In this document: positions 1-64,000 of the stretch, piece after piece | Position numbering within the stretch: position 1 is the first letter of the stretch | Layout of the letters: every line of letters starts with the position of its first letter | From: Pseudomonas sp. J452 | GTDB lineage: Bacteria > Pseudomonadota > Gammaproteobacteria > Pseudomonadales > Pseudomonadaceae | Reading direction: 5' to 3' | Assembly: GCF_024666525.1 (NCBI RefSeq) | Contig: NZ_CP088294.1 | Location: 2,728,001-2,792,000, forward strand | Length of the DNA: 64,000 nt | Translations under genes and position numbers: made by a program | Notes under the pieces: generated by a model | What the model saw: the letters and a program-made list of their open reading frames with translations, nothing else | What the model was told of the DNA's origin: nothing | Databases searched by the model: none

Positions 1-155
1 GTGACCACGGCGCTGACCGGGCCCTTCCACCAGGAACGGGTGCGCGCCAGCCACCAGGCGATAGGCGTGCCGATCAGCAGCAAGAGCACTGTGGTCAGCG
101 TGGCCAGCTGCAGGGTCAACCAGATCGCGGCGAAGTCGGCGCTGGTGAGGGGCAT
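1..155 (-). CDS. modB: Molybdate ABC transporter permease ModB (partial)
   Basis: Inner-membrane permease of the molybdate importer; only the first 51 codons are inside the window and the rest runs off the left edge. The visible protein starts MPLTSADFAAIW and enters a hydrophobic first membrane segment (LQLATLTTVLLLLIGTP), followed by WWLARTRS, typical of ModB/CysT-type permeases. It lies 72 bp downstream of modA on the same strand, which supports the identity. Molybdate feeds molybdopterin cofactor synthesis, needed for example by nitrate reductase. The identification rests on the short N-terminus plus context. Confidence 0.8.
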   Translation of the reverse strand, partial: MPLTSADFAAIWLTLQLATLTTVLLLLIGTPIAWWLARTRSWWKGPVSAVV

Positions 156-227
156 CGCGGGTTTTCCTTGTCGTCAGGCAGCTGCAGGTGCGCCCGGCGC
201 ACCCTACAAGAAGCCGGGCGCCGCTGG

Positions 228-1103
<876 letters not shown>

Positions 1104-1136
1104 CTAATACGCTTTGCCCAGCACGGCCATGCAACG

Positions 1137-1181
1137 CAAAAGCCCGCGACCCGCACCTTGCAAGGGTGCCGGCCGCGGGCT
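1137..1181 (-). terminator. Intrinsic terminator after nirD
   Basis: On the minus strand AGCCCGCG pairs with CGCGGGCT, with a second internal pairing (CACC...GGTG), followed by TTTT. It lies about 25 bases past the nirD stop and separates nirBD from modA. The U-tract is short, so strength is uncertain. Confidence 0.6.
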
Positions 1182-1206
1182 CGCGGTGGGCTACTGGGTG
1201 GAGCGA

Positions 1207-1584
1207 TCAGGCCAGGCCGATTTCCACCGTGTCACCCTGCAGGCGCACCGGCCAGGTACGCAGCTGCTGCTCCGGGTATTCCAGGCAGGTGCCGTCTTCC
1301 AGGCGGTAGTGCTGCTTGTACAGCGGTGCGGCGATCACCAGGTCGCCACCCAGGCTGCCGACAATGCCGCGACCGATGACGTTGGCGCCGGACTTGGGGT
1401 CGCGGTTGTCCACGGCATACAGCTGCTTGTCGCTGGCCTCGTTTGGCAGATAGAACAGCGCCACCTGGGCGCCGTCGACCCAGGCGACCACGCCGGAGTT
1501 GGCCACCAGGTCGGCACGGCTGCACAGGGCGCGCCACTGCACGCTGGTTTGCTCGACTATTGCGGTTGCGCTCGACTGGCCCAT
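1207..1584 (-). CDS. nirD: Assimilatory nitrite reductase small subunit NirD
   Basis: Rieske-like small subunit of NADH-dependent assimilatory nitrite reductase, cytoplasmic, 125 residues. The sequence shows the NirD pattern LVANSGVVAWVDGAQVALFYLP, then YAVDNRDPKSGANVIGRGIVG and a C-terminal VRLQGDTVEIGLA. The usual Rieske Cys/His ligands are not visible, as is normal for the NirD branch. The ATG at 1584 overlaps the nirB stop (TGATG), indicating translational coupling; a longer in-frame reading up to 1752 lies inside nirB and is not used. The gene ends just before an intrinsic terminator. Confidence 0.93.
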   Translation of the reverse strand: MGQSSATAIVEQTSVQWRALCSRADLVANSGVVAWVDGAQVALFYLPNEASDKQLYAVDNRDPKSGANVIGRGIVGSLGGDLVIAAPLYKQHYRLEDGTCLEYPEQQLRTWPVRLQGDTVEIGLA

Positions 1585-4139
1585 CAGACCACCTCCTCGG
1601 CTGGAATAAGTTGCAGTTCGGTGGCGCTGATCGGGCGACGCTGGCCACGCTCCTCGACGAACTGGATATCCGGGTCGCCGCCTTGCTGGTTGACGAAGGT
1701 GCGGAAGCGCTTGAGCTTCTCCGGGTCCTTGAGGGCGTTGGCCCATTCGCACTCGTAGCGGTCGATCACCAGCTGCATCTGCGCTTCCAGTTCGGCGGCG
1801 AGATTCAGGCTGTCGTCGATGATCACTTCCTTCAGGTAGTCCAGGCCGCCTTCCAGCGACTCACGCCACACCGAGGTGCGTTGCAGACGGTCGGCGGTTT
1901 GCACGTAGAACATCAGGAAGCGGTCGATGTAGCGCACCAGGGTGGCGTCATCCAGGTCGGTGGCGAACAGCTCGGCGTGGCGTGGGCGCATGCCGCCGTT
2001 GCCAGCGACATACAGGTTCCAGCCGTTCTCGGTGGCGATCACGCCGACGTCCTTGCTCTGCGCCTCGGCGCATTCGCGGGTGCAGCCGGAGACGGCGAAC
2101 TTGATCTTGTGCGGCGAACGCAGGCCCTTGTAGCGATCCTCCAGCAGCAGCGCCATGCCGACGCTGTCCTGCACACCGTAGCGGCACCAGGTGCTGCCCA
2201 CGCAGGACTTCACCGTGCGCAGCGACTTGCCGTAGGCGTGGCCGGTTTCGAAGCCGGCGGCGATCAGTTCGGCCCAGATGTCCGGCAGTTCGTGCAGCTG
2301 CGCGCCGAACAGGTCGATGCGCTGGCCGCCGGTGATCTTGGTGTAGAGGTCGTATTTCTTCGCCACCGCGCCGATGGCCAGCAGGCCGTCCGGGGTGATC
2401 TCGCCACCGGGAATACGCGGCACCACCGAGTAGGTGCCGTTCTTCTGCATGTTGGCCATGAAGGTGTCGTTGGTGTCCTGCAGCGGTACCAGCGCCGGGT
2501 CGGTGATCGAGCGGTTCCAGCAGGAGGCGAGGATCGAACCCACCGCCGGCTTGCAGATATCGCAACCGACATGGCCGCGGCCGTGCTTGGCCAGCAGCGC
2601 CTCGAAGCTCTCGATGCCTTCGACGCGAACGATGCCGTACAGCTCCTGGCGGGTGTAGGCGAAGTGCTCGCAGAGGCTCTTGTCCACCACCACGCCGCGC
2701 GCAGTCAGCTCGTGCTCGAACACCTGCTTGAGCAGCGCGGAGCAGCCGCCGCAGCCGGTGGCCGCCTTGGTGCAGGCCTTGAGCCCGGCCAGGTCGCCGC
2801 AGCCGGCGTCGATCGCCGAGCAGATCGCACCCTTGCTGACGTTGTGGCAGGAACAGATGGTGGCGGTGTCCGGCAGGGCATCGGCGCCCAGCGCCGGGGC
2901 GCCTTCGCCTTGCGGCAGGATCAGGCAGGACGGGTCGGCCGGCAGCTTGATGCCGTTCTGCACGTACTGCAGCAGGGTGTCGTAGTAGCTGTTGTCGCCG
3001 ACCAGCACGGCGCCGAGGGCCTGCTTGCCGTCGGCCGAGACCACCAGACGGCGGTAGCTGGCGGTGGCTTCGTCGATGAAGCGGTAGCTGCGCGAACCGG
3101 CGGTGGCGCCGTGGGCATCGCCGATGGAGCCGACGTCGACGCCGAGCAGCTTGAGCTTGGTCGACATATCCGCGCCCATGAACGGCTCGCTGTCTTCGCC
3201 GCACAGCTGGGTGGCGACGCTGCGGGCCATCTGGTAGCCCGGTGCGACCAGGCCGAAGATGCCGCCGTTCCACGCCGCGCACTCGCCGATGGCGTAGATC
3301 GCCGGGTCGCTGGTGCGGCACTGGCTGTCGATGGCCACGCCGCCGCGCGGGCCGAGTTCCAGGCCACACTGCTTGGCGATGGCGTCCTGTGGGCGGATGC
3401 CGGCGGAGAACACGATCAGGTCGGTTTCCAGGAATTCCTCACCGGCGAAGTTCATCCGGTAGCGGTACTCGCTGCCGGGGGTGATCGACTGGGTGCCGCG
3501 CGACAGGTGCACGCTGACGCCCAGGGCTTCGATCTGTGCCTTCAGTGCCAGGCCGCCGTGGTCGTCCAGCTGTACCGGCATCAGGCGCGGGGCGAACTCC
3601 ACCACATGGGCTTCCAGGCCCAGAGACTTCAGCGCGTTGGCCGCTTCCAGGCCGAGCAGGCCGCCACCGACCACCACGCCACGGCGCGCGCTCTTGGCGG
3701 CAGCCTGAATGGTGTCGAGGTCGGCCAGGGTGCGGTAGACCAGGCGCGAATCGCCTTCGGCGCCTTCAATCGGCGGCACGAAGGGGTAGGAGCCGCTGGC
3801 CAGCACCAGCTGGTCGTAGGGGAAGCTGCCTTCGGCGGTGATCACTTCGCGGCGCTCGCGGTCGATCTCCAGCACGGGCACGCCCAGGTGCAGGGTCACG
3901 CCCGGCGTCTGGTACAGCTCGGCACCGCTGAGGGCCAGGGATTCGGCATCGCGGCCGGTGAAATACTCGGAGAGGTGCACGCGGTCATAGGCGCGCAGCG
4001 GCTCTTCACTGAACACATGCACGCGGTACTGCGCCAGCGCGCCACGCTCGATCAGTTGCTCGACGCAGTGATGGCCGACCATGCCGTTGCCGATGATGAT
4101 CAGCCGCTGCTGGTCTGTGGAGGTATCTGTGCTGTTCAT
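1584..4139 (-). CDS. nirB: Assimilatory nitrite reductase large subunit NirB
   Basis: Catalytic subunit that reduces nitrite to ammonium with NADH, 851 residues, cytoplasmic. Domains in order: FAD site (GNGMVG near residue 17), NAD(P)H site (VVGGGLLGLEAAN near 155), a BFD-type [2Fe-2S] module with Cys-rich CSCHNVS and CTKAATGCGGC near 427-465, then the ferredoxin-like and siroheme/[4Fe-4S] halves with CVGSTWCRYG (about 644) and CTRECAEAQ (about 684) supplying the cluster cysteines. Start ATG 4139 lies 40 bases after an intrinsic terminator in the leader, so expression probably depends on antitermination. No nitrate reductase gene (nasC/nasA) is adjacent, unlike P. aeruginosa. Confidence 0.97.
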   Translation of the reverse strand: MNSTDTSTDQQRLIIIGNGMVGHHCVEQLIERGALAQYRVHVFSEEPLRAYDRVHLSEYFTGRDAESLALSGAELYQTPGVTLHLGVPVLEIDRERREVITAEGSFPYDQLVLASGSYPFVPPIEGAEGDSRLVYRTLADLDTIQAAAKSARRGVVVGGGLLGLEAANALKSLGLEAHVVEFAPRLMPVQLDDHGGLALKAQIEALGVSVHLSRGTQSITPGSEYRYRMNFAGEEFLETDLIVFSAGIRPQDAIAKQCGLELGPRGGVAIDSQCRTSDPAIYAIGECAAWNGGIFGLVAPGYQMARSVATQLCGEDSEPFMGADMSTKLKLLGVDVGSIGDAHGATAGSRSYRFIDEATASYRRLVVSADGKQALGAVLVGDNSYYDTLLQYVQNGIKLPADPSCLILPQGEGAPALGADALPDTATICSCHNVSKGAICSAIDAGCGDLAGLKACTKAATGCGGCSALLKQVFEHELTARGVVVDKSLCEHFAYTRQELYGIVRVEGIESFEALLAKHGRGHVGCDICKPAVGSILASCWNRSITDPALVPLQDTNDTFMANMQKNGTYSVVPRIPGGEITPDGLLAIGAVAKKYDLYTKITGGQRIDLFGAQLHELPDIWAELIAAGFETGHAYGKSLRTVKSCVGSTWCRYGVQDSVGMALLLEDRYKGLRSPHKIKFAVSGCTRECAEAQSKDVGVIATENGWNLYVAGNGGMRPRHAELFATDLDDATLVRYIDRFLMFYVQTADRLQRTSVWRESLEGGLDYLKEVIIDDSLNLAAELEAQMQLVIDRYECEWANALKDPEKLKRFRTFVNQQGGDPDIQFVEERGQRRPISATELQLIPAEEVV

Positions 4140-4178
4140 GGCATTTCCCGGCCGAAGCTCATCAGGTTTTTCTGCGGC

Positions 4179-4216
4179 AATAAAAAAAGCGCCTGAAACC
4201 TTGCGGTTTCAGGCGC
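4179..4216 (-). terminator. Leader terminator upstream of nirB
   Basis: On the minus strand a perfect 12-bp stem (GCGCCTGAAACC with GGTTTCAGGCGC, loop GCAA) is followed by TTTTTTT, ending about 40 bases before the nirB ATG. It stands inside the nirB 5' leader rather than after a gene, so it is most simply a conditional attenuator. Confidence 0.88.
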
Positions 4217-4292
4217 CTTTGCCTGTTCATTCGCGATGGATAACCAGGCTGCTGTGCCTCGCTCACCGCCACACCCATGGCCGTTGGGCCGT

Positions 4293-4339
4293 CGATCACC
4301 GTTGATCGCTGGGTGGCCCGGCCGCTTGTGTGCGCCGGG
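4293..4339 (-). promoter_or_regulatory. Candidate ANTAR-type antitermination leader of nirBD
   Basis: Two hairpins precede the terminator. The first (4339-4317) pairs CCCGG/CCGGG and CGC/GCG around a six-base loop ACACAA. The second (4308-4293) is CGATC and GATCG around loop AACGGT. The second loop has A at position 1 and G at position 4, the rule known for targets of ANTAR antiterminators such as NasR/NasT; the first has A1 but C4. The order hairpin, hairpin, terminator, start codon matches nitrate-responsive nas/nir leaders. No nasT gene is in the window. The link to NasT is inferred. Confidence 0.6.
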
Positions 4340-4352
4340 TTTGCCTGAGCTA

Positions 4353-4368
4353 TGCAGCGCTTGTGCCA
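4353..4368 (-). promoter_or_regulatory. Sigma-54 promoter of nirBD
   Basis: The minus strand reads TGGCAC-N6-TGCA with GG and GC in correct -24/-12 spacing; only the T before TGC is changed to C relative to the consensus. The predicted transcript start is near 4342, three bases before the first leader hairpin, which supports both calls. RpoN/NtrC control of nirB is known in other pseudomonads. I found no convincing NtrC site by eye. Confidence 0.75.
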
Positions 4369-4586
4369 GGTTTGCCAAAGGCCCTGTTCATGGGGCCTAA
4401 AGCCGCTGTGTACGGGCTTTTTCAGTGGCTGAAGCTGGTTCGCAGGCCTGGCGTGAACCCTGATTATCGGTTCGCGGAGTGTGCAGAAATGGGGCGTATG
4501 CCTTGAGTTGGTGCGTGCTGGGGCTGGGGCGAAGCTGTGCGTGCCTGGCCTGGCGAGTTGCTGCAGATCAGCACCGCTGCCGTATC
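4369..4586. other. Intergenic stretch between arsJ 3' end and nirB promoter
   Basis: About 220 bases without a supportable gene. It should hold the enhancer sites for the nirB sigma-54 promoter; short GCACGCAC-like repeats occur around 4510-4550 but no clean dyad was seen. No obvious terminator for arsJ. Confidence 0.4.
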
Positions 4587-5813
4587 TTAGCGGGCCAGAC
4601 CCTCGGCATGCCTGGGCAGGCCCAGGGAGATCAGCGCCGCCGCCAGCACGAAGGCCGAGGAAATCCACAGGCAGGCTTCCAGCCCATAAGCCTGGTAGAC
4701 CCAGCCGGAGAGCAGGGTGCCGAGCAGGCGGCCGAGGGCGTTGGACATGTAATAGAAGCCGACGTCCAGCGACACGCCGTCTTCATTGGCGTAGCTGACG
4801 ATCAGGTAGCTGTGCAGCGAGGAGTTCACCGCGAACAGCACGCCGAACAGCAGCAGGCCGCCGAGCAGCACCCAGTGCGCCGATGCGTCGGTCTGCAAGC
4901 CAAGGGCGATGGCTGCTGGTAGGCCCGCCAGCAGCGCAGCCCAGACGAAGGCGGCGCGGCCGTCCGGGACCTGGCCGCTGCGCTTGCCGGTGATTGCCGG
5001 GGCGAACGACTGGACGATGCCGTAGCCGATCACCCAGCAGGCGAGGAAACCGCCGACCAGCCAGAAGTCCCAGCCGAACACGCTGGACAGGTACACCGGC
5101 AGGGCCACCACGAACCACACATCGCGGGCACCGAACAGAAACAGGCGGGCGGCCGAGAGGATGTTGATCGCCCGGCTCTTCGACAGCAGCTCGCGGAACT
5201 TGGGTTTGGCCTTGGCCTTGCCCAGGTCCTTCTGCAGCAGCCACAGGCTGGCCAGCCAGATCAGCGCCAGCCCGGCTGCCATGCCCAGCACCGCGCCGGT
5301 GAAACCGAGCAGGGCGAGCAGAGCGCCGCCGAGGAAGAAGCCGACGCCCTTGAGCGCGTTCTTCGAGCCGGTGAGGAGCGCCACCCACTTGTACAGCGTG
5401 CCTTGCTCGCCAGCGGGCACCAGCAACTTGATCGAGCTCTTGGCGCTCATCTTGTTGAGGTCCTTGGCGATGCCCGACAGCGCCTGCGCGCCCATCACCC
5501 AGGGCACTGTCAGCCAGGCGGCCGGTACGGTGAGCATCAACAGCGCCGCCACCTGCAGGCCGAGGCCGAGGTTCATGGTGCGATTCAGGCCCAGGCGCGC
5601 GCCCAGGTAGCCACCGACCAGGTTGGTGACCACGCCAAAGATTTCGTAGAACAGGAACAGCGCGGCGATCTGCAGCGGCGAGTAGCCGAGGCTGTGGAAG
5701 TGCAGCACCACCAGCATGCGCAGGGCGCCGTCGGTGAGGGTGAAGGCCCAGTAGTTGCCGGTTACCAGCAGGTACTGGCGCACGGCGGGCGATAGCTGCG
5801 AGAGCGGGCGCAT
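4587..5813 (-). CDS. arsJ: Organoarsenical efflux MFS permease ArsJ
   Basis: Inner-membrane major-facilitator permease, 408 residues with about twelve hydrophobic segments. ArsJ exports 1-arseno-3-phosphoglycerate, the unstable product made when glyceraldehyde-3-phosphate dehydrogenase uses arsenate, so that arsenate leaves the cell. The N-terminus (QYLLVTGNYWAFTLTDGALRML) and the KDLNKMSAKSSIK loop look like ArsJ rather than a sugar or drug MFS. The assignment is strengthened by the partner GAPDH and ArsR genes upstream on the same strand. ATG 5813 follows AGGAAA. A 210-bp palindrome-rich gap separates it from the GAPDH gene. Confidence 0.9.
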   Translation of the reverse strand: MRPLSQLSPAVRQYLLVTGNYWAFTLTDGALRMLVVLHFHSLGYSPLQIAALFLFYEIFGVVTNLVGGYLGARLGLNRTMNLGLGLQVAALLMLTVPAAWLTVPWVMGAQALSGIAKDLNKMSAKSSIKLLVPAGEQGTLYKWVALLTGSKNALKGVGFFLGGALLALLGFTGAVLGMAAGLALIWLASLWLLQKDLGKAKAKPKFRELLSKSRAINILSAARLFLFGARDVWFVVALPVYLSSVFGWDFWLVGGFLACWVIGYGIVQSFAPAITGKRSGQVPDGRAAFVWAALLAGLPAAIALGLQTDASAHWVLLGGLLLFGVLFAVNSSLHSYLIVSYANEDGVSLDVGFYYMSNALGRLLGTLLSGWVYQAYGLEACLWISSAFVLAAALISLGLPRHAEGLAR

Positions 5814-5845
5814 GAGAGTTTCCTGAGCGTTAAGTGGGGCTTGAA

Positions 5846-5945
5846 CCCCTCTCCCCAACCCTCATCCCGTGGGGGAGAGGGGGATGTTCGTGTGGGCTGG
5901 ATGCTGCGTGGGCTTGTCTCCCCTCTCCCGTTCACGGGAGAGGGG
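5846..5945. repeat. CTCTCCC/GGGAGAG palindromes
   Basis: Two imperfect dyads: CCCCTCTCCCC paired with GGGGAGAGG (5846-5880) and CCCCTCTCCC-GTTCAC-GGGAGAGGGG (5920-5945). The same family occurs at 62955-63154. They lie between the GAPDH and arsJ genes. Confidence 0.75.
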
Positions 5946-5960
5946 CCGGGGGAGAGGGGG

Positions 5961-6021
5961 GTAGCCCGGAGGTATCCGGGGTGGACACCTCCCGCAACCT
6001 CCCGGATTGCATCCGGGCTAC
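5961..6021. repeat. REP-like inverted pair
   Basis: GTAGCCCGGA (5961) faces CCCGGATTGCATCCGGGCTAC (6001-6021, written here as a known unit of 21 bases less its last base when compared). The same unit recurs at 14561-14628, 33390-33410 and 63166-63218. It lies in the arsenic operon, just after the GAPDH stop codon. Confidence 0.8.
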
Positions 6022-6023
6022 GT

Positions 6024-7028
6024 TTAGCCAGCCAATCCAACCATCCGTGCCAGCTCCACGGTTCGGTTGGCGTAGCCCCACTCGTTGTCGTACCAGGCGT
6101 AGATCTTCACCTGGGTGCCGTTGACCACCAGGGTCGACAGCGCATCGATGATCGAGGAACGCGGGTCGGTGCGGTAGTCGATGGACACCAGCGGCCGTTC
6201 CTCGTAACCAAGGATACCTGCCAGCGGGCCCGCAGCCGCGGCCTTGAGCAGGGCATTGACCTCGTCCACGGTGGTGGCGCGCTCGACCTCGAACACGCAG
6301 TCGGTCAGCGAGGCATTGGCCAGCGGTACGCGCACGGCGTGGCCGTTCAGCTTGCCGCGCAGCTCGGGGAAGATCTCGGCAATCGCCGTGGCCGAGCCGG
6401 TGGTGGTGGGAATCAGGCTCATGCCCGAGGCGCGGGCGCGGCGCAGATCCTTGTGCGGCTGGTCGAGGATGCTCTGGGTGTTGGTCAGGTCGTGGATGGT
6501 GGTGATCGAGCCGTGGCGGATGCCGAGGTGCTCGTGGATCACCTTGACCACTGGCGCCAGGCAGTTGGTGGTGCAGGAGGCGGCGGTGACGATGCGGTGC
6601 ACGGTCGGGTCGAACAGCTGCTGGTTGACCCCCAGCACCACGTTCAGCGCGCCGGCCTCTTTCACCGGCGCGCTGACCACCACGCGCTTCACGCCCTGGT
6701 TCAGGTAACCCTGCAGCACGGCGACGGTCTTCATCTTGCCGCTGGCCTCGATCACCAGGTCGCAGCCGCTCCAGTCGGTGTCGGCGATGGCCTTGTTGGC
6801 CGTGACCTTGATCGACTTGCCGTCGATCACTACGCAGTCGCCAGTGCTGCTCGCTTCATGCTGCCAGCGGCCGTGCACCGAGTCGAAATTCAGCAGGTGG
6901 GCGTGGGTGGCGGCGTCGCCGGCGGGGTCGTTGATCTGTACGAACTCCAGCTCCGGCCAGCCCCAGGCGGCGCGCAGGGCCAGGCGTCCGATGCGGCCGA
7001 AACCGTTGATACCGACTTTGATGGTCAT
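6024..7028 (-). CDS. ArsJ-associated glyceraldehyde-3-phosphate dehydrogenase
   Basis: Cytoplasmic NAD-dependent GAPDH of 334 residues. In this operon type it converts glyceraldehyde-3-phosphate plus arsenate to 1-arseno-3-phosphoglycerate, which ArsJ exports. The dinucleotide-binding start is [12 protein letters not shown]; the catalytic cysteine is C152 in SCTTNC and the partner histidine is H179 in TTIHDLT. The C-terminus holds the usual [11 protein letters not shown]. Its place between arsR and arsJ argues for the arsenate role and not the glycolytic one. The gene starts 37 bp after arsR. Confidence 0.92.
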
Positions 7029-7065
7029 AGGGGTATTTCCTAAGGGGACGAGAGGGTTGCGTTAT

Positions 7066-7422
7066 CTAGCAGCAGGCATTGGCGCGCGCGGGGCGGCCGT
7101 CCATGCATTGCAGGCGTTGGGCGCTGGGGCTGAGCCAGTCGCGGTTGGCTTCCAGAGTAGTGCGCAGGATGTTCAGCACCCACTCCGGCAATTCTGGATG
7201 CAGGCGGTAATACACCCACTGGCCCTGGCGACGGTCGGCTAGCAGGCCGCCGTTACGCAGTTGCGCCAGGTGGCGGGAGATTTTCGGCTGACTCTCACCA
7301 AGGGCGCAGGTCAGTTCGCACACGCACAGCTCGTCTTCGCGGGTGGCCAGCAGCAGCAGACGGATGCGGGTTTCGTCGGCCAGGCATTTGAAGACGCTGG
7401 TCGGGGTCAGGGCTTCGCTCAT
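7066..7422 (-). CDS. arsR: Arsenical-responsive repressor ArsR
   Basis: Winged-helix ArsR/SmtB repressor of 118 residues that releases DNA when it binds As(III). The metal-site motif ELCVCEL holds C33 and C35 on the DNA-recognition side, as in the classical ArsR group; the recognition helix is QPKISRHLAQLRNGGLL and the wing QGQWVYYRL. The C-terminus ends in a Cys pair. It is the first gene of arsR-GAPDH-arsJ and is preceded by an AT-rich dyad that could be its operator. The start codon follows a GGAGT-like site (7431 downwards). Confidence 0.93.
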   Translation of the reverse strand: MSEALTPTSVFKCLADETRIRLLLLATREDELCVCELTCALGESQPKISRHLAQLRNGGLLADRRQGQWVYYRLHPELPEWVLNILRTTLEANRDWLSPSAQRLQCMDGRPARANACC

Positions 7423-7448
7423 GGATGGCGACTCCTAATATACGTTTT

Positions 7449-7473
7449 TTCGAATATATGAAATTTCGAATAT
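7449..7473 (-). promoter_or_regulatory. Candidate ArsR operator
   Basis: Two TTCGAATAT copies 16 bases apart flank the palindrome GAAATTTC, about 27-50 bases upstream of the arsR start. The AT-rich dyad in a GC-rich genome and its position fit an autoregulated arsR promoter; the exact operator half-sites are inferred. Confidence 0.5.
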
Positions 7474-7539
7474 TAGGTAAAGCCGGCAAGAATACTCAGC
7501 TGACTGGCGGCACAGTAGTCAGGTGCAGTTGGTAGCGGG

Positions 7540-7568
7540 GGAAACCCGCCACGGGCTTGGCGGTTTCC
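7540..7568 (+). promoter_or_regulatory. Inverted repeat upstream of the dctA sigma-54 promoter
   Basis: GGAAACCCGCC pairs with GGCGGTTTCC across eight bases. It lies about 105 bases upstream of the -24 element, the usual distance of an enhancer-binding site, so it may be the DctD site. It could instead be a structural repeat. Confidence 0.4.
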
Positions 7569-7646
7569 CGCCAAAAAGCGTGGTTAAAGTTGTGCATATT
7601 ATTATTAACTAATTGATTTTAAAGGTTTTAAAATATTTTCATGAAG

Positions 7647-7662
7647 TGGCACAGGCCCTGCA
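7647..7662 (+). promoter_or_regulatory. Sigma-54 promoter of dctA
   Basis: TGGCAC-N6-TGCA with the GG and GC pairs correctly spaced. The predicted start is near 7673, giving a leader of about 110 bases. RpoN- and DctB/DctD-dependent dctA promoters are established in Pseudomonas and rhizobia. Confidence 0.8.
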
Positions 7663-7783
7663 ATTAGCGCTACAGCTCCCCAGTGGAGCCCACAACAAAT
7701 CCCTCCAGTGCAGGAGGGTTAGCGCTAAACGCGGCTGCGCACCTCGCAGATATCGAGGCCGGCGCGGCAAGAGAGGAACTGCC

Positions 7784-9079
7784 ATGACCCGCAAACCGCT
7801 GTACAAGAGTCTGTACGCCCAGGTGCTGGTGGCCATTGCCATCGGTATCGCCATCGGACATTTCTACCCGGAGGCGGGCGTCGCCCTGAAGCCGCTGGGT
7901 GATGGCTTCGTCAAGCTGATCAAGATGGCCATCGCGCCGATCATCTTCTGCACCGTGGTCAGCGGTATCGCTGGCATGCAGGACATGAAGGCGGTGGGCA
8001 AGACCGGCGGTTATGCGCTGCTGTACTTCGAGATTGTCTCCACCCTGGCCCTGGTGATCGGCCTGGTCGTGGTCAACCTGGTCGAGCCGGGCGTGGGCAT
8101 GCATATCGACCCTGCCACCCTAGATACCAAGGGCATTGCCGCCTATGCCGCGGCGGGTGAGTCGCAGAGCACCATCGCCTTCCTGCTCAACGTGATCCCC
8201 AGCACCATCGTCGGCGCCTTCGCCACGGGTGACATCCTGCAGGTGCTGTTCTTCTCGGTGATCTTCGCCTTCGCCCTGCAGCGCATGGGTGACTACGGCA
8301 AGCCGGTACTGGAGTTCATCGACCGCATCGCCCAGGTGATGTTCGGCATCATCAACATGATCATGAAGGTCGCGCCCATCGGTGCCTTCGGTGCCATGGC
8401 CTTCACCATCGGCCAGTACGGCGTCGGTTCGCTGGTGCAGCTGGGCCAGCTGATGATCTGCTTCTATGTCACCTGCCTGCTGTTCGTCCTGGTGGTGCTC
8501 GGCGGTATCGCCAGGGCCCATGGCTTCAGCATCCTCAAGTTCATCAAGTACATCCGCGAAGAGCTGCTGATCGTGCTCGGCACTTCGTCCTCGGAGTCGG
8601 CCCTGCCGCGCATGCTGGGCAAGATGGAGAAGCTCGGCGCGAACAAATCGGTGGTCGGCCTGGTGATTCCCACCGGCTACTCGTTCAACCTCGACGGCAC
8701 CTCGATCTACCTGACCATGGCCGCGGTGTTCATCGCCCAGGCCACCGATACGCCGATGGACATCACCCATCAGCTGACCTTGCTGGCAGTGCTGCTGATC
8801 GCCTCCAAGGGCGCGGCGGGCGTGACCGGCAGCGGCTTCATCGTGTTGGCCGCGACCCTGTCGGCCGTGGGTCATCTGCCGGTGGCCGGCCTGGCGCTGA
8901 TCCTCGGTATCGACCGTTTCATGTCGGAAGCTCGCGCCCTGACCAACCTGGTTGGCAATGGCGTGGCGACCCTCGTGGTGGCCAAGTGGTGCAAACAGCT
9001 CGATGAAAACACCCTGCAGCGTGAGCTGAACGGCAAGCCGGAACTGCCGGAAGTGAGTTTCGCGCGCGAAACCGCCTGA
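7784..9079 (+). CDS. dctA: C4-dicarboxylate:cation symporter DctA
   Basis: Inner-membrane importer of succinate, fumarate and malate, 431 residues, of the dicarboxylate/amino acid:cation symporter family. Visible family marks are the N-terminal [19 protein letters not shown], the serine-rich reentrant loop [12 protein letters not shown], and [20 protein letters not shown] chose ATG 7784, which follows GAGAGGAACTGCC; the frame stays open further upstream to 7613 but that part reads through the promoter. The sigma-54 promoter predicts control by DctB/DctD. No dctBD genes are in the window. Confidence 0.95.
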
Positions 9080-9088
9080 TATCGACCC

Positions 9089-9141
9089 GCGCCGCCCCTG
9101 TTCGGGCGGTGCTTTTCTGGCCCGTCCGGTGACGGGCTTTT
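9089..9141 (+). terminator. dctA terminator
   Basis: Two hairpins follow the stop: CCGCCC-TGTT-GGGCGG then TTTTC, and GCCCGTC-CGGT-GACGGGC followed by TTTTTT (9118-9141). The second is a clear intrinsic terminator. Confidence 0.85.
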
Positions 9142-9471
9142 TTGTCTGTGCGTACATGTTTTCAGAAATGCCTCACAGTCCGGCCATTCCAGCCGGCCAG
9201 GCCATCGCTTTTGCGCGTAGAATCGGCGCCTCAATAACGACTGTGGAAAGGATGCCATGTCGACTTCGCTGCACTCGCCTGCGCCTTTTGCGCGGCCCCC
9301 TCTCCTGATTGTTCTGCCATGCCTTCCCTGTGAATGTACTGCGCGCCCTCGCCTGATCGAGGTCCACGTCCTGATCTAACAGTCTTATCTGACCGACCTG
9401 GCATGTTGCTGGGCGGCTCGGCGGTCTATCTGCTGCTGATCTGAACCCAGGGTTCAATTCGTCAGTGCTTT
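9142..9471. other. Intergenic stretch, no firm gene
   Basis: About 330 bases between two terminators. A 40-codon reading starts at ATG 9257 after GGAAAGG and stops at 9379, but its proline- and cysteine-rich product resembles nothing I know and it may be chance. The presence of a strong terminator at 9472 suggests that something in this stretch is transcribed rightward, perhaps a small RNA or a decayed gene. Confidence 0.3.
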
Positions 9472-9509
9472 AAGGCGGTGCTCCTTTCCCCGGACACCGC
9501 CTTCTTTTT
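9472..9509 (+). terminator. Intrinsic terminator
   Basis: AAGGCGGTG pairs with CACCGCCTT over a 14-base loop and runs into CTTTTT. It is not attached to any recognised gene. Confidence 0.75.
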
Positions 9510-9545
9510 GCCCGATGACTTTGTCTCGGCTGGCGAATCCAGGCG

Positions 9546-9817
9546 CTAGGGTCTGTTCCCGTTTCGTTCGCGAACCGCGTTGCTGCGCAAAATCGCGCCA
9601 GGCTAGGCGCGGGACGCCGGCAATGGTCATTCCCTTGGCAAGTCCCGCAACGACGCATGGCGCGATTTTCCGCGCAACCCGAAGGGACGGGCCTGTTTTC
9701 GCGCGGGACGTCGTTACTCGACGGCTCATTTGGACGACCAAACCTCGCGTCTCGCGCCTAGCCCCGCGCAAAAACAGGCTCCGTCGCGGCCGTGAACGAA
9801 ACGGGAGCAGACCCTAG
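9546..9817 (+). mobile_element. MITE-like element, copy 1
   Basis: A ~272-bp element bounded by inverted ends CTAGGGTCTG and CAGACCCTAG; the match extends inward (CCGTTTCGTTC against GAACGAAACGG). Inside are further nested inverted repeats (TTGCTGCGCAAAATCGCGCC against GGCGCGATTTTCCGCGCAA, and GGCCTGTTTT against AAAACAGGC). It has no transposase. A near-identical copy is at 45108-45377 (about eight differences by eye) and a shrunken one at 11633-11706. It ends 76 bp before aceK. No clear target duplication was seen. Confidence 0.75.
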
Positions 9818-9893
9818 GGAGTGGTTTGTGGCTTTCCCTGGCGCGCGGCTCTGGCTAAGCTCGCGTCTTCGCATACGCAGCAGAGGCTTTCCC

Positions 9894-11627
9894 ATGGCGC
9901 AGCAACGGCCAGCCGCAGATATCGCCCGTCTGATCCTCGACGGCTTCGACGACTATCGCGAGCATTTCCGTGAGATCACCAATGGCGCCCGGGCGCGCTT
10001 CGAGCAGGCGCTGTGGCAGGAGGCGCAGGCCGCTTCGGCTGCGCGGATCAACCTCTACGAAGAGAAAGTCAGTGAAGTGGGTGAGCGTCTGCGCGCCAGT
10101 TTCAGCGACGAATTCCTGCTGGATGTCGATTTGTGGCCGCTGGTAAAAAGCGCCTACATCACCCTGATCGACCAGCGTTTCGATGATGAGCTGGCGGAAA
10201 CCTGGTTCAACTCGATCTTCTGCGGCCTGTTCAGCCATGACCAGATCAGCGATGGCTGCATGTTCATCCACACCACGCGGCCGTCCCTGCGCCCGCAGGC
10301 CAGTGCTCCGCAGACGCGCAGCTACAAGCCGCAGGGCAATTTGCAGCAGGCCCTGCATGCGGTGTTCAGCGATTACCGTTTCAGCGTCGGCTTCGAGAAC
10401 CTCGAACGCGATATCAACCGCCTGGAAGGGCAGTTGCGCAACAACCTGCCGGACTGGGTGTGCAAGGATCCGGAGCTGTGCATCGAGCTGTTCTCCTTCA
10501 CCCTCTACCGCAACAAGGGCGCCTACCTGGTCGGGCGCATCTTCACCCGCGACGAGCAGTGGCCGCTGGTGATCCCGTTGCTGCACCGCGAGGGGCAGGG
10601 CATCCAGATCGATACGCTGATCACCGACGAGGCGGAAGTCTCGATCATCTTCTCCTTCACTCGTTCCTATTTCATGGTGCGGGTGGAGATCCCGGCGGAA
10701 TTCATCGGCTTCCTCAAGCGCATCCTGCCGGGCAAGCACATCGCCGAGCTGTACACCTCGATCGGCTTCTACAAGCACGGCAAGTCGGAGTTCTACCGCT
10801 CGCTGATCAACCATCTGGCCAGCACCGACGACAAGTTCATCATGGCGCCGGGCGTGCGCGGCATGGTCATGAGCGTGTTCACCCTGCCGGGCTTCAACAC
10901 GGTGTTCAAGATCATCAAGGATCGCTTCTCGCCGTCGAAGAACGTCGACCGCGCCACGGTGATCGAGAAGTACCGCCTGGTGAAGAGTGTCGACCGGGTC
11001 GGACGCATGGCCGATACCCAGGAGTTCGCTGACTTCCGCTTCCCCAAGGCCAAGTTCGATCCCGAGTGCCTGGCCGAACTGCTGGAAGTGGCGCCGTCCA
11101 CCGTGGCCATCGAAAACGACGACACCGTGTTGATCCGCCACTGCTGGACCGAGCGGCGCATGACCCCGCTGAACATCTACCTGGAAAGCGCCAACGAGGC
11201 CCAGGTGCGCGAAGCCCTGGAGGACTACGGTCTGGCCATCAAGCAGCTGGCCGCGGCGAATATCTTCCCCGGCGACATGCTGCTGAAGAACTTCGGCGTC
11301 ACCCGCCATGGCCGCGTGGTGTTCTACGACTACGACGAGATCTGCTACCTGACCGAGGCCAACTTCCGGCGTATTCCGCCGCCGCGTTATCCGGAAGACG
11401 AAATGGCCTCCGAGCCCTGGTATTCGGTGGCGCCGCTGGATGTGTTCCCCGAGGAGTTCCCGCCGTTCCTGTTCGCCGATATCGGCCAGCGTCGGCTGTT
11501 CAGCCAGTTGCATGGCGACCTGTACGACGCCGACTACTGGAAGGGCCTGCAGGAGGCGATTCGGGCGGGCAAGGTGATCGACGTGTTCCCCTACCGGCGC
11601 AAGGAGTTCGCCGACAGCATCCAGTGA
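9894..11627 (+). CDS. aceK: Isocitrate dehydrogenase kinase/phosphatase AceK
   Basis: Bifunctional cytoplasmic enzyme that phosphorylates and dephosphorylates isocitrate dehydrogenase, steering carbon between the TCA cycle and the glyoxylate shunt. The protein is 577 residues, the usual length, and full-family sequence is seen from [19 protein letters not shown] to [26 protein letters not shown]. The kinase-like part includes [19 protein letters not shown] and the metal-binding [23 protein letters not shown] 9894 has AGAGG seven bases upstream; the frame is open earlier but lies in the MITE-like element. No aceA or aceB is adjacent, as is common in Pseudomonas. Confidence 0.96.
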
Positions 11628-11632
11628 TGGTC

Positions 11633-11706
11633 AGGGTCTGTTGCGTTCCTTTCGCGCAACCCGCATGGATTCCGTCGCGGCCGTGAGCGAAGCGGCAACC
11701 GCCCCT
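11633..11706 (+). repeat. Remnant of the 270-bp MITE-like element
   Basis: Starts AGGGTCTGTTGCGTT and ends CCGTCGCGGCCGTGAGCGAAG-CGGCAAC, i.e. both ends of the element with most of the middle missing. It begins six bases after the aceK stop, so aceK is flanked by this element family on both sides. Confidence 0.55.
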
Positions 11707-11815
11707 GAACTGATCTGCGACAACTGGCTTCGTCCTGGTGCGAGCTAGCCTATGCTCAAGGGTAGTGGCTGCAGTTGCAGCCCACGCCGCTTTGCTTATG
11801 GCAGGAGGACGTTGT

Positions 11816-11950
11816 ATGAAAGCCAGATTGCACAATGTTGTTCGCCAGTTTCTCATCGCACTGGGCTTGATCGAGCCGCCGCGCCTGCAACCGATCCCCG
11901 TGCGTAGAGAACCATCGCGTGATGCACGCAAGCCCACGCATTTACGCTAG
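11816..11950 (+). CDS. Small conserved-looking protein, 44 aa
   Basis: ATG 11816 follows a perfect GGAGGA at five to six bases. The product begins MKARLHNVVRQFLIALGLIE, then PPRLQPIPVRREPSR, and is strongly basic. The N-terminal half could form an amphipathic helix. It is followed by a hairpin and T-run, so it looks like a one-gene unit. I do not recognise a function. The strong ribosome site and compact layout make it more likely real than chance; a longer in-frame start at 11738 has no such site. Confidence 0.6.
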   Translation: MKARLHNVVRQFLIALGLIEPPRLQPIPVRREPSRDARKPTHLR

Positions 11951-11961
11951 ATCGTCAGTGC

Positions 11962-12002
11962 ACAGGTAGGCGCAAGGCCTACCTGTCTTGGATCGGTTTT
12001 TC
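11962..12002 (+). terminator. Probable terminator after the 44-aa gene
   Basis: ACAGGTAGGC pairs with GCCTACCTGT (11962-11986). The T-run follows only after ten further bases, so termination may be weak. Confidence 0.45.
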
Positions 12003-12161
12003 TCTGCCTGGCAGAGAGCAGACGCTTGTCTGTGATATGGGCATGGCTCGGCTGGCGCTGGACTAATGCCACACTTTTAATGGTGTTTTTGCACGGCTGT
12101 GCTAGACCCTATTTGTGTGAGCTTGGAAGTCCACCGTCAACCTTGTCCAAGGATGATTCCC

Positions 12162-13727
12162 ATGCGCCAAAACCTCCCCGTATCCCAGCGGGAAAGAACT
12201 TTCCCAGCGACTGAACGCCTGATTTCCACGACCGACCTGAACAGCCATATCACCTACTGCAACGATGCTTTTGTCGAGATCAGCGGCTTTACCCGCGAAG
12301 AATTGATCGGTCAGCCGCACAACATGGTGCGTCACCCGGATATGCCACCCTCGGTGTTTGCCCATATGTGGGAAACCATCAAACAGGGCAAGCCCTGGAT
12401 GGGGGTGGTCAAGAATCGCTCGAAGAATGGTGATTACTACTGGGTCAGTGCCTATGTCACGCCGGTCTATGAGAACGGCAAGATGTCCGGCTACGAGTCG
12501 GTGCGCTCGGTGCCCAGTGAGGAACAGAAAAGGCGGGCCGAGAATCTCTATGCGCGTTTGCGCGCTGGCAAACCACCGGTGCCCAAGCTGGAATACCTGA
12601 CCTATGACCTGCTGCGTTCCTGGCCGCTGATCCTCGCCGGTCTGGTGATCCTCGGTGGTCATTGGGTAATGAGTGGTTGGTGGTTGCTTCTATTCATTTT
12701 CGTGGTGATGTTTGGCCTGGGCTCTTATCAGCTGTACAGCAAGCGCCAACTGATCCGGCAGACCCTGGCCGAGCACCCCAAGGCCTTTACCAGTGCGCTG
12801 GTGGCGTTGACCTATAGCGATAATCGCGGCGCTCAGGCGCTGCTCGACATGGCCATGATCAGCGAGGAGGCGCGTCTGCAGACCGCCCTGACGCGCCTGG
12901 AAGATGCGGGTGAGAGCGTGCGCAAGCGTGCCGCGCAGTCAGCCGAGCTGTCGCGTTCTGGTGCCGAACTGCTGGATCAGCAACGCAGCGAGACGGATCA
13001 GTCGGCCACGGCGATCAACCAGATGGCGGCCACCATTCAGGAAGTAACGCACAACGTGCAGAACACCTCGCATGCCGCCGAAGAGGCGGATCGTCTGGCG
13101 CAGCAGGGCCGTCATCTTGCCGATAGCAGCCTGCAGGCCATGCAGCATATGGCGGGTGCCGTACAGGAGATCGGCCAGGCGGTGAATGACCTGGCCAGCT
13201 CCACCCAGTCGATTGGCAGTGTGGCCGATGTGATCACTTCGATCGCCGAGCAGACCAATCTATTGGCCCTCAATGCCGCGATCGAGGCGGCGCGAGCGGG
13301 TGAGCAGGGCCGAGGTTTTGCCGTGGTGGCCGATGAGGTACGGGCGCTGGCCGGGCGTACGCGGGAGTCCACGGAGCAGATCCACCAGATCATTTCCTCC
13401 TTGCGCAGTGGCGCCGAGCGAGCGGTGCAAACCGCCGGCAAGGGCGAGACGATTTCCCGCGAGAGCGTGCAAAGCGTCGAAGAGGTGCGTGAGGCGCTGG
13501 TGGGCATCAGCACGGCGGTGACCCGTATCACCGGCATGAGCCAGCAGATGGCCGCGGCTTCGGAACAACAGAGCCATGTCGCCGAGGACATCAGTCGGCA
13601 GATTACCCGCATCGCCCAGCTCTCCGATCACAGCGCGGGTCAGGCGCAGCAAGGGGCGACGATTGGGCGGGAGCTGGAGCAGATGGCCGAGTACCTGCAC
13701 AGCCTGGCGGAACGCTTTAACCGCTGA
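12162..13727 (+). CDS. aer: Aerotaxis receptor Aer (PAS methyl-accepting chemotaxis protein)
   Basis: Energy/oxygen taxis receptor, 521 residues. An N-terminal PAS domain (residues about 15-115; [39 protein letters not shown]) would hold FAD. Next comes a hydrophobic membrane anchor without a periplasmic domain (about 150-205, [17 protein letters not shown] and [15 protein letters not shown]). The C-terminal half is a long coiled coil with the signalling tip [21 protein letters not shown] chose ATG 12162 because AAGGA precedes it at the right distance; an in-frame ATG nine bases earlier is less well placed. It is transcribed alone and ends in a terminator. Confidence 0.94.
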
Positions 13728-13750
13728 AGCAGTTAGAGGTTGGACGACAA

Positions 13751-13779
13751 GACCCGGCATTGACCGGGTCTTGTTTTTT
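13751..13779 (+). terminator. aer terminator
   Basis: GACCCGG-CATTGA-CCGGGTC followed by TTGTTTTTT, 23 bases past the aer stop. Confidence 0.88.
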
Positions 13780-13964
13780 CAGCTGCGTAGTTGTGTTGTT
13801 TGCCCATAACCCGTGGCTGAGGCGCAGGCTCGGCGGTATATGTTCAGGCTTGCCGCTTTGCTGGCGCCGAATAGATTTCTCTCGCGGCTGGTGAGCGGTT
13901 GCCGTGCTGCAACTGCGTGGGCTGAAGCAGCTATGGCACACTGCGTGGCCCAAGGAGTGTGCGT

Positions 13965-14564
13965 ATGTCCCGACCCCGCTGCGAGCGTTGTGCTCGACCG
14001 CAGAACCATTGCCTGTGTCACCTGATTCCGAGCCTGCCGAGCCGTACACGGGTGTTGATCTTGCAGCATCCGGACGAGGTGGCGCATGCCCTCAACACCG
14101 CTCGGTTGGCGGCATTGGGCCTGATGAATGCCGAACTCAAGGTGGGTGAGGTGTTTGCCGATCTGCAGCAGTGGCTGAATAACGAGTACCGCGCTTGCCT
14201 GCTGTTCCCCGGGGAGCAGGCGCAGGAACTGCCATTGGCCAGCGTGCCGGGGGATGATCGTCCGCTATTGCTGGTGGTGCCGGATGGTACCTGGCGCAAG
14301 GCGCGCAAGTTGCTGCACCTGAATCCGCTGTTGGCTGAGTTGCCACGGGTCTGTTTGCCGGCGGGGCTGCAGTCACGCTATCGCCTGCGCAAGGCGCCAG
14401 GGGAGGGGGCGCTGGCGACCATCGAGGCCATAGTCGTTGCGCTCAATCTGCAGGAGGCACCGGCCTGTTTCGATGAGCTGCTGCGCCCGTTCGACGCGCT
14501 GATCGAGGGACAGATCGCCGCGATGGGCGAGGAAACCTTTCTGCGCAATCACCAGAAATCGTAG
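13965..14564 (+). CDS. tapT: DTW-domain tRNA-uridine aminocarboxypropyltransferase
   Basis: Cytoplasmic SPOUT-like enzyme predicted to add the 3-amino-3-carboxypropyl group to uridine in tRNA (acp3U), using S-adenosylmethionine. The 199-residue protein has an N-terminal zinc-type cluster (C6, C9, C16, C18 in CERCARPQNHCLC), an early HPDE motif and the family signature DGTW within VVPDGTWRKARKLL. ATG 13965 sits seven bases after AAGGAG. Its TAG stop codon lies within the REP-like element that follows. Family assignment is firm; the exact tRNA substrate is taken from E. coli TapT (YfiP). Confidence 0.85.
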   Translation: MSRPRCERCARPQNHCLCHLIPSLPSRTRVLILQHPDEVAHALNTARLAALGLMNAELKVGEVFADLQQWLNNEYRACLLFPGEQAQELPLASVPGDDRPLLLVVPDGTWRKARKLLHLNPLLAELPRVCLPAGLQSRYRLRKAPGEGALATIEAIVVALNLQEAPACFDELLRPFDALIEGQIAAMGEETFLRNHQKS

Positions 14565-14628
14565 CCCGGATGCAATCCGGGGCCCTGTTGCATCCGGCAC
14601 GAAAATTCCCGGATTGCATCCGGGCTAC
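14561..14628. repeat. REP-like inverted pair between convergent genes
   Basis: GTAGCCCGGATGCAATCCGG (14561-14580) faces its inverted mate ending at 14628, with GCATCCGGCACGAAAATTC between. It provides the stop codon of the upstream gene and probably acts as a shared 3' structure for the two convergent genes. Confidence 0.85.
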
Positions 14629-14636
14629 CTCAGTAC

Positions 14637-15995
14637 TCAACGTTCGCGCAGTGCTTCCGAGCGGGCTTTGAGCACGGGCTTGAGCAGGTAGTCCAGCACG
14701 CTCTTCTCGCCGGTGATGATGTCGACGGTGGCCACCATGCCGGGAATGATCAGCAGGGGATGTTCCTTGGTGCCCAGGTGGCTCTGGTCGGTGCGTACCT
14801 GGATCAGGTAGAAGCTGTTGCCTTCCTCGTCGGTGATGGTGTCGGCGCTGATCAGTTCCAGTTTGGCCTTCAGTCCGCCATAGATGGTGTAGTCGTAGGC
14901 GGTGAACTTGACCATGGCCTTCTGGCCGGGATGGAGGAAGGCCACATCCTGCGGGCGCACCTTGGCTTCGATCAGCAGGTTGTCTTCCAGCGGTACTACT
15001 TCGACCATGGCATCACCGGGCTGCACCACGCCACCAATGGTGTTGACCTTGAGCAGCTTGATGATCCCGTGCACGGGTGAAACCACCGTGGTGCGGGTCA
15101 CCCGGTCGTCGATGGCGACGCTGGTAGAGGTGATCTTCTTCAGCTCGGTGCGCATCTCGTTGAGTTCCTTGAAGGCATCCGAGCGGAAGGCCAGTTCGGA
15201 CTCCTGAATGCGGCTCTTGATTTCTTCGATGGCCGATTCGGCGCGCGGGATGGCCAGGTTGGTTGCATCCAGCGAGCCGCGCACCTCCACGGCGCTGCGG
15301 CGCAGGCGGAGGATTTCCACCTGAGAGATCGCTCCGGTTTCCACCAGCGGCTGCGACATGTTCAGCTCCTGTTGGAGCAGCCCAAGACTGGAGCGATATT
15401 GCTGGGATTTGGCGCGGAATTCGGCGAGCTCCTGGGTTTTCTGCTGCAACTGCTCCTGCAGGGTGTTTTGCTCACTGTGCAGGCGCTGCTGGCGCGAGCG
15501 ATACAACGCCATTTCGTCTTCAACCAGTTGCGGGGCCTGTTTCACCAGCTCCTCCGGCAAGGCCAGGGGGCGACCCTCGGCTTCGGCGCTGAGGCGTTCC
15601 ACGCGGGCGACCAGGGCCATGCGATCGGCTTCGGTTTCGCCACGGTTGGAGAGGAAGCGGGTGTCGTCGAGGCGCAGCAGGGTGTCGCCCTTGTTCACTA
15701 CTTGGCCTTCACGCACGAAGATCTCAGTGACGATACCGCCTTCCAGGTTCTGGATGACTTGTATCTTGCTGGATGGGATGGCTTTGCCTTCGCCGGTGGT
15801 GACCTCTTCCAATACGGCGAACTTGGCCCAGATCAGCGCCACCAGCAGGCAGGCGCTGACCGACCACACCGTGGCCCGGGCCAGCCAGGGCGAATCTTCC
15901 AGAATGGCGCCGTCTACTTCGGGCATGAACTCGGTGTCCTGCTTGTTTTTCTGCAGGCTGCCGAAGTAATCGCGGATCGATTGAGTCAGTTCCAT
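14637..15995 (-). CDS. lapC: LapC, membrane-fusion protein of type I secretion
   Basis: HlyD-family adaptor, 452 residues, that bridges the LapB ABC transporter in the inner membrane to the LapE pore. After a short cytoplasmic N-terminus (to about residue 40, EDSPWLARAT) there is one membrane helix (VWSVSACLLVALIWAKFA), a lipoyl half-domain (IPSSKIQVIQNLEGGIV), a long coiled coil of about 200 residues rich in Glu/Gln/Leu, the second lipoyl half (TVVSPVHGIIKLLKVNTIGG) and a beta-barrel tail. ATG 15995 follows GGAGGT. Third gene of lapE-lapB-lapC, 26 bp after lapB. Confidence 0.93.
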   Translation of the reverse strand: MELTQSIRDYFGSLQKNKQDTEFMPEVDGAILEDSPWLARATVWSVSACLLVALIWAKFAVLEEVTTGEGKAIPSSKIQVIQNLEGGIVTEIFVREGQVVNKGDTLLRLDDTRFLSNRGETEADRMALVARVERLSAEAEGRPLALPEELVKQAPQLVEDEMALYRSRQQRLHSEQNTLQEQLQQKTQELAEFRAKSQQYRSSLGLLQQELNMSQPLVETGAISQVEILRLRRSAVEVRGSLDATNLAIPRAESAIEEIKSRIQESELAFRSDAFKELNEMRTELKKITSTSVAIDDRVTRTTVVSPVHGIIKLLKVNTIGGVVQPGDAMVEVVPLEDNLLIEAKVRPQDVAFLHPGQKAMVKFTAYDYTIYGGLKAKLELISADTITDEEGNSFYLIQVRTDQSHLGTKEHPLLIIPGMVATVDIITGEKSVLDYLLKPVLKARSEALRER

Positions 15996-16021
15996 GCACG
16001 ACCTCCACAGGGTGGCGCGCT

Positions 16022-18184
16022 TTACACCGCCGCCGGACCGACGCGACCCTTGCGCAGGGCTTCGATCACGGCTTCTTTAGGGCCATCGGCGACGACATGG
16101 CCATTGTCGAGTACCACCAGGCGGTCGACCATGCTGAGCATCGAGGCGCGGTGGGTGATCAGCAGTACGGTCTTGCCCTGCGCCAGGCTGTGCAGGCGGT
16201 TGCGCAGGATGTCTTCGCTGGTGTTGTCCATGGCGCTGGTCGGTTCGTCGAACAGCAGGATGGGCGGGTCGAGCAGCAGGGCCCTGGCTAGCAATACTGC
16301 CTGGCGTTGGCCGCTGGACAGCAGTTGCCCGCGTTCCCCTACCGGGCGATCGAAGCCTTGCGGGTGTTGCCGGGCCAGTTCGGAAACCCCGGTCATTTCC
16401 GCCACTTCGAGCATGCGCGCGTCGCTGACATAACGGGCGCCCAAGGTCAGGTTGTCGCGCAAGCTGCCCGACAACAGGGGCAGGTCGTGGGCGACGTAAC
16501 CGATCTGGTGGCGCAGGTCGGCGACATCCAGCTGGCGCAGATCGAGGCCGTCGAGAAGAATCTGGCCTTCGTCCGGGCTGTAGAAGTTCATCACCAGGCG
16601 CGCGAGTGTGCTTTTGCCCGAACCGCTACGACCGATGATGCCGATTCGCTCTCCGGCATTCATGCGCAGGCTGACTTTGACCAGGGCCGGGGTGCTCTGG
16701 CCGGGATAACTGAAGCTGACCTGGCGTACATCGAGCGCGCCTTTCAGATGGGTGCGTTCCAGTGGGCGCTGCTTGGCCTCGCGTTCCTGGGGCAAAGCCA
16801 TCAGCGCATCGGTGCTGGTCATGGTCAGGCGGGCTTGCTGGTAGCGGGTAATCAATCCGGCGATTTGCCCTAATGGGGAAAGTACTCGGCTGCCGAGCAT
16901 GTAGCAGGCCACCAGGGCACCAACGCTGAGGTGCCCGGCGATGATGATGTAGACCCCGGCGACTATGGTGGCCATACCGGCAAACTGCTGGAAGAACATG
17001 GTGCCGTTGGTGGCCAGTGAGGCGAGGAAGCGGCTGTGGTTATCCAGGCGGGTGAGAGCGCCATGGGTTTTTTCCCAGTGATGCTGGCGCTCGCTTTCGG
17101 CGCTGCAGGCCTTGAGGGTTTCCAGGCCGCTGAGGGTCTCGATCAGTAGCGCCTGGCGTTCGGCGCCCAGGGCGAGGCTTTTCTGTACGGTGTCGCGCAG
17201 GCGAGACTGGATCACCAGGGCGAAAATGGCGGTAATCGGGAAGGCCAGCAGGGGAATGACCACCAGCCAGCCACCCAGCAGGCCAATGACCACGATCATG
17301 AGGATGGAGAAGGGCAGGTCGATCAGGCTGGTCAGGGTCACGGCGGTGAGAAATTCACGCAGCCCCTGGAAGTCGTGGATGCTCTGGGCGAACCCGCCGA
17401 CGGTGGCCGGTCGCGCCTTCATCGACATGCCGGTGATGCGCTCGAACAGCGTGGCGGACAACACCACGTCGGTCTTCTTGCCGGCAATGTCGAGCAGATG
17501 TGCTCGCAGTACACGCAGCAGCAGTTCGAAGCCGCTGCCGATGAACAGACCGATGACCAGTACCCACAGAGTCGACGTGGCCTGGTTGGGTACCACGCGG
17601 TCATAGGTTTGCATGACGAACAGCGGCACCATCAGGCCCAGCAGGTTGATCAGCAGGCTGGCGAGCACCGCGTCGGTATACAGCCAGCGTGACAGCTTGA
17701 GCGTGTCACGAAACCAGGCATCGATGCGTGGTACCAGCGGTGTGCGGACATCTTCCAGCTCATGCCGCGGACGGGCGAAGAAGGCCTGGCCGGAATACTC
17801 CAGCAGCAGGTGTTCACGACTGACCCATTGCTCGCCGCCTTCGGCTTCGCACGGCAGGATCAGCAGCTGGTTCTTTGGCCCGAACTTGCGCAATACGGCG
17901 CTGCGACCGTCTTTCAGCAATAGCAGGACGGGCAGGTTGAGGGGTGAGATGGCGTTGAGGTCGCGGCGCAATATGCGCCCTTGCAGACCCGCCCTGGCGG
18001 CTGCGCGTGGCAGGAGTTCAGCGCTCAGGCATTGTTCCGGCATTGGCAGGCCGGCGGTAAGGCTGGCCCGGCTGGCGGAGCATTCATGCAGGTTGCAGAG
18101 AATCAGTAATCCATCCAGTAGCGGGTCATCGTGACTTTGCCGCTGGTCGTCGGAAGGCTTCCGTTCCATGGTGGTCAAGGTCAC
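16022..18184 (-). CDS. lapB: LapB, type I secretion ABC transporter
   Basis: Inner-membrane exporter ATPase for the LapA adhesin, about 720 residues. It has an N-terminal C39-like domain without the protease cysteine (residues about 20-140), an ABC membrane domain (about 170-440) and a nucleotide-binding domain with Walker A GRSGSGKST and Walker B PILLFDEPTSAMDN. The ABC signature reads LSSGQ instead of LSGGQ, whereas the mapB copy has LSGGQ. The start is uncertain: GTG 18184 is only two bases from AGGAG, TTG 18178 is better spaced, and ATG 18169 is also in frame. It lies 63 bp after lapE. Confidence 0.93.
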   Translation of the reverse strand: MTLTTMERKPSDDQRQSHDDPLLDGLLILCNLHECSASRASLTAGLPMPEQCLSAELLPRAAARAGLQGRILRRDLNAISPLNLPVLLLLKDGRSAVLRKFGPKNQLLILPCEAEGGEQWVSREHLLLEYSGQAFFARPRHELEDVRTPLVPRIDAWFRDTLKLSRWLYTDAVLASLLINLLGLMVPLFVMQTYDRVVPNQATSTLWVLVIGLFIGSGFELLLRVLRAHLLDIAGKKTDVVLSATLFERITGMSMKARPATVGGFAQSIHDFQGLREFLTAVTLTSLIDLPFSILMIVVIGLLGGWLVVIPLLAFPITAIFALVIQSRLRDTVQKSLALGAERQALLIETLSGLETLKACSAESERQHHWEKTHGALTRLDNHSRFLASLATNGTMFFQQFAGMATIVAGVYIIIAGHLSVGALVACYMLGSRVLSPLGQIAGLITRYQQARLTMTSTDALMALPQEREAKQRPLERTHLKGALDVRQVSFSYPGQSTPALVKVSLRMNAGERIGIIGRSGSGKSTLARLVMNFYSPDEGQILLDGLDLRQLDVADLRHQIGYVAHDLPLLSGSLRDNLTLGARYVSDARMLEVAEMTGVSELARQHPQGFDRPVGERGQLLSSGQRQAVLLARALLLDPPILLFDEPTSAMDNTSEDILRNRLHSLAQGKTVLLITHRASMLSMVDRLVVLDNGHVVADGPKEAVIEALRKGRVGPAAV

Positions 18185-18247
18185 TACTCCTGAGAGGTTG
18201 CCTGGAAACAGTGGATGAATCGTTTCCAGGCAATCTCTTCGCCGGGT

Positions 18248-19603
18248 TTACTTCATTTCCGGCAGGCGCGCCTCACTTTTGATTTCGGTGAGTGCTACAG
18301 CTTCAGCCGGGAGTACGACGTTCTGCTTCTTCAGCAGATCGCCCGTGGCGGAGATCACGCGGTACATGGAGAACTCTTCGGTGTAGCGCACCTCGGTGTA
18401 ACGGCGGTTGGCGGTGAAGAGTTCGTTTTCACTGTCCAGCAGGTCGAGCAGGGTGCGTTGGCCGAGGCTGAACTGCTGCTGATACGCCTCGCGTACGCGT
18501 GAGGTGTAATCAGCATAGTCGCGCGCCTTGGGAGTTTGCAGGCGGGCGTTCTCCATGGCGTTCCAGGCCAGGGCCAGGTTCTCGTTGAGAACGCGCAGGG
18601 CATTGTTGCGAATGTCCATCGACTGGTTGATCTGGTGCGCCGCTGATTGCAGGCGGGCCTTGTCGCGCAGGCCGTTGAACAGGTTGTAGTTCATCACCAC
18701 GGCGGCACGCCAGGTGTTGTAGTGGCCTTCATCGCCCTGGGTGTTGTCATCGGCGGTGGTGGCCAGCTCCAGATCGAAGCGCGGGTAGAAGGGCGACTTG
18801 GCCACTTCATACTGCTTCTCTGCGGCATACACATCGGCTTGTGCCGATTTCAGGTAAGGGTTGTTGTCCATTACCGTTTGCCGGGCAACGCCCAGATCCT
18901 CGGGGACTTCACCCTTGATCGTGCCTGGTTGCTCCAGCTCGTCGGGCATGCGTCCGGTAGCGCTGAAGAAGTTGGCTTCGGCGTCGGCGAGGTTGACTTG
19001 TTCGGTGTAGAGGTTGTTCTCCGCCAGTGCCAAACGCGCTTCGGACTGATCGAGGTCGGCAGTGCTGCCCACGCCCCGCTCGCTACGCAGGCGGATCTGA
19101 TCATGGATGCGCTGGTGGGCCTGCAGGTTGTTCTCGGCCAGGGTCACCATTTCGCGGCGCTTGAGTATGTCCAGGTAGACCTCGACGGTACGCAGGGCCA
19201 GGCTCTCGGAGGTGCCTAATACATAGTAGGCGCGGGAGTTCACCACGGCTTCAGTGCGCGCCACCTCGTTTGGGGTGTTGAAACCATCGAACAGCATCTG
19301 CCGCAGGCGCAGTTCGGCGTCGCGGTAGTTCAGGGTTTCCTTGTTGTGATCGCCAAGAGCACGAGTGCTTGGGCTGTCGGTTTGCTCGCGACCATAGCCG
19401 GCTAGCAGATCGACGGTTGGCAGGTAGCCGCCCTTGGCAACCTTGACCTCTTCATCGGAGACAAGGCGGTCATTCATGCTGGCGTGCAGTTCGGGGTGGT
19501 TGTCTACCGTGCTTTGAATCGCCTCGGAGAGGGTCATTGCCTGTGCCTGGGTACAGGCAATCGCTAGCAATATGCCTTGGCAGAGCGGTGTAAGAACGCG
19601 CAT
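18248..19603 (-). CDS. lapE: LapE, TolC-like outer-membrane secretion pore
   Basis: TolC/AggA-type outer-membrane channel of 451 residues. LapA is thought to stay threaded through it until LapG cuts its anchor. A signal peptide (MRVLTPLCQGILLAIACTQA) precedes two structural repeats of long helices: MTLSEAIQSTVDNHPEL near the start, and LAWNAMENARLQ with QQQFSLGQRTLLDLLDSENE in the second repeat. ATG 19603 follows AAGGAG; the frame is open further upstream but lacks a start signal there. First gene of lapEBC and divergent from lapA. It is the only outer-membrane export pore in the window, though two inner-membrane pumps are present. Confidence 0.93.
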   Translation of the reverse strand: MRVLTPLCQGILLAIACTQAQAMTLSEAIQSTVDNHPELHASMNDRLVSDEEVKVAKGGYLPTVDLLAGYGREQTDSPSTRALGDHNKETLNYRDAELRLRQMLFDGFNTPNEVARTEAVVNSRAYYVLGTSESLALRTVEVYLDILKRREMVTLAENNLQAHQRIHDQIRLRSERGVGSTADLDQSEARLALAENNLYTEQVNLADAEANFFSATGRMPDELEQPGTIKGEVPEDLGVARQTVMDNNPYLKSAQADVYAAEKQYEVAKSPFYPRFDLELATTADDNTQGDEGHYNTWRAAVVMNYNLFNGLRDKARLQSAAHQINQSMDIRNNALRVLNENLALAWNAMENARLQTPKARDYADYTSRVREAYQQQFSLGQRTLLDLLDSENELFTANRRYTEVRYTEEFSMYRVISATGDLLKKQNVVLPAEAVALTEIKSEARLPEMK

Positions 19604-19640
19604 GGGGTAGTTCTCCTTATTTATATGCTCAGTTCCTGTC

Positions 19641-19654
19641 GCCAGAATATTGAC
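19641..19654 (-). promoter_or_regulatory. Candidate FleQ box
   Basis: The minus strand reads GTCAATATTCTGGC. Against the published FleQ consensus GTCaNTAAAtTGAC, the first half matches fully and the second half partly. It lies 38 bases upstream of lapE. FleQ control of lap genes is known in other pseudomonads, but this site is only a match by eye. Confidence 0.3.
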
Positions 19655-19765
19655 GCTTTCCCTGAAAAAGCGTTTCAGGTCTGTAACATCACAGCTAAGA
19701 ACATCTTTAAGAGTAGCTAAGAAAAAATTGGCGCAAGATTTATGAGAAAAAAGTCTTATGCACTC

Positions 19766-19781
19766 TGTGAAAACCAGCACA
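19766..19781. promoter_or_regulatory. Candidate Vfr/CRP-type site
   Basis: TGTGA-N6-GCACA differs from the CRP consensus TGTGA-N6-TCACA by one base. It is 160-290 bases from either divergent start codon. Confidence 0.3.
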
Positions 19782-20058
19782 TTGTTTCCCCTGTAAGCCG
19801 CGAGAAATGAGGCTTTCAGCTCATTTTGCGGTGAAGGTTGGTGGTCAAGCGCAGTTTGGAGCATAAGGGCGAAGAGGTATCTGAGGGAATAGGTCGGTGC
19901 AGTTGGGGCGACACTTTTTTGTCGCGTTGGCGAAATGGGTTGATAGCACCGTAGCTTTTTCCGGCAATTTTCTTCGCACAATCCTCTGATTCGAAAGGCG
20001 ATTGACCCTTTTGAAACGTGTCGGCAGCGGCCGACGGTGTGGTGTGGAGGAAGGAATC

Positions 20059-23000
20059 ATGGCTACTTTGATTGGTGTCGTCAGCCAGGTTGTCGGCGAG
20101 GTCTATGCGGTAGCTGGCGACGGAACGCGTCGGCCGCTAGTCGAGGGTGATCGTGTCTATGCCGGTGAGCAGCTTGTAACCGGTGCCAGCGGTGCGATTG
20201 CCATCACCATGACCAACGGTCAGGAACTGACCGTTGGGCGCGATAGCAGTCTGACCCTCAACGAGCAGATGCTCGCCGGCGCAGAGGGTACGCCTCCTGC
20301 TTCACCTGAAGATGCGGCCCCTGCCGCTCCCTCCGATTCCGAACTGACTGATGTCGAACAATTGCAGGCTGCGATCGAGGCGGGTGTCGACCCGACCCTT
20401 GAGGGCGAAGCGACTGCTGCTGGTCCCGGTGCAGGCGGCGGTGGTGCTGGTGGTGCTGGTGGCATAGGTGGCGGCCATAGCTTTGTACTGCTCGGCGAGA
20501 CCGGCGGTGCACTCGATCCGGTTATCGGTTTCCCCACCGAGGGGCTGAGTAGTGGTCCGGAGTTCCCGGATGCCGAACCCATTGTGACCCCTGACCCGGA
20601 AGCGCCGGTTGTAATACCGGATTTCACCCCGGACATCGACATCGAATACGAGGACGAGAGCGGTACGCTGGTTGCCGGGCCGGCCATTGTTGACGAGGAA
20701 GGGCTGGCCGATGGCACCAACCCTGGCAGCAATGCCGAGCAGGCCAGCGGTACGATCATTATCGATTCGCCGGATGGCATTTCTGTACTGGAAATCCAGG
20801 ACGTCAATGGTAACTGGATAGATGTAACCGATGGCGGCGTAGTGCAGGGGCAGTATGGGACCCTGACGGTGGATGCAGCCGGTAACTGGACCTATACCCT
20901 TAGTGATAACACCTTCGACCACAGCAATCCTAACGCCACGGGTGCAGCTGATCAGGTTGGCGAAAGCTTCCCTGTGCGGATGTTCGACCTTGATGGTGAT
21001 GTATCGCCTACGGTGTCTATTGATGTGCTGGTCAACGACGATGGCCCGATTCTGCTAGAGGGCGAGGGCGCACTGGTCTCTGCCGTTGTCGATGAAGACG
21101 AAACCTCTGATGGCATCAGCGATGGCGACGGCGTTACCAACTCGGTTTCCGGTGGTGCCGGTACCCTCACCGCACTGGTCAACTTCGGTGCCGATGGCGT
21201 TGGCAGCTTTGGTCTGAGTGGAAGCCCGGCTGCTATCGCCTCTCTGGAGGCACAAGGTCTGACCTCGGGTGGAGTCGCGCTGACCTACAGCGTCGTTGGC
21301 AATGTGCTGACCGCTTCGGCAGGTGGTGAAACCATTTTCACCCTGCAGGTGGGTGGTAACGGCAGTTACAGCTTCACTCTGGTTGGTCAGCTCGATCATC
21401 CGACCCCAGATGGCAATGACGATGAACTGCTCGATTCGGGCATCGACTTCTCTGGCGTGCTGGCCGCGACTGATGGTGACGGTGACTCGGTGGGAACCTT
21501 CAACCAAGGTAGCTTCGTCATCAATGTTGAGGACGATGTGCCGCAACTGGTGGAGTTGCGCGAAGTTGGCGTAATCGCGCAGGTACAGGAGGACGCACTG
21601 ACCACTGCTGGTGGTGCCCCCTATGAAGGCAATGACGAGGGTGGCCAGGTAACCACCGTCAGTGGCGGCCCAGGTACTCTTTCGGCCTTGGTCGATTTTG
21701 GTGCCGATGGCCCTGGTGGTTTTGGTCTGTCCGCTGATGTCAGCTCGCTGGATGCCCAATCCCTGAGTAGTGGCGGCATAGCGCTGAGCTATAGCGTCGT
21801 AGGTAATGTGCTGACCGCTTCGGCAGGTGGCGAGACCATCTTTACCCTGACCGTGAACCCGGATGGTAGCTTCAGCTTTGTACTCAGCGGTCCGCTTGAT
21901 CACCCGGACCAGGATGGCAATGACTCCGAAGATCTCCCCGGCCTGGGTATCGACTTCTCTGCAGTACTGACTGCGGTAGATGGAGATGGCGACCCGCTGC
22001 CTGGCGGCTTCCCACCGGGTAGTTTCGCTATCGATGTTGAGGATGATGTGCCCGAGTTGGCCGGCAACCCTGAACAGGAAGAAGGTGGTTTGCTCTCGGT
22101 CAGTGGCCAGGTGCATGAAGATGCTCTGAGCCTGGGTGATGGTGCGCCCTACGAGGGCAATAACGACAGCCTGGGGCAAACCACTACGGCCAGTGCTCCG
22201 GATGGCACCTTGTCGGCCCTGGTCAACTTTGGTGCTGATGGCCCAGGCAGCTTCGGTCTGTCGACCGATGTCAGCTCGCTTGATACGCAGGGGCTGAGTA
22301 GTGGCGGTATCGCTCTGACTTACAACGTAGTGGGCAATGTACTGACGGCCTCTGCCGGTGGTGAAACCATCTTCACCCTGACCGTGACAGCCGGAGGTGG
22401 CTACGAATTTGTGCTCAGCGGCCCGCTGGATCATCCCAACGCCGATGGCGATGACAGCGAAAATATCAATGGCCTGGGCGTCGATTTTTCCGGAATTCTT
22501 ACGGCTACCGATGGAGATGGCGACCCCTTGGGCGCTGGTTTTCCGCGCGGTAGCTTCACCGTCAACATTGAAGACGATGTACCGCGGCCGGTGGTGGACG
22601 GTGAGGCCGGTGTGCACGCAGCTGTGCAGGAAGATGCATTGACATTGGGCGATGGTGCGCCCCATGAAGGCAATGATGAAGGTGGTCAGAGCACTACCAT
22701 TACCGCGCCTGACGGCACGCTGTCCGGCCTGGTTGAATTCGGCGCGGATGGCCCCGGTAGTTTCGGTCTGTCGACGGATGTCAGTTCACTCGATACACAG
22801 AACCTGAGCAGTGGTGGTGTGCCCCTGACCTACGATGTGGTCGGCAATGTGCTGACCGCCTCAGCTGGTGGTGAAACGATTTTCACCCTGACTGTGACGG
22901 CTGGTGGCGGCTACGAGTTTGTCCTCGAAGGCCCACTCGACCATCCGATGATGGATGGCAATGACAGTGAAACCCTTGTGGGTCTGGGCATCGACTTCTC

Positions 23001-26000
23001 ACACATGATCACTGTCACCGATGGCGACGGCGACCCCATGCTGGTAGCACTGCCAGAGGACAGCTTTACCATCGATGTGGAAGACGATGTACCCGAACTG
23101 GACAGTGTTGAAGGCAAGCAGCCCACGGTGAATGCCGTGGTACACGAGGATGCTTTGGCGGTGGGCGATGGTGCGCCCTATGAAGGCAACGATGAAGGTG
23201 GTCAGACAACGAGCATCACTGCGCCCGACGGTACCCTCTCGGCGATGGTCGAGTTCGGTGCGGATGGCCCCGGTAGCTTCGGTCTGTCGACGGATGTCAG
23301 CTCGCTCAATACACAGAACCTGAGCAGCGGTGGTGTGCCGCTGACCTACAACGTGGTCGGCAATGTGCTGACGGCCTCGGCCGGTGGTGAAACGATCTTC
23401 ACCCTGACCGTGACGGCCGGTGGTGGCTACGAGTTTGTCCTCGAAGGACCGATCGACCACCCGATGACCGATGGCAATGACAGTGAAACCCTCGCAGGCC
23501 TGGGTATCGACTTCTCCGCGCTACTGACCGCCACCGATGGTGACGGCGACCCTCTGGTCAATGGTTTTCCCCAAGGCAGCTTCACGGTCGATGTGGAAGA
23601 TGACGTACCAGAGCTGGCTGGTAGTGAGCGCGAACATCCGACCGTCAATAGTGCCGTGCAAGAGGATGCATTGAGCCTTGGGGATGGCGCGCCCCATGAG
23701 GGCAACGATGAGGGTGGTCAAAGCACTAGCATCACCGCACCTGACGGCACCCTGTCGGCAATGGTTGAGTTCGGTGCCGATGGCCCCGGCAGCTTCGGCT
23801 TGTCGACCGATGTCAGCTCGCTCGTTACACAGGACCTGAGCAGCGGTGGTGTGCCGCTGACCTATAACGTGGTCGGCAATGTGCTGACGGCCTCGGCCGG
23901 TGGCGAGACCATCTTCACCTTGACTGTGACGGCGGGTGGCGGCTACGAGTTTGTCCTCGAAGGCCCGATCGATCATCCGGTTATGGATGGCAATGACAGC
24001 GAAAGCTTGCCCGGCCTGGGCATTGATTTCTCCGCGGTACTGACCGTCACCGACGGCGATGGTGACCCTCTGGTCGGCGGTTTCCCGTCAGGCAGCTTCA
24101 CCATCGATATCGAGGATGACGTACCGCGCGATGCTGTGGGCGAAGGCTCGACCATCAATGGTCTGGTCCATGAGGATGTTCTCAGCACCGGCTCCGGAGC
24201 ACCTTATCAGGGCAATCCCGAAGGGCTTGGGCAAACCACCACGATCAGTGGCGGTACTGGCGCGCTGCATGCGCTGGTCAGCTTTGGCGCAGACGGTCCC
24301 GGTACGTTCAACCTGTCCAGTGATGTCAGCTCGCTTGATCTACAGGCTCTGACTTCCGAAGGCACGCCATTGAGCTACAGCGTGGTGGGCGATGTGCTCA
24401 CGGCCACTGCCAATGGCAACACCATCTTTACCCTGACAGTGAGTGATGACGGCAGCTATGAGTTTGTCCTCGGTGGTCCTATCGATCATCCAGTGGCAGA
24501 TGGCACCCTCGATGGTGAGCAGCTGGCAGGTTTGGGTATCGACTTCTCTGCTCTGCTGATCGCCACCGATGGCGATGGCGATCCTCTGGCTGCGGGCTTC
24601 CCTGCGGGCAGCTTCACCGTCAATGTTCAGGATGATGTGCCTCTGCCAACGCAGGACGACCAGGCGGATATCAACCTGGTTGTTCAGGAAGATGCCTTGA
24701 CCCTGGGTGGTGGTGCCCCCTACGAGGGTAACGAGGAGGGCGTTGGCCAGAGCACTACGGTTTCTGGTGGGCCGGGTGCGCTCTTTGCGCTGATCGACTT
24801 TGGTGCCGATGGCCCGGGTACGGTTGGCCTGTCTAGCGATGTCAGCTCGCTGACCTTGCAGGCGTTGACCTCTGAAGGTACGGCGCTGAGCTACAGCGTG
24901 GTCGGTGGAGTGCTGACTGCTACGGCTAATGGCAACACGATATTCACACTCACTATTGGGGGCGATGGCAGTTACGAGTTCGTCCTCAGTGGGCCGCTGG
25001 ATCACCCGGTCGCTGATAGCGCCCTGGACGGTGAAACCCTTGCGGGCTTGGGTATCGACTTCTCGAAGATGATTACCGCCACCGATGGTGACGATGACCC
25101 GATGGTGATTGCCTTGCCCAATGGCAGCTTCGCTATCGATGTCGAAGATGATGTGCCCGAGGCTCGTGACATCGGTCAGCGGCCGTGGGTCAGCAATCAG
25201 GTCGATGAGGATGAGCTGCCGGCTGGTATCGGCGATGGCGATGGGGTCAACACCGTTGCTAACGGTGGGGCCGGTGCCCTGTATGCAGCAATCAATTTCG
25301 GTGCCGATGGCCCGGGTACGATCGGCTTGTCCAACAGCCCGGCTGGTATCGCGGCCATGGAAGCCCAAGGGCTGACCTCCGGTGGTGTGGCACTGAGCTT
25401 CGCAGTGGTGGGTAATCTGCTCACCGCCACAGCTGGCGCAGAGCCCATCTTCACCTTGCAGGTGAACCCGGATGGCAGCTACACCTTCACCCTGCTTGGC
25501 CCGCTGGATCACCCGGTGGCCGATGGCACGCCGGCCGGCGATAACGAACAGCTTGGTTCGCCGATCGACTTCTCGGCCTTGATTACCGCGACCGATGGCG
25601 ACAATGACCCGCTCAGCGGCTTGAATCCGGGCAGCTTCGTGATTCAGGTGGAAGACGACATCCCAGTCGCCATGCCACTGCAGTACGACCAGACGCAGCA
25701 ACCGATCCCACTGGTTTCCGGTCAGGTGGATGAGGATGAATTGCCCGGCGGCATCGCTGACGGTGACGCTACCGGCACCAGTACCAGTGCGCCTGACGGC
25801 ACCCTGGACGCCTTGGTCAACTTTGGCGCTGACGGCGCTGGCGACTTCGGCCTGAGCGACGACCCGCTGGACATCGCGACCCTCGAAGCCCAGGGGCTGA
25901 CCTCGGACGGTACGCCACTGACGTTCTCGGTGGTGGGCAATGTGCTGACTGCCATGGCCGGTGTCGATCCGGTCTTCACCCTGACCGTGACGGCAGGTGG

Positions 26001-29000
26001 CGGTTATTCCTTCGAACTGCTCGGGCCGCTGGATCACCCTCTGCCAGGTAGCACCGACGATGGCCAGTTGCTCGGCCTGCCGATCGATTTCTCCGGCGTG
26101 CTGACCGCCACCGATGGCGACGGCGACCCGGTCGACGGTTTCGTACCCGGCAGCTTCGTCATCAATGTCGAGGACGACGTGCCTGAGGCTCAGGACGACT
26201 ACGCCGTGGTGGAGTCTGGGCAACCGCTCGACGTCAACGCAGTGTTCGTGCTGGACTTCAGCGGCAGCATCGACAACACCGAGCTGAACCAGATGCTGGA
26301 GGCCGTGCGTGCCGCGGCTCAGGCGTTGTTCAATGGCGCGTCCGACGTCAACGTGCAGATCGTGGCCTTCTCCGGCACGGCCCTGTCCTATCCGGTGATC
26401 AGCGACTTCGCCAGCTTCTCCGCGCTGATCGACAGCATCAATCCGGATGACGGCGGAACCCGGCCGTTCAATGGTAATACCGACTTCACCGCCGCCATCG
26501 AAGAAACCATGAGTGACTACACGCCGATTCCGGGGTGGAGCAACCAGGTGTTCTTCATCAGCGACGGCAATCCCAACGAGCAGCTGGGCACTGGAGGTAA
26601 TTCCCTCGAGGACGACACCGCCAGCGACTGGCTGGACTTCATCAACGATAACGACCTCAACGTCACCACCATCGGCGTGGGTGGCGGCATCGACGAGGAT
26701 CGGCTGCAGGATGTCGATCTCGATGGCAGCGGGGCACCGATTCTGGTGGGTGACTTCGACGACCTGATCGATGCCCTGCTGGATGCCGTTCTCGGTGGCC
26801 TGGTGGACGGTAATGTGCTTGAGGGCAACGATGAAGCACCGAATACAAGTGATGACGACGCCTTTGGTGCCGATGGCCCCGGGCAGATCCTCTCCATCGA
26901 GATCAATGGCACCACCTACACCTGGGACGGCACGGCTGATGGTGACGAACAGCTGACCGATATCGCTACTGCGGAAGGCGGCAAGTTGAGCTTCAACTTC
27001 GCCACCGGCGCCTGGAGCTATCAGGCTGCTGGGGATATCGATGGCGACAAGACCGAGACCTTCGAGTACGTGATCGTCGATAACGACGGCGACCCCTCGA
27101 CCGCAACCCTGACGATCCACGTCGAAGACACCGGTCCGGTTGAGGGCTATGTGGATGAAGACAATCTGCCCGACGGCATCGACGACCTGGATAGCGTCAC
27201 CGATGTTGCCACCGGTACTGTGGCCGACTTGGTGGTAGGGCCGGATGCGGGTTCGCATTTCACCCTGTCCACCGACGCCAGTGGCGTTACCCCGGCCACC
27301 TCGGGTGGCGTGGCCCTGGTTTACACCGTGCTTGGCGATACCCTGACGGCTACGGCCGGCCCGGCTGGTCCGGTGGTGTTCACCCTGCAGGTAGCGGATG
27401 ACGGCAGCTATACCTTCAATCTGGAGCAGTCTCTGGACCATCCTCTGGATGGTAGCGATGACAATCAGCTGTTGACTCTCGACTTCACCAGCATCCTGCA
27501 GGCCAACGATGGCAGCGATCCGCTGACTCTGTCGGGTGACTTCCTGATCCACGTCGAGGATGACGTGCCGTTGATCGATGTCGGCCGCAGTGGGCAGGAT
27601 GCCGACGATCTCAATACCCAGGATGCCGAGACCATTGGGGCTGGGGTTTCCGATACCGCGACCAGTGACTTCAGCGGCGCTTTCACGGCGACGCCCAACC
27701 ACGGAGCCGATGGCCCCGGCGCGGTGACCTGGAGTTACTCCATGGCGCTGCTGGTGGCCGAGGGTACGCTGTCCGGGCTGAGCAGCGATGGCAATGCCAT
27801 CCGCCTCTACCAGGACGGCAGTGGGCAGATAGTGGGTTCCACCGCAGGCAGCGAAGGTGCGATCACTCTCGGCAACACCATCTTCACTCTGTCGGTGGAC
27901 AGCGCTACCGGCCTGGTCACCCTGACCCAGCGCCAGGAGATCGACCATGACCTGCCGGGCGATACCAGCAACTACGATGCCCAGGAAGCCGTACTCAATG
28001 CTGGATTGGTGGGCCTGAAGGGTACTGCCACCATCACCGACTACGACCAGGACACTGACAGCGACAGCCTGACCCTGGATCTGGGCGGCAAAGTGCTGTT
28101 CGATGACGATGGCCCGAGCATCAGCCTGGGCTTCGGCCAGAACACCGAAGTCCTCAATACCCAGGATGCCGAGACTATCGGCGGCGCCTCGGACAGTGAC
28201 AGCGACAGCTTCTCCAGCGCGTTCAGTGTGACCAGCTCCAGCTACGGTGCAGATGGTCCTGGCACCGTGAGTGCCAGCTATGCGCTGGTGCTGTTGGCAG
28301 CGGAGGGCAGTTCGTCCGGCCTCAGCAGTGATGGCGCGACCATCTACCTCTATGAGACGGGTGGGGTGATCTACGGTTCGACTTCCGCCACCGAAGGGGG
28401 TGTCGATCCAAGCAACACCATCTTCAGCCTGTCGGTGAATGGCTCTGGTCAGGTAACCCTGACTCAGTTCGAGGAGGTCGACCACAGCCTGCCGGGCGTC
28501 GGCAGTAACTATGAAGCGCAGGAAGCTCTGCTTGGTGCGGGGCTGGTGGGCCTGAAAGGCACTGTCGTCATCACCGATGATGATGGTGATAGCGCCACCG
28601 ACAACAAGACCCTCGATCTCGGTGGCCGGGTAGCCTTCGACGACCATGGACCGAGCATCAGCGTGGTCTTCGGCACTGCACCGAATCCGTCGCTGAACAC
28701 CCAGGATGCCCAGACCATAGGCGGGGCTTCCGATACCGACTCCGGCAGCTTCTCGGGTGCCTTCGTCGTAACGCCCAACCATGGCGCGGATGGCCCCGGT
28801 ACGGTCACTCAGACCTACAGCCTCAACCTGCTGGCAGGTGGTAACGGCCCGCTGGCATCCGGCATGAACAGTGCCGCCGGCCCAATCTATCTGTACAAGA
28901 TCGGTGGTGAGATCGTCGGTTCCTCGTCGGCATCCCTGGTAGGGGTAGCAGTGGGCAACACTGTCTTCTCACTGGCGGTAGATGCCGGAACCGGGCAGGT

Positions 29001-32000
29001 GACCCTGACCCAGTTCCAGGAGATCTCCCACGATCTGCCAGGCGCCAACAGCAACTACAGCAATCAGGAAGAAGTGCTGCTGGCCGGCAAGATCGGCCTG
29101 ACCCTCACTGCGACCATTACCGACGGTGACGGCGACTTCGCCAGTGCCGACAAGACCCTGGATCTCGGTGGCAAGATTGCCTTCGACGACGACGGTCCGT
29201 CCGTGGGCAGCAACCTCATGGTGCAACTGGACGATGATGCACTGACCAATGGCATCCCAGGCGGACCTGGTGGTACCGACGATGCCAACGGACTCAATAC
29301 CGGTGGCGCTCTCGTTCACAACTTCGGTGCCGATGGTGCTGGTACGGTGCAATGGCTGACCACGGGAGCTCCGCTAGGCTTCACCTATGAAGCCGGTCCT
29401 GCGGGTTCGCTGCTGGTCAAACAGGGCACCACCACAGTCCTGACGGTGACGCTGAACAGCGCCACGGGTGCCTACAACGTCACTCAGAACGCGCCGATCC
29501 AGCATGCCGATGCCGACCTGGAGAACAATCAGGCGTTCACCCTGAACTATCAGGTGACCGACAAGGATGGTGACAAGGCCGATGGCACCCTGTCGATCAA
29601 CGTCGACGACGACACCCCAGTGGCTCAGGACGATCATGCGGTGGCCCAGGACAGCAATACCGAGGACATCAACCTGGTGTTCGTACTGGACTTCAGCGGC
29701 AGTATCAGCAATACCGAGCTGAACCAGATGCTGGATGCCGTGCGCACCGCTGGCCAGGCGCTGTTCTCCAGCGCCACGGGCGATGTGAAGATCCAGTTGG
29801 TAGTGTTCTCGGAAAGTGCGCTGTCGTACGGTCCGTTCACCACCGCGGCGTCGTTCACTACCCAAGTCAATGCCCTCAACCCATCCGAGGTGGGCGGCGT
29901 TCGTCCCAATACCATCGGCAATGGCACTGACTTCACCGATGCCATCGAGAAGGCCATGGACGACTATGATCCGCTGCCGGGCTGGAGCAATCAGGTCGTC
30001 TTCGTCAGTGACGGTAACCCCAACCAGCAGACCGGCCCTGGTGGCACCTCACTGCTGGCTGGCACGGCCACTGACTGGAACACCTTCCTCAACAATCCGG
30101 CCAACCCCGTCAATGTCACCACCATCGGTATCGGTGACGGCATCATCGATGCCCGCCTGGAGGATGTGGATCTTGACGCCAACCCGAACAAGGATCCGCT
30201 GCGGGTAGATGACTTCGACGAGCTGGTTGACACCCTGCTCGACGCGGTGCTCGGTGCGGTGGTCAACGGCAACGTCCTGCTGGGCGACAACAACGCTGTT
30301 GGCGGTGGCGATGATGACGCCTTTGGTGCCGATGGCCCTGGCCGGATCCTGTCCATCGAGGTCGATGGCACCACCTATACCTGGGATGGCATTGCCGACG
30401 GCGATCACCTGTTGACCAATGTCGCAACGGATCTGGGCGGCACCTTCTCCTTCAACTTCACCACTGGCGCCTGGACTTATCGGGCTCCCTCGAACGTCAT
30501 CGGTGATCAGGCCGAGAGCTTCGAGTACGTCATCGTGGACAAGGACGGCGACCCTTCGACAGCGACCCTCAGCATCCATGTCGAAGACACCGCTCCGGTG
30601 ATCGGCAAGGTCGACGAGGATGAGCTGCCCGGCGGCATTACCGACAACGACGGTCAGACCACTACGGTTTCCGGTAGTTTGGTCGAGCTGCTGGTGGGCA
30701 CCAACAGTGGGCAGTTCAGCCTGGACAACACGCCGACCGGTATGCCAGTGCTGACCTCGGACGGGGTTGCCGTTACCTATGGCTTCTCTGGTAATACGCT
30801 GACGGCGATGGCTGGGGCGACCAGCATCTTCACCTTGGTGGTGCAGAGCAATGGCGCCTACACCTTCACCCTGCTCGGGCCGCTGGATCACCCCGGTGCC
30901 AATGGCGATGACAACGAGATCCTGACGCTGAACCTTACCGGGGCCATACAGGCTTCCGATGGCGTCAACCCGCTGCCGCTGGCAGGTAGTCTGTTGATCC
31001 AGGTCGAGGATGATGTGCCGGCCATCCTGGCTACTTCCAATCTGGTGTACGCCAACAGCAGCAATCCGGCAGGGGGCACAGGGATTTTTGACTACAGCAC
31101 CGGAGCCGATACCCGTGGTACTGGCCCGTTCAGTGCAGCCGATTCGGACTTCAAGACGATTAGCCTGAGCGGCACTGTCGGCGGCACGGCCATCAGCTCG
31201 CAGTCGGTGACCTGGCTGTCGGAGAGCGCCACCACGGCAACCTTCGAGGTCGAGTTCAGGTATGCGCCGAATCCGGCCACCCCAGGGACGACTGTTGAGG
31301 CCACAGGTACGCTGGTGTTCGACAAGGTCAACGGCACCTATACGGTATCGTTGAGCGAACCGGTCGAGGGCTTCAGTGTCCTGAAAACCAGTGCGTCGCT
31401 GAGCATCACGGGCTACGAGTCGGGTGGCAATGTGCTGGATAACACCCAACCGGCCGTGTCGGTGGCACAACTGGACAATGACTTCTATGTCCAGTTCCGC
31501 AGCGCCGCGGAGCCAGGAGCAGGCACCGGTGGCAATAACCTGCAGACGGGTGGGGTTGACACCAGCATATACGTCAACGGTGAGCAGTTCACCCAGGCGG
31601 CTTCCTGGGTCAGTGTCTCGAATACGGCGAACGGTGTGGGCGGCGACACCATCGGCAAGGGTGAGGTGCTGGATCTGACATTCCATACCACCAACCCGAC
31701 CGGCACCGTGGTGGCCAATCCCGATGGTCGGGCGGAGGGCGTCTACCTCAAGTTCGACGGTATCAACAGCGAAGACCTGGTGGTGGTGCTGAAGCTGATT
31801 GGCGACGGTGGCGTAAAAACCACCCGGGCTCTGGTGATCAGCAATAGCGATATCGCCACATCCGGTAGTAGTGCAGCAACACTGGCGGCACTGTTGGCCT
31901 ACGGCATCACGCTGGATAACAACGATGGTGCCATCGTTATTGAGCGCAATGACTACAACGGCGTGGGTGAAAACTGGCAGATCTACGGTGCGCAGATTCT

Positions 32001-32763
32001 GACCAGTGTTGAAAGCATTACCACCTCGTCCGCACTGAACTTCAATGCGGCCTTCGGTGATACGGGTGGATCGAGTTCGACCACCAACTTCAATAACCAG
32101 ACCGACAGCGATGTGGTGAAAGTCTCCGATATCGGCCTGATCACCTCGGAGAACACCACACTGGATGCCGAACTGGACTTCCAGGTGGCGGTGCAGGACG
32201 CCGACAACGATGCCACGTCCAGTGTGAACCTGCATGTGACCATCGAAGCCGGAACCACCTTCACCGGGTCGGCACTGGCGGATGCCATTCAGGGCAGCAC
32301 GGGCAACGACACCTTGTCCGGTCTGGCGGGCGACGATGTGCTGATTGGTGGGCTGGGTAATGACACGCTGATCGGCGGTGCCGACAACGATACCTACCTA
32401 TGGAAGGCTGGTACGACCGGGACAGATACGGTCCAGGGCTTTGTCCATAACTTCAATGGCAATGTTAATGGTGATCGTTTGGACCTCTCCGATCTGCTCA
32501 GTGGGGAGAACCAGATCGGCAATGGAGGGCTCGGCAACCTGCTGAACTTCATCGACATCAGTACGGCCAACCTCGGAGGCGGCGCGGCGCTGGATACGGT
32601 GATCAAGGTCAGCGCTACTTCGGCGGCCGATCCGGCTACCTCGACCGAGCAGACTGTCGTGCTGCAGGACGTCAACCTCTACACCAGTTACGCCACTGGC
32701 AGTGAGGGCAGCGTGATCCTGGGCATGCTTGGCGATGGCACCCTCAAGGTCGATGTGGCCTAG
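20059..32763 (+). CDS. lapA: LapA-type giant RTX adhesin
   Basis: Cell-surface adhesin of 4234 residues exported by LapBCE. Residues 1-118 form the Lap retention module (MATLIGVVSQVVGEVYAV), ending in a TAAG site (T119-G122) where LapG should cut, then a Gly/Ala-rich linker. From about 338 to 2045 there are ten tandem ~170-residue repeats of T1SS-143 type (VxEDAL...FGADGPG...TATDGDGDP...VEDDVP). Two von Willebrand A domains follow at about 2060 and 3207, each with a MIDAS DFSGS motif, separated by three LNTQDAETIG repeats. The C-terminus has four RTX nonapeptides (about 4085-4115) and a type I secretion tail. ATG 20059 follows GGAGGAAGG. A different gene order from P. fluorescens, but the same parts. 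Confidence 0.95.
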   Translation: MATLIGVVSQVVGEVYAVAGDGTRRPLVEGDRVYAGEQLVTGASGAIAITMTNGQELTVGRDSSLTLNEQMLAGAEGTPPASPEDAAPAAPSDSELTDVEQLQAAIEAGVDPTLEGEATAAGPGAGGGGAGGAGGIGGGHSFVLLGETGGALDPVIGFPTEGLSSGPEFPDAEPIVTPDPEAPVVIPDFTPDIDIEYEDESGTLVAGPAIVDEEGLADGTNPGSNAEQASGTIIIDSPDGISVLEIQDVNGNWIDVTDGGVVQGQYGTLTVDAAGNWTYTLSDNTFDHSNPNATGAADQVGESFPVRMFDLDGDVSPTVSIDVLVNDDGPILLEGEGALVSAVVDEDETSDGISDGDGVTNSVSGGAGTLTALVNFGADGVGSFGLSGSPAAIASLEAQGLTSGGVALTYSVVGNVLTASAGGETIFTLQVGGNGSYSFTLVGQLDHPTPDGNDDELLDSGIDFSGVLAATDGDGDSVGTFNQGSFVINVEDDVPQLVELREVGVIAQVQEDALTTAGGAPYEGNDEGGQVTTVSGGPGTLSALVDFGADGPGGFGLSADVSSLDAQSLSSGGIALSYSVVGNVLTASAGGETIFTLTVNPDGSFSFVLSGPLDHPDQDGNDSEDLPGLGIDFSAVLTAVDGDGDPLPGGFPPGSFAIDVEDDVPELAGNPEQEEGGLLSVSGQVHEDALSLGDGAPYEGNNDSLGQTTTASAPDGTLSALVNFGADGPGSFGLSTDVSSLDTQGLSSGGIALTYNVVGNVLTASAGGETIFTLTVTAGGGYEFVLSGPLDHPNADGDDSENINGLGVDFSGILTATDGDGDPLGAGFPRGSFTVNIEDDVPRPVVDGEAGVHAAVQEDALTLGDGAPHEGNDEGGQSTTITAPDGTLSGLVEFGADGPGSFGLSTDVSSLDTQNLSSGGVPLTYDVVGNVLTASAGGETIFTLTVTAGGGYEFVLEGPLDHPMMDGNDSETLVGLGIDFSHMITVTDGDGDPMLVALPEDSFTIDVEDDVPELDSVEGKQPTVNAVVHEDALAVGDGAPYEGNDEGGQTTSITAPDGTLSAMVEFGADGPGSFGLSTDVSSLNTQNLSSGGVPLTYNVVGNVLTASAGGETIFTLTVTAGGGYEFVLEGPIDHPMTDGNDSETLAGLGIDFSALLTATDGDGDPLVNGFPQGSFTVDVEDDVPELAGSEREHPTVNSAVQEDALSLGDGAPHEGNDEGGQSTSITAPDGTLSAMVEFGADGPGSFGLSTDVSSLVTQDLSSGGVPLTYNVVGNVLTASAGGETIFTLTVTAGGGYEFVLEGPIDHPVMDGNDSESLPGLGIDFSAVLTVTDGDGDPLVGGFPSGSFTIDIEDDVPRDAVGEGSTINGLVHEDVLSTGSGAPYQGNPEGLGQTTTISGGTGALHALVSFGADGPGTFNLSSDVSSLDLQALTSEGTPLSYSVVGDVLTATANGNTIFTLTVSDDGSYEFVLGGPIDHPVADGTLDGEQLAGLGIDFSALLIATDGDGDPLAAGFPAGSFTVNVQDDVPLPTQDDQADINLVVQEDALTLGGGAPYEGNEEGVGQSTTVSGGPGALFALIDFGADGPGTVGLSSDVSSLTLQALTSEGTALSYSVVGGVLTATANGNTIFTLTIGGDGSYEFVLSGPLDHPVADSALDGETLAGLGIDFSKMITATDGDDDPMVIALPNGSFAIDVEDDVPEARDIGQRPWVSNQVDEDELPAGIGDGDGVNTVANGGAGALYAAINFGADGPGTIGLSNSPAGIAAMEAQGLTSGGVALSFAVVGNLLTATAGAEPIFTLQVNPDGSYTFTLLGPLDHPVADGTPAGDNEQLGSPIDFSALITATDGDNDPLSGLNPGSFVIQVEDDIPVAMPLQYDQTQQPIPLVSGQVDEDELPGGIADGDATGTSTSAPDGTLDALVNFGADGAGDFGLSDDPLDIATLEAQGLTSDGTPLTFSVVGNVLTAMAGVDPVFTLTVTAGGGYSFELLGPLDHPLPGSTDDGQLLGLPIDFSGVLTATDGDGDPVDGFVPGSFVINVEDDVPEAQDDYAVVESGQPLDVNAVFVLDFSGSIDNTELNQMLEAVRAAAQALFNGASDVNVQIVAFSGTALSYPVISDFASFSALIDSINPDDGGTRPFNGNTDFTAAIEETMSDYTPIPGWSNQVFFISDGNPNEQLGTGGNSLEDDTASDWLDFINDNDLNVTTIGVGGGIDEDRLQDVDLDGSGAPILVGDFDDLIDALLDAVLGGLVDGNVLEGNDEAPNTSDDDAFGADGPGQILSIEINGTTYTWDGTADGDEQLTDIATAEGGKLSFNFATGAWSYQAAGDIDGDKTETFEYVIVDNDGDPSTATLTIHVEDTGPVEGYVDEDNLPDGIDDLDSVTDVATGTVADLVVGPDAGSHFTLSTDASGVTPATSGGVALVYTVLGDTLTATAGPAGPVVFTLQVADDGSYTFNLEQSLDHPLDGSDDNQLLTLDFTSILQANDGSDPLTLSGDFLIHVEDDVPLIDVGRSGQDADDLNTQDAETIGAGVSDTATSDFSGAFTATPNHGADGPGAVTWSYSMALLVAEGTLSGLSSDGNAIRLYQDGSGQIVGSTAGSEGAITLGNTIFTLSVDSATGLVTLTQRQEIDHDLPGDTSNYDAQEAVLNAGLVGLKGTATITDYDQDTDSDSLTLDLGGKVLFDDDGPSISLGFGQNTEVLNTQDAETIGGASDSDSDSFSSAFSVTSSSYGADGPGTVSASYALVLLAAEGSSSGLSSDGATIYLYETGGVIYGSTSATEGGVDPSNTIFSLSVNGSGQVTLTQFEEVDHSLPGVGSNYEAQEALLGAGLVGLKGTVVITDDDGDSATDNKTLDLGGRVAFDDHGPSISVVFGTAPNPSLNTQDAQTIGGASDTDSGSFSGAFVVTPNHGADGPGTVTQTYSLNLLAGGNGPLASGMNSAAGPIYLYKIGGEIVGSSSASLVGVAVGNTVFSLAVDAGTGQVTLTQFQEISHDLPGANSNYSNQEEVLLAGKIGLTLTATITDGDGDFASADKTLDLGGKIAFDDDGPSVGSNLMVQLDDDALTNGIPGGPGGTDDANGLNTGGALVHNFGADGAGTVQWLTTGAPLGFTYEAGPAGSLLVKQGTTTVLTVTLNSATGAYNVTQNAPIQHADADLENNQAFTLNYQVTDKDGDKADGTLSINVDDDTPVAQDDHAVAQDSNTEDINLVFVLDFSGSISNTELNQMLDAVRTAGQALFSSATGDVKIQLVVFSESALSYGPFTTAASFTTQVNALNPSEVGGVRPNTIGNGTDFTDAIEKAMDDYDPLPGWSNQVVFVSDGNPNQQTGPGGTSLLAGTATDWNTFLNNPANPVNVTTIGIGDGIIDARLEDVDLDANPNKDPLRVDDFDELVDTLLDAVLGAVVNGNVLLGDNNAVGGGDDDAFGADGPGRILSIEVDGTTYTWDGIADGDHLLTNVATDLGGTFSFNFTTGAWTYRAPSNVIGDQAESFEYVIVDKDGDPSTATLSIHVEDTAPVIGKVDEDELPGGITDNDGQTTTVSGSLVELLVGTNSGQFSLDNTPTGMPVLTSDGVAVTYGFSGNTLTAMAGATSIFTLVVQSNGAYTFTLLGPLDHPGANGDDNEILTLNLTGAIQASDGVNPLPLAGSLLIQVEDDVPAILATSNLVYANSSNPAGGTGIFDYSTGADTRGTGPFSAADSDFKTISLSGTVGGTAISSQSVTWLSESATTATFEVEFRYAPNPATPGTTVEATGTLVFDKVNGTYTVSLSEPVEGFSVLKTSASLSITGYESGGNVLDNTQPAVSVAQLDNDFYVQFRSAAEPGAGTGGNNLQTGGVDTSIYVNGEQFTQAASWVSVSNTANGVGGDTIGKGEVLDLTFHTTNPTGTVVANPDGRAEGVYLKFDGINSEDLVVVLKLIGDGGVKTTRALVISNSDIATSGSSAATLAALLAYGITLDNNDGAIVIERNDYNGVGENWQIYGAQILTSVESITTSSALNFNAAFGDTGGSSSTTNFNNQTDSDVVKVSDIGLITSENTTLDAELDFQVAVQDADNDATSSVNLHVTIEAGTTFTGSALADAIQGSTGNDTLSGLAGDDVLIGGLGNDTLIGGADNDTYLWKAGTTGTDTVQGFVHNFNGNVNGDRLDLSDLLSGENQIGNGGLGNLLNFIDISTANLGGGAALDTVIKVSATSAADPATSTEQTVVLQDVNLYTSYATGSEGSVILGMLGDGTLKVDVA
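21070..26200 (+). repeat. Tandem ~515-bp repeats in lapA
   Basis: Ten direct units of about 500-525 bp begin near 21070, 21565, 22090, 22612, 23128, 23640, 24152, 24665, 25180 and 25705. Units three to six are the most alike at DNA level, sharing stretches such as the FGADGPGSFGLSTDVSSL-coding block. They are the coding DNA of the T1SS-143-like domains. Confidence 0.88.
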
Positions 32764-32856
32764 CAGTTAGGCCTTATCCGAGCCTACCGTGGAGGCGGTA
32801 GGCTCGGGGGCTGTATGGCACAGTCGACACCGCTCGAACTGCACTTATATGATCAA

Positions 32857-32887
32857 GCCCGCTACCCTTCCCGGTAGCGGGCTTTTT
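32857..32887 (+). terminator. lapA terminator
   Basis: GCCCGCTACC pairs with GGTAGCGGGC and is followed by TTTTT. A second hairpin (GAGCCTACC/GGTAGGCTC, near 32780-32805) lies between it and the lapA stop. Confidence 0.9.
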
Positions 32888-32906
32888 CATGCCTGGAGGA
32901 TGTCGC

Positions 32907-33248
32907 ATGGTGTATGTGCTGAGGGACGAGGACGGTCGGCTGCTGCGGGTTGAGCATGAGCCTTTCGAGGGGATGACGGAAACCCTGGCGGTTGAAAGCC
33001 CGGAACTGGAGAACTGGCTGACAGCCAGGGAAGAAGTGAAGTCGCGCCTGACCAGCCTGAAAGAGTCAGACCTTGAACTGGTACGGGTACTGGAAGACGT
33101 GGTCAGCGTGCTGGTACAGAAGGGCGTGATTCGCTACACCGACCTGCCCGAGCCGGCGCGGCGCAAACTCGATCAGCGGGCGGTGACCCGTGCCGAGATC
33201 GAAGGTTTGAGTGGTCTGCTGGGTGACGACGAGCATCAGTTGATCTGA
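32907..33248 (+). CDS. Conserved hypothetical protein, 113 aa
   Basis: A small acidic soluble protein with the start MVYVLRDEDGRLLRVEHEPFE, a central Leu/Val-rich helical segment (LELVRVLEDVVSVLVQKGVI) and the C-terminal LSGLLGDDEHQLI. It has no signal peptide or membrane helix. Similar short proteins occur across Pseudomonas and are, from memory, sometimes labelled tryptophan synthase beta-like; nothing in this sequence supports an enzyme role. ATG 32907 follows GGAGGATG. It sits between lapA and lapD but is separated from lapA by a terminator, so a Lap function cannot be assumed. Confidence 0.75.
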   Translation: MVYVLRDEDGRLLRVEHEPFEGMTETLAVESPELENWLTAREEVKSRLTSLKESDLELVRVLEDVVSVLVQKGVIRYTDLPEPARRKLDQRAVTRAEIEGLSGLLGDDEHQLI

Positions 33249-33389
33249 GAGATTGTGCCAAGCGTTGCGGTTGACCAGCTTTGGCCCTGGCGCTGCCCGA
33301 GCTTACAGGGCTGCCAGCGACTCGGTGCCACTCACTCCCATTTCTGGGAGTGGGGCAATATCCGCAAATACGCTCGTGAACTGATCTTT

Positions 33390-33410
33390 CCCGGATTGCA
33401 TCCGGGCTAC
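33390..33410. repeat. Single REP-like unit
   Basis: One copy of the CCCGGATTGCATCCGGGCTA-type palindrome lies between the convergent 113-aa gene and lapD, ending four bases before the lapD stop codon. Confidence 0.75.
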
Positions 33411-33413
33411 TTG

Positions 33414-35360
33414 TCAGCCCTGCCAGGGTGCTGGTGCACCAATCAGGCGACCCATGGCGCCGTGGATACCCAGTTCGTTCAGCACCGCTAGTTCACCTTC
33501 GGTCTCCACCATCTCGGCAATCAACGGCAGGTCAATGCTGTTGGTGGCGCGGAAGATGGCTTCGATGAACATGCGCTTGTCGCTTTCCTGGTCGATGGCG
33601 CGGATGTAGGTGCCATCGATCTTCAGGTAGGCCAGGCCCAGGTGGGTCAGGTTGCCGATCAGGCTGAAACGTCCACCGAAGTGCTGCAGGCCCAGGTGGA
33701 AACCGGCTTCACGCACGGCCTGGCTGAGTTTTTCCAGTTCTGCCGATGGCGGCAGGTAGCGCTCGTCCAGCTCCAGGGTCATCAGCGGACCCTGTTCCGG
33801 GTGCTCCCGGAGAATGGCAAGCATCTTCGCCAGGCTGGCCGGCTCACGCAGGGTTGCCGCAGACAGGCTGAGTGCCAGTGGTTGGGGGTTCTGCGTGAGG
33901 TGCGCCAGGCTGTGTTCGAGCATGGCCAGGTCGAAGCGCGCGGCCCAGCCGAGGCGCTCGATCCAGGGCAGGAAGCGGCCCGCGGCGATGGCTTCGCCCT
34001 GTGGGTCGATCAGGCGGGCGAGTACCTTCTGGTGCAGCGGCTGGCTGCGATCGGCGCACTGGGTGACCGGCTGGAAGTAGAGTTGCAGCTTGCTTTGTTT
34101 GAGCGCGTCGTCGATCCAGGCACGCCAGTCGTGCAGGCCTTGGCCGGGCATCGCGTTGAAGTCGTCCAGGCGTTCCCAGGGCTTGCCGGCATTGCTTTGT
34201 GCCTGGGCCAGGGCCTGGTCGGCGCGGCCGATCACGCTGCCCGGCTCCTCGCCGGGTTTGAATGCGGCAATGCCCAGGTGGGCGACTGGAGTGCAGTCGC
34301 TGGCACCGGTCTGGCGCAGGCTTTCCAGGCCTTCGACCAACTCCTGGGCCAGGCGGTCGGCATCTTCGCCAGCCAGGCCAGGGGCGAGCAGGGTAAATTC
34401 GCCGCCACGGCTACGTGAAGCCAGCCAATCCGGGGTGCCCTGCTCATCCAGCAGGCGTTTGAGCAGGTCGCCAATCGCGCTGATCAGGGCGTCGGTTTTC
34501 TGGCCGCCCATGCGCTGGTTGAGCCCGCCGAGGTCGTTGACGCGCAGGAACATCAGATAGCCTTCAGCGTTCTGTTCGGTAACGGCCAGTTGGTCGGCCA
34601 GGCGGATATCGAACAGGCGGCGATTGGCCAGGCCGGTAAGGCTGTCCTGATAGGCTTCTTCGCGCAGTTTCTCGCTGCGTGCGGCTTCTTCGGCGAACAG
34701 GTTTTTCAGCTTTTCGACCATCTGGTTCATGGCCATGACCACGCGCTTCAGCTCGGGGGTGCGTGGCACCTTGGGCAAGGAGAGAAACTCGCGACGGCTG
34801 ATGGCCTGGGCCTGCTGCACCATGTTGTCGAGAGGGCGCAACTGGGTGCGCAGCAGCCAGCCACCGAGGATGGCGCTGACCACGCCGCACAACAGCAGCC
34901 AGAGCAGGCTGCCGATGGCGCTGTCCCACAGCTTGGCCAGGGCGAATTGCGGGTGGCTGAGCACCTCGACCCGCGCGGCCTGTTCCCAGCCCCGCATGAT
35001 CAGGGCATCACCACCCTGGGGCTCCAGGTCGACCATGTCGACGAACCAGGCCGGGACATTATCCGAGGTGATGGTGGTGCGCCGCTCGACTATCACTTCC
35101 TCGCTGGGAATGCGCACCACGCGGATGGTGGCGAAGTAGCCGCTGTCGAAGATCGAGCTGACCATCAGTTCGATCATCGCCGGGTCATCGACGTGCGGGG
35201 TCATGGACAGGCCGAGCGCCGTGGCGGCGTCCTGGGCATGGGAGCGCAGTTGGCTGAGCAGTTGCTCGCGCGAGCTCTCCACCCCGGCGATGAAGCTGCC
35301 GGTGAAGGCCACTACCAGGAATAGGCAGATGGCGAGAAAAAGTTGTTTTAACAAGGACAT
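33414..35360 (-). CDS. lapD: LapD, c-di-GMP receptor controlling LapG
   Basis: Inner-membrane signalling protein of 648 residues. The N-terminal helix (LFLAICLFLVVAFTGSFIAG) is followed by a periplasmic LapD/MoxY domain (about 25-150), a second membrane helix (SLLWLLLCGVVSAILGGWLL), a HAMP domain, a GGDEF domain and an EAL domain. The GGDEF motif is RGGEF (about residue 315) and the EAL motif is KVL (about 443), so both enzymes should be dead and the EAL domain a c-di-GMP sensor. Known LapD binds c-di-GMP and sequesters LapG. ATG 35360 follows GGAGA; only 9 bp separate it from lapG. Confidence 0.95.
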   Translation of the reverse strand: MSLLKQLFLAICLFLVVAFTGSFIAGVESSREQLLSQLRSHAQDAATALGLSMTPHVDDPAMIELMVSSIFDSGYFATIRVVRIPSEEVIVERRTTITSDNVPAWFVDMVDLEPQGGDALIMRGWEQAARVEVLSHPQFALAKLWDSAIGSLLWLLLCGVVSAILGGWLLRTQLRPLDNMVQQAQAISRREFLSLPKVPRTPELKRVVMAMNQMVEKLKNLFAEEAARSEKLREEAYQDSLTGLANRRLFDIRLADQLAVTEQNAEGYLMFLRVNDLGGLNQRMGGQKTDALISAIGDLLKRLLDEQGTPDWLASRSRGGEFTLLAPGLAGEDADRLAQELVEGLESLRQTGASDCTPVAHLGIAAFKPGEEPGSVIGRADQALAQAQSNAGKPWERLDDFNAMPGQGLHDWRAWIDDALKQSKLQLYFQPVTQCADRSQPLHQKVLARLIDPQGEAIAAGRFLPWIERLGWAARFDLAMLEHSLAHLTQNPQPLALSLSAATLREPASLAKMLAILREHPEQGPLMTLELDERYLPPSAELEKLSQAVREAGFHLGLQHFGGRFSLIGNLTHLGLAYLKIDGTYIRAIDQESDKRMFIEAIFRATNSIDLPLIAEMVETEGELAVLNELGIHGAMGRLIGAPAPWQG

Positions 35361-35369
35361 AGAGTTCTC

Positions 35370-36068
35370 CTAACCCTCACCAACGGCGAAACCTTCGGCG
35401 CGCATTTTCTTCAATAGATCCTGCCAGCGCGAGAGCTTCTTGCTATCGCTTTTCTTGCTGTTGGAGCCCGGTAGATACAGCCCTTCGGCGTTGAAGGCAT
35501 AGACCGGCAAGAGGTCTTTGCGCTGGGACGCCGGGCGGATTTCGCTGATCAGGTTGTCCAGCACCAGGGGCACTGCCGAGGGGCTTGAGTAATACGTGAG
35601 GACCATGTGTGCCTGGTTGTACTTCAGGGCCTTGACGTAGGTGATGCGCATCTTCTCGCTGGGGATGCCGAGGCGGCGCAGGGTGAAGTATTTGGCGATG
35701 GAGTAGTCCTCGCAGTCGCCGGCGCCTTTCACCAGCGCTTCCACCGGGGTGGCCCAGTAGTCTTCCTGGCGCCAGTTGCGGATGTCATCGGAGAAACGGA
35801 ACTGGCGGTTGAAGAAGCGATTGACCGTGGCGAGCTTCTCGCTTTCAGAGAGGTTGGCGCTGGCCTGGATCAACTCGTCCCAGGCCTCGATACGGCCCTT
35901 GGCCACGCCCAGCTTGCCGTAGCGCTGCTCGGCGTTCTGGATGACCACGCCGAAGTCCCAGTTGGCCTTGGCGGCTACGCCGAGCAGCAAGCCCAGCAAC
36001 AGGCCGAGCGCAAGCCAGGCCGCCGGCCGGCGCTGCGCTCGTCCTTGAATGCTCGACCGAGAATGCAT
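35370..36068 (-). CDS. lapG: LapG, periplasmic adhesin-cleaving cysteine protease
   Basis: Transglutaminase-like (BTLCP) protease of 232 residues that cuts the N-terminal anchor of LapA-type adhesins after TA in a TAAG-like site. A membrane or signal segment (AAWLALGLLLGLLLGVAA) leads to the periplasmic domain. The catalytic triad is C119 (GAGDCEDYS), H154 (NQAHMVL) and D171 (LVLDNL); the acidic residues beside C119 match the calcium site. The start at 36068 has only a weak AGAGA upstream, so it is less certain than the rest. It is cotranscribed with lapD. Confidence 0.94.
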   Translation of the reverse strand: MHSRSSIQGRAQRRPAAWLALGLLLGLLLGVAAKANWDFGVVIQNAEQRYGKLGVAKGRIEAWDELIQASANLSESEKLATVNRFFNRQFRFSDDIRNWRQEDYWATPVEALVKGAGDCEDYSIAKYFTLRRLGIPSEKMRITYVKALKYNQAHMVLTYYSSPSAVPLVLDNLISEIRPASQRKDLLPVYAFNAEGLYLPGSNSKKSDSKKLSRWQDLLKKMRAEGFAVGEG

Positions 36069-36148
36069 GGCTTGTCTCTGCGCTGAAAGTGCCAAAAGTT
36101 TAGGCGCTACGTCACACTTTTGCCGCTTTTGTTTGTCGGCCAGCGGGT

Positions 36149-36550
36149 TCAACGAACTGGCAGGGTCTTCTGCTTGAGGATGTAGAGGCTGACCAGCACC
36201 GCGCTGGTGAGCATGAAGGCGCGGGCCCAGGGTAGCGGCACCAGGTAGCAGGACAGGCCGATGCTCAGCCACATCAGACCGATGGCGTAGACCTTGCCCT
36301 TGAGCGGAATGCCATTGCCTTCCAGGTAGTCACGAATCCACGGCCCGAGGTGGCGGTGATTGACCAGCCACTGGTAGAAACGCCGTGAACTGCGCACGAA
36401 ACAGGCGGCAGCCAGGAGCAGGAACGGGGTAGTCGGCAGGACGGGGACGAAAATGCCGACCACCCCCAACACCACGCTCAGCCAGCCGACCGCCAGCAGT
36501 ACATAACGTACGCTGCGGTGGCGGCTTTGCGGGATGTCGCTGTGCGCCAT
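36149..36550 (-). CDS. DUF454 (YbaN) family membrane protein
   Basis: Small inner-membrane protein of 133 residues with three to four hydrophobic segments (VLLAVGWLSVVLGVVGIFVPVLP, TPFLLLAAACFV, AIGLMWLSIGLSCYLVPLPW, FMLTSAVLVSLYIL). The VLPTTPFLLLAAACF and RSSRRFYQWLVNHRHLGPWI stretches are diagnostic of the YbaN/DUF454 family. Its function is not established. It follows the UPF0149 gene by 9 bp, suggesting cotranscription. Confidence 0.88.
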   Translation of the reverse strand: MAHSDIPQSRHRSVRYVLLAVGWLSVVLGVVGIFVPVLPTTPFLLLAAACFVRSSRRFYQWLVNHRHLGPWIRDYLEGNGIPLKGKVYAIGLMWLSIGLSCYLVPLPWARAFMLTSAVLVSLYILKQKTLPVR

Positions 36551-36559
36551 CGGCGCGGC

Positions 36560-37147
36560 TTAGTGGTGGCGGGGCTTGAGCAGGGCTGGCTTCTCTTCCG
36601 GCGCATGGCAGAGCAGGAACAGGGCGGTGAGCAGTTCAGGGATCTGGTCGACCATGCTGTCCACCAGGTCGCGGTCACGGGCGATCTCGGCGAACTCGGG
36701 TTGTTCGTCGAACAGGCCGGAGGCCACCATGATCGGCAGCAGCAGTTCGCTGACTTCGTCTTCGGCGTCTTCGAACCACACCGACTCACGCAGGAACACG
36801 CCTTCCATGAAGCCGATGCACCAGCCGCGCAGGTCGGAATCGTCCGGATCTTCACCAAGGTCGACGTCGCAGGGGAATTCCGGGTCGTCGTCACTGGCCA
36901 GCTGACGGCCGATGTGGGCCTTGAGCTGTTGCAGGGTGGCTTCGATGTCCACGCGCTCGGCGTCGCTGCGGTAGTGCGGCGGTTCGGCGAACAGGGCGTC
37001 GATCCATTCGCGCTCCGGCACCTGATCGGGGCAGATCGACAGGGCAGTCAGGTAGCCGTGGGCGGCCACGTAGTCCAAGGCCTCCTCATGCAGTTCATCG
37101 GCATCGAGGAAGGCTTGCAGGCGGGACAATTGCTCGGCGAAGGACAT
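36560..37147 (-). CDS. YecA/YgfB (UPF0149) family protein
   Basis: Acidic soluble protein of 195 residues. The family pattern is visible as DADELHEEALDYVAAHGYLTAL near the start, then LRGWCIGFMEGVF in the middle and EVSELLLPIMVASGLF. Unlike longer YecA proteins it lacks a C-terminal SEC-C zinc motif and ends KPRHH. Members are widespread in gammaproteobacteria and their function is unclear. It probably leads a two-gene unit with the DUF454 gene. Confidence 0.88.
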   Translation of the reverse strand: MSFAEQLSRLQAFLDADELHEEALDYVAAHGYLTALSICPDQVPEREWIDALFAEPPHYRSDAERVDIEATLQQLKAHIGRQLASDDDPEFPCDVDLGEDPDDSDLRGWCIGFMEGVFLRESVWFEDAEDEVSELLLPIMVASGLFDEQPEFAEIARDRDLVDSMVDQIPELLTALFLLCHAPEEKPALLKPRHH

Positions 37148-37277
37148 CGTGGCACTACCTTGAGGGAGTAATCACCGGGATTCTAGCCGCCTGGGCCGGC
37201 AAAAGCACGGCCGACGGGCGAGGGCGCCGCGGCTTGCTGGCTCGCGTATACTGCGCGCCCGCTTCTTCAGTCTTCGG

Positions 37278-39416
37278 ATGATCCCGCCACTCATGTCCGC
37301 CGCCCTCCGCATTCTCAAAGATGTCTTCGGTTATGACGCCTTCCGCGGCAAGCAGGCGGCGATCATCGAGCGCGTGGCCGGCGGCGGCGATGCGCTGGTG
37401 CTGATGCCCACCGGCGGCGGCAAGTCGCTGTGCTTTCAGGTGCCGGGATTGCTGCGCGAAGGCCTGGCGGTGGTGGTATCGCCGCTGATTGCGCTGATGG
37501 AAGACCAGGTCTCCACCCTCGACGAGCTAGGCGTGGCCGCCGTGGCGCTGAATTCCACCCTGGGCAACGATGAGCAGCGCGATATCGCCGAGCGCATCCG
37601 CCGCGGTGAGATCAAGTTCCTTTATGTGGCCCCTGAACGCCTGGTCCAGCCGCGCATGCTGGCCTTTCTGCAGGGCCTGCAGATCGGCCTGTTCGCCATC
37701 GACGAGGCGCATTGCGTGTCGCAGTGGGGCCATGATTTCCGCCCGGAATACCTGCAGCTGGGCCAGCTCGCCGAGCTGTTTCCCAATGTACCGCGCATCG
37801 CCCTGACCGCCACGGCGGACATGCGTACCCGCGAGGAAATCGTTCAGCGCCTGCACCTGGAAAACGCCGAGCGCTTTCTCTCCAGCTTCGACCGACCGAA
37901 CATCTTCTACCGCATCCTGCCCAAGGATCAGCCGCGCAAGCAGTTGCTGGCCTTTCTCACCGCGCGCAAGGGCGATGCCGGCATCGTTTATTGCCTGTCG
38001 CGCAAGAAGGTCGAGGAGGTCGCCGAGTTTCTCAGCGGCCAGGGTTACCCGGCGCTGCCGTACCACGCCGGCCTGCCCAACGAATTGCGCGCCTACAACC
38101 AGAAGCGCTTCCTCAATGAGGAAGGCCTGATCATGGTCGCCACCATCGCCTTCGGTATGGGCATCGACAAACCCAACGTGCGCTTTGTTGCCCACCTCGA
38201 CCTGCCCAAGTCGCTGGAGGCCTACTACCAGGAAACCGGTCGCGCCGGCCGTGACGGCCTGCCAGCCGATGCCTGGATGGCTTACGGTCTGCAGGATGTG
38301 ATCTTCCTCAAGCAGATGCTCAGCAACTCCGAAGGTGACGAGCGGCACAAGCGCGTCGAGCAGCACAAGCTGGATGCCATGCTCGCTCTCTGCGAGGAAA
38401 CCCGCTGCCGCCGCCAGGCGCTGCTGGCCTATTTCGACGAGGAACTGCCGCAGCCCTGCGGGCATTGCGACAACTGCATCGACGGCGTACAGACCTGGGA
38501 TGCCACCGAGCCGGCACGTCAGGCGCTGTCGGCCATCTACCGCAGTGGCCAGCGTTATGGTGTCGGCCATCTGGTGGATATCCTCCTCGGCCGCGAAAAC
38601 GACAAGATTCGTGCCCCAGGCCACCAGCACCTGACGGTGTTCGGCATGGGCAAGGCGCTCAACGAAGGTGAGTGGCGCACCCTGTTCCGCCAACTGGTGG
38701 CACGTGGTCTGGCTGATGTCGATCTGGACGGCTATGGCGGCCTGCGCCTGTCCGACAGCTGCCGCCCGCTGCTGCGCGGCGAGGTGACTCTGCAGCTGCG
38801 TCGTGACCTCAAGCCGCAGCAGGCGGCCAAGGCTTCCGGCAGCAGTGCCAGCCAGCTGGTGCGTGCCGAGGAGCGCGAACAGTGGGAAGCCCTGCGCAGC
38901 CTGCGCCGCAAGCTGGCTGAAGAGCACAGCGTGCCGCCTTATGTGATCTTCCCCGATTCCACCCTGCTGGAGATGCTGCGCAGCAAACCGGCCTCGCTGA
39001 GCGACATGGCGCAGGTCAGTGGCGTCGGCGCGCGCAAGCTGGAGCGCTACGGCGAGGCCTTCCTCGAAGTGCTCAATGGCGCCGCAGAAGCGCCGCAGGT
39101 GGTGGTCGACCTGCGCCACGAGCTGGTCAGCCTGGCGCGTGCCGGGATGACCCCGCTGCAGATCGCCGCCCAGCTCAAATGCACCGAGAAGAACGTCTAC
39201 AGCCTGCTGGCCGAAGCCATCGGCCGCCAGCAACTGAGCCTGGAGCAGGCGCTGGATCTGCCGGACGACCTGCTCGGTGAAATCCAGGATGCCTTCCTCG
39301 ATGGCGAAGGCGAGCTGCCGCCGGTTGCGGCCATCGCCGAACAGTTTGCCGGGAAAGTGCCGGAAGGCGTGCTGTATTGTGTGCGGGCGGCCCTGCAGGC
39401 GGAGTTCGAGGTCTAG
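37278..39416 (+). CDS. recQ: ATP-dependent DNA helicase RecQ
   Basis: 3'-5' DNA helicase of replication and recombination repair, 712 residues. The helicase core shows motif 0 [10 protein letters not shown], Walker A TGGGKS, motif II DEAH in [16 protein letters not shown] and motif [12 protein letters not shown]. The zinc-binding RQC part has C-x..CGHCDNC near residue 395, followed by a winged helix and an HRDC domain ([15 protein letters not shown]). About 100 further residues with a helix-turn-helix-like segment exceed E. coli RecQ, as usual in Pseudomonas. ATG 37293 is an alternative start. The TAG stop lies within a MITE-like inverted end. Confidence 0.96.
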
Positions 39417-39558
39417 CAGGCTGTTGAAAACTACCTGCGTTGCCATCGCGGCGTTAAAAACAGGCTCAAAATGCTCATTTACAACTCGTAAACTGCGCTT
39501 TTTCGCCTGTTTTTGCCTTGCGCTGGCTGCCTCGCCTACGTTTTCAACAGCCTGCTAG
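39413..39558. mobile_element. MITE-like element with CTAGCAGGCTGTTG ends
   Basis: A 146-bp element with near-perfect inverted ends: CTAGCAGGCTGTTGAAAACT at the left and ACGTTTTCAACAGCCTGCTAG-type sequence at the right, plus an inner pair AAAACAGGC/GCCTGTTTTT. It has no coding capacity. It begins inside the recQ stop codon region, so the stop TAG is part of the element. It also sits just upstream of the diguanylate cyclase gene. Confidence 0.82.
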
Positions 39559-39673
39559 AGCGACCGACGGTGTGGCTTTGTGCGCCAAACTCTCGGCGCT
39601 GACGGGTGACAAACTTGTGACGCATGTCGCAAGTGGCTATGGTGGCGCCGTGCCATCCATTTGCGAGGTTCTG

Positions 39674-40834
39674 GTGTCGTCCCATCTTGCCTGGCTTGAC
39701 GATGTAAGCCCCAATCCCTACGCCGACCAGCTTGCCAAAGGCTATCGTCGGCTGCGCTTCAGCGCGCCACTGGAGCAGGAATACCGCGCCTATGCGCTGC
39801 GTGACAGTGTCGAGCTGAAGCGTGTTTCCGTGGTGTTCGCCCTGTTCGTCTGGATGGCCTTCCTGGTGGTGGACGTGTGGATGATCAGTGCGCCGTTGCT
39901 CTACGGGCTGTTGGTCATCCGCCTGGGCGTGGCAGTGCTGCTGGTTGTCTGTGGCCGTCTGATCCTGTTGAACCGCCATCCGCGCCTGATGGTGCCGCTG
40001 AGCCTCGCCTGTATCGGGGCAATGGGGCTGGGGGCCGCGGCGATCATCGCCATCGGCCATGGTCAGAATCCGTTTTTCCCCTATGAAGGTGTACTCCTGG
40101 TCTGCATTGCCGCCTACTTCCTGGTAGGGCTGCGGCTGGTCGAGGCGCTGGCCATTTCCTTTCTGGTGCTGCTTGCCTATGGCCTGTTCGAATGGCTGGG
40201 CGGTTTGCCAGCGGAGCGCCTGTTCAACAATCTGGTGTTCCTGCTGTTCGGCAACCTGATCGGTGCGGTTGGCTGTTACCTGCTGGAATTCAAGTCGCGC
40301 CAGCATTTCCTGATTAGCCGTCTGATGCGCGTGCTGGCCGACCACGACAGCCTGACCGGCCTGCACAACCGGCGCAGCTTCAATCGCCAGTTGGCCCGGC
40401 TGTGGCGCCAGGCGCAGCGCGAAGAGGTCGAGCTGGCGCTGCTGCTGTGCGATGTCGACCATTTCAAGGCGTACAACGACCACTATGGCCACCAGGCTGG
40501 CGACCGCGCCTTGCAGCGGGTCGGTGCAGTGCTCTCCGACTCGGCCCGGCGGCCGCTGGACATGGCGGTGCGCCTGGGCGGCGAAGAGTTTGCCGTGCTG
40601 CTGTATGGCATCGGCGCCAGCGAGGCGCACCAGCGCGGTGAAGCATTGCGTCAGGCCGTGCAGGATCAGCAGCTGGCTCACGCCGGTTCGTCGACCGCGG
40701 CGGTGCTGACCATTTCCGTCGGGGTGTCCTGCCTGCGCCCGCAAGACGGAATGGCGCTCGATCTGCTGTTCGAACATGCCGACCGGGCTCTTTACGAGGC
40801 CAAGGCGTTTGGCCGCAACCAGGTAGTGACTTGA
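39674..40834 (+). CDS. Membrane diguanylate cyclase (GGDEF)
   Basis: Inner-membrane enzyme predicted to make c-di-GMP from two GTP, about 386 residues. Roughly six membrane helices (about residues 50-215) precede a GGDEF domain with HDSLTGLHNRRSF, CDVDHFKAYND and active site GGEEF. The inhibitory I-site RPLD lies five residues before it, so the enzyme should be active and product-inhibited. The start is uncertain: GTG 39674 follows GCGAGG; the frame is open back to 39518 but that part lies in the MITE-like element. Its c-di-GMP could in principle feed LapD, but nothing here shows a link. Confidence 0.9.
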   Translation: MSSHLAWLDDVSPNPYADQLAKGYRRLRFSAPLEQEYRAYALRDSVELKRVSVVFALFVWMAFLVVDVWMISAPLLYGLLVIRLGVAVLLVVCGRLILLNRHPRLMVPLSLACIGAMGLGAAAIIAIGHGQNPFFPYEGVLLVCIAAYFLVGLRLVEALAISFLVLLAYGLFEWLGGLPAERLFNNLVFLLFGNLIGAVGCYLLEFKSRQHFLISRLMRVLADHDSLTGLHNRRSFNRQLARLWRQAQREEVELALLLCDVDHFKAYNDHYGHQAGDRALQRVGAVLSDSARRPLDMAVRLGGEEFAVLLYGIGASEAHQRGEALRQAVQDQQLAHAGSSTAAVLTISVGVSCLRPQDGMALDLLFEHADRALYEAKAFGRNQVVT

Positions 40835-40918
40835 AGTGTCAGCCAGACTGGCGCGAATCGTCGCTTCAACGCTGAGACTCGGCTGCTAGGATCACGGCTT
40901 TCCCGCCGAGCAGTAACG

Positions 40919-41935
40919 ATGGAACGACTGATCCAGGCCAACGGCCAGCCCCACTACGGCATCTTCCCGGCGGCACCGGGCGAGGTGAACTACCGCGATT
41001 TCGACTTCCGCTCACCGATGGGCCGCCGTCTCGGCGCGCTGGCCAAGTGGCGGCGCTTTCACCAGTTCCAGTATTTCGGCCTGGTCAGCCACGAGCTGAT
41101 CGGCGGCTGCGCGCTGGGCAACCTGAGCCTGCTCGGCATCGGCTTCGTCTACCTGTTCCATCCGCCCAGCGGGCGCATGATCGAGCGTCAGTTCCGCCTG
41201 CCGCTGGGCTTTGGTAGCCGCTTCTCGCAGCAGCCGGATAGCGGTATTTGCGAGCTGCGCAGCGGCGGCAACCTGTTGCGTCTGGAAAACAGCGCGCAGC
41301 CCAGGGAGAAGCGCCTGCTGGTGGAGTTGGACGATGGCACGCGCATCGAGGCGCACTTCTCCGAGCAGCAGCCAGCCTTCCAGCCGATGTGCATCTGTAC
41401 GCCCACGGCGGTGAATGGCTGGGTCTATGCGCAGAAGGTCGCCGGGGTGCGCTGCCAGGGCTCGGTGCAGAGTGCCCTGGGCGATTTCGACCTGGCGGGG
41501 ATCGATGCCTTCGCCCACCACGACTGGTCGGCCGGCTACATGCGCCCGGAGACCTTCTGGAACTGGGCCTGCCTGTCCGGTGAGGTGGCGGGCGTGCGGG
41601 TCGGTCTCAACCTGTCCTGCGGGGTCAACGAAACCAGTTTCAGTGAGAACTGCTACTGGCTGGATGGCGAGCTGCTGCCGGTCAGCGGCGTGCATTTCCA
41701 GTTCGACCGCGATGAGCCGCTGCAACCCTGGCGGATCGTCTCTGCCGATGGCCAGGTCGAGCTGAATTTCCGTGGCCATGGCCTGCACCGCGAGCGCCTC
41801 AATCTGGGTGTTCTGGCGAGCAACTTCAAGCAGGTCTTCGGCTGTTTCCAGGGCACCTTGCGCCCACCGGGCCGGGCTCCAGTGGTGATCGACAACCTCT
41901 GGGGCTTCGTCGAAGACCAGTACGTCAAATGGTGA
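40919..41935 (+). CDS. DUF2804 family protein
   Basis: A 338-residue soluble protein without signal peptide. It matches the DUF2804 family by the N-terminal GQPHYGIFPAAPGEVNYRDF, the central DAFAHHDWSAGYMRPETFWNWA and the C-terminal LWGFVEDQYVKW. The fold is probably beta-rich, related to lipocalin-like hydroxyneurosporene-synthase/AttH proteins; its role is unknown. It starts 84 bp after the diguanylate cyclase gene on the same strand. Confidence 0.85.
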   Translation: MERLIQANGQPHYGIFPAAPGEVNYRDFDFRSPMGRRLGALAKWRRFHQFQYFGLVSHELIGGCALGNLSLLGIGFVYLFHPPSGRMIERQFRLPLGFGSRFSQQPDSGICELRSGGNLLRLENSAQPREKRLLVELDDGTRIEAHFSEQQPAFQPMCICTPTAVNGWVYAQKVAGVRCQGSVQSALGDFDLAGIDAFAHHDWSAGYMRPETFWNWACLSGEVAGVRVGLNLSCGVNETSFSENCYWLDGELLPVSGVHFQFDRDEPLQPWRIVSADGQVELNFRGHGLHRERLNLGVLASNFKQVFGCFQGTLRPPGRAPVVIDNLWGFVEDQYVKW

Positions 41936-42068
41936 AAACGGACTTGGCGACGGGCGCGCCACGGGGTTATGGTTAGGCGACTAATAATTAGGTTTTTCTG
42001 CTGTCTGCGCAGTATTGGGGCGTGCAGACAGGGGCAAAAACCGCCATGACACGGTCGCACGAATCGCT

Positions 42069-42503
42069 ATGCACACCTTTGCGCAACACAGTTTCGGCAT
42101 GCAGTTGGCCCAGTTATCCCGCGCCTGGCGCGCCGAACTGGATCGACGTCTCTCCGGCCTAGGCTTGTCCCAGGCACGCTGGCTGGTGCTGTTACACCTG
42201 GCTCTGCTGGAGGAGCCACCGACCCAGCGTGAGCTGGCCAAGACCGTGGGCGTCGAGGGGCCGACCCTGGCCCGTCTGCTCGATGGTCTGGAGTCCCAGG
42301 GGTTGGTGCAGCGTCATGCCGTGCCGGAAGACCGGCGGGCGAAGAAGATCGTCCTGAGCCCGCAGGCCCGGCCTCTTATCGAACAGATCGAAAGCATCGC
42401 CCTGGGGCTGCGCAAGGAGCTGTTTGCCGGCGTCAGTGATGAAGACATGCAACTCTGCCAGCGCGTGCATGCCCAGGTACTGGCCAATCTGGAGAAGGGC
42501 TAG
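42069..42503 (+). CDS. MarR/SlyA-family transcriptional regulator
   Basis: Winged-helix regulator of 144 residues. The DNA-binding core reads QARWLVLLHLALLEEPPTQRELAKTVGVEGPTLARLLDGLESQGLVQR, then the wing PEDRRAKKIVLSPQ, flanked by the dimer-forming N- and C-terminal helices. The LSQARW start and VEGPTLARLLDGLE recognition helix resemble SlyA-type members. No ligand can be inferred. The start at 42069 lacks a strong ribosome site; an in-frame start at 42015 exists. It is followed by a long non-coding stretch before fimV. Confidence 0.88.
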   Translation: MHTFAQHSFGMQLAQLSRAWRAELDRRLSGLGLSQARWLVLLHLALLEEPPTQRELAKTVGVEGPTLARLLDGLESQGLVQRHAVPEDRRAKKIVLSPQARPLIEQIESIALGLRKELFAGVSDEDMQLCQRVHAQVLANLEKG

Positions 42504-42890
42504 GGTCTGCCGCCTGCAGTCCGCCCAAGATGCCCCTGTTCGGCCAGATAACTCCCCAGCCCCCCAGGGTTGCCGGGACAGCCTGCTGCCGGGCTGGTTT
42601 CCACAGGCCCTAGTCAATTTAGCTGTTAGCTGCGGCCGACTTATCTCAATACAGAATGAGTGATAGTTGGCATTTTTAGGCTCCTATTTCCTATGCTGGT
42701 TTTATGCCTTGATCGTTGTATCGGTTGGTACCGCTTGGTACCCGTTGGTCTGCCGAGGCATGGCGAAGCCGGGCGACAGGGACGCCCTCCCGACATAAAA
42801 CAGCGTTGCGTTGCTCGCTAGCCAGGGATACTCGCTCTATCAGGGAGGCTACTGAGGGCAGCGTGCGAGCTGGAAATCCGTGGAGGGTGT
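42504..42890. other. Non-coding stretch upstream of fimV
   Basis: About 390 bases with no supportable gene. The part 42610-42710 is AT-richer and is the likely fimV promoter zone. Near 42722-42750 the heptad TTGGTAC/TTGGT occurs three times in direct order. The function is unknown. Confidence 0.4.
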
Positions 42891-45101
42891 ATGGCTCGGG
42901 TACGTCAACTTCTATTGACCCTGGCATCGGGCTCAGCGCTCTATTCCGGTATGGTTCCAGCCCTCGGTCTGGGCGAGATCAGCTTGCACTCGGCGCTTAA
43001 CCAGCCACTGGAGGCCGAGATCGAGTTGCTGCAGATCGGCGATCTGAACTCCGATGAGATCAAGGTGCGCCTGGCCTCAGCCGAAGACTTCAGCCGCTCC
43101 GGCGTCGACCGCTTCGTGTTCCTCAATGATCTGCGCTTCACCCCGATTCTGCGCGGTGGGCAGAGCATGATCCGCGTGGAGTCGAGCAAACCGGTGCGCG
43201 AGCCGTATCTCAATTTCATCGTCGAAGTGCAGCGCCCAGGCGGCAGCCTGCTGCGTGAATACACCTTGCTCATCGACCCGCCAGGCTCATCGGCCTATAA
43301 CCCGGTGGCCAGTACTACAGAGATGCCGCGTTACACCGAGCCTGCTGCTGTCGCCCCGGTGGCTCGGACGCCAGCCCCGCGTGCGGCGGCACCAGCCCGG
43401 CCGCTGCCGGCAGTGGCAGAGGGGCAGCGCTATCAGGTGCAACGTGGCGATAGCCTGTGGAGCATTGCCGGGCGTCTGCGCGAAGCCGGTAGCGAGGCGT
43501 CGCGGCAGACCCTGATGAGTGATATCCATGCCTTGAACCCCAGTGCTTTCATCGCCGGAGACCGCGATCGCCTGCGTCTGGCGGCCGAGCTGCGGTTGCC
43601 GGTAAGCGCCGTACCTAACTGGATTGCCCCGACTCCAGCACAACCGGTGTCTGCCACCGAGCCAGCCGCTGAACCCTTCGTCGAGTCGGCTGCCGAAGCA
43701 CCAGTTCAATCTGCCGCACAGTCAGTGCCCGAGCCGGCCGCAAGCCTTGCGCCGGTATCCGAAGAGGCTAATGAGATAGCGCAAATCGAAGCGGCGCAGC
43801 TGCAGGTGGATCAGCAACTGGCCAGCGAGAGCGCGGCGAATCAGCAGTTGCAAGCCTCCATCGGTGAGCTGCAGGCCCAGTTGGCACAACTGCAGGCGCA
43901 GATGAGCGAGAAGGATCGTCAGCTGGCCAGTATTCGCGCCGAGCTGGAGCAGCAGCGTCAGGCTCCCAGCGAGCCCGCGGAAGCTGCGCCAAGCGCACAG
44001 GAACAAATGGCTCCAGCTGTAATGGCGCCACGCAGTGAGGCGGCCGCTCAGTCGGACAGCGGTTCGTTGCCGTTCTGGCTCAGCGCGGGCGGTTTGTGCC
44101 TGGTACTGATCGGTGGCATGTGGTTACTGCGGCGCAAAACCACAGGGCCGGCGCCGCAACCCTATCGCCAGCCCCGCGTGCACGTGCAGCCGACTATCAA
44201 GGCTCCGACCATGCAGGAGCGGCGGCCTGCGGCGGCATTCGCGACTGCGCAAGCGCCGGGTGCTGCAGCGCCGGTACGGGCCGCCAGTGTCCCGGCCGAC
44301 CCGCTCGAAGGCGTCAACATCTACATCGCCTATGGCCACTTTGGCGAAGCCCTGGTCGCGTTGCGCAAGGCAGTCGAACAGGAACCGCAGCGTATCGATC
44401 TGCGTCTGCGTCTGTTCGAGGTATTGGGCGAACTGGGAGATGCCAGTGGCTTCTTTGCCCAGGAGCAGCAGTTGCTGGATATGGGCGCCAGCCATGTACA
44501 GGTCGACCAGATCCGCGTGCGCTATGCCAGCCTGCAACGCCCGACGCAGGCGGACGAGCTGGCTGCCGTACTGCCCCTCGATGAAGTGCTGGAGCCGGTA
44601 CCTGCTGCCCAGCCAGCGCAGGATGACTTCCAGCTCAACCTCGATGACCTGTCCCTGGATGCTGATTGGGATCTGGTCAGCCCGTTCAAGAACGAAGCAC
44701 CGCCGCGGGCCAAGGTCGCCAGCGCAGATGCGCTCGATCCGTCGTTCCGCTCGGACCTGCGCGAGCTCCCCGAGGTGTTCGAGCTGACGGTCGACAAGGA
44801 TGGCCTCAGTCCTTTCGGCGATATGCCGATGCCTGAGGGCGCGGGCGATGAGGTATTGCAGGAGGAATTCGTCGACGCGTTCTCGCGGGAGGAACCACAG
44901 AGACGTGCCGACAAGCCGCTGGAGTCCAATCTCGAGCATCTGGCCGGTAACCGTGAGCACCTGGCCCAGCTGAACATGGCCCTGGCCTATATCGAGCAGG
45001 GCAACCTGGGCGCGGCCTGCGACATTCTCAATGCCCTGATCGACGAGGGGGATGATCAGGAGAAGGCGAGGGCACGGGAGCTGTTGGCCCGGATCGCCTG
45101 A
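42891..45101 (+). CDS. fimV: FimV, peptidoglycan-binding polar hub protein
   Basis: Inner-membrane protein needed in Pseudomonas for type IV pilus assembly, twitching and polar signalling, 736 residues. A signal-like N-terminus (LLLTLASGSALYSGMVPALGLGEI) precedes the FimV N-terminal domain, then a LysM domain (YQVQRGDSLWSIAGRL, from about residue 181), a coiled coil (about 295-345), one membrane helix (about 393-415) and an acidic cytoplasmic part ending in the conserved TPR-like NLEHLAGNREHLAQLNMALAYIEQGN. It is shorter than P. aeruginosa FimV (about 919), mainly in the acidic region. ATG 42891 follows GGAGG. Confidence 0.94.
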   Translation: MARVRQLLLTLASGSALYSGMVPALGLGEISLHSALNQPLEAEIELLQIGDLNSDEIKVRLASAEDFSRSGVDRFVFLNDLRFTPILRGGQSMIRVESSKPVREPYLNFIVEVQRPGGSLLREYTLLIDPPGSSAYNPVASTTEMPRYTEPAAVAPVARTPAPRAAAPARPLPAVAEGQRYQVQRGDSLWSIAGRLREAGSEASRQTLMSDIHALNPSAFIAGDRDRLRLAAELRLPVSAVPNWIAPTPAQPVSATEPAAEPFVESAAEAPVQSAAQSVPEPAASLAPVSEEANEIAQIEAAQLQVDQQLASESAANQQLQASIGELQAQLAQLQAQMSEKDRQLASIRAELEQQRQAPSEPAEAAPSAQEQMAPAVMAPRSEAAAQSDSGSLPFWLSAGGLCLVLIGGMWLLRRKTTGPAPQPYRQPRVHVQPTIKAPTMQERRPAAAFATAQAPGAAAPVRAASVPADPLEGVNIYIAYGHFGEALVALRKAVEQEPQRIDLRLRLFEVLGELGDASGFFAQEQQLLDMGASHVQVDQIRVRYASLQRPTQADELAAVLPLDEVLEPVPAAQPAQDDFQLNLDDLSLDADWDLVSPFKNEAPPRAKVASADALDPSFRSDLRELPEVFELTVDKDGLSPFGDMPMPEGAGDEVLQEEFVDAFSREEPQRRADKPLESNLEHLAGNREHLAQLNMALAYIEQGNLGAACDILNALIDEGDDQEKARARELLARIA

Positions 45102-45107
45102 GTTGTT

Positions 45108-45377
45108 TAGGGTCTGTTGCCGTTTCGTTCGCGAACCGCGTTGCTGCGCAAAATCGCGCCAGGCTAGGCGCGGGACGCAGGCAATGGCATTCCCTTGGCA
45201 AGTCCCGCAACGACGCATGGCGCGATTTTGCGCGCAACCCGAAGGGACGGGCCTGTTTTTGCGCGGGACGTCGTTACTCGACGGCTCATTTGGACGACCA
45301 AACCTCGCGTCTCGCGCCTAGCCCCGCGCAAAAACAGGCTCCGTCGCGGCCGTGAACGAAACGGCAACAGACCCTAG
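45108..45377 (+). mobile_element. MITE-like element, copy 2
   Basis: Near-identical to the element at 9546-9817, in the same orientation, with inverted ends AGGGTCTGTTGCCGTTTCG and CGAAACGGCAACAGACCCT. In this copy the inverted ends match better than in copy 1 (TTGCC/GGCAA). It begins seven bases after the fimV stop and may serve as its 3' structure. Confidence 0.78.
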
Positions 45378-45460
45378 CCACAACGCCGCGCAGGAGACTT
45401 CGCGGCGTTGTCGTTTGGGCGGCGCTATCATGGCGTTTTCTGCGCAGCGGAGCCCTTGGC

Positions 45461-45739
45461 ATGTCCGGCAAACCCGAAGTTACCATCACCTATTGCACCC
45501 AGTGCCAGTGGCTGCTGCGAGCCGCCTGGCTGGCCCAGGAACTGCTCAGCACCTTCAGCGACGAGCTCGGTAAGGTCAGCCTGGAGCCGAGCACCGGTGG
45601 CGTGTTCCGGATTGCCTGCGACGGCGTTCAGTTGTGGGAGCGCAAGGCCGATGCTGGTTTCCCCGAGGCCAAGGTGCTCAAGCAGCGCCTGCGCGATCTG
45701 ATCGATCCTGCCCGCGACCTGGGCCACAGCGACCGCTGA
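45461..45739 (+). CDS. SelT/SelW/SelH-family (Rdx) protein
   Basis: Small thioredoxin-like protein of 92 residues with the redox motif CTQC near the N-terminus (VTITYCTQCQWLLRAAWLAQELL). In animal homologues the second cysteine is selenocysteine; here both are Cys. The C-terminal GVFRIACDGVQLWERKADAGFPEAKVLKQRLRDLI is family-typical. A role in redox balance is assumed for the family but not proven. It lies just after the MITE-like element; ATG 45461 has only a weak GGAGCC upstream. Confidence 0.88.
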   Translation: MSGKPEVTITYCTQCQWLLRAAWLAQELLSTFSDELGKVSLEPSTGGVFRIACDGVQLWERKADAGFPEAKVLKQRLRDLIDPARDLGHSDR

Positions 45740-45750
45740 AACCCAGACCC

Positions 45751-46006
45751 GAACCTGTTCAAAGTCTGCTGCGTATCGGCTATGCAGCGTTACACGCAGT
45801 AATACCGCAGGCTAGTTAACGGGATCAGCAAGCCGCTTGCGGCTAACGCCCAAGGGAGAGTGGAATCACATACAGTCTGTAAACTGCGTTTCTTCTCTCG
45901 ATTTAATCGCTGGCGCTTACCCATCGGGCGCAACTTTCGGCTAATACTCACGTTAGTCGTTGCCCCTTACCCGACTCTAGCTCACGAGTCTTTGAACTCA
46001 TGGTTC
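45751..46006. repeat. Divergent MITE-like non-coding element
   Basis: The stretch 45740-46088 carries no gene. Its borders form an imperfect inverted repeat (GAACCTGTTCAAAGTCT against GAGTCTTTGAACTCATGGTTC, less one base) and inside it are the palindrome AGCCGCTTGCGGCT (45831-45844) and GTAAACTGCGTTTCTTC, which resembles GTAAACTGCGCTTTTTCG in the element at 39413. It is probably an old, decayed member of a related family. Confidence 0.4.
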
Positions 46007-46088
46007 ACGCGACCGCAAAAGCGGTGCACAAATGTTTGAAAGAAACACAAAGCCTGCGCCACTTTATGTGTTCGTCTGGAGCTGATAG

Positions 46089-46472
46089 CTAGGCACTAAC
46101 TTGTTGCCGACAATAGAGCTCGGCGCTTTTAAATAGCCCTTTCGTGAAACGCTGTTTCTTACTTGTTTTCTCGAAACCGTTGAACTCCATGATTACCGCT
46201 GTAACAGTTCCTACAAACTGTTTCTCGTGCCACGACAACGGTTGGATATCTCCGCGCTCAATGGCTGCCTGCAGTTTCGACTCGTGAACTGTTACGGGTG
46301 AGCTGCCAGTCTCTTCTGCAACGACGAGAGCTGCCTGAATATTTGCAGGCAAGGTCAGTATTCGAAAAATCGCTTTCTTTTGCTCGCTGTTGCAGGGAAT
46401 ACGCGGATACAGCTCCTCATAGTCATGAATGTCCGGCTGCCTGATTTTGATGATCAGTTCTATTTCTTTCAT
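46089..46472 (-). CDS. Hypothetical protein, 127 aa, AT-richer than its surroundings
   Basis: Unrecognised soluble protein beginning MKEIELIIKIRQPDIHDYEEL and ending FKSAELYCRQQVSA. It is rich in Lys, Ile and Glu, unlike the Ala/Leu/Arg-rich neighbours, and the DNA is visibly more AT-rich. ATG 46472 follows AAGGTGAC; an in-frame start at 46550 has no such site. With the decayed repeat next to it and its base composition, it may be a recently acquired gene. No domain or function can be named. Confidence 0.65.
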   Translation of the reverse strand: MKEIELIIKIRQPDIHDYEELYPRIPCNSEQKKAIFRILTLPANIQAALVVAEETGSSPVTVHESKLQAAIERGDIQPLSWHEKQFVGTVTAVIMEFNGFEKTSKKQRFTKGLFKSAELYCRQQVSA

Positions 46473-46616
46473 GTAGTCACCTTGGCGTGAGGGCGCGAAT
46501 GATTGCTGTCGAGATGCACTATACCGTATCTCGTTTTGGGGTGTAAACAAGGTGCGGTAATTGGTACCTTGTTTGACCGGGTTGGTCGAACGAATGCCTA
46601 GCTAGTTCTTATCCTG

Positions 46617-47489
46617 TCAACCGAGGTCTTCCACGCTCGGACCATGCCGGCTCATGCGCGCCGAGATCAGCGTGGCCAGGACGATCAGCGCGCCGCCACA
46701 GAGCATGCGCAGCCCCGGTTGCTCGTGGAACAGCCACCAGGCGAAGACGATGCCGTAGACCGGCTCCAGGGCGAACACCAGTGAGGCACTGCGTGCGTTG
46801 AGCGTACGCAGGCTGGCGACGAACAGGCTGTGTGCCAGGGCCGTGCAGAGCACACCGAGCAGGCCGATCCACAGCCAGTCCAGCGCCCGTACCTCGGGCA
46901 GCAGGCTCCAGGCAAAAGGCAGGCTGCACAGCAGGATGCTGATGTTCTGCCACAGCGCCGCCTGGGCCGGGTTGAGGTCGCGGGTGGTGGCGCGGTTGCT
47001 CAACGAGACCAGGGCGAACAGCAGGCCGGACAGTACGGCCCAGCCGAGGCCCAGGGTTGCTTGATCGTTGAAGTCGAAGTTCGGCGTGACCAGCACCAGG
47101 CCCAGGCAGACCAGGGTGACCACGGCCCATTCGCTGCGCCGCACGCGCTCCTTGAACAGCAGGCCTTCAAGCAGCACGGTGAAGGCCGGGAAGCTGGCGA
47201 AACCCAGGGTGGCGACCGCCACGCCGGAGACTTTCACCGCGATAAAAAAGCTCCACCAGTGCCCGCCCAGCAGCAGGCCGATGCCCGCCAGGGCCAAGCG
47301 GCGCTGCCAGCTGGGACGTGTCTGCGTGGCACTGGGCCGGGCGAACGGGGCGAGGGCGGCCACGGCAAACAATGCGCGCCCGAAGACGATCACCACCGGA
47401 GCGGCCAGGGCCAGCTTGCCGAAAATGCCGGACAGACCGAAGAGCAGCGCGCCCAGATGCAGGGCGATTAGTGCAGTACGGTGTTGCAT
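46617..47489 (-). CDS. EamA/DMT-family inner-membrane transporter
   Basis: A 290-residue member of the drug/metabolite transporter superfamily with ten hydrophobic segments in two EamA halves. The first half starts ALIALHLGALLFGLSGIFGKLAL; the second has LGWAVLSGLLFALVSLSNRATTR, and ALEPVYGIVFAWWLFHEQP is a typical second-half motif. The substrate is unknown; such proteins export metabolites or amino acids. An AraC regulator lies two genes upstream on the same strand and could act on it, but this is only position. Confidence 0.88.
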   Translation of the reverse strand: MQHRTALIALHLGALLFGLSGIFGKLALAAPVVIVFGRALFAVAALAPFARPSATQTRPSWQRRLALAGIGLLLGGHWWSFFIAVKVSGVAVATLGFASFPAFTVLLEGLLFKERVRRSEWAVVTLVCLGLVLVTPNFDFNDQATLGLGWAVLSGLLFALVSLSNRATTRDLNPAQAALWQNISILLCSLPFAWSLLPEVRALDWLWIGLLGVLCTALAHSLFVASLRTLNARSASLVFALEPVYGIVFAWWLFHEQPGLRMLCGGALIVLATLISARMSRHGPSVEDLG

Positions 47490-47505
47490 GGGGATTCCGA
47501 AATTC

Positions 47506-47556
47506 GTAGGGCGGGTGAAATCCGCCAGGGTGCAGCGCGGGTTGCACCCGCCCTAC
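47506..47556. repeat. GTAGGGCGGGTG hairpin repeat
   Basis: GTAGGGCGGGTG pairs with CACCCGCCCTAC with an inner stem-like stretch (TCCGCCAGGGTGCAGCGCGG). It lies between two same-strand genes. Related half-units (GGCGCACCCTACA-like) occur near 187-207 and 50697-50709. Confidence 0.65.
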
Positions 47557-47560
47557 AGGA

Positions 47561-47896
47561 TCAAGCCAGGCGTGCGCCATTCGGTAGGGGATGATCGAAG
47601 CTGGCCAGCACCACCTTGCCATCCGCGTCGTAGACGCCGGTAACCAGGATCTCCGAGCGAATGCCGGCGATGCGCTTGGGCGCGAAGTTGCACACGCAGA
47701 GCACCTGGCGGCCAATCAGTTGCTCGGCTGAGTAGTGCGCGGTGAGCTGGGCGCTGGAGGTCTTGATCCCCCATTCACCAAGGTCGACTTCCAGGACGTA
47801 GGCGGGTTTCACGGCTTTTCCGTTGCGGCTTGCGCTGAGCAGGGTGCCGACGCGCAGTTCCACGCGCTCAAAATCCTGCCATTCGATGGTGTGCAT
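47561..47896 (-). CDS. tRNA-binding OB-fold protein (CsaA/YgjH type)
   Basis: A 111-residue free-standing tRNA-binding domain, related to the C-terminus of bacterial methionyl-tRNA synthetase and to EMAP II. Family marks are WQDFERVELRVGTLLSA at the start, VLEVDLGEWGIKTSSAQLT, and QVLCVCNFAPKRIAGIRSEIL. It is cytoplasmic; CsaA in Bacillus has chaperone-like activity, but tRNA binding is the common property. ATG 47896 follows GGGAG; a longer in-frame start at 47941 is not supported. Confidence 0.9.
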   Translation of the reverse strand: MHTIEWQDFERVELRVGTLLSASRNGKAVKPAYVLEVDLGEWGIKTSSAQLTAHYSAEQLIGRQVLCVCNFAPKRIAGIRSEILVTGVYDADGKVVLASFDHPLPNGARLA

Positions 47897-47954
47897 AAGA
47901 GCTCCCTGACTATCCGCAGAGTCTAGGCAGGTAGCGCGCACTCAGTCTGTCGCG

Positions 47955-48716
47955 CTAGTCGCGGCGTTTGTCGCGCCACTCGCGGCGCAACTGGCGCGGC
48001 GTACTACCCAACTGGCGTGCCAGGGCCGCGGTGAAGGCGCTCTGCGAGGCGTAGCCGACCCGCGCGGCGATCTCGCCGACGGCCAGGTTGCTGCCGAGCA
48101 GCAACTCACGGCCCAGCTGCAGGCGGCGGTTGCGCACATGCTCCATGGGTGTCTGCCCGGTCTCGGCGAGAAAGCGCGCATGGAAGCGCGCCGCTGATAG
48201 GCCGCACAGGCGCGCCAGATCCGCCACCTGCAGCGGGTGGGCGCAGTGGCGTTCGATATGCGCGTCGAGCACCGCCAGCGGCAGACCGTTGCTGGGCAGG
48301 GGCTCGCTACTGCTCAGGCTGGCGAGCAGCAGGGCCGCGCCTTGTTGGGCGATGACGTCGTCGTTGATCGGGCTGGCCGCCAGCCAGTTGACCAGCTGGC
48401 TCTGCGCCGGGTTGAGCAGCAGGCGGCCGGGGCGGTCGAGCAGGCGCCGGCCAGCGTCGGCATGCCGGCCCAGGCGTTGCTGCAGCCAGCCCTCGGCCGG
48501 CACATCGAGCACCAGGCACTGGCTGCCCGCTGGGCTGGCGCAGGCATGGTGGGCCGTTGGCGGCACTACTGCCAGGCTGTGGCTGAGCACCTGGCAACCC
48601 TGGCCGGCCACTTCGAAATCCAGGCAGCCGCTCAGGCCGAACACCAGTTGGGCGTGCTCGTGGCTGTGGGCGATCTGTTCGTGGCGGTAGTGGCGCAGGG
48701 ATAAGACCGGGTGCAT
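47955..48716 (-). CDS. AraC-family transcriptional regulator
   Basis: A 253-residue regulator with an N-terminal cupin-like sensing part (HEQIAHSHEHAQLVFGLSGCLDFEV) and two C-terminal helix-turn-helix motifs (LQVADLARLCGLSAARFHARFLAETG and LAVGEIAARVGYASQSAFTAALARQLG). The ATG at 48716 follows GAGGAG; an in-frame codon 18 bases earlier is less likely. The 3' end is close (58 bp) to the tRNA-binding gene. Its target cannot be read from the sequence. Confidence 0.9.
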   Translation of the reverse strand: MHPVLSLRHYRHEQIAHSHEHAQLVFGLSGCLDFEVAGQGCQVLSHSLAVVPPTAHHACASPAGSQCLVLDVPAEGWLQQRLGRHADAGRRLLDRPGRLLLNPAQSQLVNWLAASPINDDVIAQQGAALLLASLSSSEPLPSNGLPLAVLDAHIERHCAHPLQVADLARLCGLSAARFHARFLAETGQTPMEHVRNRRLQLGRELLLGSNLAVGEIAARVGYASQSAFTAALARQLGSTPRQLRREWRDKRRD

Positions 48717-48843
48717 GGCTGGCTCCTCAAACAAGCAGGAAGTCTACACCGCGCTCGCGGCTTGTCACCGCATTGCCATAGGGCTGTCACAGTGTTTTCA
48801 CCGCTAGGGTGCACGCTCGCGCTAAACCCAGCGGAGAACGCCG

Positions 48844-49650
48844 ATGAGCATCGCCGAGCGCAGCACACCCAGCCGCAAGCAACGAGTCCGCACCCTGTGG
48901 ATTTCCGATGTGCACCTGGGCACCCGCGATTGCCAGGCCGAGCGCCTGGCGGAGTTCCTCAAGCGCTACCAGGCGGACAAGGTCTACCTGGTCGGTGACA
49001 TCATCGATGGCTGGAAGCTGCGCAGCGGTATCTACTGGCCGCAGGCGCATACCAACGTGATCCGCCGCCTGCTGACCATGAGCAAGCGCGGCACCGAGGT
49101 GATCTACGTCACCGGCAACCATGACGAATTCCTGCGGCGTTACTCGACGCTGATCCTCGGCAATATCCAGCTGGTCGACGAGGCCGAGCACCTCACCGCC
49201 GACGGGCGCAAGCTGCTGGTGATCCACGGTGACCAGTTCGACGTGATCACCCGTTACCACCGCTGGCTGGCCTTCCTCGGCGACAGCGCCTACGAGTTCA
49301 CCCTGACCCTCAATCGCTGGCTCAACCACTGGCGCGAGCGCTACGGCTACGGCTACTGGTCGCTGTCGGCCTACCTCAAGCACAAGGTCAAGACTGCGGT
49401 GAGCTTCATCAGCGACTTCGAGGAAGCGATCGCCCACGAATGCGTCAAGCGCGGCTTCGACGGCGTGGTCTGCGGGCACATCCACCACGCCGAGATCCGC
49501 AAAGTCGGTGAGGTGGAGTACCTCAACTGTGGTGACTGGGTGGAGTCCTGCACGGCGCTGATCGAGCACCTGGACGGCAGCATCGAGCTGTACCGCCTGG
49601 CCGAGGCCCAGGCACGTGAGGCTGAGCTGGCCATCGGGCAGGTGGCATGA
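48844..49650 (+). CDS. UDP-2,3-diacylglucosamine diphosphatase-like metallophosphoesterase
   Basis: Calcineurin-like phosphoesterase of 268 residues related to LpxH. All metal-site motifs are visible: DVH in WISDVHLG, GDIID, GNHDE, HGDQFD and GHIHHAE. It is a longer, divergent LpxH relative seen next to glycosyltransferases, so it may act on another sugar-lipid or nucleotide-sugar and not in the lipid A pathway. The next gene overlaps it by four bases (ATGA), so the two are translationally coupled and probably act in the same pathway. Confidence 0.85.
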   Translation: MSIAERSTPSRKQRVRTLWISDVHLGTRDCQAERLAEFLKRYQADKVYLVGDIIDGWKLRSGIYWPQAHTNVIRRLLTMSKRGTEVIYVTGNHDEFLRRYSTLILGNIQLVDEAEHLTADGRKLLVIHGDQFDVITRYHRWLAFLGDSAYEFTLTLNRWLNHWRERYGYGYWSLSAYLKHKVKTAVSFISDFEEAIAHECVKRGFDGVVCGHIHHAEIRKVGEVEYLNCGDWVESCTALIEHLDGSIELYRLAEAQAREAELAIGQVA

Positions 49651-50672
49651 GGATTCTGATCGTTAGCGATGCCTGGCTGCCGCAGGTCAATGGTGTGGTG
49701 ACCAGCCTGCAGGCGCTGGTCAGTGAACTGCGCGGTCTGGGCCATCTGGTCAAGCTGCTGTCACCCGCCGATTTTCGCGCCTTGCCCTGTCCCAGTTACC
49801 CGGAGATTCCGTTGGCCTGGGATCTATGGAAGGTCGGCCCGGCGATCCGCGAGTTCCGCCCGGACTGCGTACACCTGGCTACCGAAGGCCCGCTCGGCTG
49901 GGCCGCCCGGCGTTGGCTGAGCCAGCGTGGGCTGGCGTTCTCCAGCGCGATCCACACGCGTTTCCCCGAGTATGTGCACAGCCGCTGGCCGCGGATTCCA
50001 TTGAGTTGGGGCTACGCCTACCTGCACCGCTTCCACCGCCCGAGCCAGGCGGTGCTGGTGAGCACCGAGCGCATGCGCGAGGAGTTCGCTGCCCAGGGCC
50101 TGCGCCGCCTGCAGCTGTGGCGCAAAGGCGTGGATTGCAACCTGTTCCGGCCGCAGGGCGGGGCGCCAGAGCAACCAGCATTCCTCTACGTCGGGCGCCT
50201 GGCAGCGGAGAAGAACCTGCGCGCCTTTCTCGACCTGGATCTGCCGGGAGAAAAGCGCGTGGTCGGTGATGGGCCGCAGCGCGCCGAGTTGCAGGCGGCC
50301 TATCCGCAGGCGCGCTTTCTCGGCTACCAGCAGGGCGCCGAGCTGGCGCAAGCCTTCGCCACGGCCAGTGTGCTGGTGTTCCCCTCGCGCACCGACACCT
50401 ATGGCCTGGTGATGCTCGAGGCCCTGGCCTGCGGCACACCGGTGGCGGCCTTCCCGGTGGCGGGACCGCTGGATGTACTGGAGCAGGGGCTGACTGGAGT
50501 AATGAGCGAGGATCTGCGTCAGGCCTGTCTGGACGCCTTGCAACTGGATCGCGGGCGCTGCGCCGAACGGGCGGCGCGCCAGTCCTGGCGCGCCTCGGCG
50601 CTGGAGTTCCTGACCCACCAGCCGTTGCTGGATGGCGAACTGGTGGCGGTCGAGCAGTTTGCCGGAGCCTAA
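49647..50672 (+). CDS. GT4-type glycosyltransferase
   Basis: Retaining GT-B glycosyltransferase of 341 residues. The N-terminal acceptor domain begins MRILIVSDAWLPQVNGVV with the usual NGV loop; the C-terminal donor domain has FLYVGRLAAEKNLRAFL, VVGDGPQRAELQ and the donor motif TDTYGLVMLEALACGTPV, where the first glutamate of the usual E-x7-E is Asp. It resembles mannosyl/glucosyl transferases acting on lipid acceptors. Together with the coupled phosphoesterase it probably makes a glycolipid or envelope sugar. The exact product is unknown. Confidence 0.88.
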   Translation: MRILIVSDAWLPQVNGVVTSLQALVSELRGLGHLVKLLSPADFRALPCPSYPEIPLAWDLWKVGPAIREFRPDCVHLATEGPLGWAARRWLSQRGLAFSSAIHTRFPEYVHSRWPRIPLSWGYAYLHRFHRPSQAVLVSTERMREEFAAQGLRRLQLWRKGVDCNLFRPQGGAPEQPAFLYVGRLAAEKNLRAFLDLDLPGEKRVVGDGPQRAELQAAYPQARFLGYQQGAELAQAFATASVLVFPSRTDTYGLVMLEALACGTPVAAFPVAGPLDVLEQGLTGVMSEDLRQACLDALQLDRGRCAERAARQSWRASALEFLTHQPLLDGELVAVEQFAGA

Positions 50673-50820
50673 ACCATCTGATCTGGCCATGTGCACGGCG
50701 CACCCTACAGGTCAGCCGGCGCCTCTACATACAACCTGATTGCCAGGTACCTTTGCATCGGAGTCCGCGGCCACACAGACTTGTGGCCGGTGCAGCAGTG
50801 AGCGGCTAAATGGCCATGAA

Positions 50821-50856
50821 AAAGCCGGCCTGCCAAATGGCAGGCCGGCTTTCTTT
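50821..50856. terminator. Bidirectional terminator between glycosyltransferase and mapA
   Basis: A perfect 14-bp stem AAAGCCGGCCTGCC with GGCAGGCCGGCTTT around loop AAAT, A-rich on one side and TTCTTTT on the other. It serves the two convergent genes. Confidence 0.9.
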
Positions 50857-50887
50857 TAGCGCGGACCTTGCTGCCCGGATGGGCGGG

Positions 50888-53800
50888 TCAGTGATCCAGT
50901 TTCACGGTCGGGTCGGAGCCGGCGATCAGCGAGTTGATGATCGCGGCCGGTGTGGCACCCAGGTTCAGGCTTGGCTCGCTGAGGTTTACCCCTTCCAGTT
51001 GGATGCTGACGTCGGCATTGCTGCCGGTGGCATCGAGGCTGCCGGTGCTGCTCACCAGCAGGGTGTCGCCGCTGGCGCTGAGCTTGATGTAATCGCCGAT
51101 ATCGCTGGCATTTTCTTCGCCCTGCAGCAGGTCGCTGAGGTCGATCTTGTCCTGCGCCAGATCGAAGTCCTTGATCACATCGGCGCCGGTATCGCCGGCA
51201 TGCCAGACGAAGGTGTCGCTGCCACCTTCACCCCACAGGTTGTCGTTGCCGGTGCCGCCGATAAGGATGTCGTCACCCTCGCCGCCGAGCAGGTTGTCGA
51301 CGCCACCTTTGCCTTCCAGATGGTCGTTGCCACCCAGGCCGCTGAGGGTGTCGGCCGTCGCGCCGCCCAGCAGGACATCGGTGCTCGAGCCGCCCGTCAG
51401 AGCACCATCGCCGCTGATGGGAGTGAGGGTGCTGGGGCTGGCAACGATGTCGAACACCAGCTGTGCCGTGGAGCTGTCGAGATCCGGTTGGGTCAGGGTG
51501 TAGCTGAAGGCCTCGCTCTGGCCCTGGTTCGTCACGTTGGCGAAGGGGGTGTAGGTGTATTGGCCGGTGTCGCTGATAGTCAGCGAACCATAGAGGCCGG
51601 TGACATTGGTCGAGCCGCTGAAGCCGACGCCATTGATGGCGCTGACAATCGCCCCCTCACTGCCCAGGCTGTCCTGCGCGCCCCAGGCATCGCTGCTACC
51701 GGCATGGTTGTTGGGGTTGTCGATGACATTGCCAGTAATGGCCGGGGCGTTCATCGTGGTGGTGCTGATGATGTCCAGGCTGATGTCGTCGATGCGTACT
51801 TCGGCGGTTTTATTGCCGCTGGCTGCGCGGGTGTTGTCGGTCAGGCTGAACACCAGGCGATAGGTCTCGCTGGTGGCGCCGCTGGTGAGCGTACGCGTGA
51901 TGGTGCCATCGCTACTGGCTGCGGTGAGCGTACCGGTCTGCACTTCGACGCCGCTGCTATTGACCAGTGCCCAGCGGAAGATATCGCCACTCTGGAACTG
52001 GTTGCCGCTGGAGTCCGTGTCCAGATCGACGAAGAAGCTCACGCTGGCCGTCTGGTTGGCGGCAAGGGTGAAGGTCGGCGTGGTGACAGTGCTGCCGCTG
52101 GTGTCGCTATCGCTGGTTTTGCTGTCAGTGATACGCAGCTCGCTGTCAGCGTCACCATCATCGCTGGTGTCGCCAACGGTGGCTGAGCCGATCAGTTGCC
52201 ACTGGGCGCCGGTTGGGGTCTGCCCTTGGCCCACCACATTCGTCGTGCTGGAGTTACCGCTGGTGTCGAAGGCCCACTGCGAGCCATTGGTGCTCGACAT
52301 GTTGGTGCTGCTGAAATCGGCCAGGACAATGGCGGCTGCGCCATCCAGGGTGGTGGACTGTTGCACCTGGGCTTGGGCTGCGTTGTCGTAGGCGTTGACT
52401 TCGCTGCTGTCACGCAGGGTCAGGTTGAGCGTAGCGCTGTCCTGGCTGCCGTCGGCATCCTCGATGGTGTAGCGAATCTTGAAACTGGTGTCGTCCGCGA
52501 TATCGAAGCCGGCCACCGGATTGAACACATAGTTGCCAGTTACCGCATTGATGCTCAGGGTGCCGATGGTGGCGCCGAGGTCGAGGGTGTAGCTGGTGCC
52601 ATCGAAGCTGGCGCTGATGTCGCCCACACCGTTGCCATCGCTGTCCAGGGCCACGGCGACGATCTTCGGTGTCGCCGCACCATCAGCTCCGAAGTTATCG
52701 GCGATGCTGCCGGAGATGCTGCCGTTGAGCAGTTCGCCCTCGAATACCTGCACCGTGCCTTGCAGCACGGATTCGAGGTCGAACGGGTCGGCCACCACGA
52801 TGGTGTTGCTGTTGTGGGTGCTGCTGGCCTGCACGATATCGCCCGGGTTGTAGAACAGGCTGTCGTTGCTGTTCCAGGTCAGGGCTGGGTTGTCAGCCGG
52901 GTCCGGAGACCAGGCCACGGTATCCAGATTGCTTTTTGCGTAATCGCTGTTCAGGTCGCTGCCAATACCGACCGCATAGGCCGCGTCGATAGCGTTGCTT
53001 TCGAGGAAGTCGACCCAGTCCTCCCGCTCGCTCGCGGACACCGAAGCGCTGCCGGAGGTGAGGCCCAGCGAAGTTGCCGGGAAACCGTCGGAGACGAAGT
53101 ACACATAGGTATGGTCGACGTCAGCTGGGGTGCCGTAGTTCTGCTGCACCTGCTGCAGGGCGCCGTCGAAGTCCGTGCCGTTGGCAGTGCCGAGGCCCTG
53201 GATGGTGCTGATAGCGCTGCTCGGGTCGAACCAGCCCTGGAAGGTGGCGCTGCCGTTGAAGGTCACCAGCATCACGTTCTGCAGCGAGTTGCCGTAGCTG
53301 TTGATCAGATTTTCCAGAGCATCCTTGGCCAGCTCGAAGCGCGTGGTGGTGCCGCCGCCCGGCAGGCTGATGACTCCGCCATAGGCGGCGTCGACCATGC
53401 TGCTTGAGGTGTCGAGCATGATCACCAGGTTGACAGTGCTGGCCTGGGTGCCTTCGGTCAGGCTGGCAAAGTCGTCGATGGCGGTGGGCGTGGCATCGGC
53501 GACATTGAGGGTGACGGTGGCTGGGTCGCTGTAGCTTTCGCCATCGTAGGCCTGGAACGTGAAGGTCGGCGCCGGGCCGTCGTTCTGCGAGTCGAAGCTG
53601 TTGTTCGGCTGGTAGGTGAGCAGACCAGCGGCGATCTGGGTGCTGGTCACGATGGCGGTTCCAGTCGCGACCGCCGCTGCGCTGATGGCCACGCCATTGA
53701 GCAGCAGGCTGCCTTCCTCGGGCAAGGCGGTGATGCGGAACGACTCGACACTGTCGCCTGCGTCCTGGTCGCTGCCACTTAGCGCAATCACTACAGGGCT

Positions 53801-56800
53801 GCCGCCTTGCGTTGCGTTGAACGAGGCACTGTCGGCGCTTGGGGCGTCGTTGACCGGGGTAACGCCGACGGTCACGGTGACCGGATTGGAGACCTGGCCG
53901 CTGGCATCCTTGATGGTGTAGGTGAAGCTGTCGCCGGTGGTTTCGCTGCCGTCGTGCTGGTAGCTGACGGTGCCGTCGGCGTTGACGGTGATGGTGCCAT
54001 TGGCCGGGTCGGCGGTGATGACGATGCTGCTCAGGTCGAGGCCGTCATCGCTGTCGCTGTCGTTGTCGGCCAGGTCGATCAGCACGCTGCCGCCTTCGGC
54101 AACGGTGGCGGCATCGGCGACGGCGACCGGGGCGTCGTTGCTCGGGGTAACGCCGAGGGTGACGGTGACCGGATTGGAGACCTGGCCGCTGGCATCCTTG
54201 ATGGTGTAGGTGAAGCTGTCGCCGGTGGTTTCGCTGCCGTCGTGCTGGTAGCTGACGGTGCCGTCGGCATTGACGGTGACGGTGCCATTGGCCGGGTCGG
54301 CGGTGATGACGATGCTGGTCAGGTCGAGGCCGTCGTCGCTGTCGCTGTCGTTGTCGGCCAGATCGATCAGCACGCTGCCGCCTTCGGCGACGGTGGCGGC
54401 ATCGGCGACGGCCACCGGGCCATCGTTGCTAGGGGTAACACCGACGGTCACGGTGACCGGATTGGAGACCTGGCCGCTGGCATCCTTGATGGTGTAGGTG
54501 AAGCTGTCGCCGGTGGTCTCGGAGCCGTCGTGCTGGTAGCTGACGGTGCCGTCGGCGTTGACGGTGACGGTGCCATTGGCCGGGTCGGCGGTGATCACGA
54601 TGCTGGTCAGGTCGAGGCCGTCGTCGCTGTCGCTGTCGTTGTCGGCCAGATCGATCAGCACGCTGCCGCCTTCGGCGACGGTGGCGGCATCGGCGACGGC
54701 CACCGGGGCATCGTTGCTTGGGGTGACGCCGAGGGTGACGGTGACCGGGTTGGAGACCTGGCCGCTGGCATCCTTGATGGTGTAGGTGAAGCTGTCGCCT
54801 GTGGTCTCGGAGCCGTCGTGCTGGTAGCTGATGGTGCCGTCGGCATTGACGGTGACGGTGCCATTGGCCGGGTCGGCGGTGATAACGATGCTGCTCAGGT
54901 CGAGGCCGTCGTCGCTGTCGCTGTCGTTGTCGGCCAGATCGATCAGCACACTGCCGCCTTCGGCGACGGTGGCGGCATCGGCGACGGCGACCGGGGCGTC
55001 GTTGCTTGGGGTGACGCCGACGGTCACGGTGACCGGGTTGGAGACCTGGCCGCTGGCGTCCTTGATGGTGTAGGTGAAGCTGTCGCCGGTGGTCTCGCTG
55101 CCGTCGTGCTGGTAGCTGACGGTGCCGTCGGCGTTTACGGTGACGGTGCCATTGGCCGGGTCGGCGGTGATGACGATGCTGGTCAGGTCGAGGCCGTCGT
55201 CGCTGTCGCTGTCGTTGTCGGCGAGGTCGATCAGCACGCTGCCGCCTTCGGCGACGGTGGCGGCATCGGCGACGGCGACCGGCGTCTCATTGACCGGGCT
55301 GATGTCCAGGGTAGCGCTAGCGGTGACGGACTTCGGATCGCTCAAGCCGTTGCTGGTGCCATCGTCGGTGATGGTGTAACTGAAGGACACCGAGCTGTCG
55401 TCGTTGGCTGCCGGAGTGTAGAGCCAGGTCCCGTCGCCAAGATCAGTCAGCGAACCATTGCCGGCAGTGATCGCCAGGTTGCTCGCCACCAGGTTGTCCG
55501 ACTCGATGTCACTGCCATTGGCCAGCAGCTCAGCCTGGGTAATGACACGGCCGCCGCTGTCTTCGGCGATGGCTGCCAGGGTGATGGGGGTAGTGGTCGG
55601 TGCATCGTTGACCGGTGTTACGGTGATAGCTACCGAATCGTTAACCGTTGTCTGGCCATCGCTTGCGCTGATTTGCAGGTTGTCCGGGCCGAAATAGTCG
55701 GCGCCTGGAACGTAGTTGAGTTGGGCCATGGCATTGTTGATGGCGGCCGCGCTACCGGTAATGGTGAGGGTGGTTGTGCCACTGCCAGTGTGGCTGGCAC
55801 CGAGCAGGTTGAGGCCGATGTTGAGAACGCCATGCTCGACGCTGAGGGTGACACTCAGGTTGTCCTGTTCAGCGTCGAAGACACCCAGAGCATTTTGCAT
55901 CAGCAGGGAGAAGGTTTTGCTGGTGTCTTCCGCGGTGGTCTGCGTATCCGGTACACGGATCAACGGCGCGTCGTTGGCCGGGGTGACGCCGACGGTCACG
56001 GTGACTGGATTGGAGGTCTGGCCGCTGGCGTCCTTGATGGTGTAGGTGAAGCTGTCGCCCGTGGTCTCGGAACCGTTGTGCTGGTAGCTGACGGTGCCGT
56101 CGGCGTTGACGGTGACGGTGCCATTGGCCGGGTCGGCGGTGATGACGATGCTGGTCAGGTCGAGGCCGTCATCGCTGTCGCTGTCGTTGTCGGCGAGGTC
56201 GATCAGCACGCTGCCGCCTTCGGCGACGGTGGCGGCATCGGCGACGGCGACTGGCGCGTCATTGGCCGGGGTGACGCCTACGGTCACGGTGACCGGATTG
56301 GAGACCTGGCCGCTGGCGTCCTTGATGGTGTAGGTGAAGCTGTCGCCGGTGGTCTCGCTGCCGTTGTGCTGGTAGCTGACGGTGCCGTCGGCGTTGACGG
56401 TGATGGTGCCGTTGGCTGGGTCGGCAGTGATGACGATGCTGCTCAGGTCGAGGCCGTCATCGCTGTCGCTGTCGTTGTCGGCCAGATCGATCAGCACGCT
56501 GCCGCCTTCGGCGACGGTGGCGGCATCGGCGAGGGCGACCGGGGCATCGTTGCTTGGGGTGACGCCGAGGGTGACGGTGACCGGGTTGGAGGTCTGGCCG
56601 CTGGCGTCCTTGATGGTGTAGGTGAAGCTGTCGCCGGTGGTTTCGCTGCCGTCGTGCTGGTAGCTGACGGTGCCGTCGGCGTTGACGGTGATGGTGCCGT
56701 TGGCCGGGTCGGCGGTGATCACGATGCTGCTCAGGTCGAGGCCGTCATCGCTGTCGCTGTCGTTGTCGGCGAGGTCGATCAGCACGCTGCCGCCTTCGGC

Positions 56801-58810
56801 GACGGTGGCGGCATCGGCGACGGCGACTGGCGCGTCATTGGCCGGGGTGACGCCTACGGTCACGGTGACCGGATTGGAGACCTGGCCGCTGGCGTCCTTG
56901 ATGGTGTAGGTGAAGCTGTCGCCGGTGGTCTCGCTGCCGTTGTGCTGGTAGCTGACGGTGCCGTCGGCGTTGACGGTGATGGTGCCGTTGGCTGGGTCGG
57001 CAGTGATGACGATGCTGCTCAGGTCGAGGCCGTCATCGCTGTCGCTGTCGTTGTCGGCCAGATCGATCAGCACGCTGCCGCCTTCGGCGACGGTGGCGGC
57101 ATCGGCGAGGGCGACCGGGGCATCGTTGCTTGGGGTGACGCCGAGGGTGACGGTGACCGGGTTGGAGGTCTGGCCGCTGGCGTCCTTGATGGTGTAGGTG
57201 AAGCTGTCGCCGGTGGTTTCGCTGCCGTCGTGCTGGTAGCTGACGGTGCCGTCGGCGTTGACGGTGATGGTGCCGTTGGCCGGGTCGGCGGTGATCACGA
57301 TGCTGCTCAGGTCGAGGCCGTCATCGCTGTCGCTGTCGTTGTCGGCGAGGTCGATCAGCACGCTGCCGCCTTCGGCGACGGTGGCGGCATCGGCGACGGC
57401 GACTGGCGCGTCATTGGCCGGGGTGACGCCTACGGTCACGGTGACCGGATTGGAGACCTGGCCGCTGGCGTCCTTGATGGTGTAGGTGAAGCTATCGCCG
57501 GTGGTCTCGGAGCCGTCGTGCTGGTAGCTGACGGTGCCGTCGGCATTGACGGTGATGGTGCCATTGGCCGGGTCGGCGGTGATCACGATGCTGCTCAGGT
57601 CGAGGCCGTCATCGCTGTCGCTGTCGTTGTCGGCGAGGTCGATCAGCACGCTGCCGCCTTCGGCGACGGTGGCGGCATCGACGACGGCGACCGGGGCGTC
57701 GTTGCTCGGGGTGACGCCGAGGGTGACGGTGACCGGGTTGGAGGTCTGGCCGCTAGCGTCCTTGATGGTGTAGGTGAAGCTGTCGCCCGTGGTCTCGGAG
57801 CCATTGTGCTGGTAGCTGACGGTGCCGTCGGCGTTGACGGTGACGGTGCCATTGGCCGGGCCACTGGTGATGACGATGCTGGCCAGATCGAGGCCGTCGT
57901 CGCTGTCGCTGTCGTTGCCAGCGAGGTCGATCAGCACGCTGCCGCCTTCGGCAACGGTGGCGGCATCGGCGACGGCGACTGGCGCGTCATTGACCGGGGT
58001 GACGCCGATATTGACCACCAGGGTGTTGAGTCCCCCCCGGCCATCGCTGACCTGGACCTGGAAACTGTCCGGACCGTTGTAATCGGGGTTGGGGGTGTAC
58101 AGCCAGCTGCCATCCGGGTTCAGGGTCAGTTGGCCATTGTCCGGTGCGTCGAGCAGGCTGAAGGTCAAGCTGTCGCCATCTGCATCTTCGAGTTGGAAGC
58201 TGCCTTCGAACGGCGTGTCTTCGGGGGTCTCGACGTTGAGTGAACCACCTGGCGGTGGGGTGTTCTCAGCGGCTGGTGGCGTGGCGTCTGTGGCGGCTGC
58301 GGTTGCAGGCGTGGGTGCGGGCGTCTCGTCTTCGATGGCCACGAAAGCGTTATCCAGGCCTTCGGTGACAAAACCTACCGTCGGATCAAGCTGCTCTGCG
58401 GTTTCGCTGAGCAGCACGAAGCTGTGGCCACCACCGATTCCCCCAGCACCGCCGCCGGCGCCACCGGCACCCGGGCCGGCCGCAGTGGCAGCCAGCTCAG
58501 CGGTGGGGTCGACACCCGCGGCGATGGCTTGTTGCAGCTCTTTTACCGCGAGTTCGTCCTCGGATGGGGGCTGGGTCGCCTGCGTGGGCTGGGTATCGGT
58601 TTCGGTGTTGGCGAGCCACTGGCTGTTCTGACCGATTTCGAGCTCTTGGCCACCCTGCATTTGCAGGCTGAGCATGCCTTGTTGTCCGGTCATGACCTGA
58701 TCGCCGCGGAACAGGCGATCGCCCTCAACGAGCAGGCGTTGGATGCCTTCGGGTGAAAGTGCAATGACCTGACCGACAACGCCTTTGACGACCGCAACGA
58801 CATTGCTCAT
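50888..58810 (-). CDS. mapA: MapA-like second RTX adhesin with Lap retention module
   Basis: Surface adhesin of 2640 residues. The N-terminus (MSNVVAVVKGVVGQVIALSP) is a Lap-type retention module with a TAAG site (T109-G112), then a Gly/Ala linker like that of LapA. A cadherin-like domain is followed by seven 96-residue Ig-like repeats, a different linker region, five more repeats, a von Willebrand A domain (from about residue 1795, MIDAS DTSSS), and RTX nonapeptides (about 2470-2540, GGNDHLEGKGG) with the secretion tail. It is divergent from its own pump genes. ATG 58810 follows GGAGAG. By homology to MapA of P. fluorescens it should be a LapG substrate; the name is by analogy. Confidence 0.9.
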   Translation of the reverse strand: MSNVVAVVKGVVGQVIALSPEGIQRLLVEGDRLFRGDQVMTGQQGMLSLQMQGGQELEIGQNSQWLANTETDTQPTQATQPPSEDELAVKELQQAIAAGVDPTAELAATAAGPGAGGAGGGAGGIGGGHSFVLLSETAEQLDPTVGFVTEGLDNAFVAIEDETPAPTPATAAATDATPPAAENTPPPGGSLNVETPEDTPFEGSFQLEDADGDSLTFSLLDAPDNGQLTLNPDGSWLYTPNPDYNGPDSFQVQVSDGRGGLNTLVVNIGVTPVNDAPVAVADAATVAEGGSVLIDLAGNDSDSDDGLDLASIVITSGPANGTVTVNADGTVSYQHNGSETTGDSFTYTIKDASGQTSNPVTVTLGVTPSNDAPVAVVDAATVAEGGSVLIDLADNDSDSDDGLDLSSIVITADPANGTITVNADGTVSYQHDGSETTGDSFTYTIKDASGQVSNPVTVTVGVTPANDAPVAVADAATVAEGGSVLIDLADNDSDSDDGLDLSSIVITADPANGTITVNADGTVSYQHDGSETTGDSFTYTIKDASGQTSNPVTVTLGVTPSNDAPVALADAATVAEGGSVLIDLADNDSDSDDGLDLSSIVITADPANGTITVNADGTVSYQHNGSETTGDSFTYTIKDASGQVSNPVTVTVGVTPANDAPVAVADAATVAEGGSVLIDLADNDSDSDDGLDLSSIVITADPANGTITVNADGTVSYQHDGSETTGDSFTYTIKDASGQTSNPVTVTLGVTPSNDAPVALADAATVAEGGSVLIDLADNDSDSDDGLDLSSIVITADPANGTITVNADGTVSYQHNGSETTGDSFTYTIKDASGQVSNPVTVTVGVTPANDAPVAVADAATVAEGGSVLIDLADNDSDSDDGLDLTSIVITADPANGTVTVNADGTVSYQHNGSETTGDSFTYTIKDASGQTSNPVTVTVGVTPANDAPLIRVPDTQTTAEDTSKTFSLLMQNALGVFDAEQDNLSVTLSVEHGVLNIGLNLLGASHTGSGTTTLTITGSAAAINNAMAQLNYVPGADYFGPDNLQISASDGQTTVNDSVAITVTPVNDAPTTTPITLAAIAEDSGGRVITQAELLANGSDIESDNLVASNLAITAGNGSLTDLGDGTWLYTPAANDDSSVSFSYTITDDGTSNGLSDPKSVTASATLDISPVNETPVAVADAATVAEGGSVLIDLADNDSDSDDGLDLTSIVITADPANGTVTVNADGTVSYQHDGSETTGDSFTYTIKDASGQVSNPVTVTVGVTPSNDAPVAVADAATVAEGGSVLIDLADNDSDSDDGLDLSSIVITADPANGTVTVNADGTISYQHDGSETTGDSFTYTIKDASGQVSNPVTVTLGVTPSNDAPVAVADAATVAEGGSVLIDLADNDSDSDDGLDLTSIVITADPANGTVTVNADGTVSYQHDGSETTGDSFTYTIKDASGQVSNPVTVTVGVTPSNDGPVAVADAATVAEGGSVLIDLADNDSDSDDGLDLTSIVITADPANGTVTVNADGTVSYQHDGSETTGDSFTYTIKDASGQVSNPVTVTLGVTPSNDAPVAVADAATVAEGGSVLIDLADNDSDSDDGLDLSSIVITADPANGTITVNADGTVSYQHDGSETTGDSFTYTIKDASGQVSNPVTVTVGVTPVNDAPSADSASFNATQGGSPVVIALSGSDQDAGDSVESFRITALPEEGSLLLNGVAISAAAVATGTAIVTSTQIAAGLLTYQPNNSFDSQNDGPAPTFTFQAYDGESYSDPATVTLNVADATPTAIDDFASLTEGTQASTVNLVIMLDTSSSMVDAAYGGVISLPGGGTTTRFELAKDALENLINSYGNSLQNVMLVTFNGSATFQGWFDPSSAISTIQGLGTANGTDFDGALQQVQQNYGTPADVDHTYVYFVSDGFPATSLGLTSGSASVSASEREDWVDFLESNAIDAAYAVGIGSDLNSDYAKSNLDTVAWSPDPADNPALTWNSNDSLFYNPGDIVQASSTHNSNTIVVADPFDLESVLQGTVQVFEGELLNGSISGSIADNFGADGAATPKIVAVALDSDGNGVGDISASFDGTSYTLDLGATIGTLSINAVTGNYVFNPVAGFDIADDTSFKIRYTIEDADGSQDSATLNLTLRDSSEVNAYDNAAQAQVQQSTTLDGAAAIVLADFSSTNMSSTNGSQWAFDTSGNSSTTNVVGQGQTPTGAQWQLIGSATVGDTSDDGDADSELRITDSKTSDSDTSGSTVTTPTFTLAANQTASVSFFVDLDTDSSGNQFQSGDIFRWALVNSSGVEVQTGTLTAASSDGTITRTLTSGATSETYRLVFSLTDNTRAASGNKTAEVRIDDISLDIISTTTMNAPAITGNVIDNPNNHAGSSDAWGAQDSLGSEGAIVSAINGVGFSGSTNVTGLYGSLTISDTGQYTYTPFANVTNQGQSEAFSYTLTQPDLDSSTAQLVFDIVASPSTLTPISGDGALTGGSSTDVLLGGATADTLSGLGGNDHLEGKGGVDNLLGGEGDDILIGGTGNDNLWGEGGSDTFVWHAGDTGADVIKDFDLAQDKIDLSDLLQGEENASDIGDYIKLSASGDTLLVSSTGSLDATGSNADVSIQLEGVNLSEPSLNLGATPAAIINSLIAGSDPTVKLDH
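53845..55284 (-). repeat. mapA repeat array, five 288-bp units
   Basis: Five direct 288-bp units, each coding a 96-residue Ig-like domain (VTPxNDAP, VAEGGSVLIDLADNDSDSDDGLDL, less its ends, and TIKDASGQ). This is the C-terminal array in the protein. Confidence 0.9.
55968..57990 (-). repeat. mapA repeat array, seven 288-bp units with 576-bp super-repeat
   Basis: Seven direct 288-bp units. Between about 56200 and 57490 the units alternate in type (VALADAAT versus VAVADAAT), and the two-unit block of 576 bp is repeated with almost no base changes, sharing the same rare variants (GTTGGCTGGGTCGGCAGTG; GGCGAGGGCGACCGGGGC). This is the N-terminal array. Confidence 0.9.
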
Positions 58811-59407
58811 GAGGACTCTCCTTTGTCTGACTACAACAGGCTTCCGGGCCGGCTACCGCGAGGCGCCTACACCGACAGTTTTGTGAGGTGTGACATAAAA
58901 CAAGCGTCAAACTATTGTTTTATAGTTGTTTGCTATTGACTTTATGCCATTTTGTTGACCGAACAGGAATCATGCTAAACAATCAATCCTGTTATGTCAC
59001 TTTGCTATCGCAGGTGATTTTGGCAGTCTCCGATCAACGGTCATGGCCAGTTGCCATGCGGCGGCAGGCGGCGGCTGTGCTGGTTGACTGGTTGGTCATG
59101 ATTCATCTGGCAAGTGCCTGATTCTTTGAGTCTTCGCCTGGAACAAAGGCAGTCGAAGCAAAACTCTGCTCGGTGGTGTCGGTTGAGTGGTGGTGGATGA
59201 AAGGTTGGCGCTCAAGTGATTGTCGGGATTTTGCTGTCGGTTTACCGGCACTGTTCTGGCGGCTTTCAGGCGTGCACTACAGAGTCCCTGCAGGGGCGGG
59301 TTCAGGATGTGTCAGATTGTCTGCACCAGGGAAGGTGCATGGCCCATACAAGGAATGTCCGGGCTGAGTCGGCGGCGAGCTGCAGGTGCAGTACTTGCCG
59401 GATGTAA
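58811..59407. promoter_or_regulatory. Divergent mapA/mapB control region
   Basis: About 600 bases without a supportable gene. The mapA side (58890-59000) is strongly AT-rich, with the dyad AACTAT-TGTTTT-ATAGTT (58912-58928) and, on the minus strand, GTCAATA near 58934-58940, which equals one half of a FleQ site. Short readings of 60-70 codons on the plus strand have no ribosome sites and are not called. Confidence 0.5.
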
Positions 59408-61588
59408 GTGAAAAAGAACCGAGAGTGTTCCCGCGTGACCGCAGAAACCAGCCAGACCAAGCCAGTGGGTGATCCACGGGCGCGTTACGATGACCCCCTG
59501 CTGGACAGCCTGCTGTCGCTCTGTGCCCTGCACCAGCGCCCGGCTACCCGTGCCATGCTGACGGCCGGTTTGCCCTTGCCGGCGCAGCGCCTGAGTGCCG
59601 AGTTGCTGCCGCGTGCCGCTGCCCGTGCGGGTCTGCAGGGGCGCTGGTTGCGCCGTGAGCTGCAGCAGATTCCCGCCATGGCCTTGCCGGCCCTGCTGCT
59701 GTTGAAGGATGGCCGCAGTGCCATCCTGCTGGCGTGCGAGGCCGAACATGCGCGCTTGCTGCTCAGCGAAAGCGACGGTGGCGAGGTGCGGGTCAAGCTG
59801 GATCTGCTGCTCGCGGATTACTCCGGCGAGGTGTTCTTTGCCCAGCCGCGGCACAAGCACGATCTGGATCGGGAAAGCCTGATCCCGCGCACCCGCTCCT
59901 GGTTCCGCGACACCCTCAAGCGCTCGCGCTGGCTGTATATCGATGCGGTGGCGGCCAGCGTACTGATCAACCTGATCGGCCTGTTCGCTCCGCTGTTCGT
60001 GATGAACGTCTACGACCGGGTGGTGCCCAACCAGGCGGCGGCGACTCTGTGGGTGCTGGCCATCGGCATCTCCGGCGCCTACCTGTTCGACCTGCTGCTC
60101 AAGACCATGCGCGGTCTGTGTCTGGACCTGGCCGGCAAGAAGACCGATCTGATCATTTCCGCCACGCTGTTCGAGCGCATCGTCGGCATGACCATGAAGG
60201 TGCGCCCGGCGCGGATCGGCAGCTTCGCGCAGAACATCCACGAGTTCCAGGTGCTGCGCGACTTCCTCGCCTCGCTGACGCTGACCAGCCTGATCGACCT
60301 GCCATTCACCCTGCTGGTATTGCTGGTGATCGCCGTGCTCGGCGGCCATCTGGTGTGGATTCCGCTGCTGGCCTTCCCCCTGGCGCTGGGCATCGGCTGG
60401 CTGTTGCAGAAACCCCTGGCCGAGACCATGGAGCGCACCATGGCGCTGTCCGCCGAGCGCCAGTCGAGCCTGATCGAGACCCTCGCAGGGCTCGACGCGG
60501 TCAAGGTCAACAACGCCGAGAGCGAGCGCCAGTACCAGTGGGAGCAGACCATCGGCACCCTCAGCCGCCTGGAACTGCGCGCGCGCATGCTATCCAGCCT
60601 GGCACTGAACATCACCGGGCTGATCCAGCAGTTGGCCGGTGTGGTGATGATTGTCTGCGGCGTCTACCTGATCATCGCCGGCGATCTCAGCATGGGTGGC
60701 CTGATCGCCTGCTACATGCTCAACAGCCGCGCGCTCAGTCCGCTGGGCCAGCTCTCCGGCTTGCTCACCCGCTATCAGCAGGCGCGGGTGACCATGCTCA
60801 ATATCGACCAGATGATGGAGCTGCCGCAGGAGCACGAGGAGCACGAGCGGCCCCTGGCGCGTCCACAGCTGCGCGGCGCCATCGAGTGCCGTGACCTGGA
60901 GTTTCACTACCCGCAGCAGCAGGGCGCGGCGCTCAAGGACATCAGCCTGCAGATCCGCCCCGGCGAGAAGGTCGGCATCATCGGCCGCAGTGGTTCGGGC
61001 AAGAGTTCCCTGGCCAAACTGCTGGTCGGCCTCTACCAGGCCGACTCCGGCAGCCTGCTGGTGGACGGCGTGGACATCCGCCAGCTGGACGTCAGCGACC
61101 TGCGCCACAACATCGGTTATGTACCGCAGGACATCCAGCTGTTCAGCGGCAGCCTGCGCGACAACCTGGTCAGCGGCGCGCGCTACGTCGAGGACAGCCT
61201 GGTTCTGCATGCCGCCGAACTGGCCGGTGTGCACGAGTTCGCCCGGATCCATCCGCAGGGCTACGAGCTGCCGGTCGGCGAACGGGGGCAGCAGTTGTCC
61301 GGCGGCCAGCGGCAGAACGTGGCCCTGGCCCGTGCATTGCTGCTCGACCCGCCAATCCTGCTGCTCGACGAGCCGACCAGCGCCATGGACAACTCCGGCG
61401 AGGAACGCCTCAAGCAGCGCCTGCTGCCGGTGATCGCCGACAAGACCCTGCTGCTGGTCACCCACCGCACTTCGCTGCTCAGCCTGGTGGAGCGGCTGAT
61501 CATCATCGACCGCGGGCGCATCGTCGCCGACGGGCCGAAAGCCGAGGTGATGGATGCTTTGCGCGGAGGGCGGATCAATGTCGCTTGA
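59408..61588 (+). CDS. mapB: MapB-like type I secretion ABC transporter
   Basis: Second inner-membrane exporter ATPase, 726 residues from GTG 59408. Same plan as LapB: C39-like domain without catalytic cysteine (DPLLDSLLSLCALHQRP onward), ABC membrane domain (WLYIDAVAASVLINLIGLFAPLFVM), and ATPase with Walker A GRSGSGKSS, signature LSGGQRQ and Walker B PILLLDEPTSAMDN. It is divergent from mapA and coupled to mapC. The start is uncertain; GTG 59435 is also in frame and nearer the LapB start by alignment. It presumably exports MapA. Confidence 0.92.
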   Translation: MKKNRECSRVTAETSQTKPVGDPRARYDDPLLDSLLSLCALHQRPATRAMLTAGLPLPAQRLSAELLPRAAARAGLQGRWLRRELQQIPAMALPALLLLKDGRSAILLACEAEHARLLLSESDGGEVRVKLDLLLADYSGEVFFAQPRHKHDLDRESLIPRTRSWFRDTLKRSRWLYIDAVAASVLINLIGLFAPLFVMNVYDRVVPNQAAATLWVLAIGISGAYLFDLLLKTMRGLCLDLAGKKTDLIISATLFERIVGMTMKVRPARIGSFAQNIHEFQVLRDFLASLTLTSLIDLPFTLLVLLVIAVLGGHLVWIPLLAFPLALGIGWLLQKPLAETMERTMALSAERQSSLIETLAGLDAVKVNNAESERQYQWEQTIGTLSRLELRARMLSSLALNITGLIQQLAGVVMIVCGVYLIIAGDLSMGGLIACYMLNSRALSPLGQLSGLLTRYQQARVTMLNIDQMMELPQEHEEHERPLARPQLRGAIECRDLEFHYPQQQGAALKDISLQIRPGEKVGIIGRSGSGKSSLAKLLVGLYQADSGSLLVDGVDIRQLDVSDLRHNIGYVPQDIQLFSGSLRDNLVSGARYVEDSLVLHAAELAGVHEFARIHPQGYELPVGERGQQLSGGQRQNVALARALLLDPPILLLDEPTSAMDNSGEERLKQRLLPVIADKTLLLVTHRTSLLSLVERLIIIDRGRIVADGPKAEVMDALRGGRINVA

Positions 61589-62939
61589 GTCCTTCAAGGC
61601 GCAATTGCGCAGCTATTTCCAGGGCCGCGCCTCGCTTGACGGGCAACCCATGCCCGAAGTCCGCAAGGCCCTGGTGGAAGACGCCCCGCGCCTGGTGCGC
61701 CTGACCATCTGGAGCCTGATCGCCTTCTTCGCCTTCGGCCTGTTGTGGGCGCACTTTGCCGTGGTCGACGAAGTCACCCGCGGTGATGGCAAGGCGATTC
61801 CCTCGTCCAAGCTGCAGAAGATCCAGAACCTGGAGGGCGGCATCGTCGCCGAACTGTTCGTCCGCGAAGGCCAGGTGGTGGAGGCGGGCGCGCCGCTGCT
61901 GCGCCTGGACGACACGCGCTTTGCCTCCAACGTCGGTGAGACCGAGGCCGATCGTTTCGCCCTGCTGCTGCGCATCGAGCGCCTCAGCGCGGAGATCGAG
62001 GGCCGGCCGTTGAGCATGCCGGCCAAGGCGGTCGAGGCCGTGCCGCACCTGGCGGCCAGCGAACAGGCACTGTTCGAGAGTCGCCAGCAGCAATTGCGTG
62101 ACGAAGTGGCGGGGCTGGAAGAGCAGCTGATCCAGCGCCAGCAGGAACTGCGTGAATTCGCCTCCAAGCGCGAGCAGTACAGCCGCAGCCTCGGTTTCCT
62201 GCGTCAGGAGATCGAGATGTCTGAGCCGCTGGTGGCGCAGGGTGCCATGTCCCAGGTCGAGCTGCTGCGCCTGCGCCGTACCGAGGCGGAGAACCGTGGT
62301 CAGCTGGATGCCACCAGCCTGGCGATTCCACGGGCCGAGTCGGCGATCAAGGAAGTGCAGCGCAAGATCGACGAGACCCGTGGGCGCTTCCGCAGCGATG
62401 CGCTGACCGAGCTGAACGAGGCGCGTACCGAACTGAGCAAGATCCAGGCGACCGGCAAGGCCCTGGAAGACCGGGTCAACCGCACCCTGGTCACCTCGCC
62501 GGTGCGCGGCATCGTCAAGCAGTTGCTGGTCAACACCATCGGCGGGGTGATCCAGCCGGGCAGCGACCTGGTGGAAATCGTGCCGCTGGACGACAGCCTG
62601 CTGGTCGAGGCGCGCATCCGTCCGCAGGACATCGCCTTCCTCCATCCGGGGCAGAAGGCCGTGGTCAAGTTCACCGCCTACGACTACACCATCTACGGCG
62701 GTCTGCAGGGCAAGCTGGAGCAGATCGGTGCCGACACCATCACCGATGAGGAAGGCAACAGCTTCTACCTGATCCAGCTGCGCACCGACAAAAGCCACCT
62801 GGGGACTGAAGAGCGCCCGCTGCTGATCATTCCCGGCATGGTCGCCTCGGTGGACATCATCACCGGCAAGAAGAGTGTGCTGAGCTACCTGCTCAAACCG
62901 ATCATCCGCGCCCAGTCCGAGGCACTGCGCGAGCGCTGA
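61578..62939 (+). CDS. mapC: MapC-like membrane-fusion protein
   Basis: HlyD-family adaptor of 453 residues, parallel to LapC throughout: one membrane helix (IWSLIAFFAFGLLWAHFA), lipoyl half-motif LQKIQNLEGGIVAELFV, a long coiled coil, the second half VTSPVRGIVKQLLVNTIGG, and the barrel with YDYTIYGGLQGKLEQIGAD. The final residues (IIRAQSEALRER) nearly equal those of LapC. ATG 61578 overlaps the mapB 3' end by 11 bp and follows GGAGGG. No outer-membrane pore gene follows it. Confidence 0.93.
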   Translation: MSLESFKAQLRSYFQGRASLDGQPMPEVRKALVEDAPRLVRLTIWSLIAFFAFGLLWAHFAVVDEVTRGDGKAIPSSKLQKIQNLEGGIVAELFVREGQVVEAGAPLLRLDDTRFASNVGETEADRFALLLRIERLSAEIEGRPLSMPAKAVEAVPHLAASEQALFESRQQQLRDEVAGLEEQLIQRQQELREFASKREQYSRSLGFLRQEIEMSEPLVAQGAMSQVELLRLRRTEAENRGQLDATSLAIPRAESAIKEVQRKIDETRGRFRSDALTELNEARTELSKIQATGKALEDRVNRTLVTSPVRGIVKQLLVNTIGGVIQPGSDLVEIVPLDDSLLVEARIRPQDIAFLHPGQKAVVKFTAYDYTIYGGLQGKLEQIGADTITDEEGNSFYLIQLRTDKSHLGTEERPLLIIPGMVASVDIITGKKSVLSYLLKPIIRAQSEALRER

Positions 62940-62954
62940 GTGGCCTGCGTTTCC

Positions 62955-63154
62955 TCTCCCCCGGCTCCTCTCCCATTCTTTGTTTGTGAAGAGTGGGAGA
63001 GGGGTGACTATTGGTCCACGCCGTGAAGTTTCACCTGACGGTCGCAGGGCACGCTTGCGTCTCAACCAATACTTCAATGGGGCCGATCAATAGGCTTCAG
63101 GCATCGCAGGGACTGCCCCCTCTCCCATTTATGGGAGAGGGTTGGGGAGAGGGG
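62955..63154. repeat. CTCTCCC/GGGAGAG palindromes
   Basis: Two dyads: CTCCTCTCCCA...TGGGAGAGG (about 62973-63004) and CCCCTCTCCCATTTATGGGA-GAGGG (63117-63141), with a further GGGGAGAGGGG half. Same family as at 5846-5945. Confidence 0.7.
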
Positions 63155-63165
63155 CGGTGTCGAAG

Positions 63166-63218
63166 GTAGCCCGGATGCAATCCGGAAGTGGGATTGCCCC
63201 GGATTCCATCCGGGCTAC
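63166..63218. repeat. REP-like inverted pair after mapC
   Basis: GTAGCCCGGATGCAATCCGG (63166-63185) faces an inverted unit ending at 63218, with one base variant (GGATTCCATCC). It lies between mapC and the convergent dehydrogenase gene. Confidence 0.85.
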
Positions 63219-63237
63219 GGTCGGTGAAGGCGCTCGG

Positions 63238-64000
63238 CTACTCGACAAACAACTTCTGCACCGCCGAGAAGTCCAGCTTGCCGTTACCCTGCTTGAGCAA
63301 CAGGCGATACAGCTGCAGGGCCAGCGCGCCCATCGGCGTGCTGCTGGCTGTGGCTTGCGCGGCTTCCTGGGCCAGGCCCAGGTCCTTGGCCATCAGTTCG
63401 GCCATAAAGCCGCCGCTGTAACCCTTGCTGGCCGGTGCATTTTCCATCACCCCGGGCCAGGGGTTGTACTTCTCCAGGGTCCAGTTGCCGCCCGAACTCT
63501 GCCGCATGATCTCGGCCAGCACGGCCGGGTCCAGGCCGCTGGCCACGCCTAGGGCCATGGCTTCGGCGGTGCCGATCATCTGCACCGCGAGCAGCTGGTT
63601 GTTGCACACCTTGGCCACCTGGCCGGCACCGTCGGGGCCGGCGTGGAAGATGTTCTTGCCCATGGCGGCGAGAATCGGTCGTGCCTTTTCCAGGGCCTCG
63701 GCCTTACCGCCAACCATAAAGGTCAGGGTGCCGGCTGCCGCACCGGCGGTGCCACCGGATACCGGCGCATCGAGCAGGCCGATACCGCGCGCCGCCGCCG
63801 CCGCGTGTACCTTGCGCGCCGAGTCCGGGGCGATGGTCGAGCATTCCAGCACCAGGCTGCCGGGGGTGATCTGGGTCAGCAGTCCCTGGTCGCCCAGGTA
63901 CAGGCTTTCCACATGGCGACTGGCCGGCAGCATGCTGATCACGATCGTGGCATCGCGCACCGCGTCCACCGCACTATCGGCAGCCTTGGCGCCTTCGGCG
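63238..64000 (-). CDS. mmsB: 3-hydroxyisobutyrate dehydrogenase (partial, 5' end outside)
   Basis: NAD-dependent beta-hydroxyacid dehydrogenase of valine catabolism (3-hydroxyisobutyrate to methylmalonate semialdehyde). About 254 C-terminal residues are visible; the N-terminal nucleotide-binding glycine motif lies beyond the right edge. Family marks: ISMLPASRHVESLYLG, the substrate-binding DAPVSGGTAGAAAGTLTFMVGG, the catalytic lysine segment GAGQVAKVCNNQLL, and KDLGLAQEAA. The specific substrate is inferred; related enzymes act on other beta-hydroxyacids. Confidence 0.88.
   Translation of the reverse strand, partial: AEGAKAADSAVDAVRDATIVISMLPASRHVESLYLGDQGLLTQITPGSLVLECSTIAPDSARKVHAAAAARGIGLLDAPVSGGTAGAAAGTLTFMVGGKAEALEKARPILAAMGKNIFHAGPDGAGQVAKVCNNQLLAVQMIGTAEAMALGVASGLDPAVLAEIMRQSSGGNWTLEKYNPWPGVMENAPASKGYSGGFMAELMAKDLGLAQEAAQATASSTPMGALALQLYRLLLKQGNGKLDFSAVQKLFVE

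Follow-up and report, generated by a model that had tools for sequence, protein, structure and literature searches.

In Pseudomonas sp. J452, a single LapD receptor and the LapG protease encoded next to it would appear to control the surface retention of two giant adhesins secreted by type I systems (T1SS). We give this reading, which includes a shared LapE channel and a loss of switch genes from a two-locus ancestor in the reverse direction to that of P. fluorescens, a probability of roughly 0.7. The window, meaning the whole stretch of DNA analysed, covers 64,000 nucleotides (G000:C1:2728001-2792000) of a genome of 4.86 Mb in one contig, and its relevant features are listed in Table 1. An earlier note on this DNA had proposed one LapG/LapD switch for two adhesins. 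The core of the proposal stands, in that there is one LapD, one lapD-linked LapG and two adhesins with the full LapG-site architecture, but the genome does not have only one LapG, and the adhesins had been given the wrong names.

Table 1 The two adhesin systems of Pseudomonas sp. J452. Positions are counted from the first nucleotide of the window.
Feature	Position	Strand	Basis and remarks
lapC-like membrane fusion protein, type II (recQ-linked, MapA-place) T1SS	14637..15995	-	Pfam HlyD_3; tree clade II
lapB-like ABC transporter, type II	16022..18184	-	Pfam ABC_tran, ABC_membrane; Peptidase_C39 below its cut-off; clade II 100/100
lapE-like outer membrane channel	18248..19600	-	Pfam OEP; ORF extends to 19981, conserved part from ~19600
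Giant adhesin 1, 4234 aa	20059..32763	+	retention_LapA, T1SS_rpt_143, VWA, T1SS C-terminal target; synteny; type II, MapA-place by trees
TAAG codons, adhesin 1 residues 119-122, predicted LapG cleavage site	20413..20424	+	
lapD, c-di-GMP receptor	33414..35360	-	LapD_MoxY_N, HAMP, GGDEF, EAL
lapG, periplasmic cysteine protease, adjoins lapD	35370..36068	-	CystProtLapG; ORF 35370-36272, first Met puts start at 36068
Giant adhesin 2, 2640 aa	50888..58810	-	retention_LapA, tandem-95 repeats, BapA/Bap/LapF C-terminal domain, T1SS target; clade I 100/100
TAAG codons, adhesin 2 residues 109-112, predicted LapG cleavage site	58475..58486	-	
ABC transporter, type I (lap-locus clade) system, divergent from adhesin 2	59408..61588	+	Pfam ABC_tran; clade I 100/100
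Membrane fusion protein, type I (lap-locus clade) system	61554..62939	+	Pfam HlyD_3; clade I

The type I secretion genes occur in two blocks, 14637-19981(-) and 59408-62939(+). Within the window, no outer membrane channel gene follows the type I membrane fusion gene. The locus of adhesin 1 has the order lapCBE, adhesin, lapDG, UPF0149, recQ, MarR, FimV onwards, which is a conserved place. Pfam confirms recQ, recJ, EamA and the GGDEF gene, and UPF0149 was identified as well. The LapG of the window is a member of the BTLCP family that scores 349.1 bits with the NCBIfam model CystProtLapG (cut-off 320), and it keeps the C/H/D triad and the residues that contact LapD. LapD has a GWEQ loop at residues 124-127, which includes W125, and its GGDEF and EVLAR motifs are degenerate, being replaced by RGGEF and KVLAR.

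Across the whole genome there is one match to LapD_MoxY_N, which is the lapD of the window, and there are two to Peptidase_C93, the lapG of the window and a second gene at G000:C1:2485561-2486238(-), here called LapG2. A third LapG match at C1:4793011 (34% identity, E 1.5e-4, three stops) was judged spurious. The claim of one LapG and one LapD is thus correct for the window, and for LapD it extends to the genome, but for LapG it does not. The genome was searched for another lapG/lapD pair that might serve only the second adhesin, and none was found; there is no second LapD match, and LapG2 is also present in genomes with a single full-length adhesin match. LapE has one close copy in the genome, that of the window, and four other matches of 21-25% identity. 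According to this list of parts, adhesin 2 therefore has its own ABC transporter and membrane fusion protein (MFP), but the window includes no channel gene for it, nor does the genome hold a further close LapE.

Both adhesins begin with a Lap-type retention module, as had been noted. NCBIfam NF033682 (retention_LapA, cut-off 50) matches adhesin 1 with 134.7 bits and adhesin 2 with 124.1 bits, the genome as a whole gives two retention module matches, and the two N-terminal modules are 58% identical. Each adhesin has a single TAAG, at the residues originally proposed (Table 1). Since the composition leads one to expect only about 0.004-0.006 TAAG per 40-residue stretch, two at a homologous place are not a matter of chance. 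From the site onwards into the Gly/Ala linker, the two proteins are 95% identical over 20 aligned residues. Gene conversion between the two N-termini was considered and rejected, as the same codon is used at only 6 of the 19 identical site-and-linker residues. LapG substrates are described as having, in order, a helix, a DP and [T/A/P]AAG (PMC13090378). A targeting helix, a DPT turn and the TAAG are present in both adhesins, which thus follow the ordinary substrate pattern of that work. Of 94 adhesin N-termini from the two types, 93 have DP followed by [T/A/P]AAG, the lone exception (L177, from G032) having GP instead of DP. Adhesins 1 and 2 alike carry the features of LapA-type proteins, namely the retention module, DP and TAAG, RTX repeats (HemolysinCabind) and a type I C-terminal domain (TIGR03661).

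Trees were built for the ABC transporter (36 rows), the MFP (36), the outer membrane channel (OEP, 29) and the adhesin N-terminus (37, then 94). Each consists of two clades supported at 100/100, and in those for the ABC transporter, the MFP and the N-terminus the two systems of the window fall into different clades. Adhesin 2 belongs to the type I (lap-locus) lineage of P. fluorescens-type genomes, its ABC transporter, MFP and N-terminus all being in clade I (100/100). Adhesin 1 is in clade II (100/100) at the recQ-linked place, and does not group as an orthologue of P. fluorescens LapA would. The equation of clade I with the lap locus is anchored by P. fluorescens LapG (PDB 4u65) and by its neighbours in the sampled genomes. 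LapG sequences were extracted by tblastn for 91 of 91 loci, and 4u65 chain E is placed inside LapG clade I (31 rows, 100/99), with identities of up to 96% to members of that clade and 62% to the window LapG.

Gene order gives a similar picture. In G010, G019, G036, G052 and G062 the clade I adhesin is at 0.12-0.21 Mb, where the sole full-length lapG is within about 25 kb of it, whereas 1.63-1.78 Mb is the position of the clade II adhesin. These positions agree with those in strain F113 of the lap cluster (PSF113_0205-0211, with lapDG) and the map cluster (PSF113_1508-1510, with mapBCE) (PMC7716237). The order lapDG-UPF0149-recQ is found together with a clade II adhesin in G049, G005, G012, G076, G041 and G064. 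The same order is present in G014, with the clade II adhesin elsewhere, and in G015 and G065 the clade II adhesin is beside UPF0149-recQ without lapDG. No single well-supported clade unites the LapGs outside clade I, and synteny therefore counts as heavily as the tree in calling the window lapG type II. The earlier identification of the lapDG-linked adhesin as LapA is not supported by trees and synteny: this adhesin is at the recQ-linked MapA-type locus, and it is the supposed second adhesin that belongs to the lap-locus clade, without an adjoining lapD, lapG or lapE.

To see how common such arrangements are, 79 genomes of the genus were sampled. LapG matches at E 1e-10 occur in 65 (in G003 as a short N-terminal fragment only), LapD in 64 and a retention module in 66. 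One adhesin of each clade is present in 38 genomes; in drafts the numbers of adhesins, LapG and LapD may be underestimated. The 38 leave out G038 (one type II module and a partial match) and G072 (two type I modules), as well as G086, G090 and G092, whose coordinates equal those of G013, G028 and G054 and which are probably the same genomes. Seven of the 38 (G005, G012, G027, G046, G049, G053 and G058) have two LapD and a lapG of each kind. The remaining 31 have one LapD, accompanied by a type I lapG in 27 and by a different lapG in the other four. For 13 of these 31 the tree gives the position of the single lapD-linked lapG, which is inside clade I in nine (G007, G009, G011, G015, G023, G036, G065, G068 and G069) and outside it in four (G000, G013, G014 and G054). 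The other 18 are type I by identity only, with 60-63% to the window LapG versus at least 64% for lapD-linked LapGs outside clade I, although clade I itself reaches 66%. P. guryensis, which is outside the sample, has both adhesins, LapG2 and one lapG of the same kind as that of the window. G080 (Pseudomonas sp. 8AS), a close relative, carries a LapG of each kind as well as both adhesins, and this points to a recent loss of the clade I switch from the J452 lineage.

The channel gene shows a related pattern. A type I lapE adjoins 10 of the 16 type I systems fetched; it is absent from J452, P. guryensis, G013, G054, G065 and G023, and in the fetched flanks of the last five there is no LapE match even at E 1e-3. 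Similarity of the linkers fails as a general mark of LapE sharing, since the linkers of G013 are 55% identical and its type I system is likewise without an adjoining lapE match.

The starts of the two adhesins are about 38 kb apart. Among the 19 genomes of the sample that have both types on the same contig, J452 alone has them less than 400 kb apart (distances were worked out by hand, the shortest way round). The compact layout pointed out earlier is thus real and rare, but P. guryensis shares it, with the same gene order and adhesin 2 split over the ends of two contigs. In P. tumuqii (G087) some 10 kb separate two retention-module adhesins, and the region that holds them includes one lapDG, but there are further LapG-like matches and adhesins elsewhere in its genome. 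Compactness is not required for a single switch, because 13 of the 18 others have one LapD and adhesins more than 400 kb apart.

LapG2 is 53% identical to the window LapG over LapG residues 124-296, and constitutes a separate 100/100 clade. Its CystProtLapG score of 237.5 bits is below the cut-off of 320, which sets it apart from LapG equivalogs, and the Peptidase_C93 domain and C/H/D triad mark it as a BTLCP protease. There is no lapD beside it, the sole LapD of the genome being that of the window. The nearest LapG2 among the named records found is that of Pseudomonas guryensis SR9 (90%). In all 18 named relatives recJ is within 6 kb, and in 10 of them a SnoaL gene is directly upstream. Counting J452, LapG2 occurs in 16 of 298 genomes of the genus at E 1e-68. 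Pairwise dN/dS against the J452 copy is 0.14-0.48 (six comparisons), and all 19 recJ-linked sequences retain C, H and D. LapG2 does not go hand in hand with adhesin 2: in 7 of the 18 named carriers just one full-length adhesin match was obtained, with a weak partial match besides in one of the seven, and LapG2 matches are found in only 3 of the 38 two-adhesin genomes (G000, G013 and G054). The idea that LapG2 works as a pair with the neighbouring NMT1-GGDEF gene was rejected as a general feature, the full-length match being found in 2 of 19 loci (J452 and P. guryensis). Several other lapG2 flanks hold a different GGDEF-bearing protein.

The numbering of LapG residues was anchored on what we take to be the position of C135. 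Contact-residue numbers were transferred by hand, and at A169, Y176, V205 and Y206 our sequences have the residues published for LapG, where these four cross-link to LapD (PMC4359373). The four are kept in 18, 19, 19 and 19 of the 19 recJ-linked LapG2, in a region that may also bind substrate. The last three of these positions are occupied by W, by Q or E, and by F in 6 of 10 rows of another clade, which is more divergent. It should be added that the "second LapG" of PMC4359373 is a second binding site or molecule, and not a second gene.

On the basis of the genes, motifs, copy numbers, trees and synteny observed here, we infer the cleavage of the adhesins, the sharing of LapE, the control by c-di-GMP, and the direction and order of the losses, as follows. 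For export, each adhesin would use a separate ABC transporter and membrane fusion protein. Given that the genome yielded a single close LapE, the two probably stall half-way in this same channel, held there by the N-terminal retention module. At high c-di-GMP LapD would hold LapG, and at low c-di-GMP LapG would be free to cut both adhesins at TAAG and so release them. The ancestor probably had two complete loci, each with its own lapDG. The J452 lineage would then have retained lapD, lapG and lapE at the recQ-linked, MapA-place (type II) locus, while the same three genes disappeared from the lap-type (type I) locus, an outcome opposite to that in P. fluorescens. LapG2 is on its sequence an extra LapG-family protease that could cut one or both adhesins, and similarly one of the distant channel homologues (21-25% identical to LapE) could serve adhesin 2.

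There are other ways of reading the same parts. It could be that LapG2, and not the lapD-linked LapG, cuts adhesin 2, with two proteases dividing two adhesins between them. The intact gene, its invariant triad and its dN/dS speak for this. Against it, LapG2 is near recJ, some 300 kb away from adhesin 2, it is present in genomes that gave one full-length adhesin match and in few of the two-type genomes, and the site of adhesin 2 fits the ordinary LapG pattern; we consider such a division of labour improbable. It seems equally improbable that adhesin 2 is a relic which lost lapD, lapG and lapE when it was no longer exported or used, making shared control moot. Its locus is certainly without the channel gene that most of the fetched type I systems keep, yet its reading frame is open over 2640 aa and retains RTX repeats and a C-terminal secretion domain, P. 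guryensis, which has kept the adhesin too, has an ABC transporter and an MFP 99% identical to those of J452, and the type I systems of G013, G054, G065 and G023 also have no lapE match in the flank, so that this absence is not peculiar to adhesin 2.

There is a somewhat better, though still minor, chance that LapG and LapG2 both cut both adhesins and that the single LapD holds both proteases. This overlaps with the main reading, in which the part of LapG2 is left open, and the odds are therefore not exclusive. The conservation of the LapD cross-link positions in LapG2, and their replacement in the divergent clade, point in this direction. However, substrate helices dock on the LapG β-sheet (PMC13090378), for which reason conservation of contact residues may not report LapD binding, and LapG2 is below the equivalog cut-off. 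Combining all of this into a branched switch, with one LapD over LapG and LapG2, two adhesins and one shared LapE, reached after a loss of ancestral lapDG opposite to that in P. fluorescens, would be a rather unlikely extension. The reading that we prefer remains one LapD and its adjoining LapG acting on both adhesins.

The core idea of one switch for two adhesins is not new, having been published for P. fluorescens LapA/MapA, V. cholerae FrhA/CraA and Desulfovibrio; action of one LapG on two adhesins is stated in PMC13090378 and in PMC6890996. The present analysis adds a switch loss that would run in the opposite direction, a LapE channel that is probably shared, and a second LapG that is conserved. 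A literature search of titles and abstract openings found no second or paralogous LapG, no two lapDG copies and no sharing of lapE for Pseudomonas. The idea is thereby moved from a few model species to a testable evolutionary pattern within Pseudomonas, in which some genomes have two full loci and others a single switch of either kind. It predicts that either type of LapG can cut adhesins of both types. LapG2 would in addition place a further protease in a pathway usually described with a single LapG.

Among known systems, that of V. cholerae has a single LapG that cuts FrhA and CraA, and the neighbourhood of craA, like that of adhesin 2, consists of transport genes with no LapE-like gene (PMC6890996). 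It differs in having the adhesin genes and lapDG at separate places, and no second LapG is mentioned in the first part of the Discussion of that paper. In Desulfovibrio vulgaris, DvhG/DvhD likewise provides one protease for two adhesins (DvhA and DVU1545), but the regulatory proteins are divergent and the retention domain helps the protease to dock (PMC13090378). P. aeruginosa also releases an adhesin, CdrA, by means of a LapG-family protease (PMC4694147), though CdrA is secreted by a type Vb system and is not a T1SS giant adhesin. The closest likeness is to P. fluorescens, in which LapA and MapA have one LapG/LapD together with LapEBC and MapEBC (PMC7716237, PMC13090378): both organisms have two T1SS giant adhesins, one LapD/LapG, TAAG-like sites and the same gene families. 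The differences are that in J452 it is the recQ-linked MapA-place locus that includes lapDG, with no lapD, lapG or lapE adjoining the lap-type locus, that the adhesin starts are only some 38 kb apart, and that J452 has a second LapG paralogue.

The stretch running from the TAAG motif (the predicted LapG site) into the Gly/Ala linker is 95% identical in protein sequence between the two adhesins of the window, although only 6 of the 19 identical residues are encoded by the same codon in both. When the same adhesin pair is compared elsewhere, the identity of this stretch is 90% in P. guryensis and 55–76% in the genomes G013, G049, G080 and G091.

Coordinates of the adhesin stretches and GGDEF genes
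Feature	Position	Remarks
TAAG site into Gly/Ala linker, adhesin 1	window 20416-20478	
TAAG site into Gly/Ala linker, adhesin 2	window about 58421-58483	
GGDEF gene	window 39518-40834	flanked by recQ and DUF2804
NMT1/THI5-like domain fused to GGDEF	G000:C1:2483744-2485396 (= L004:17745-19397)	164 bp downstream of lapG2

A homologue of the GGDEF gene in the window was matched at the syntenic loci of G012, G064 and G076, and none was matched at those of G049, G005 and G041. Beside lapG2, the second LapG-family gene of the genome, a full-length match to the NMT1-GGDEF gene is found only in the J452 genome and in P. guryensis, among 19 lapG2 loci compared.

Six sequences (L040, L046, L048-L051) form a divergent LapG-like group, in which three of the four LapD-contact residues are absent; none of their six fetched flanks contains a match to the window lapD or to Lap transport genes. 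Pseudomonas sp. sp1636 (G088) has five LapG-like matches within a single genome, one of which, close to a contig end, has an internal stop. The draft genome G072 (L206, L207) has two clade I (lap-locus type) retention modules and one LapD. In P. tumuqii (L044-L045) two retention-module adhesins are separated by about 10 kb; the ABC/MFP set is present twice in this stretch, whereas LapE and lapDG each occur once.
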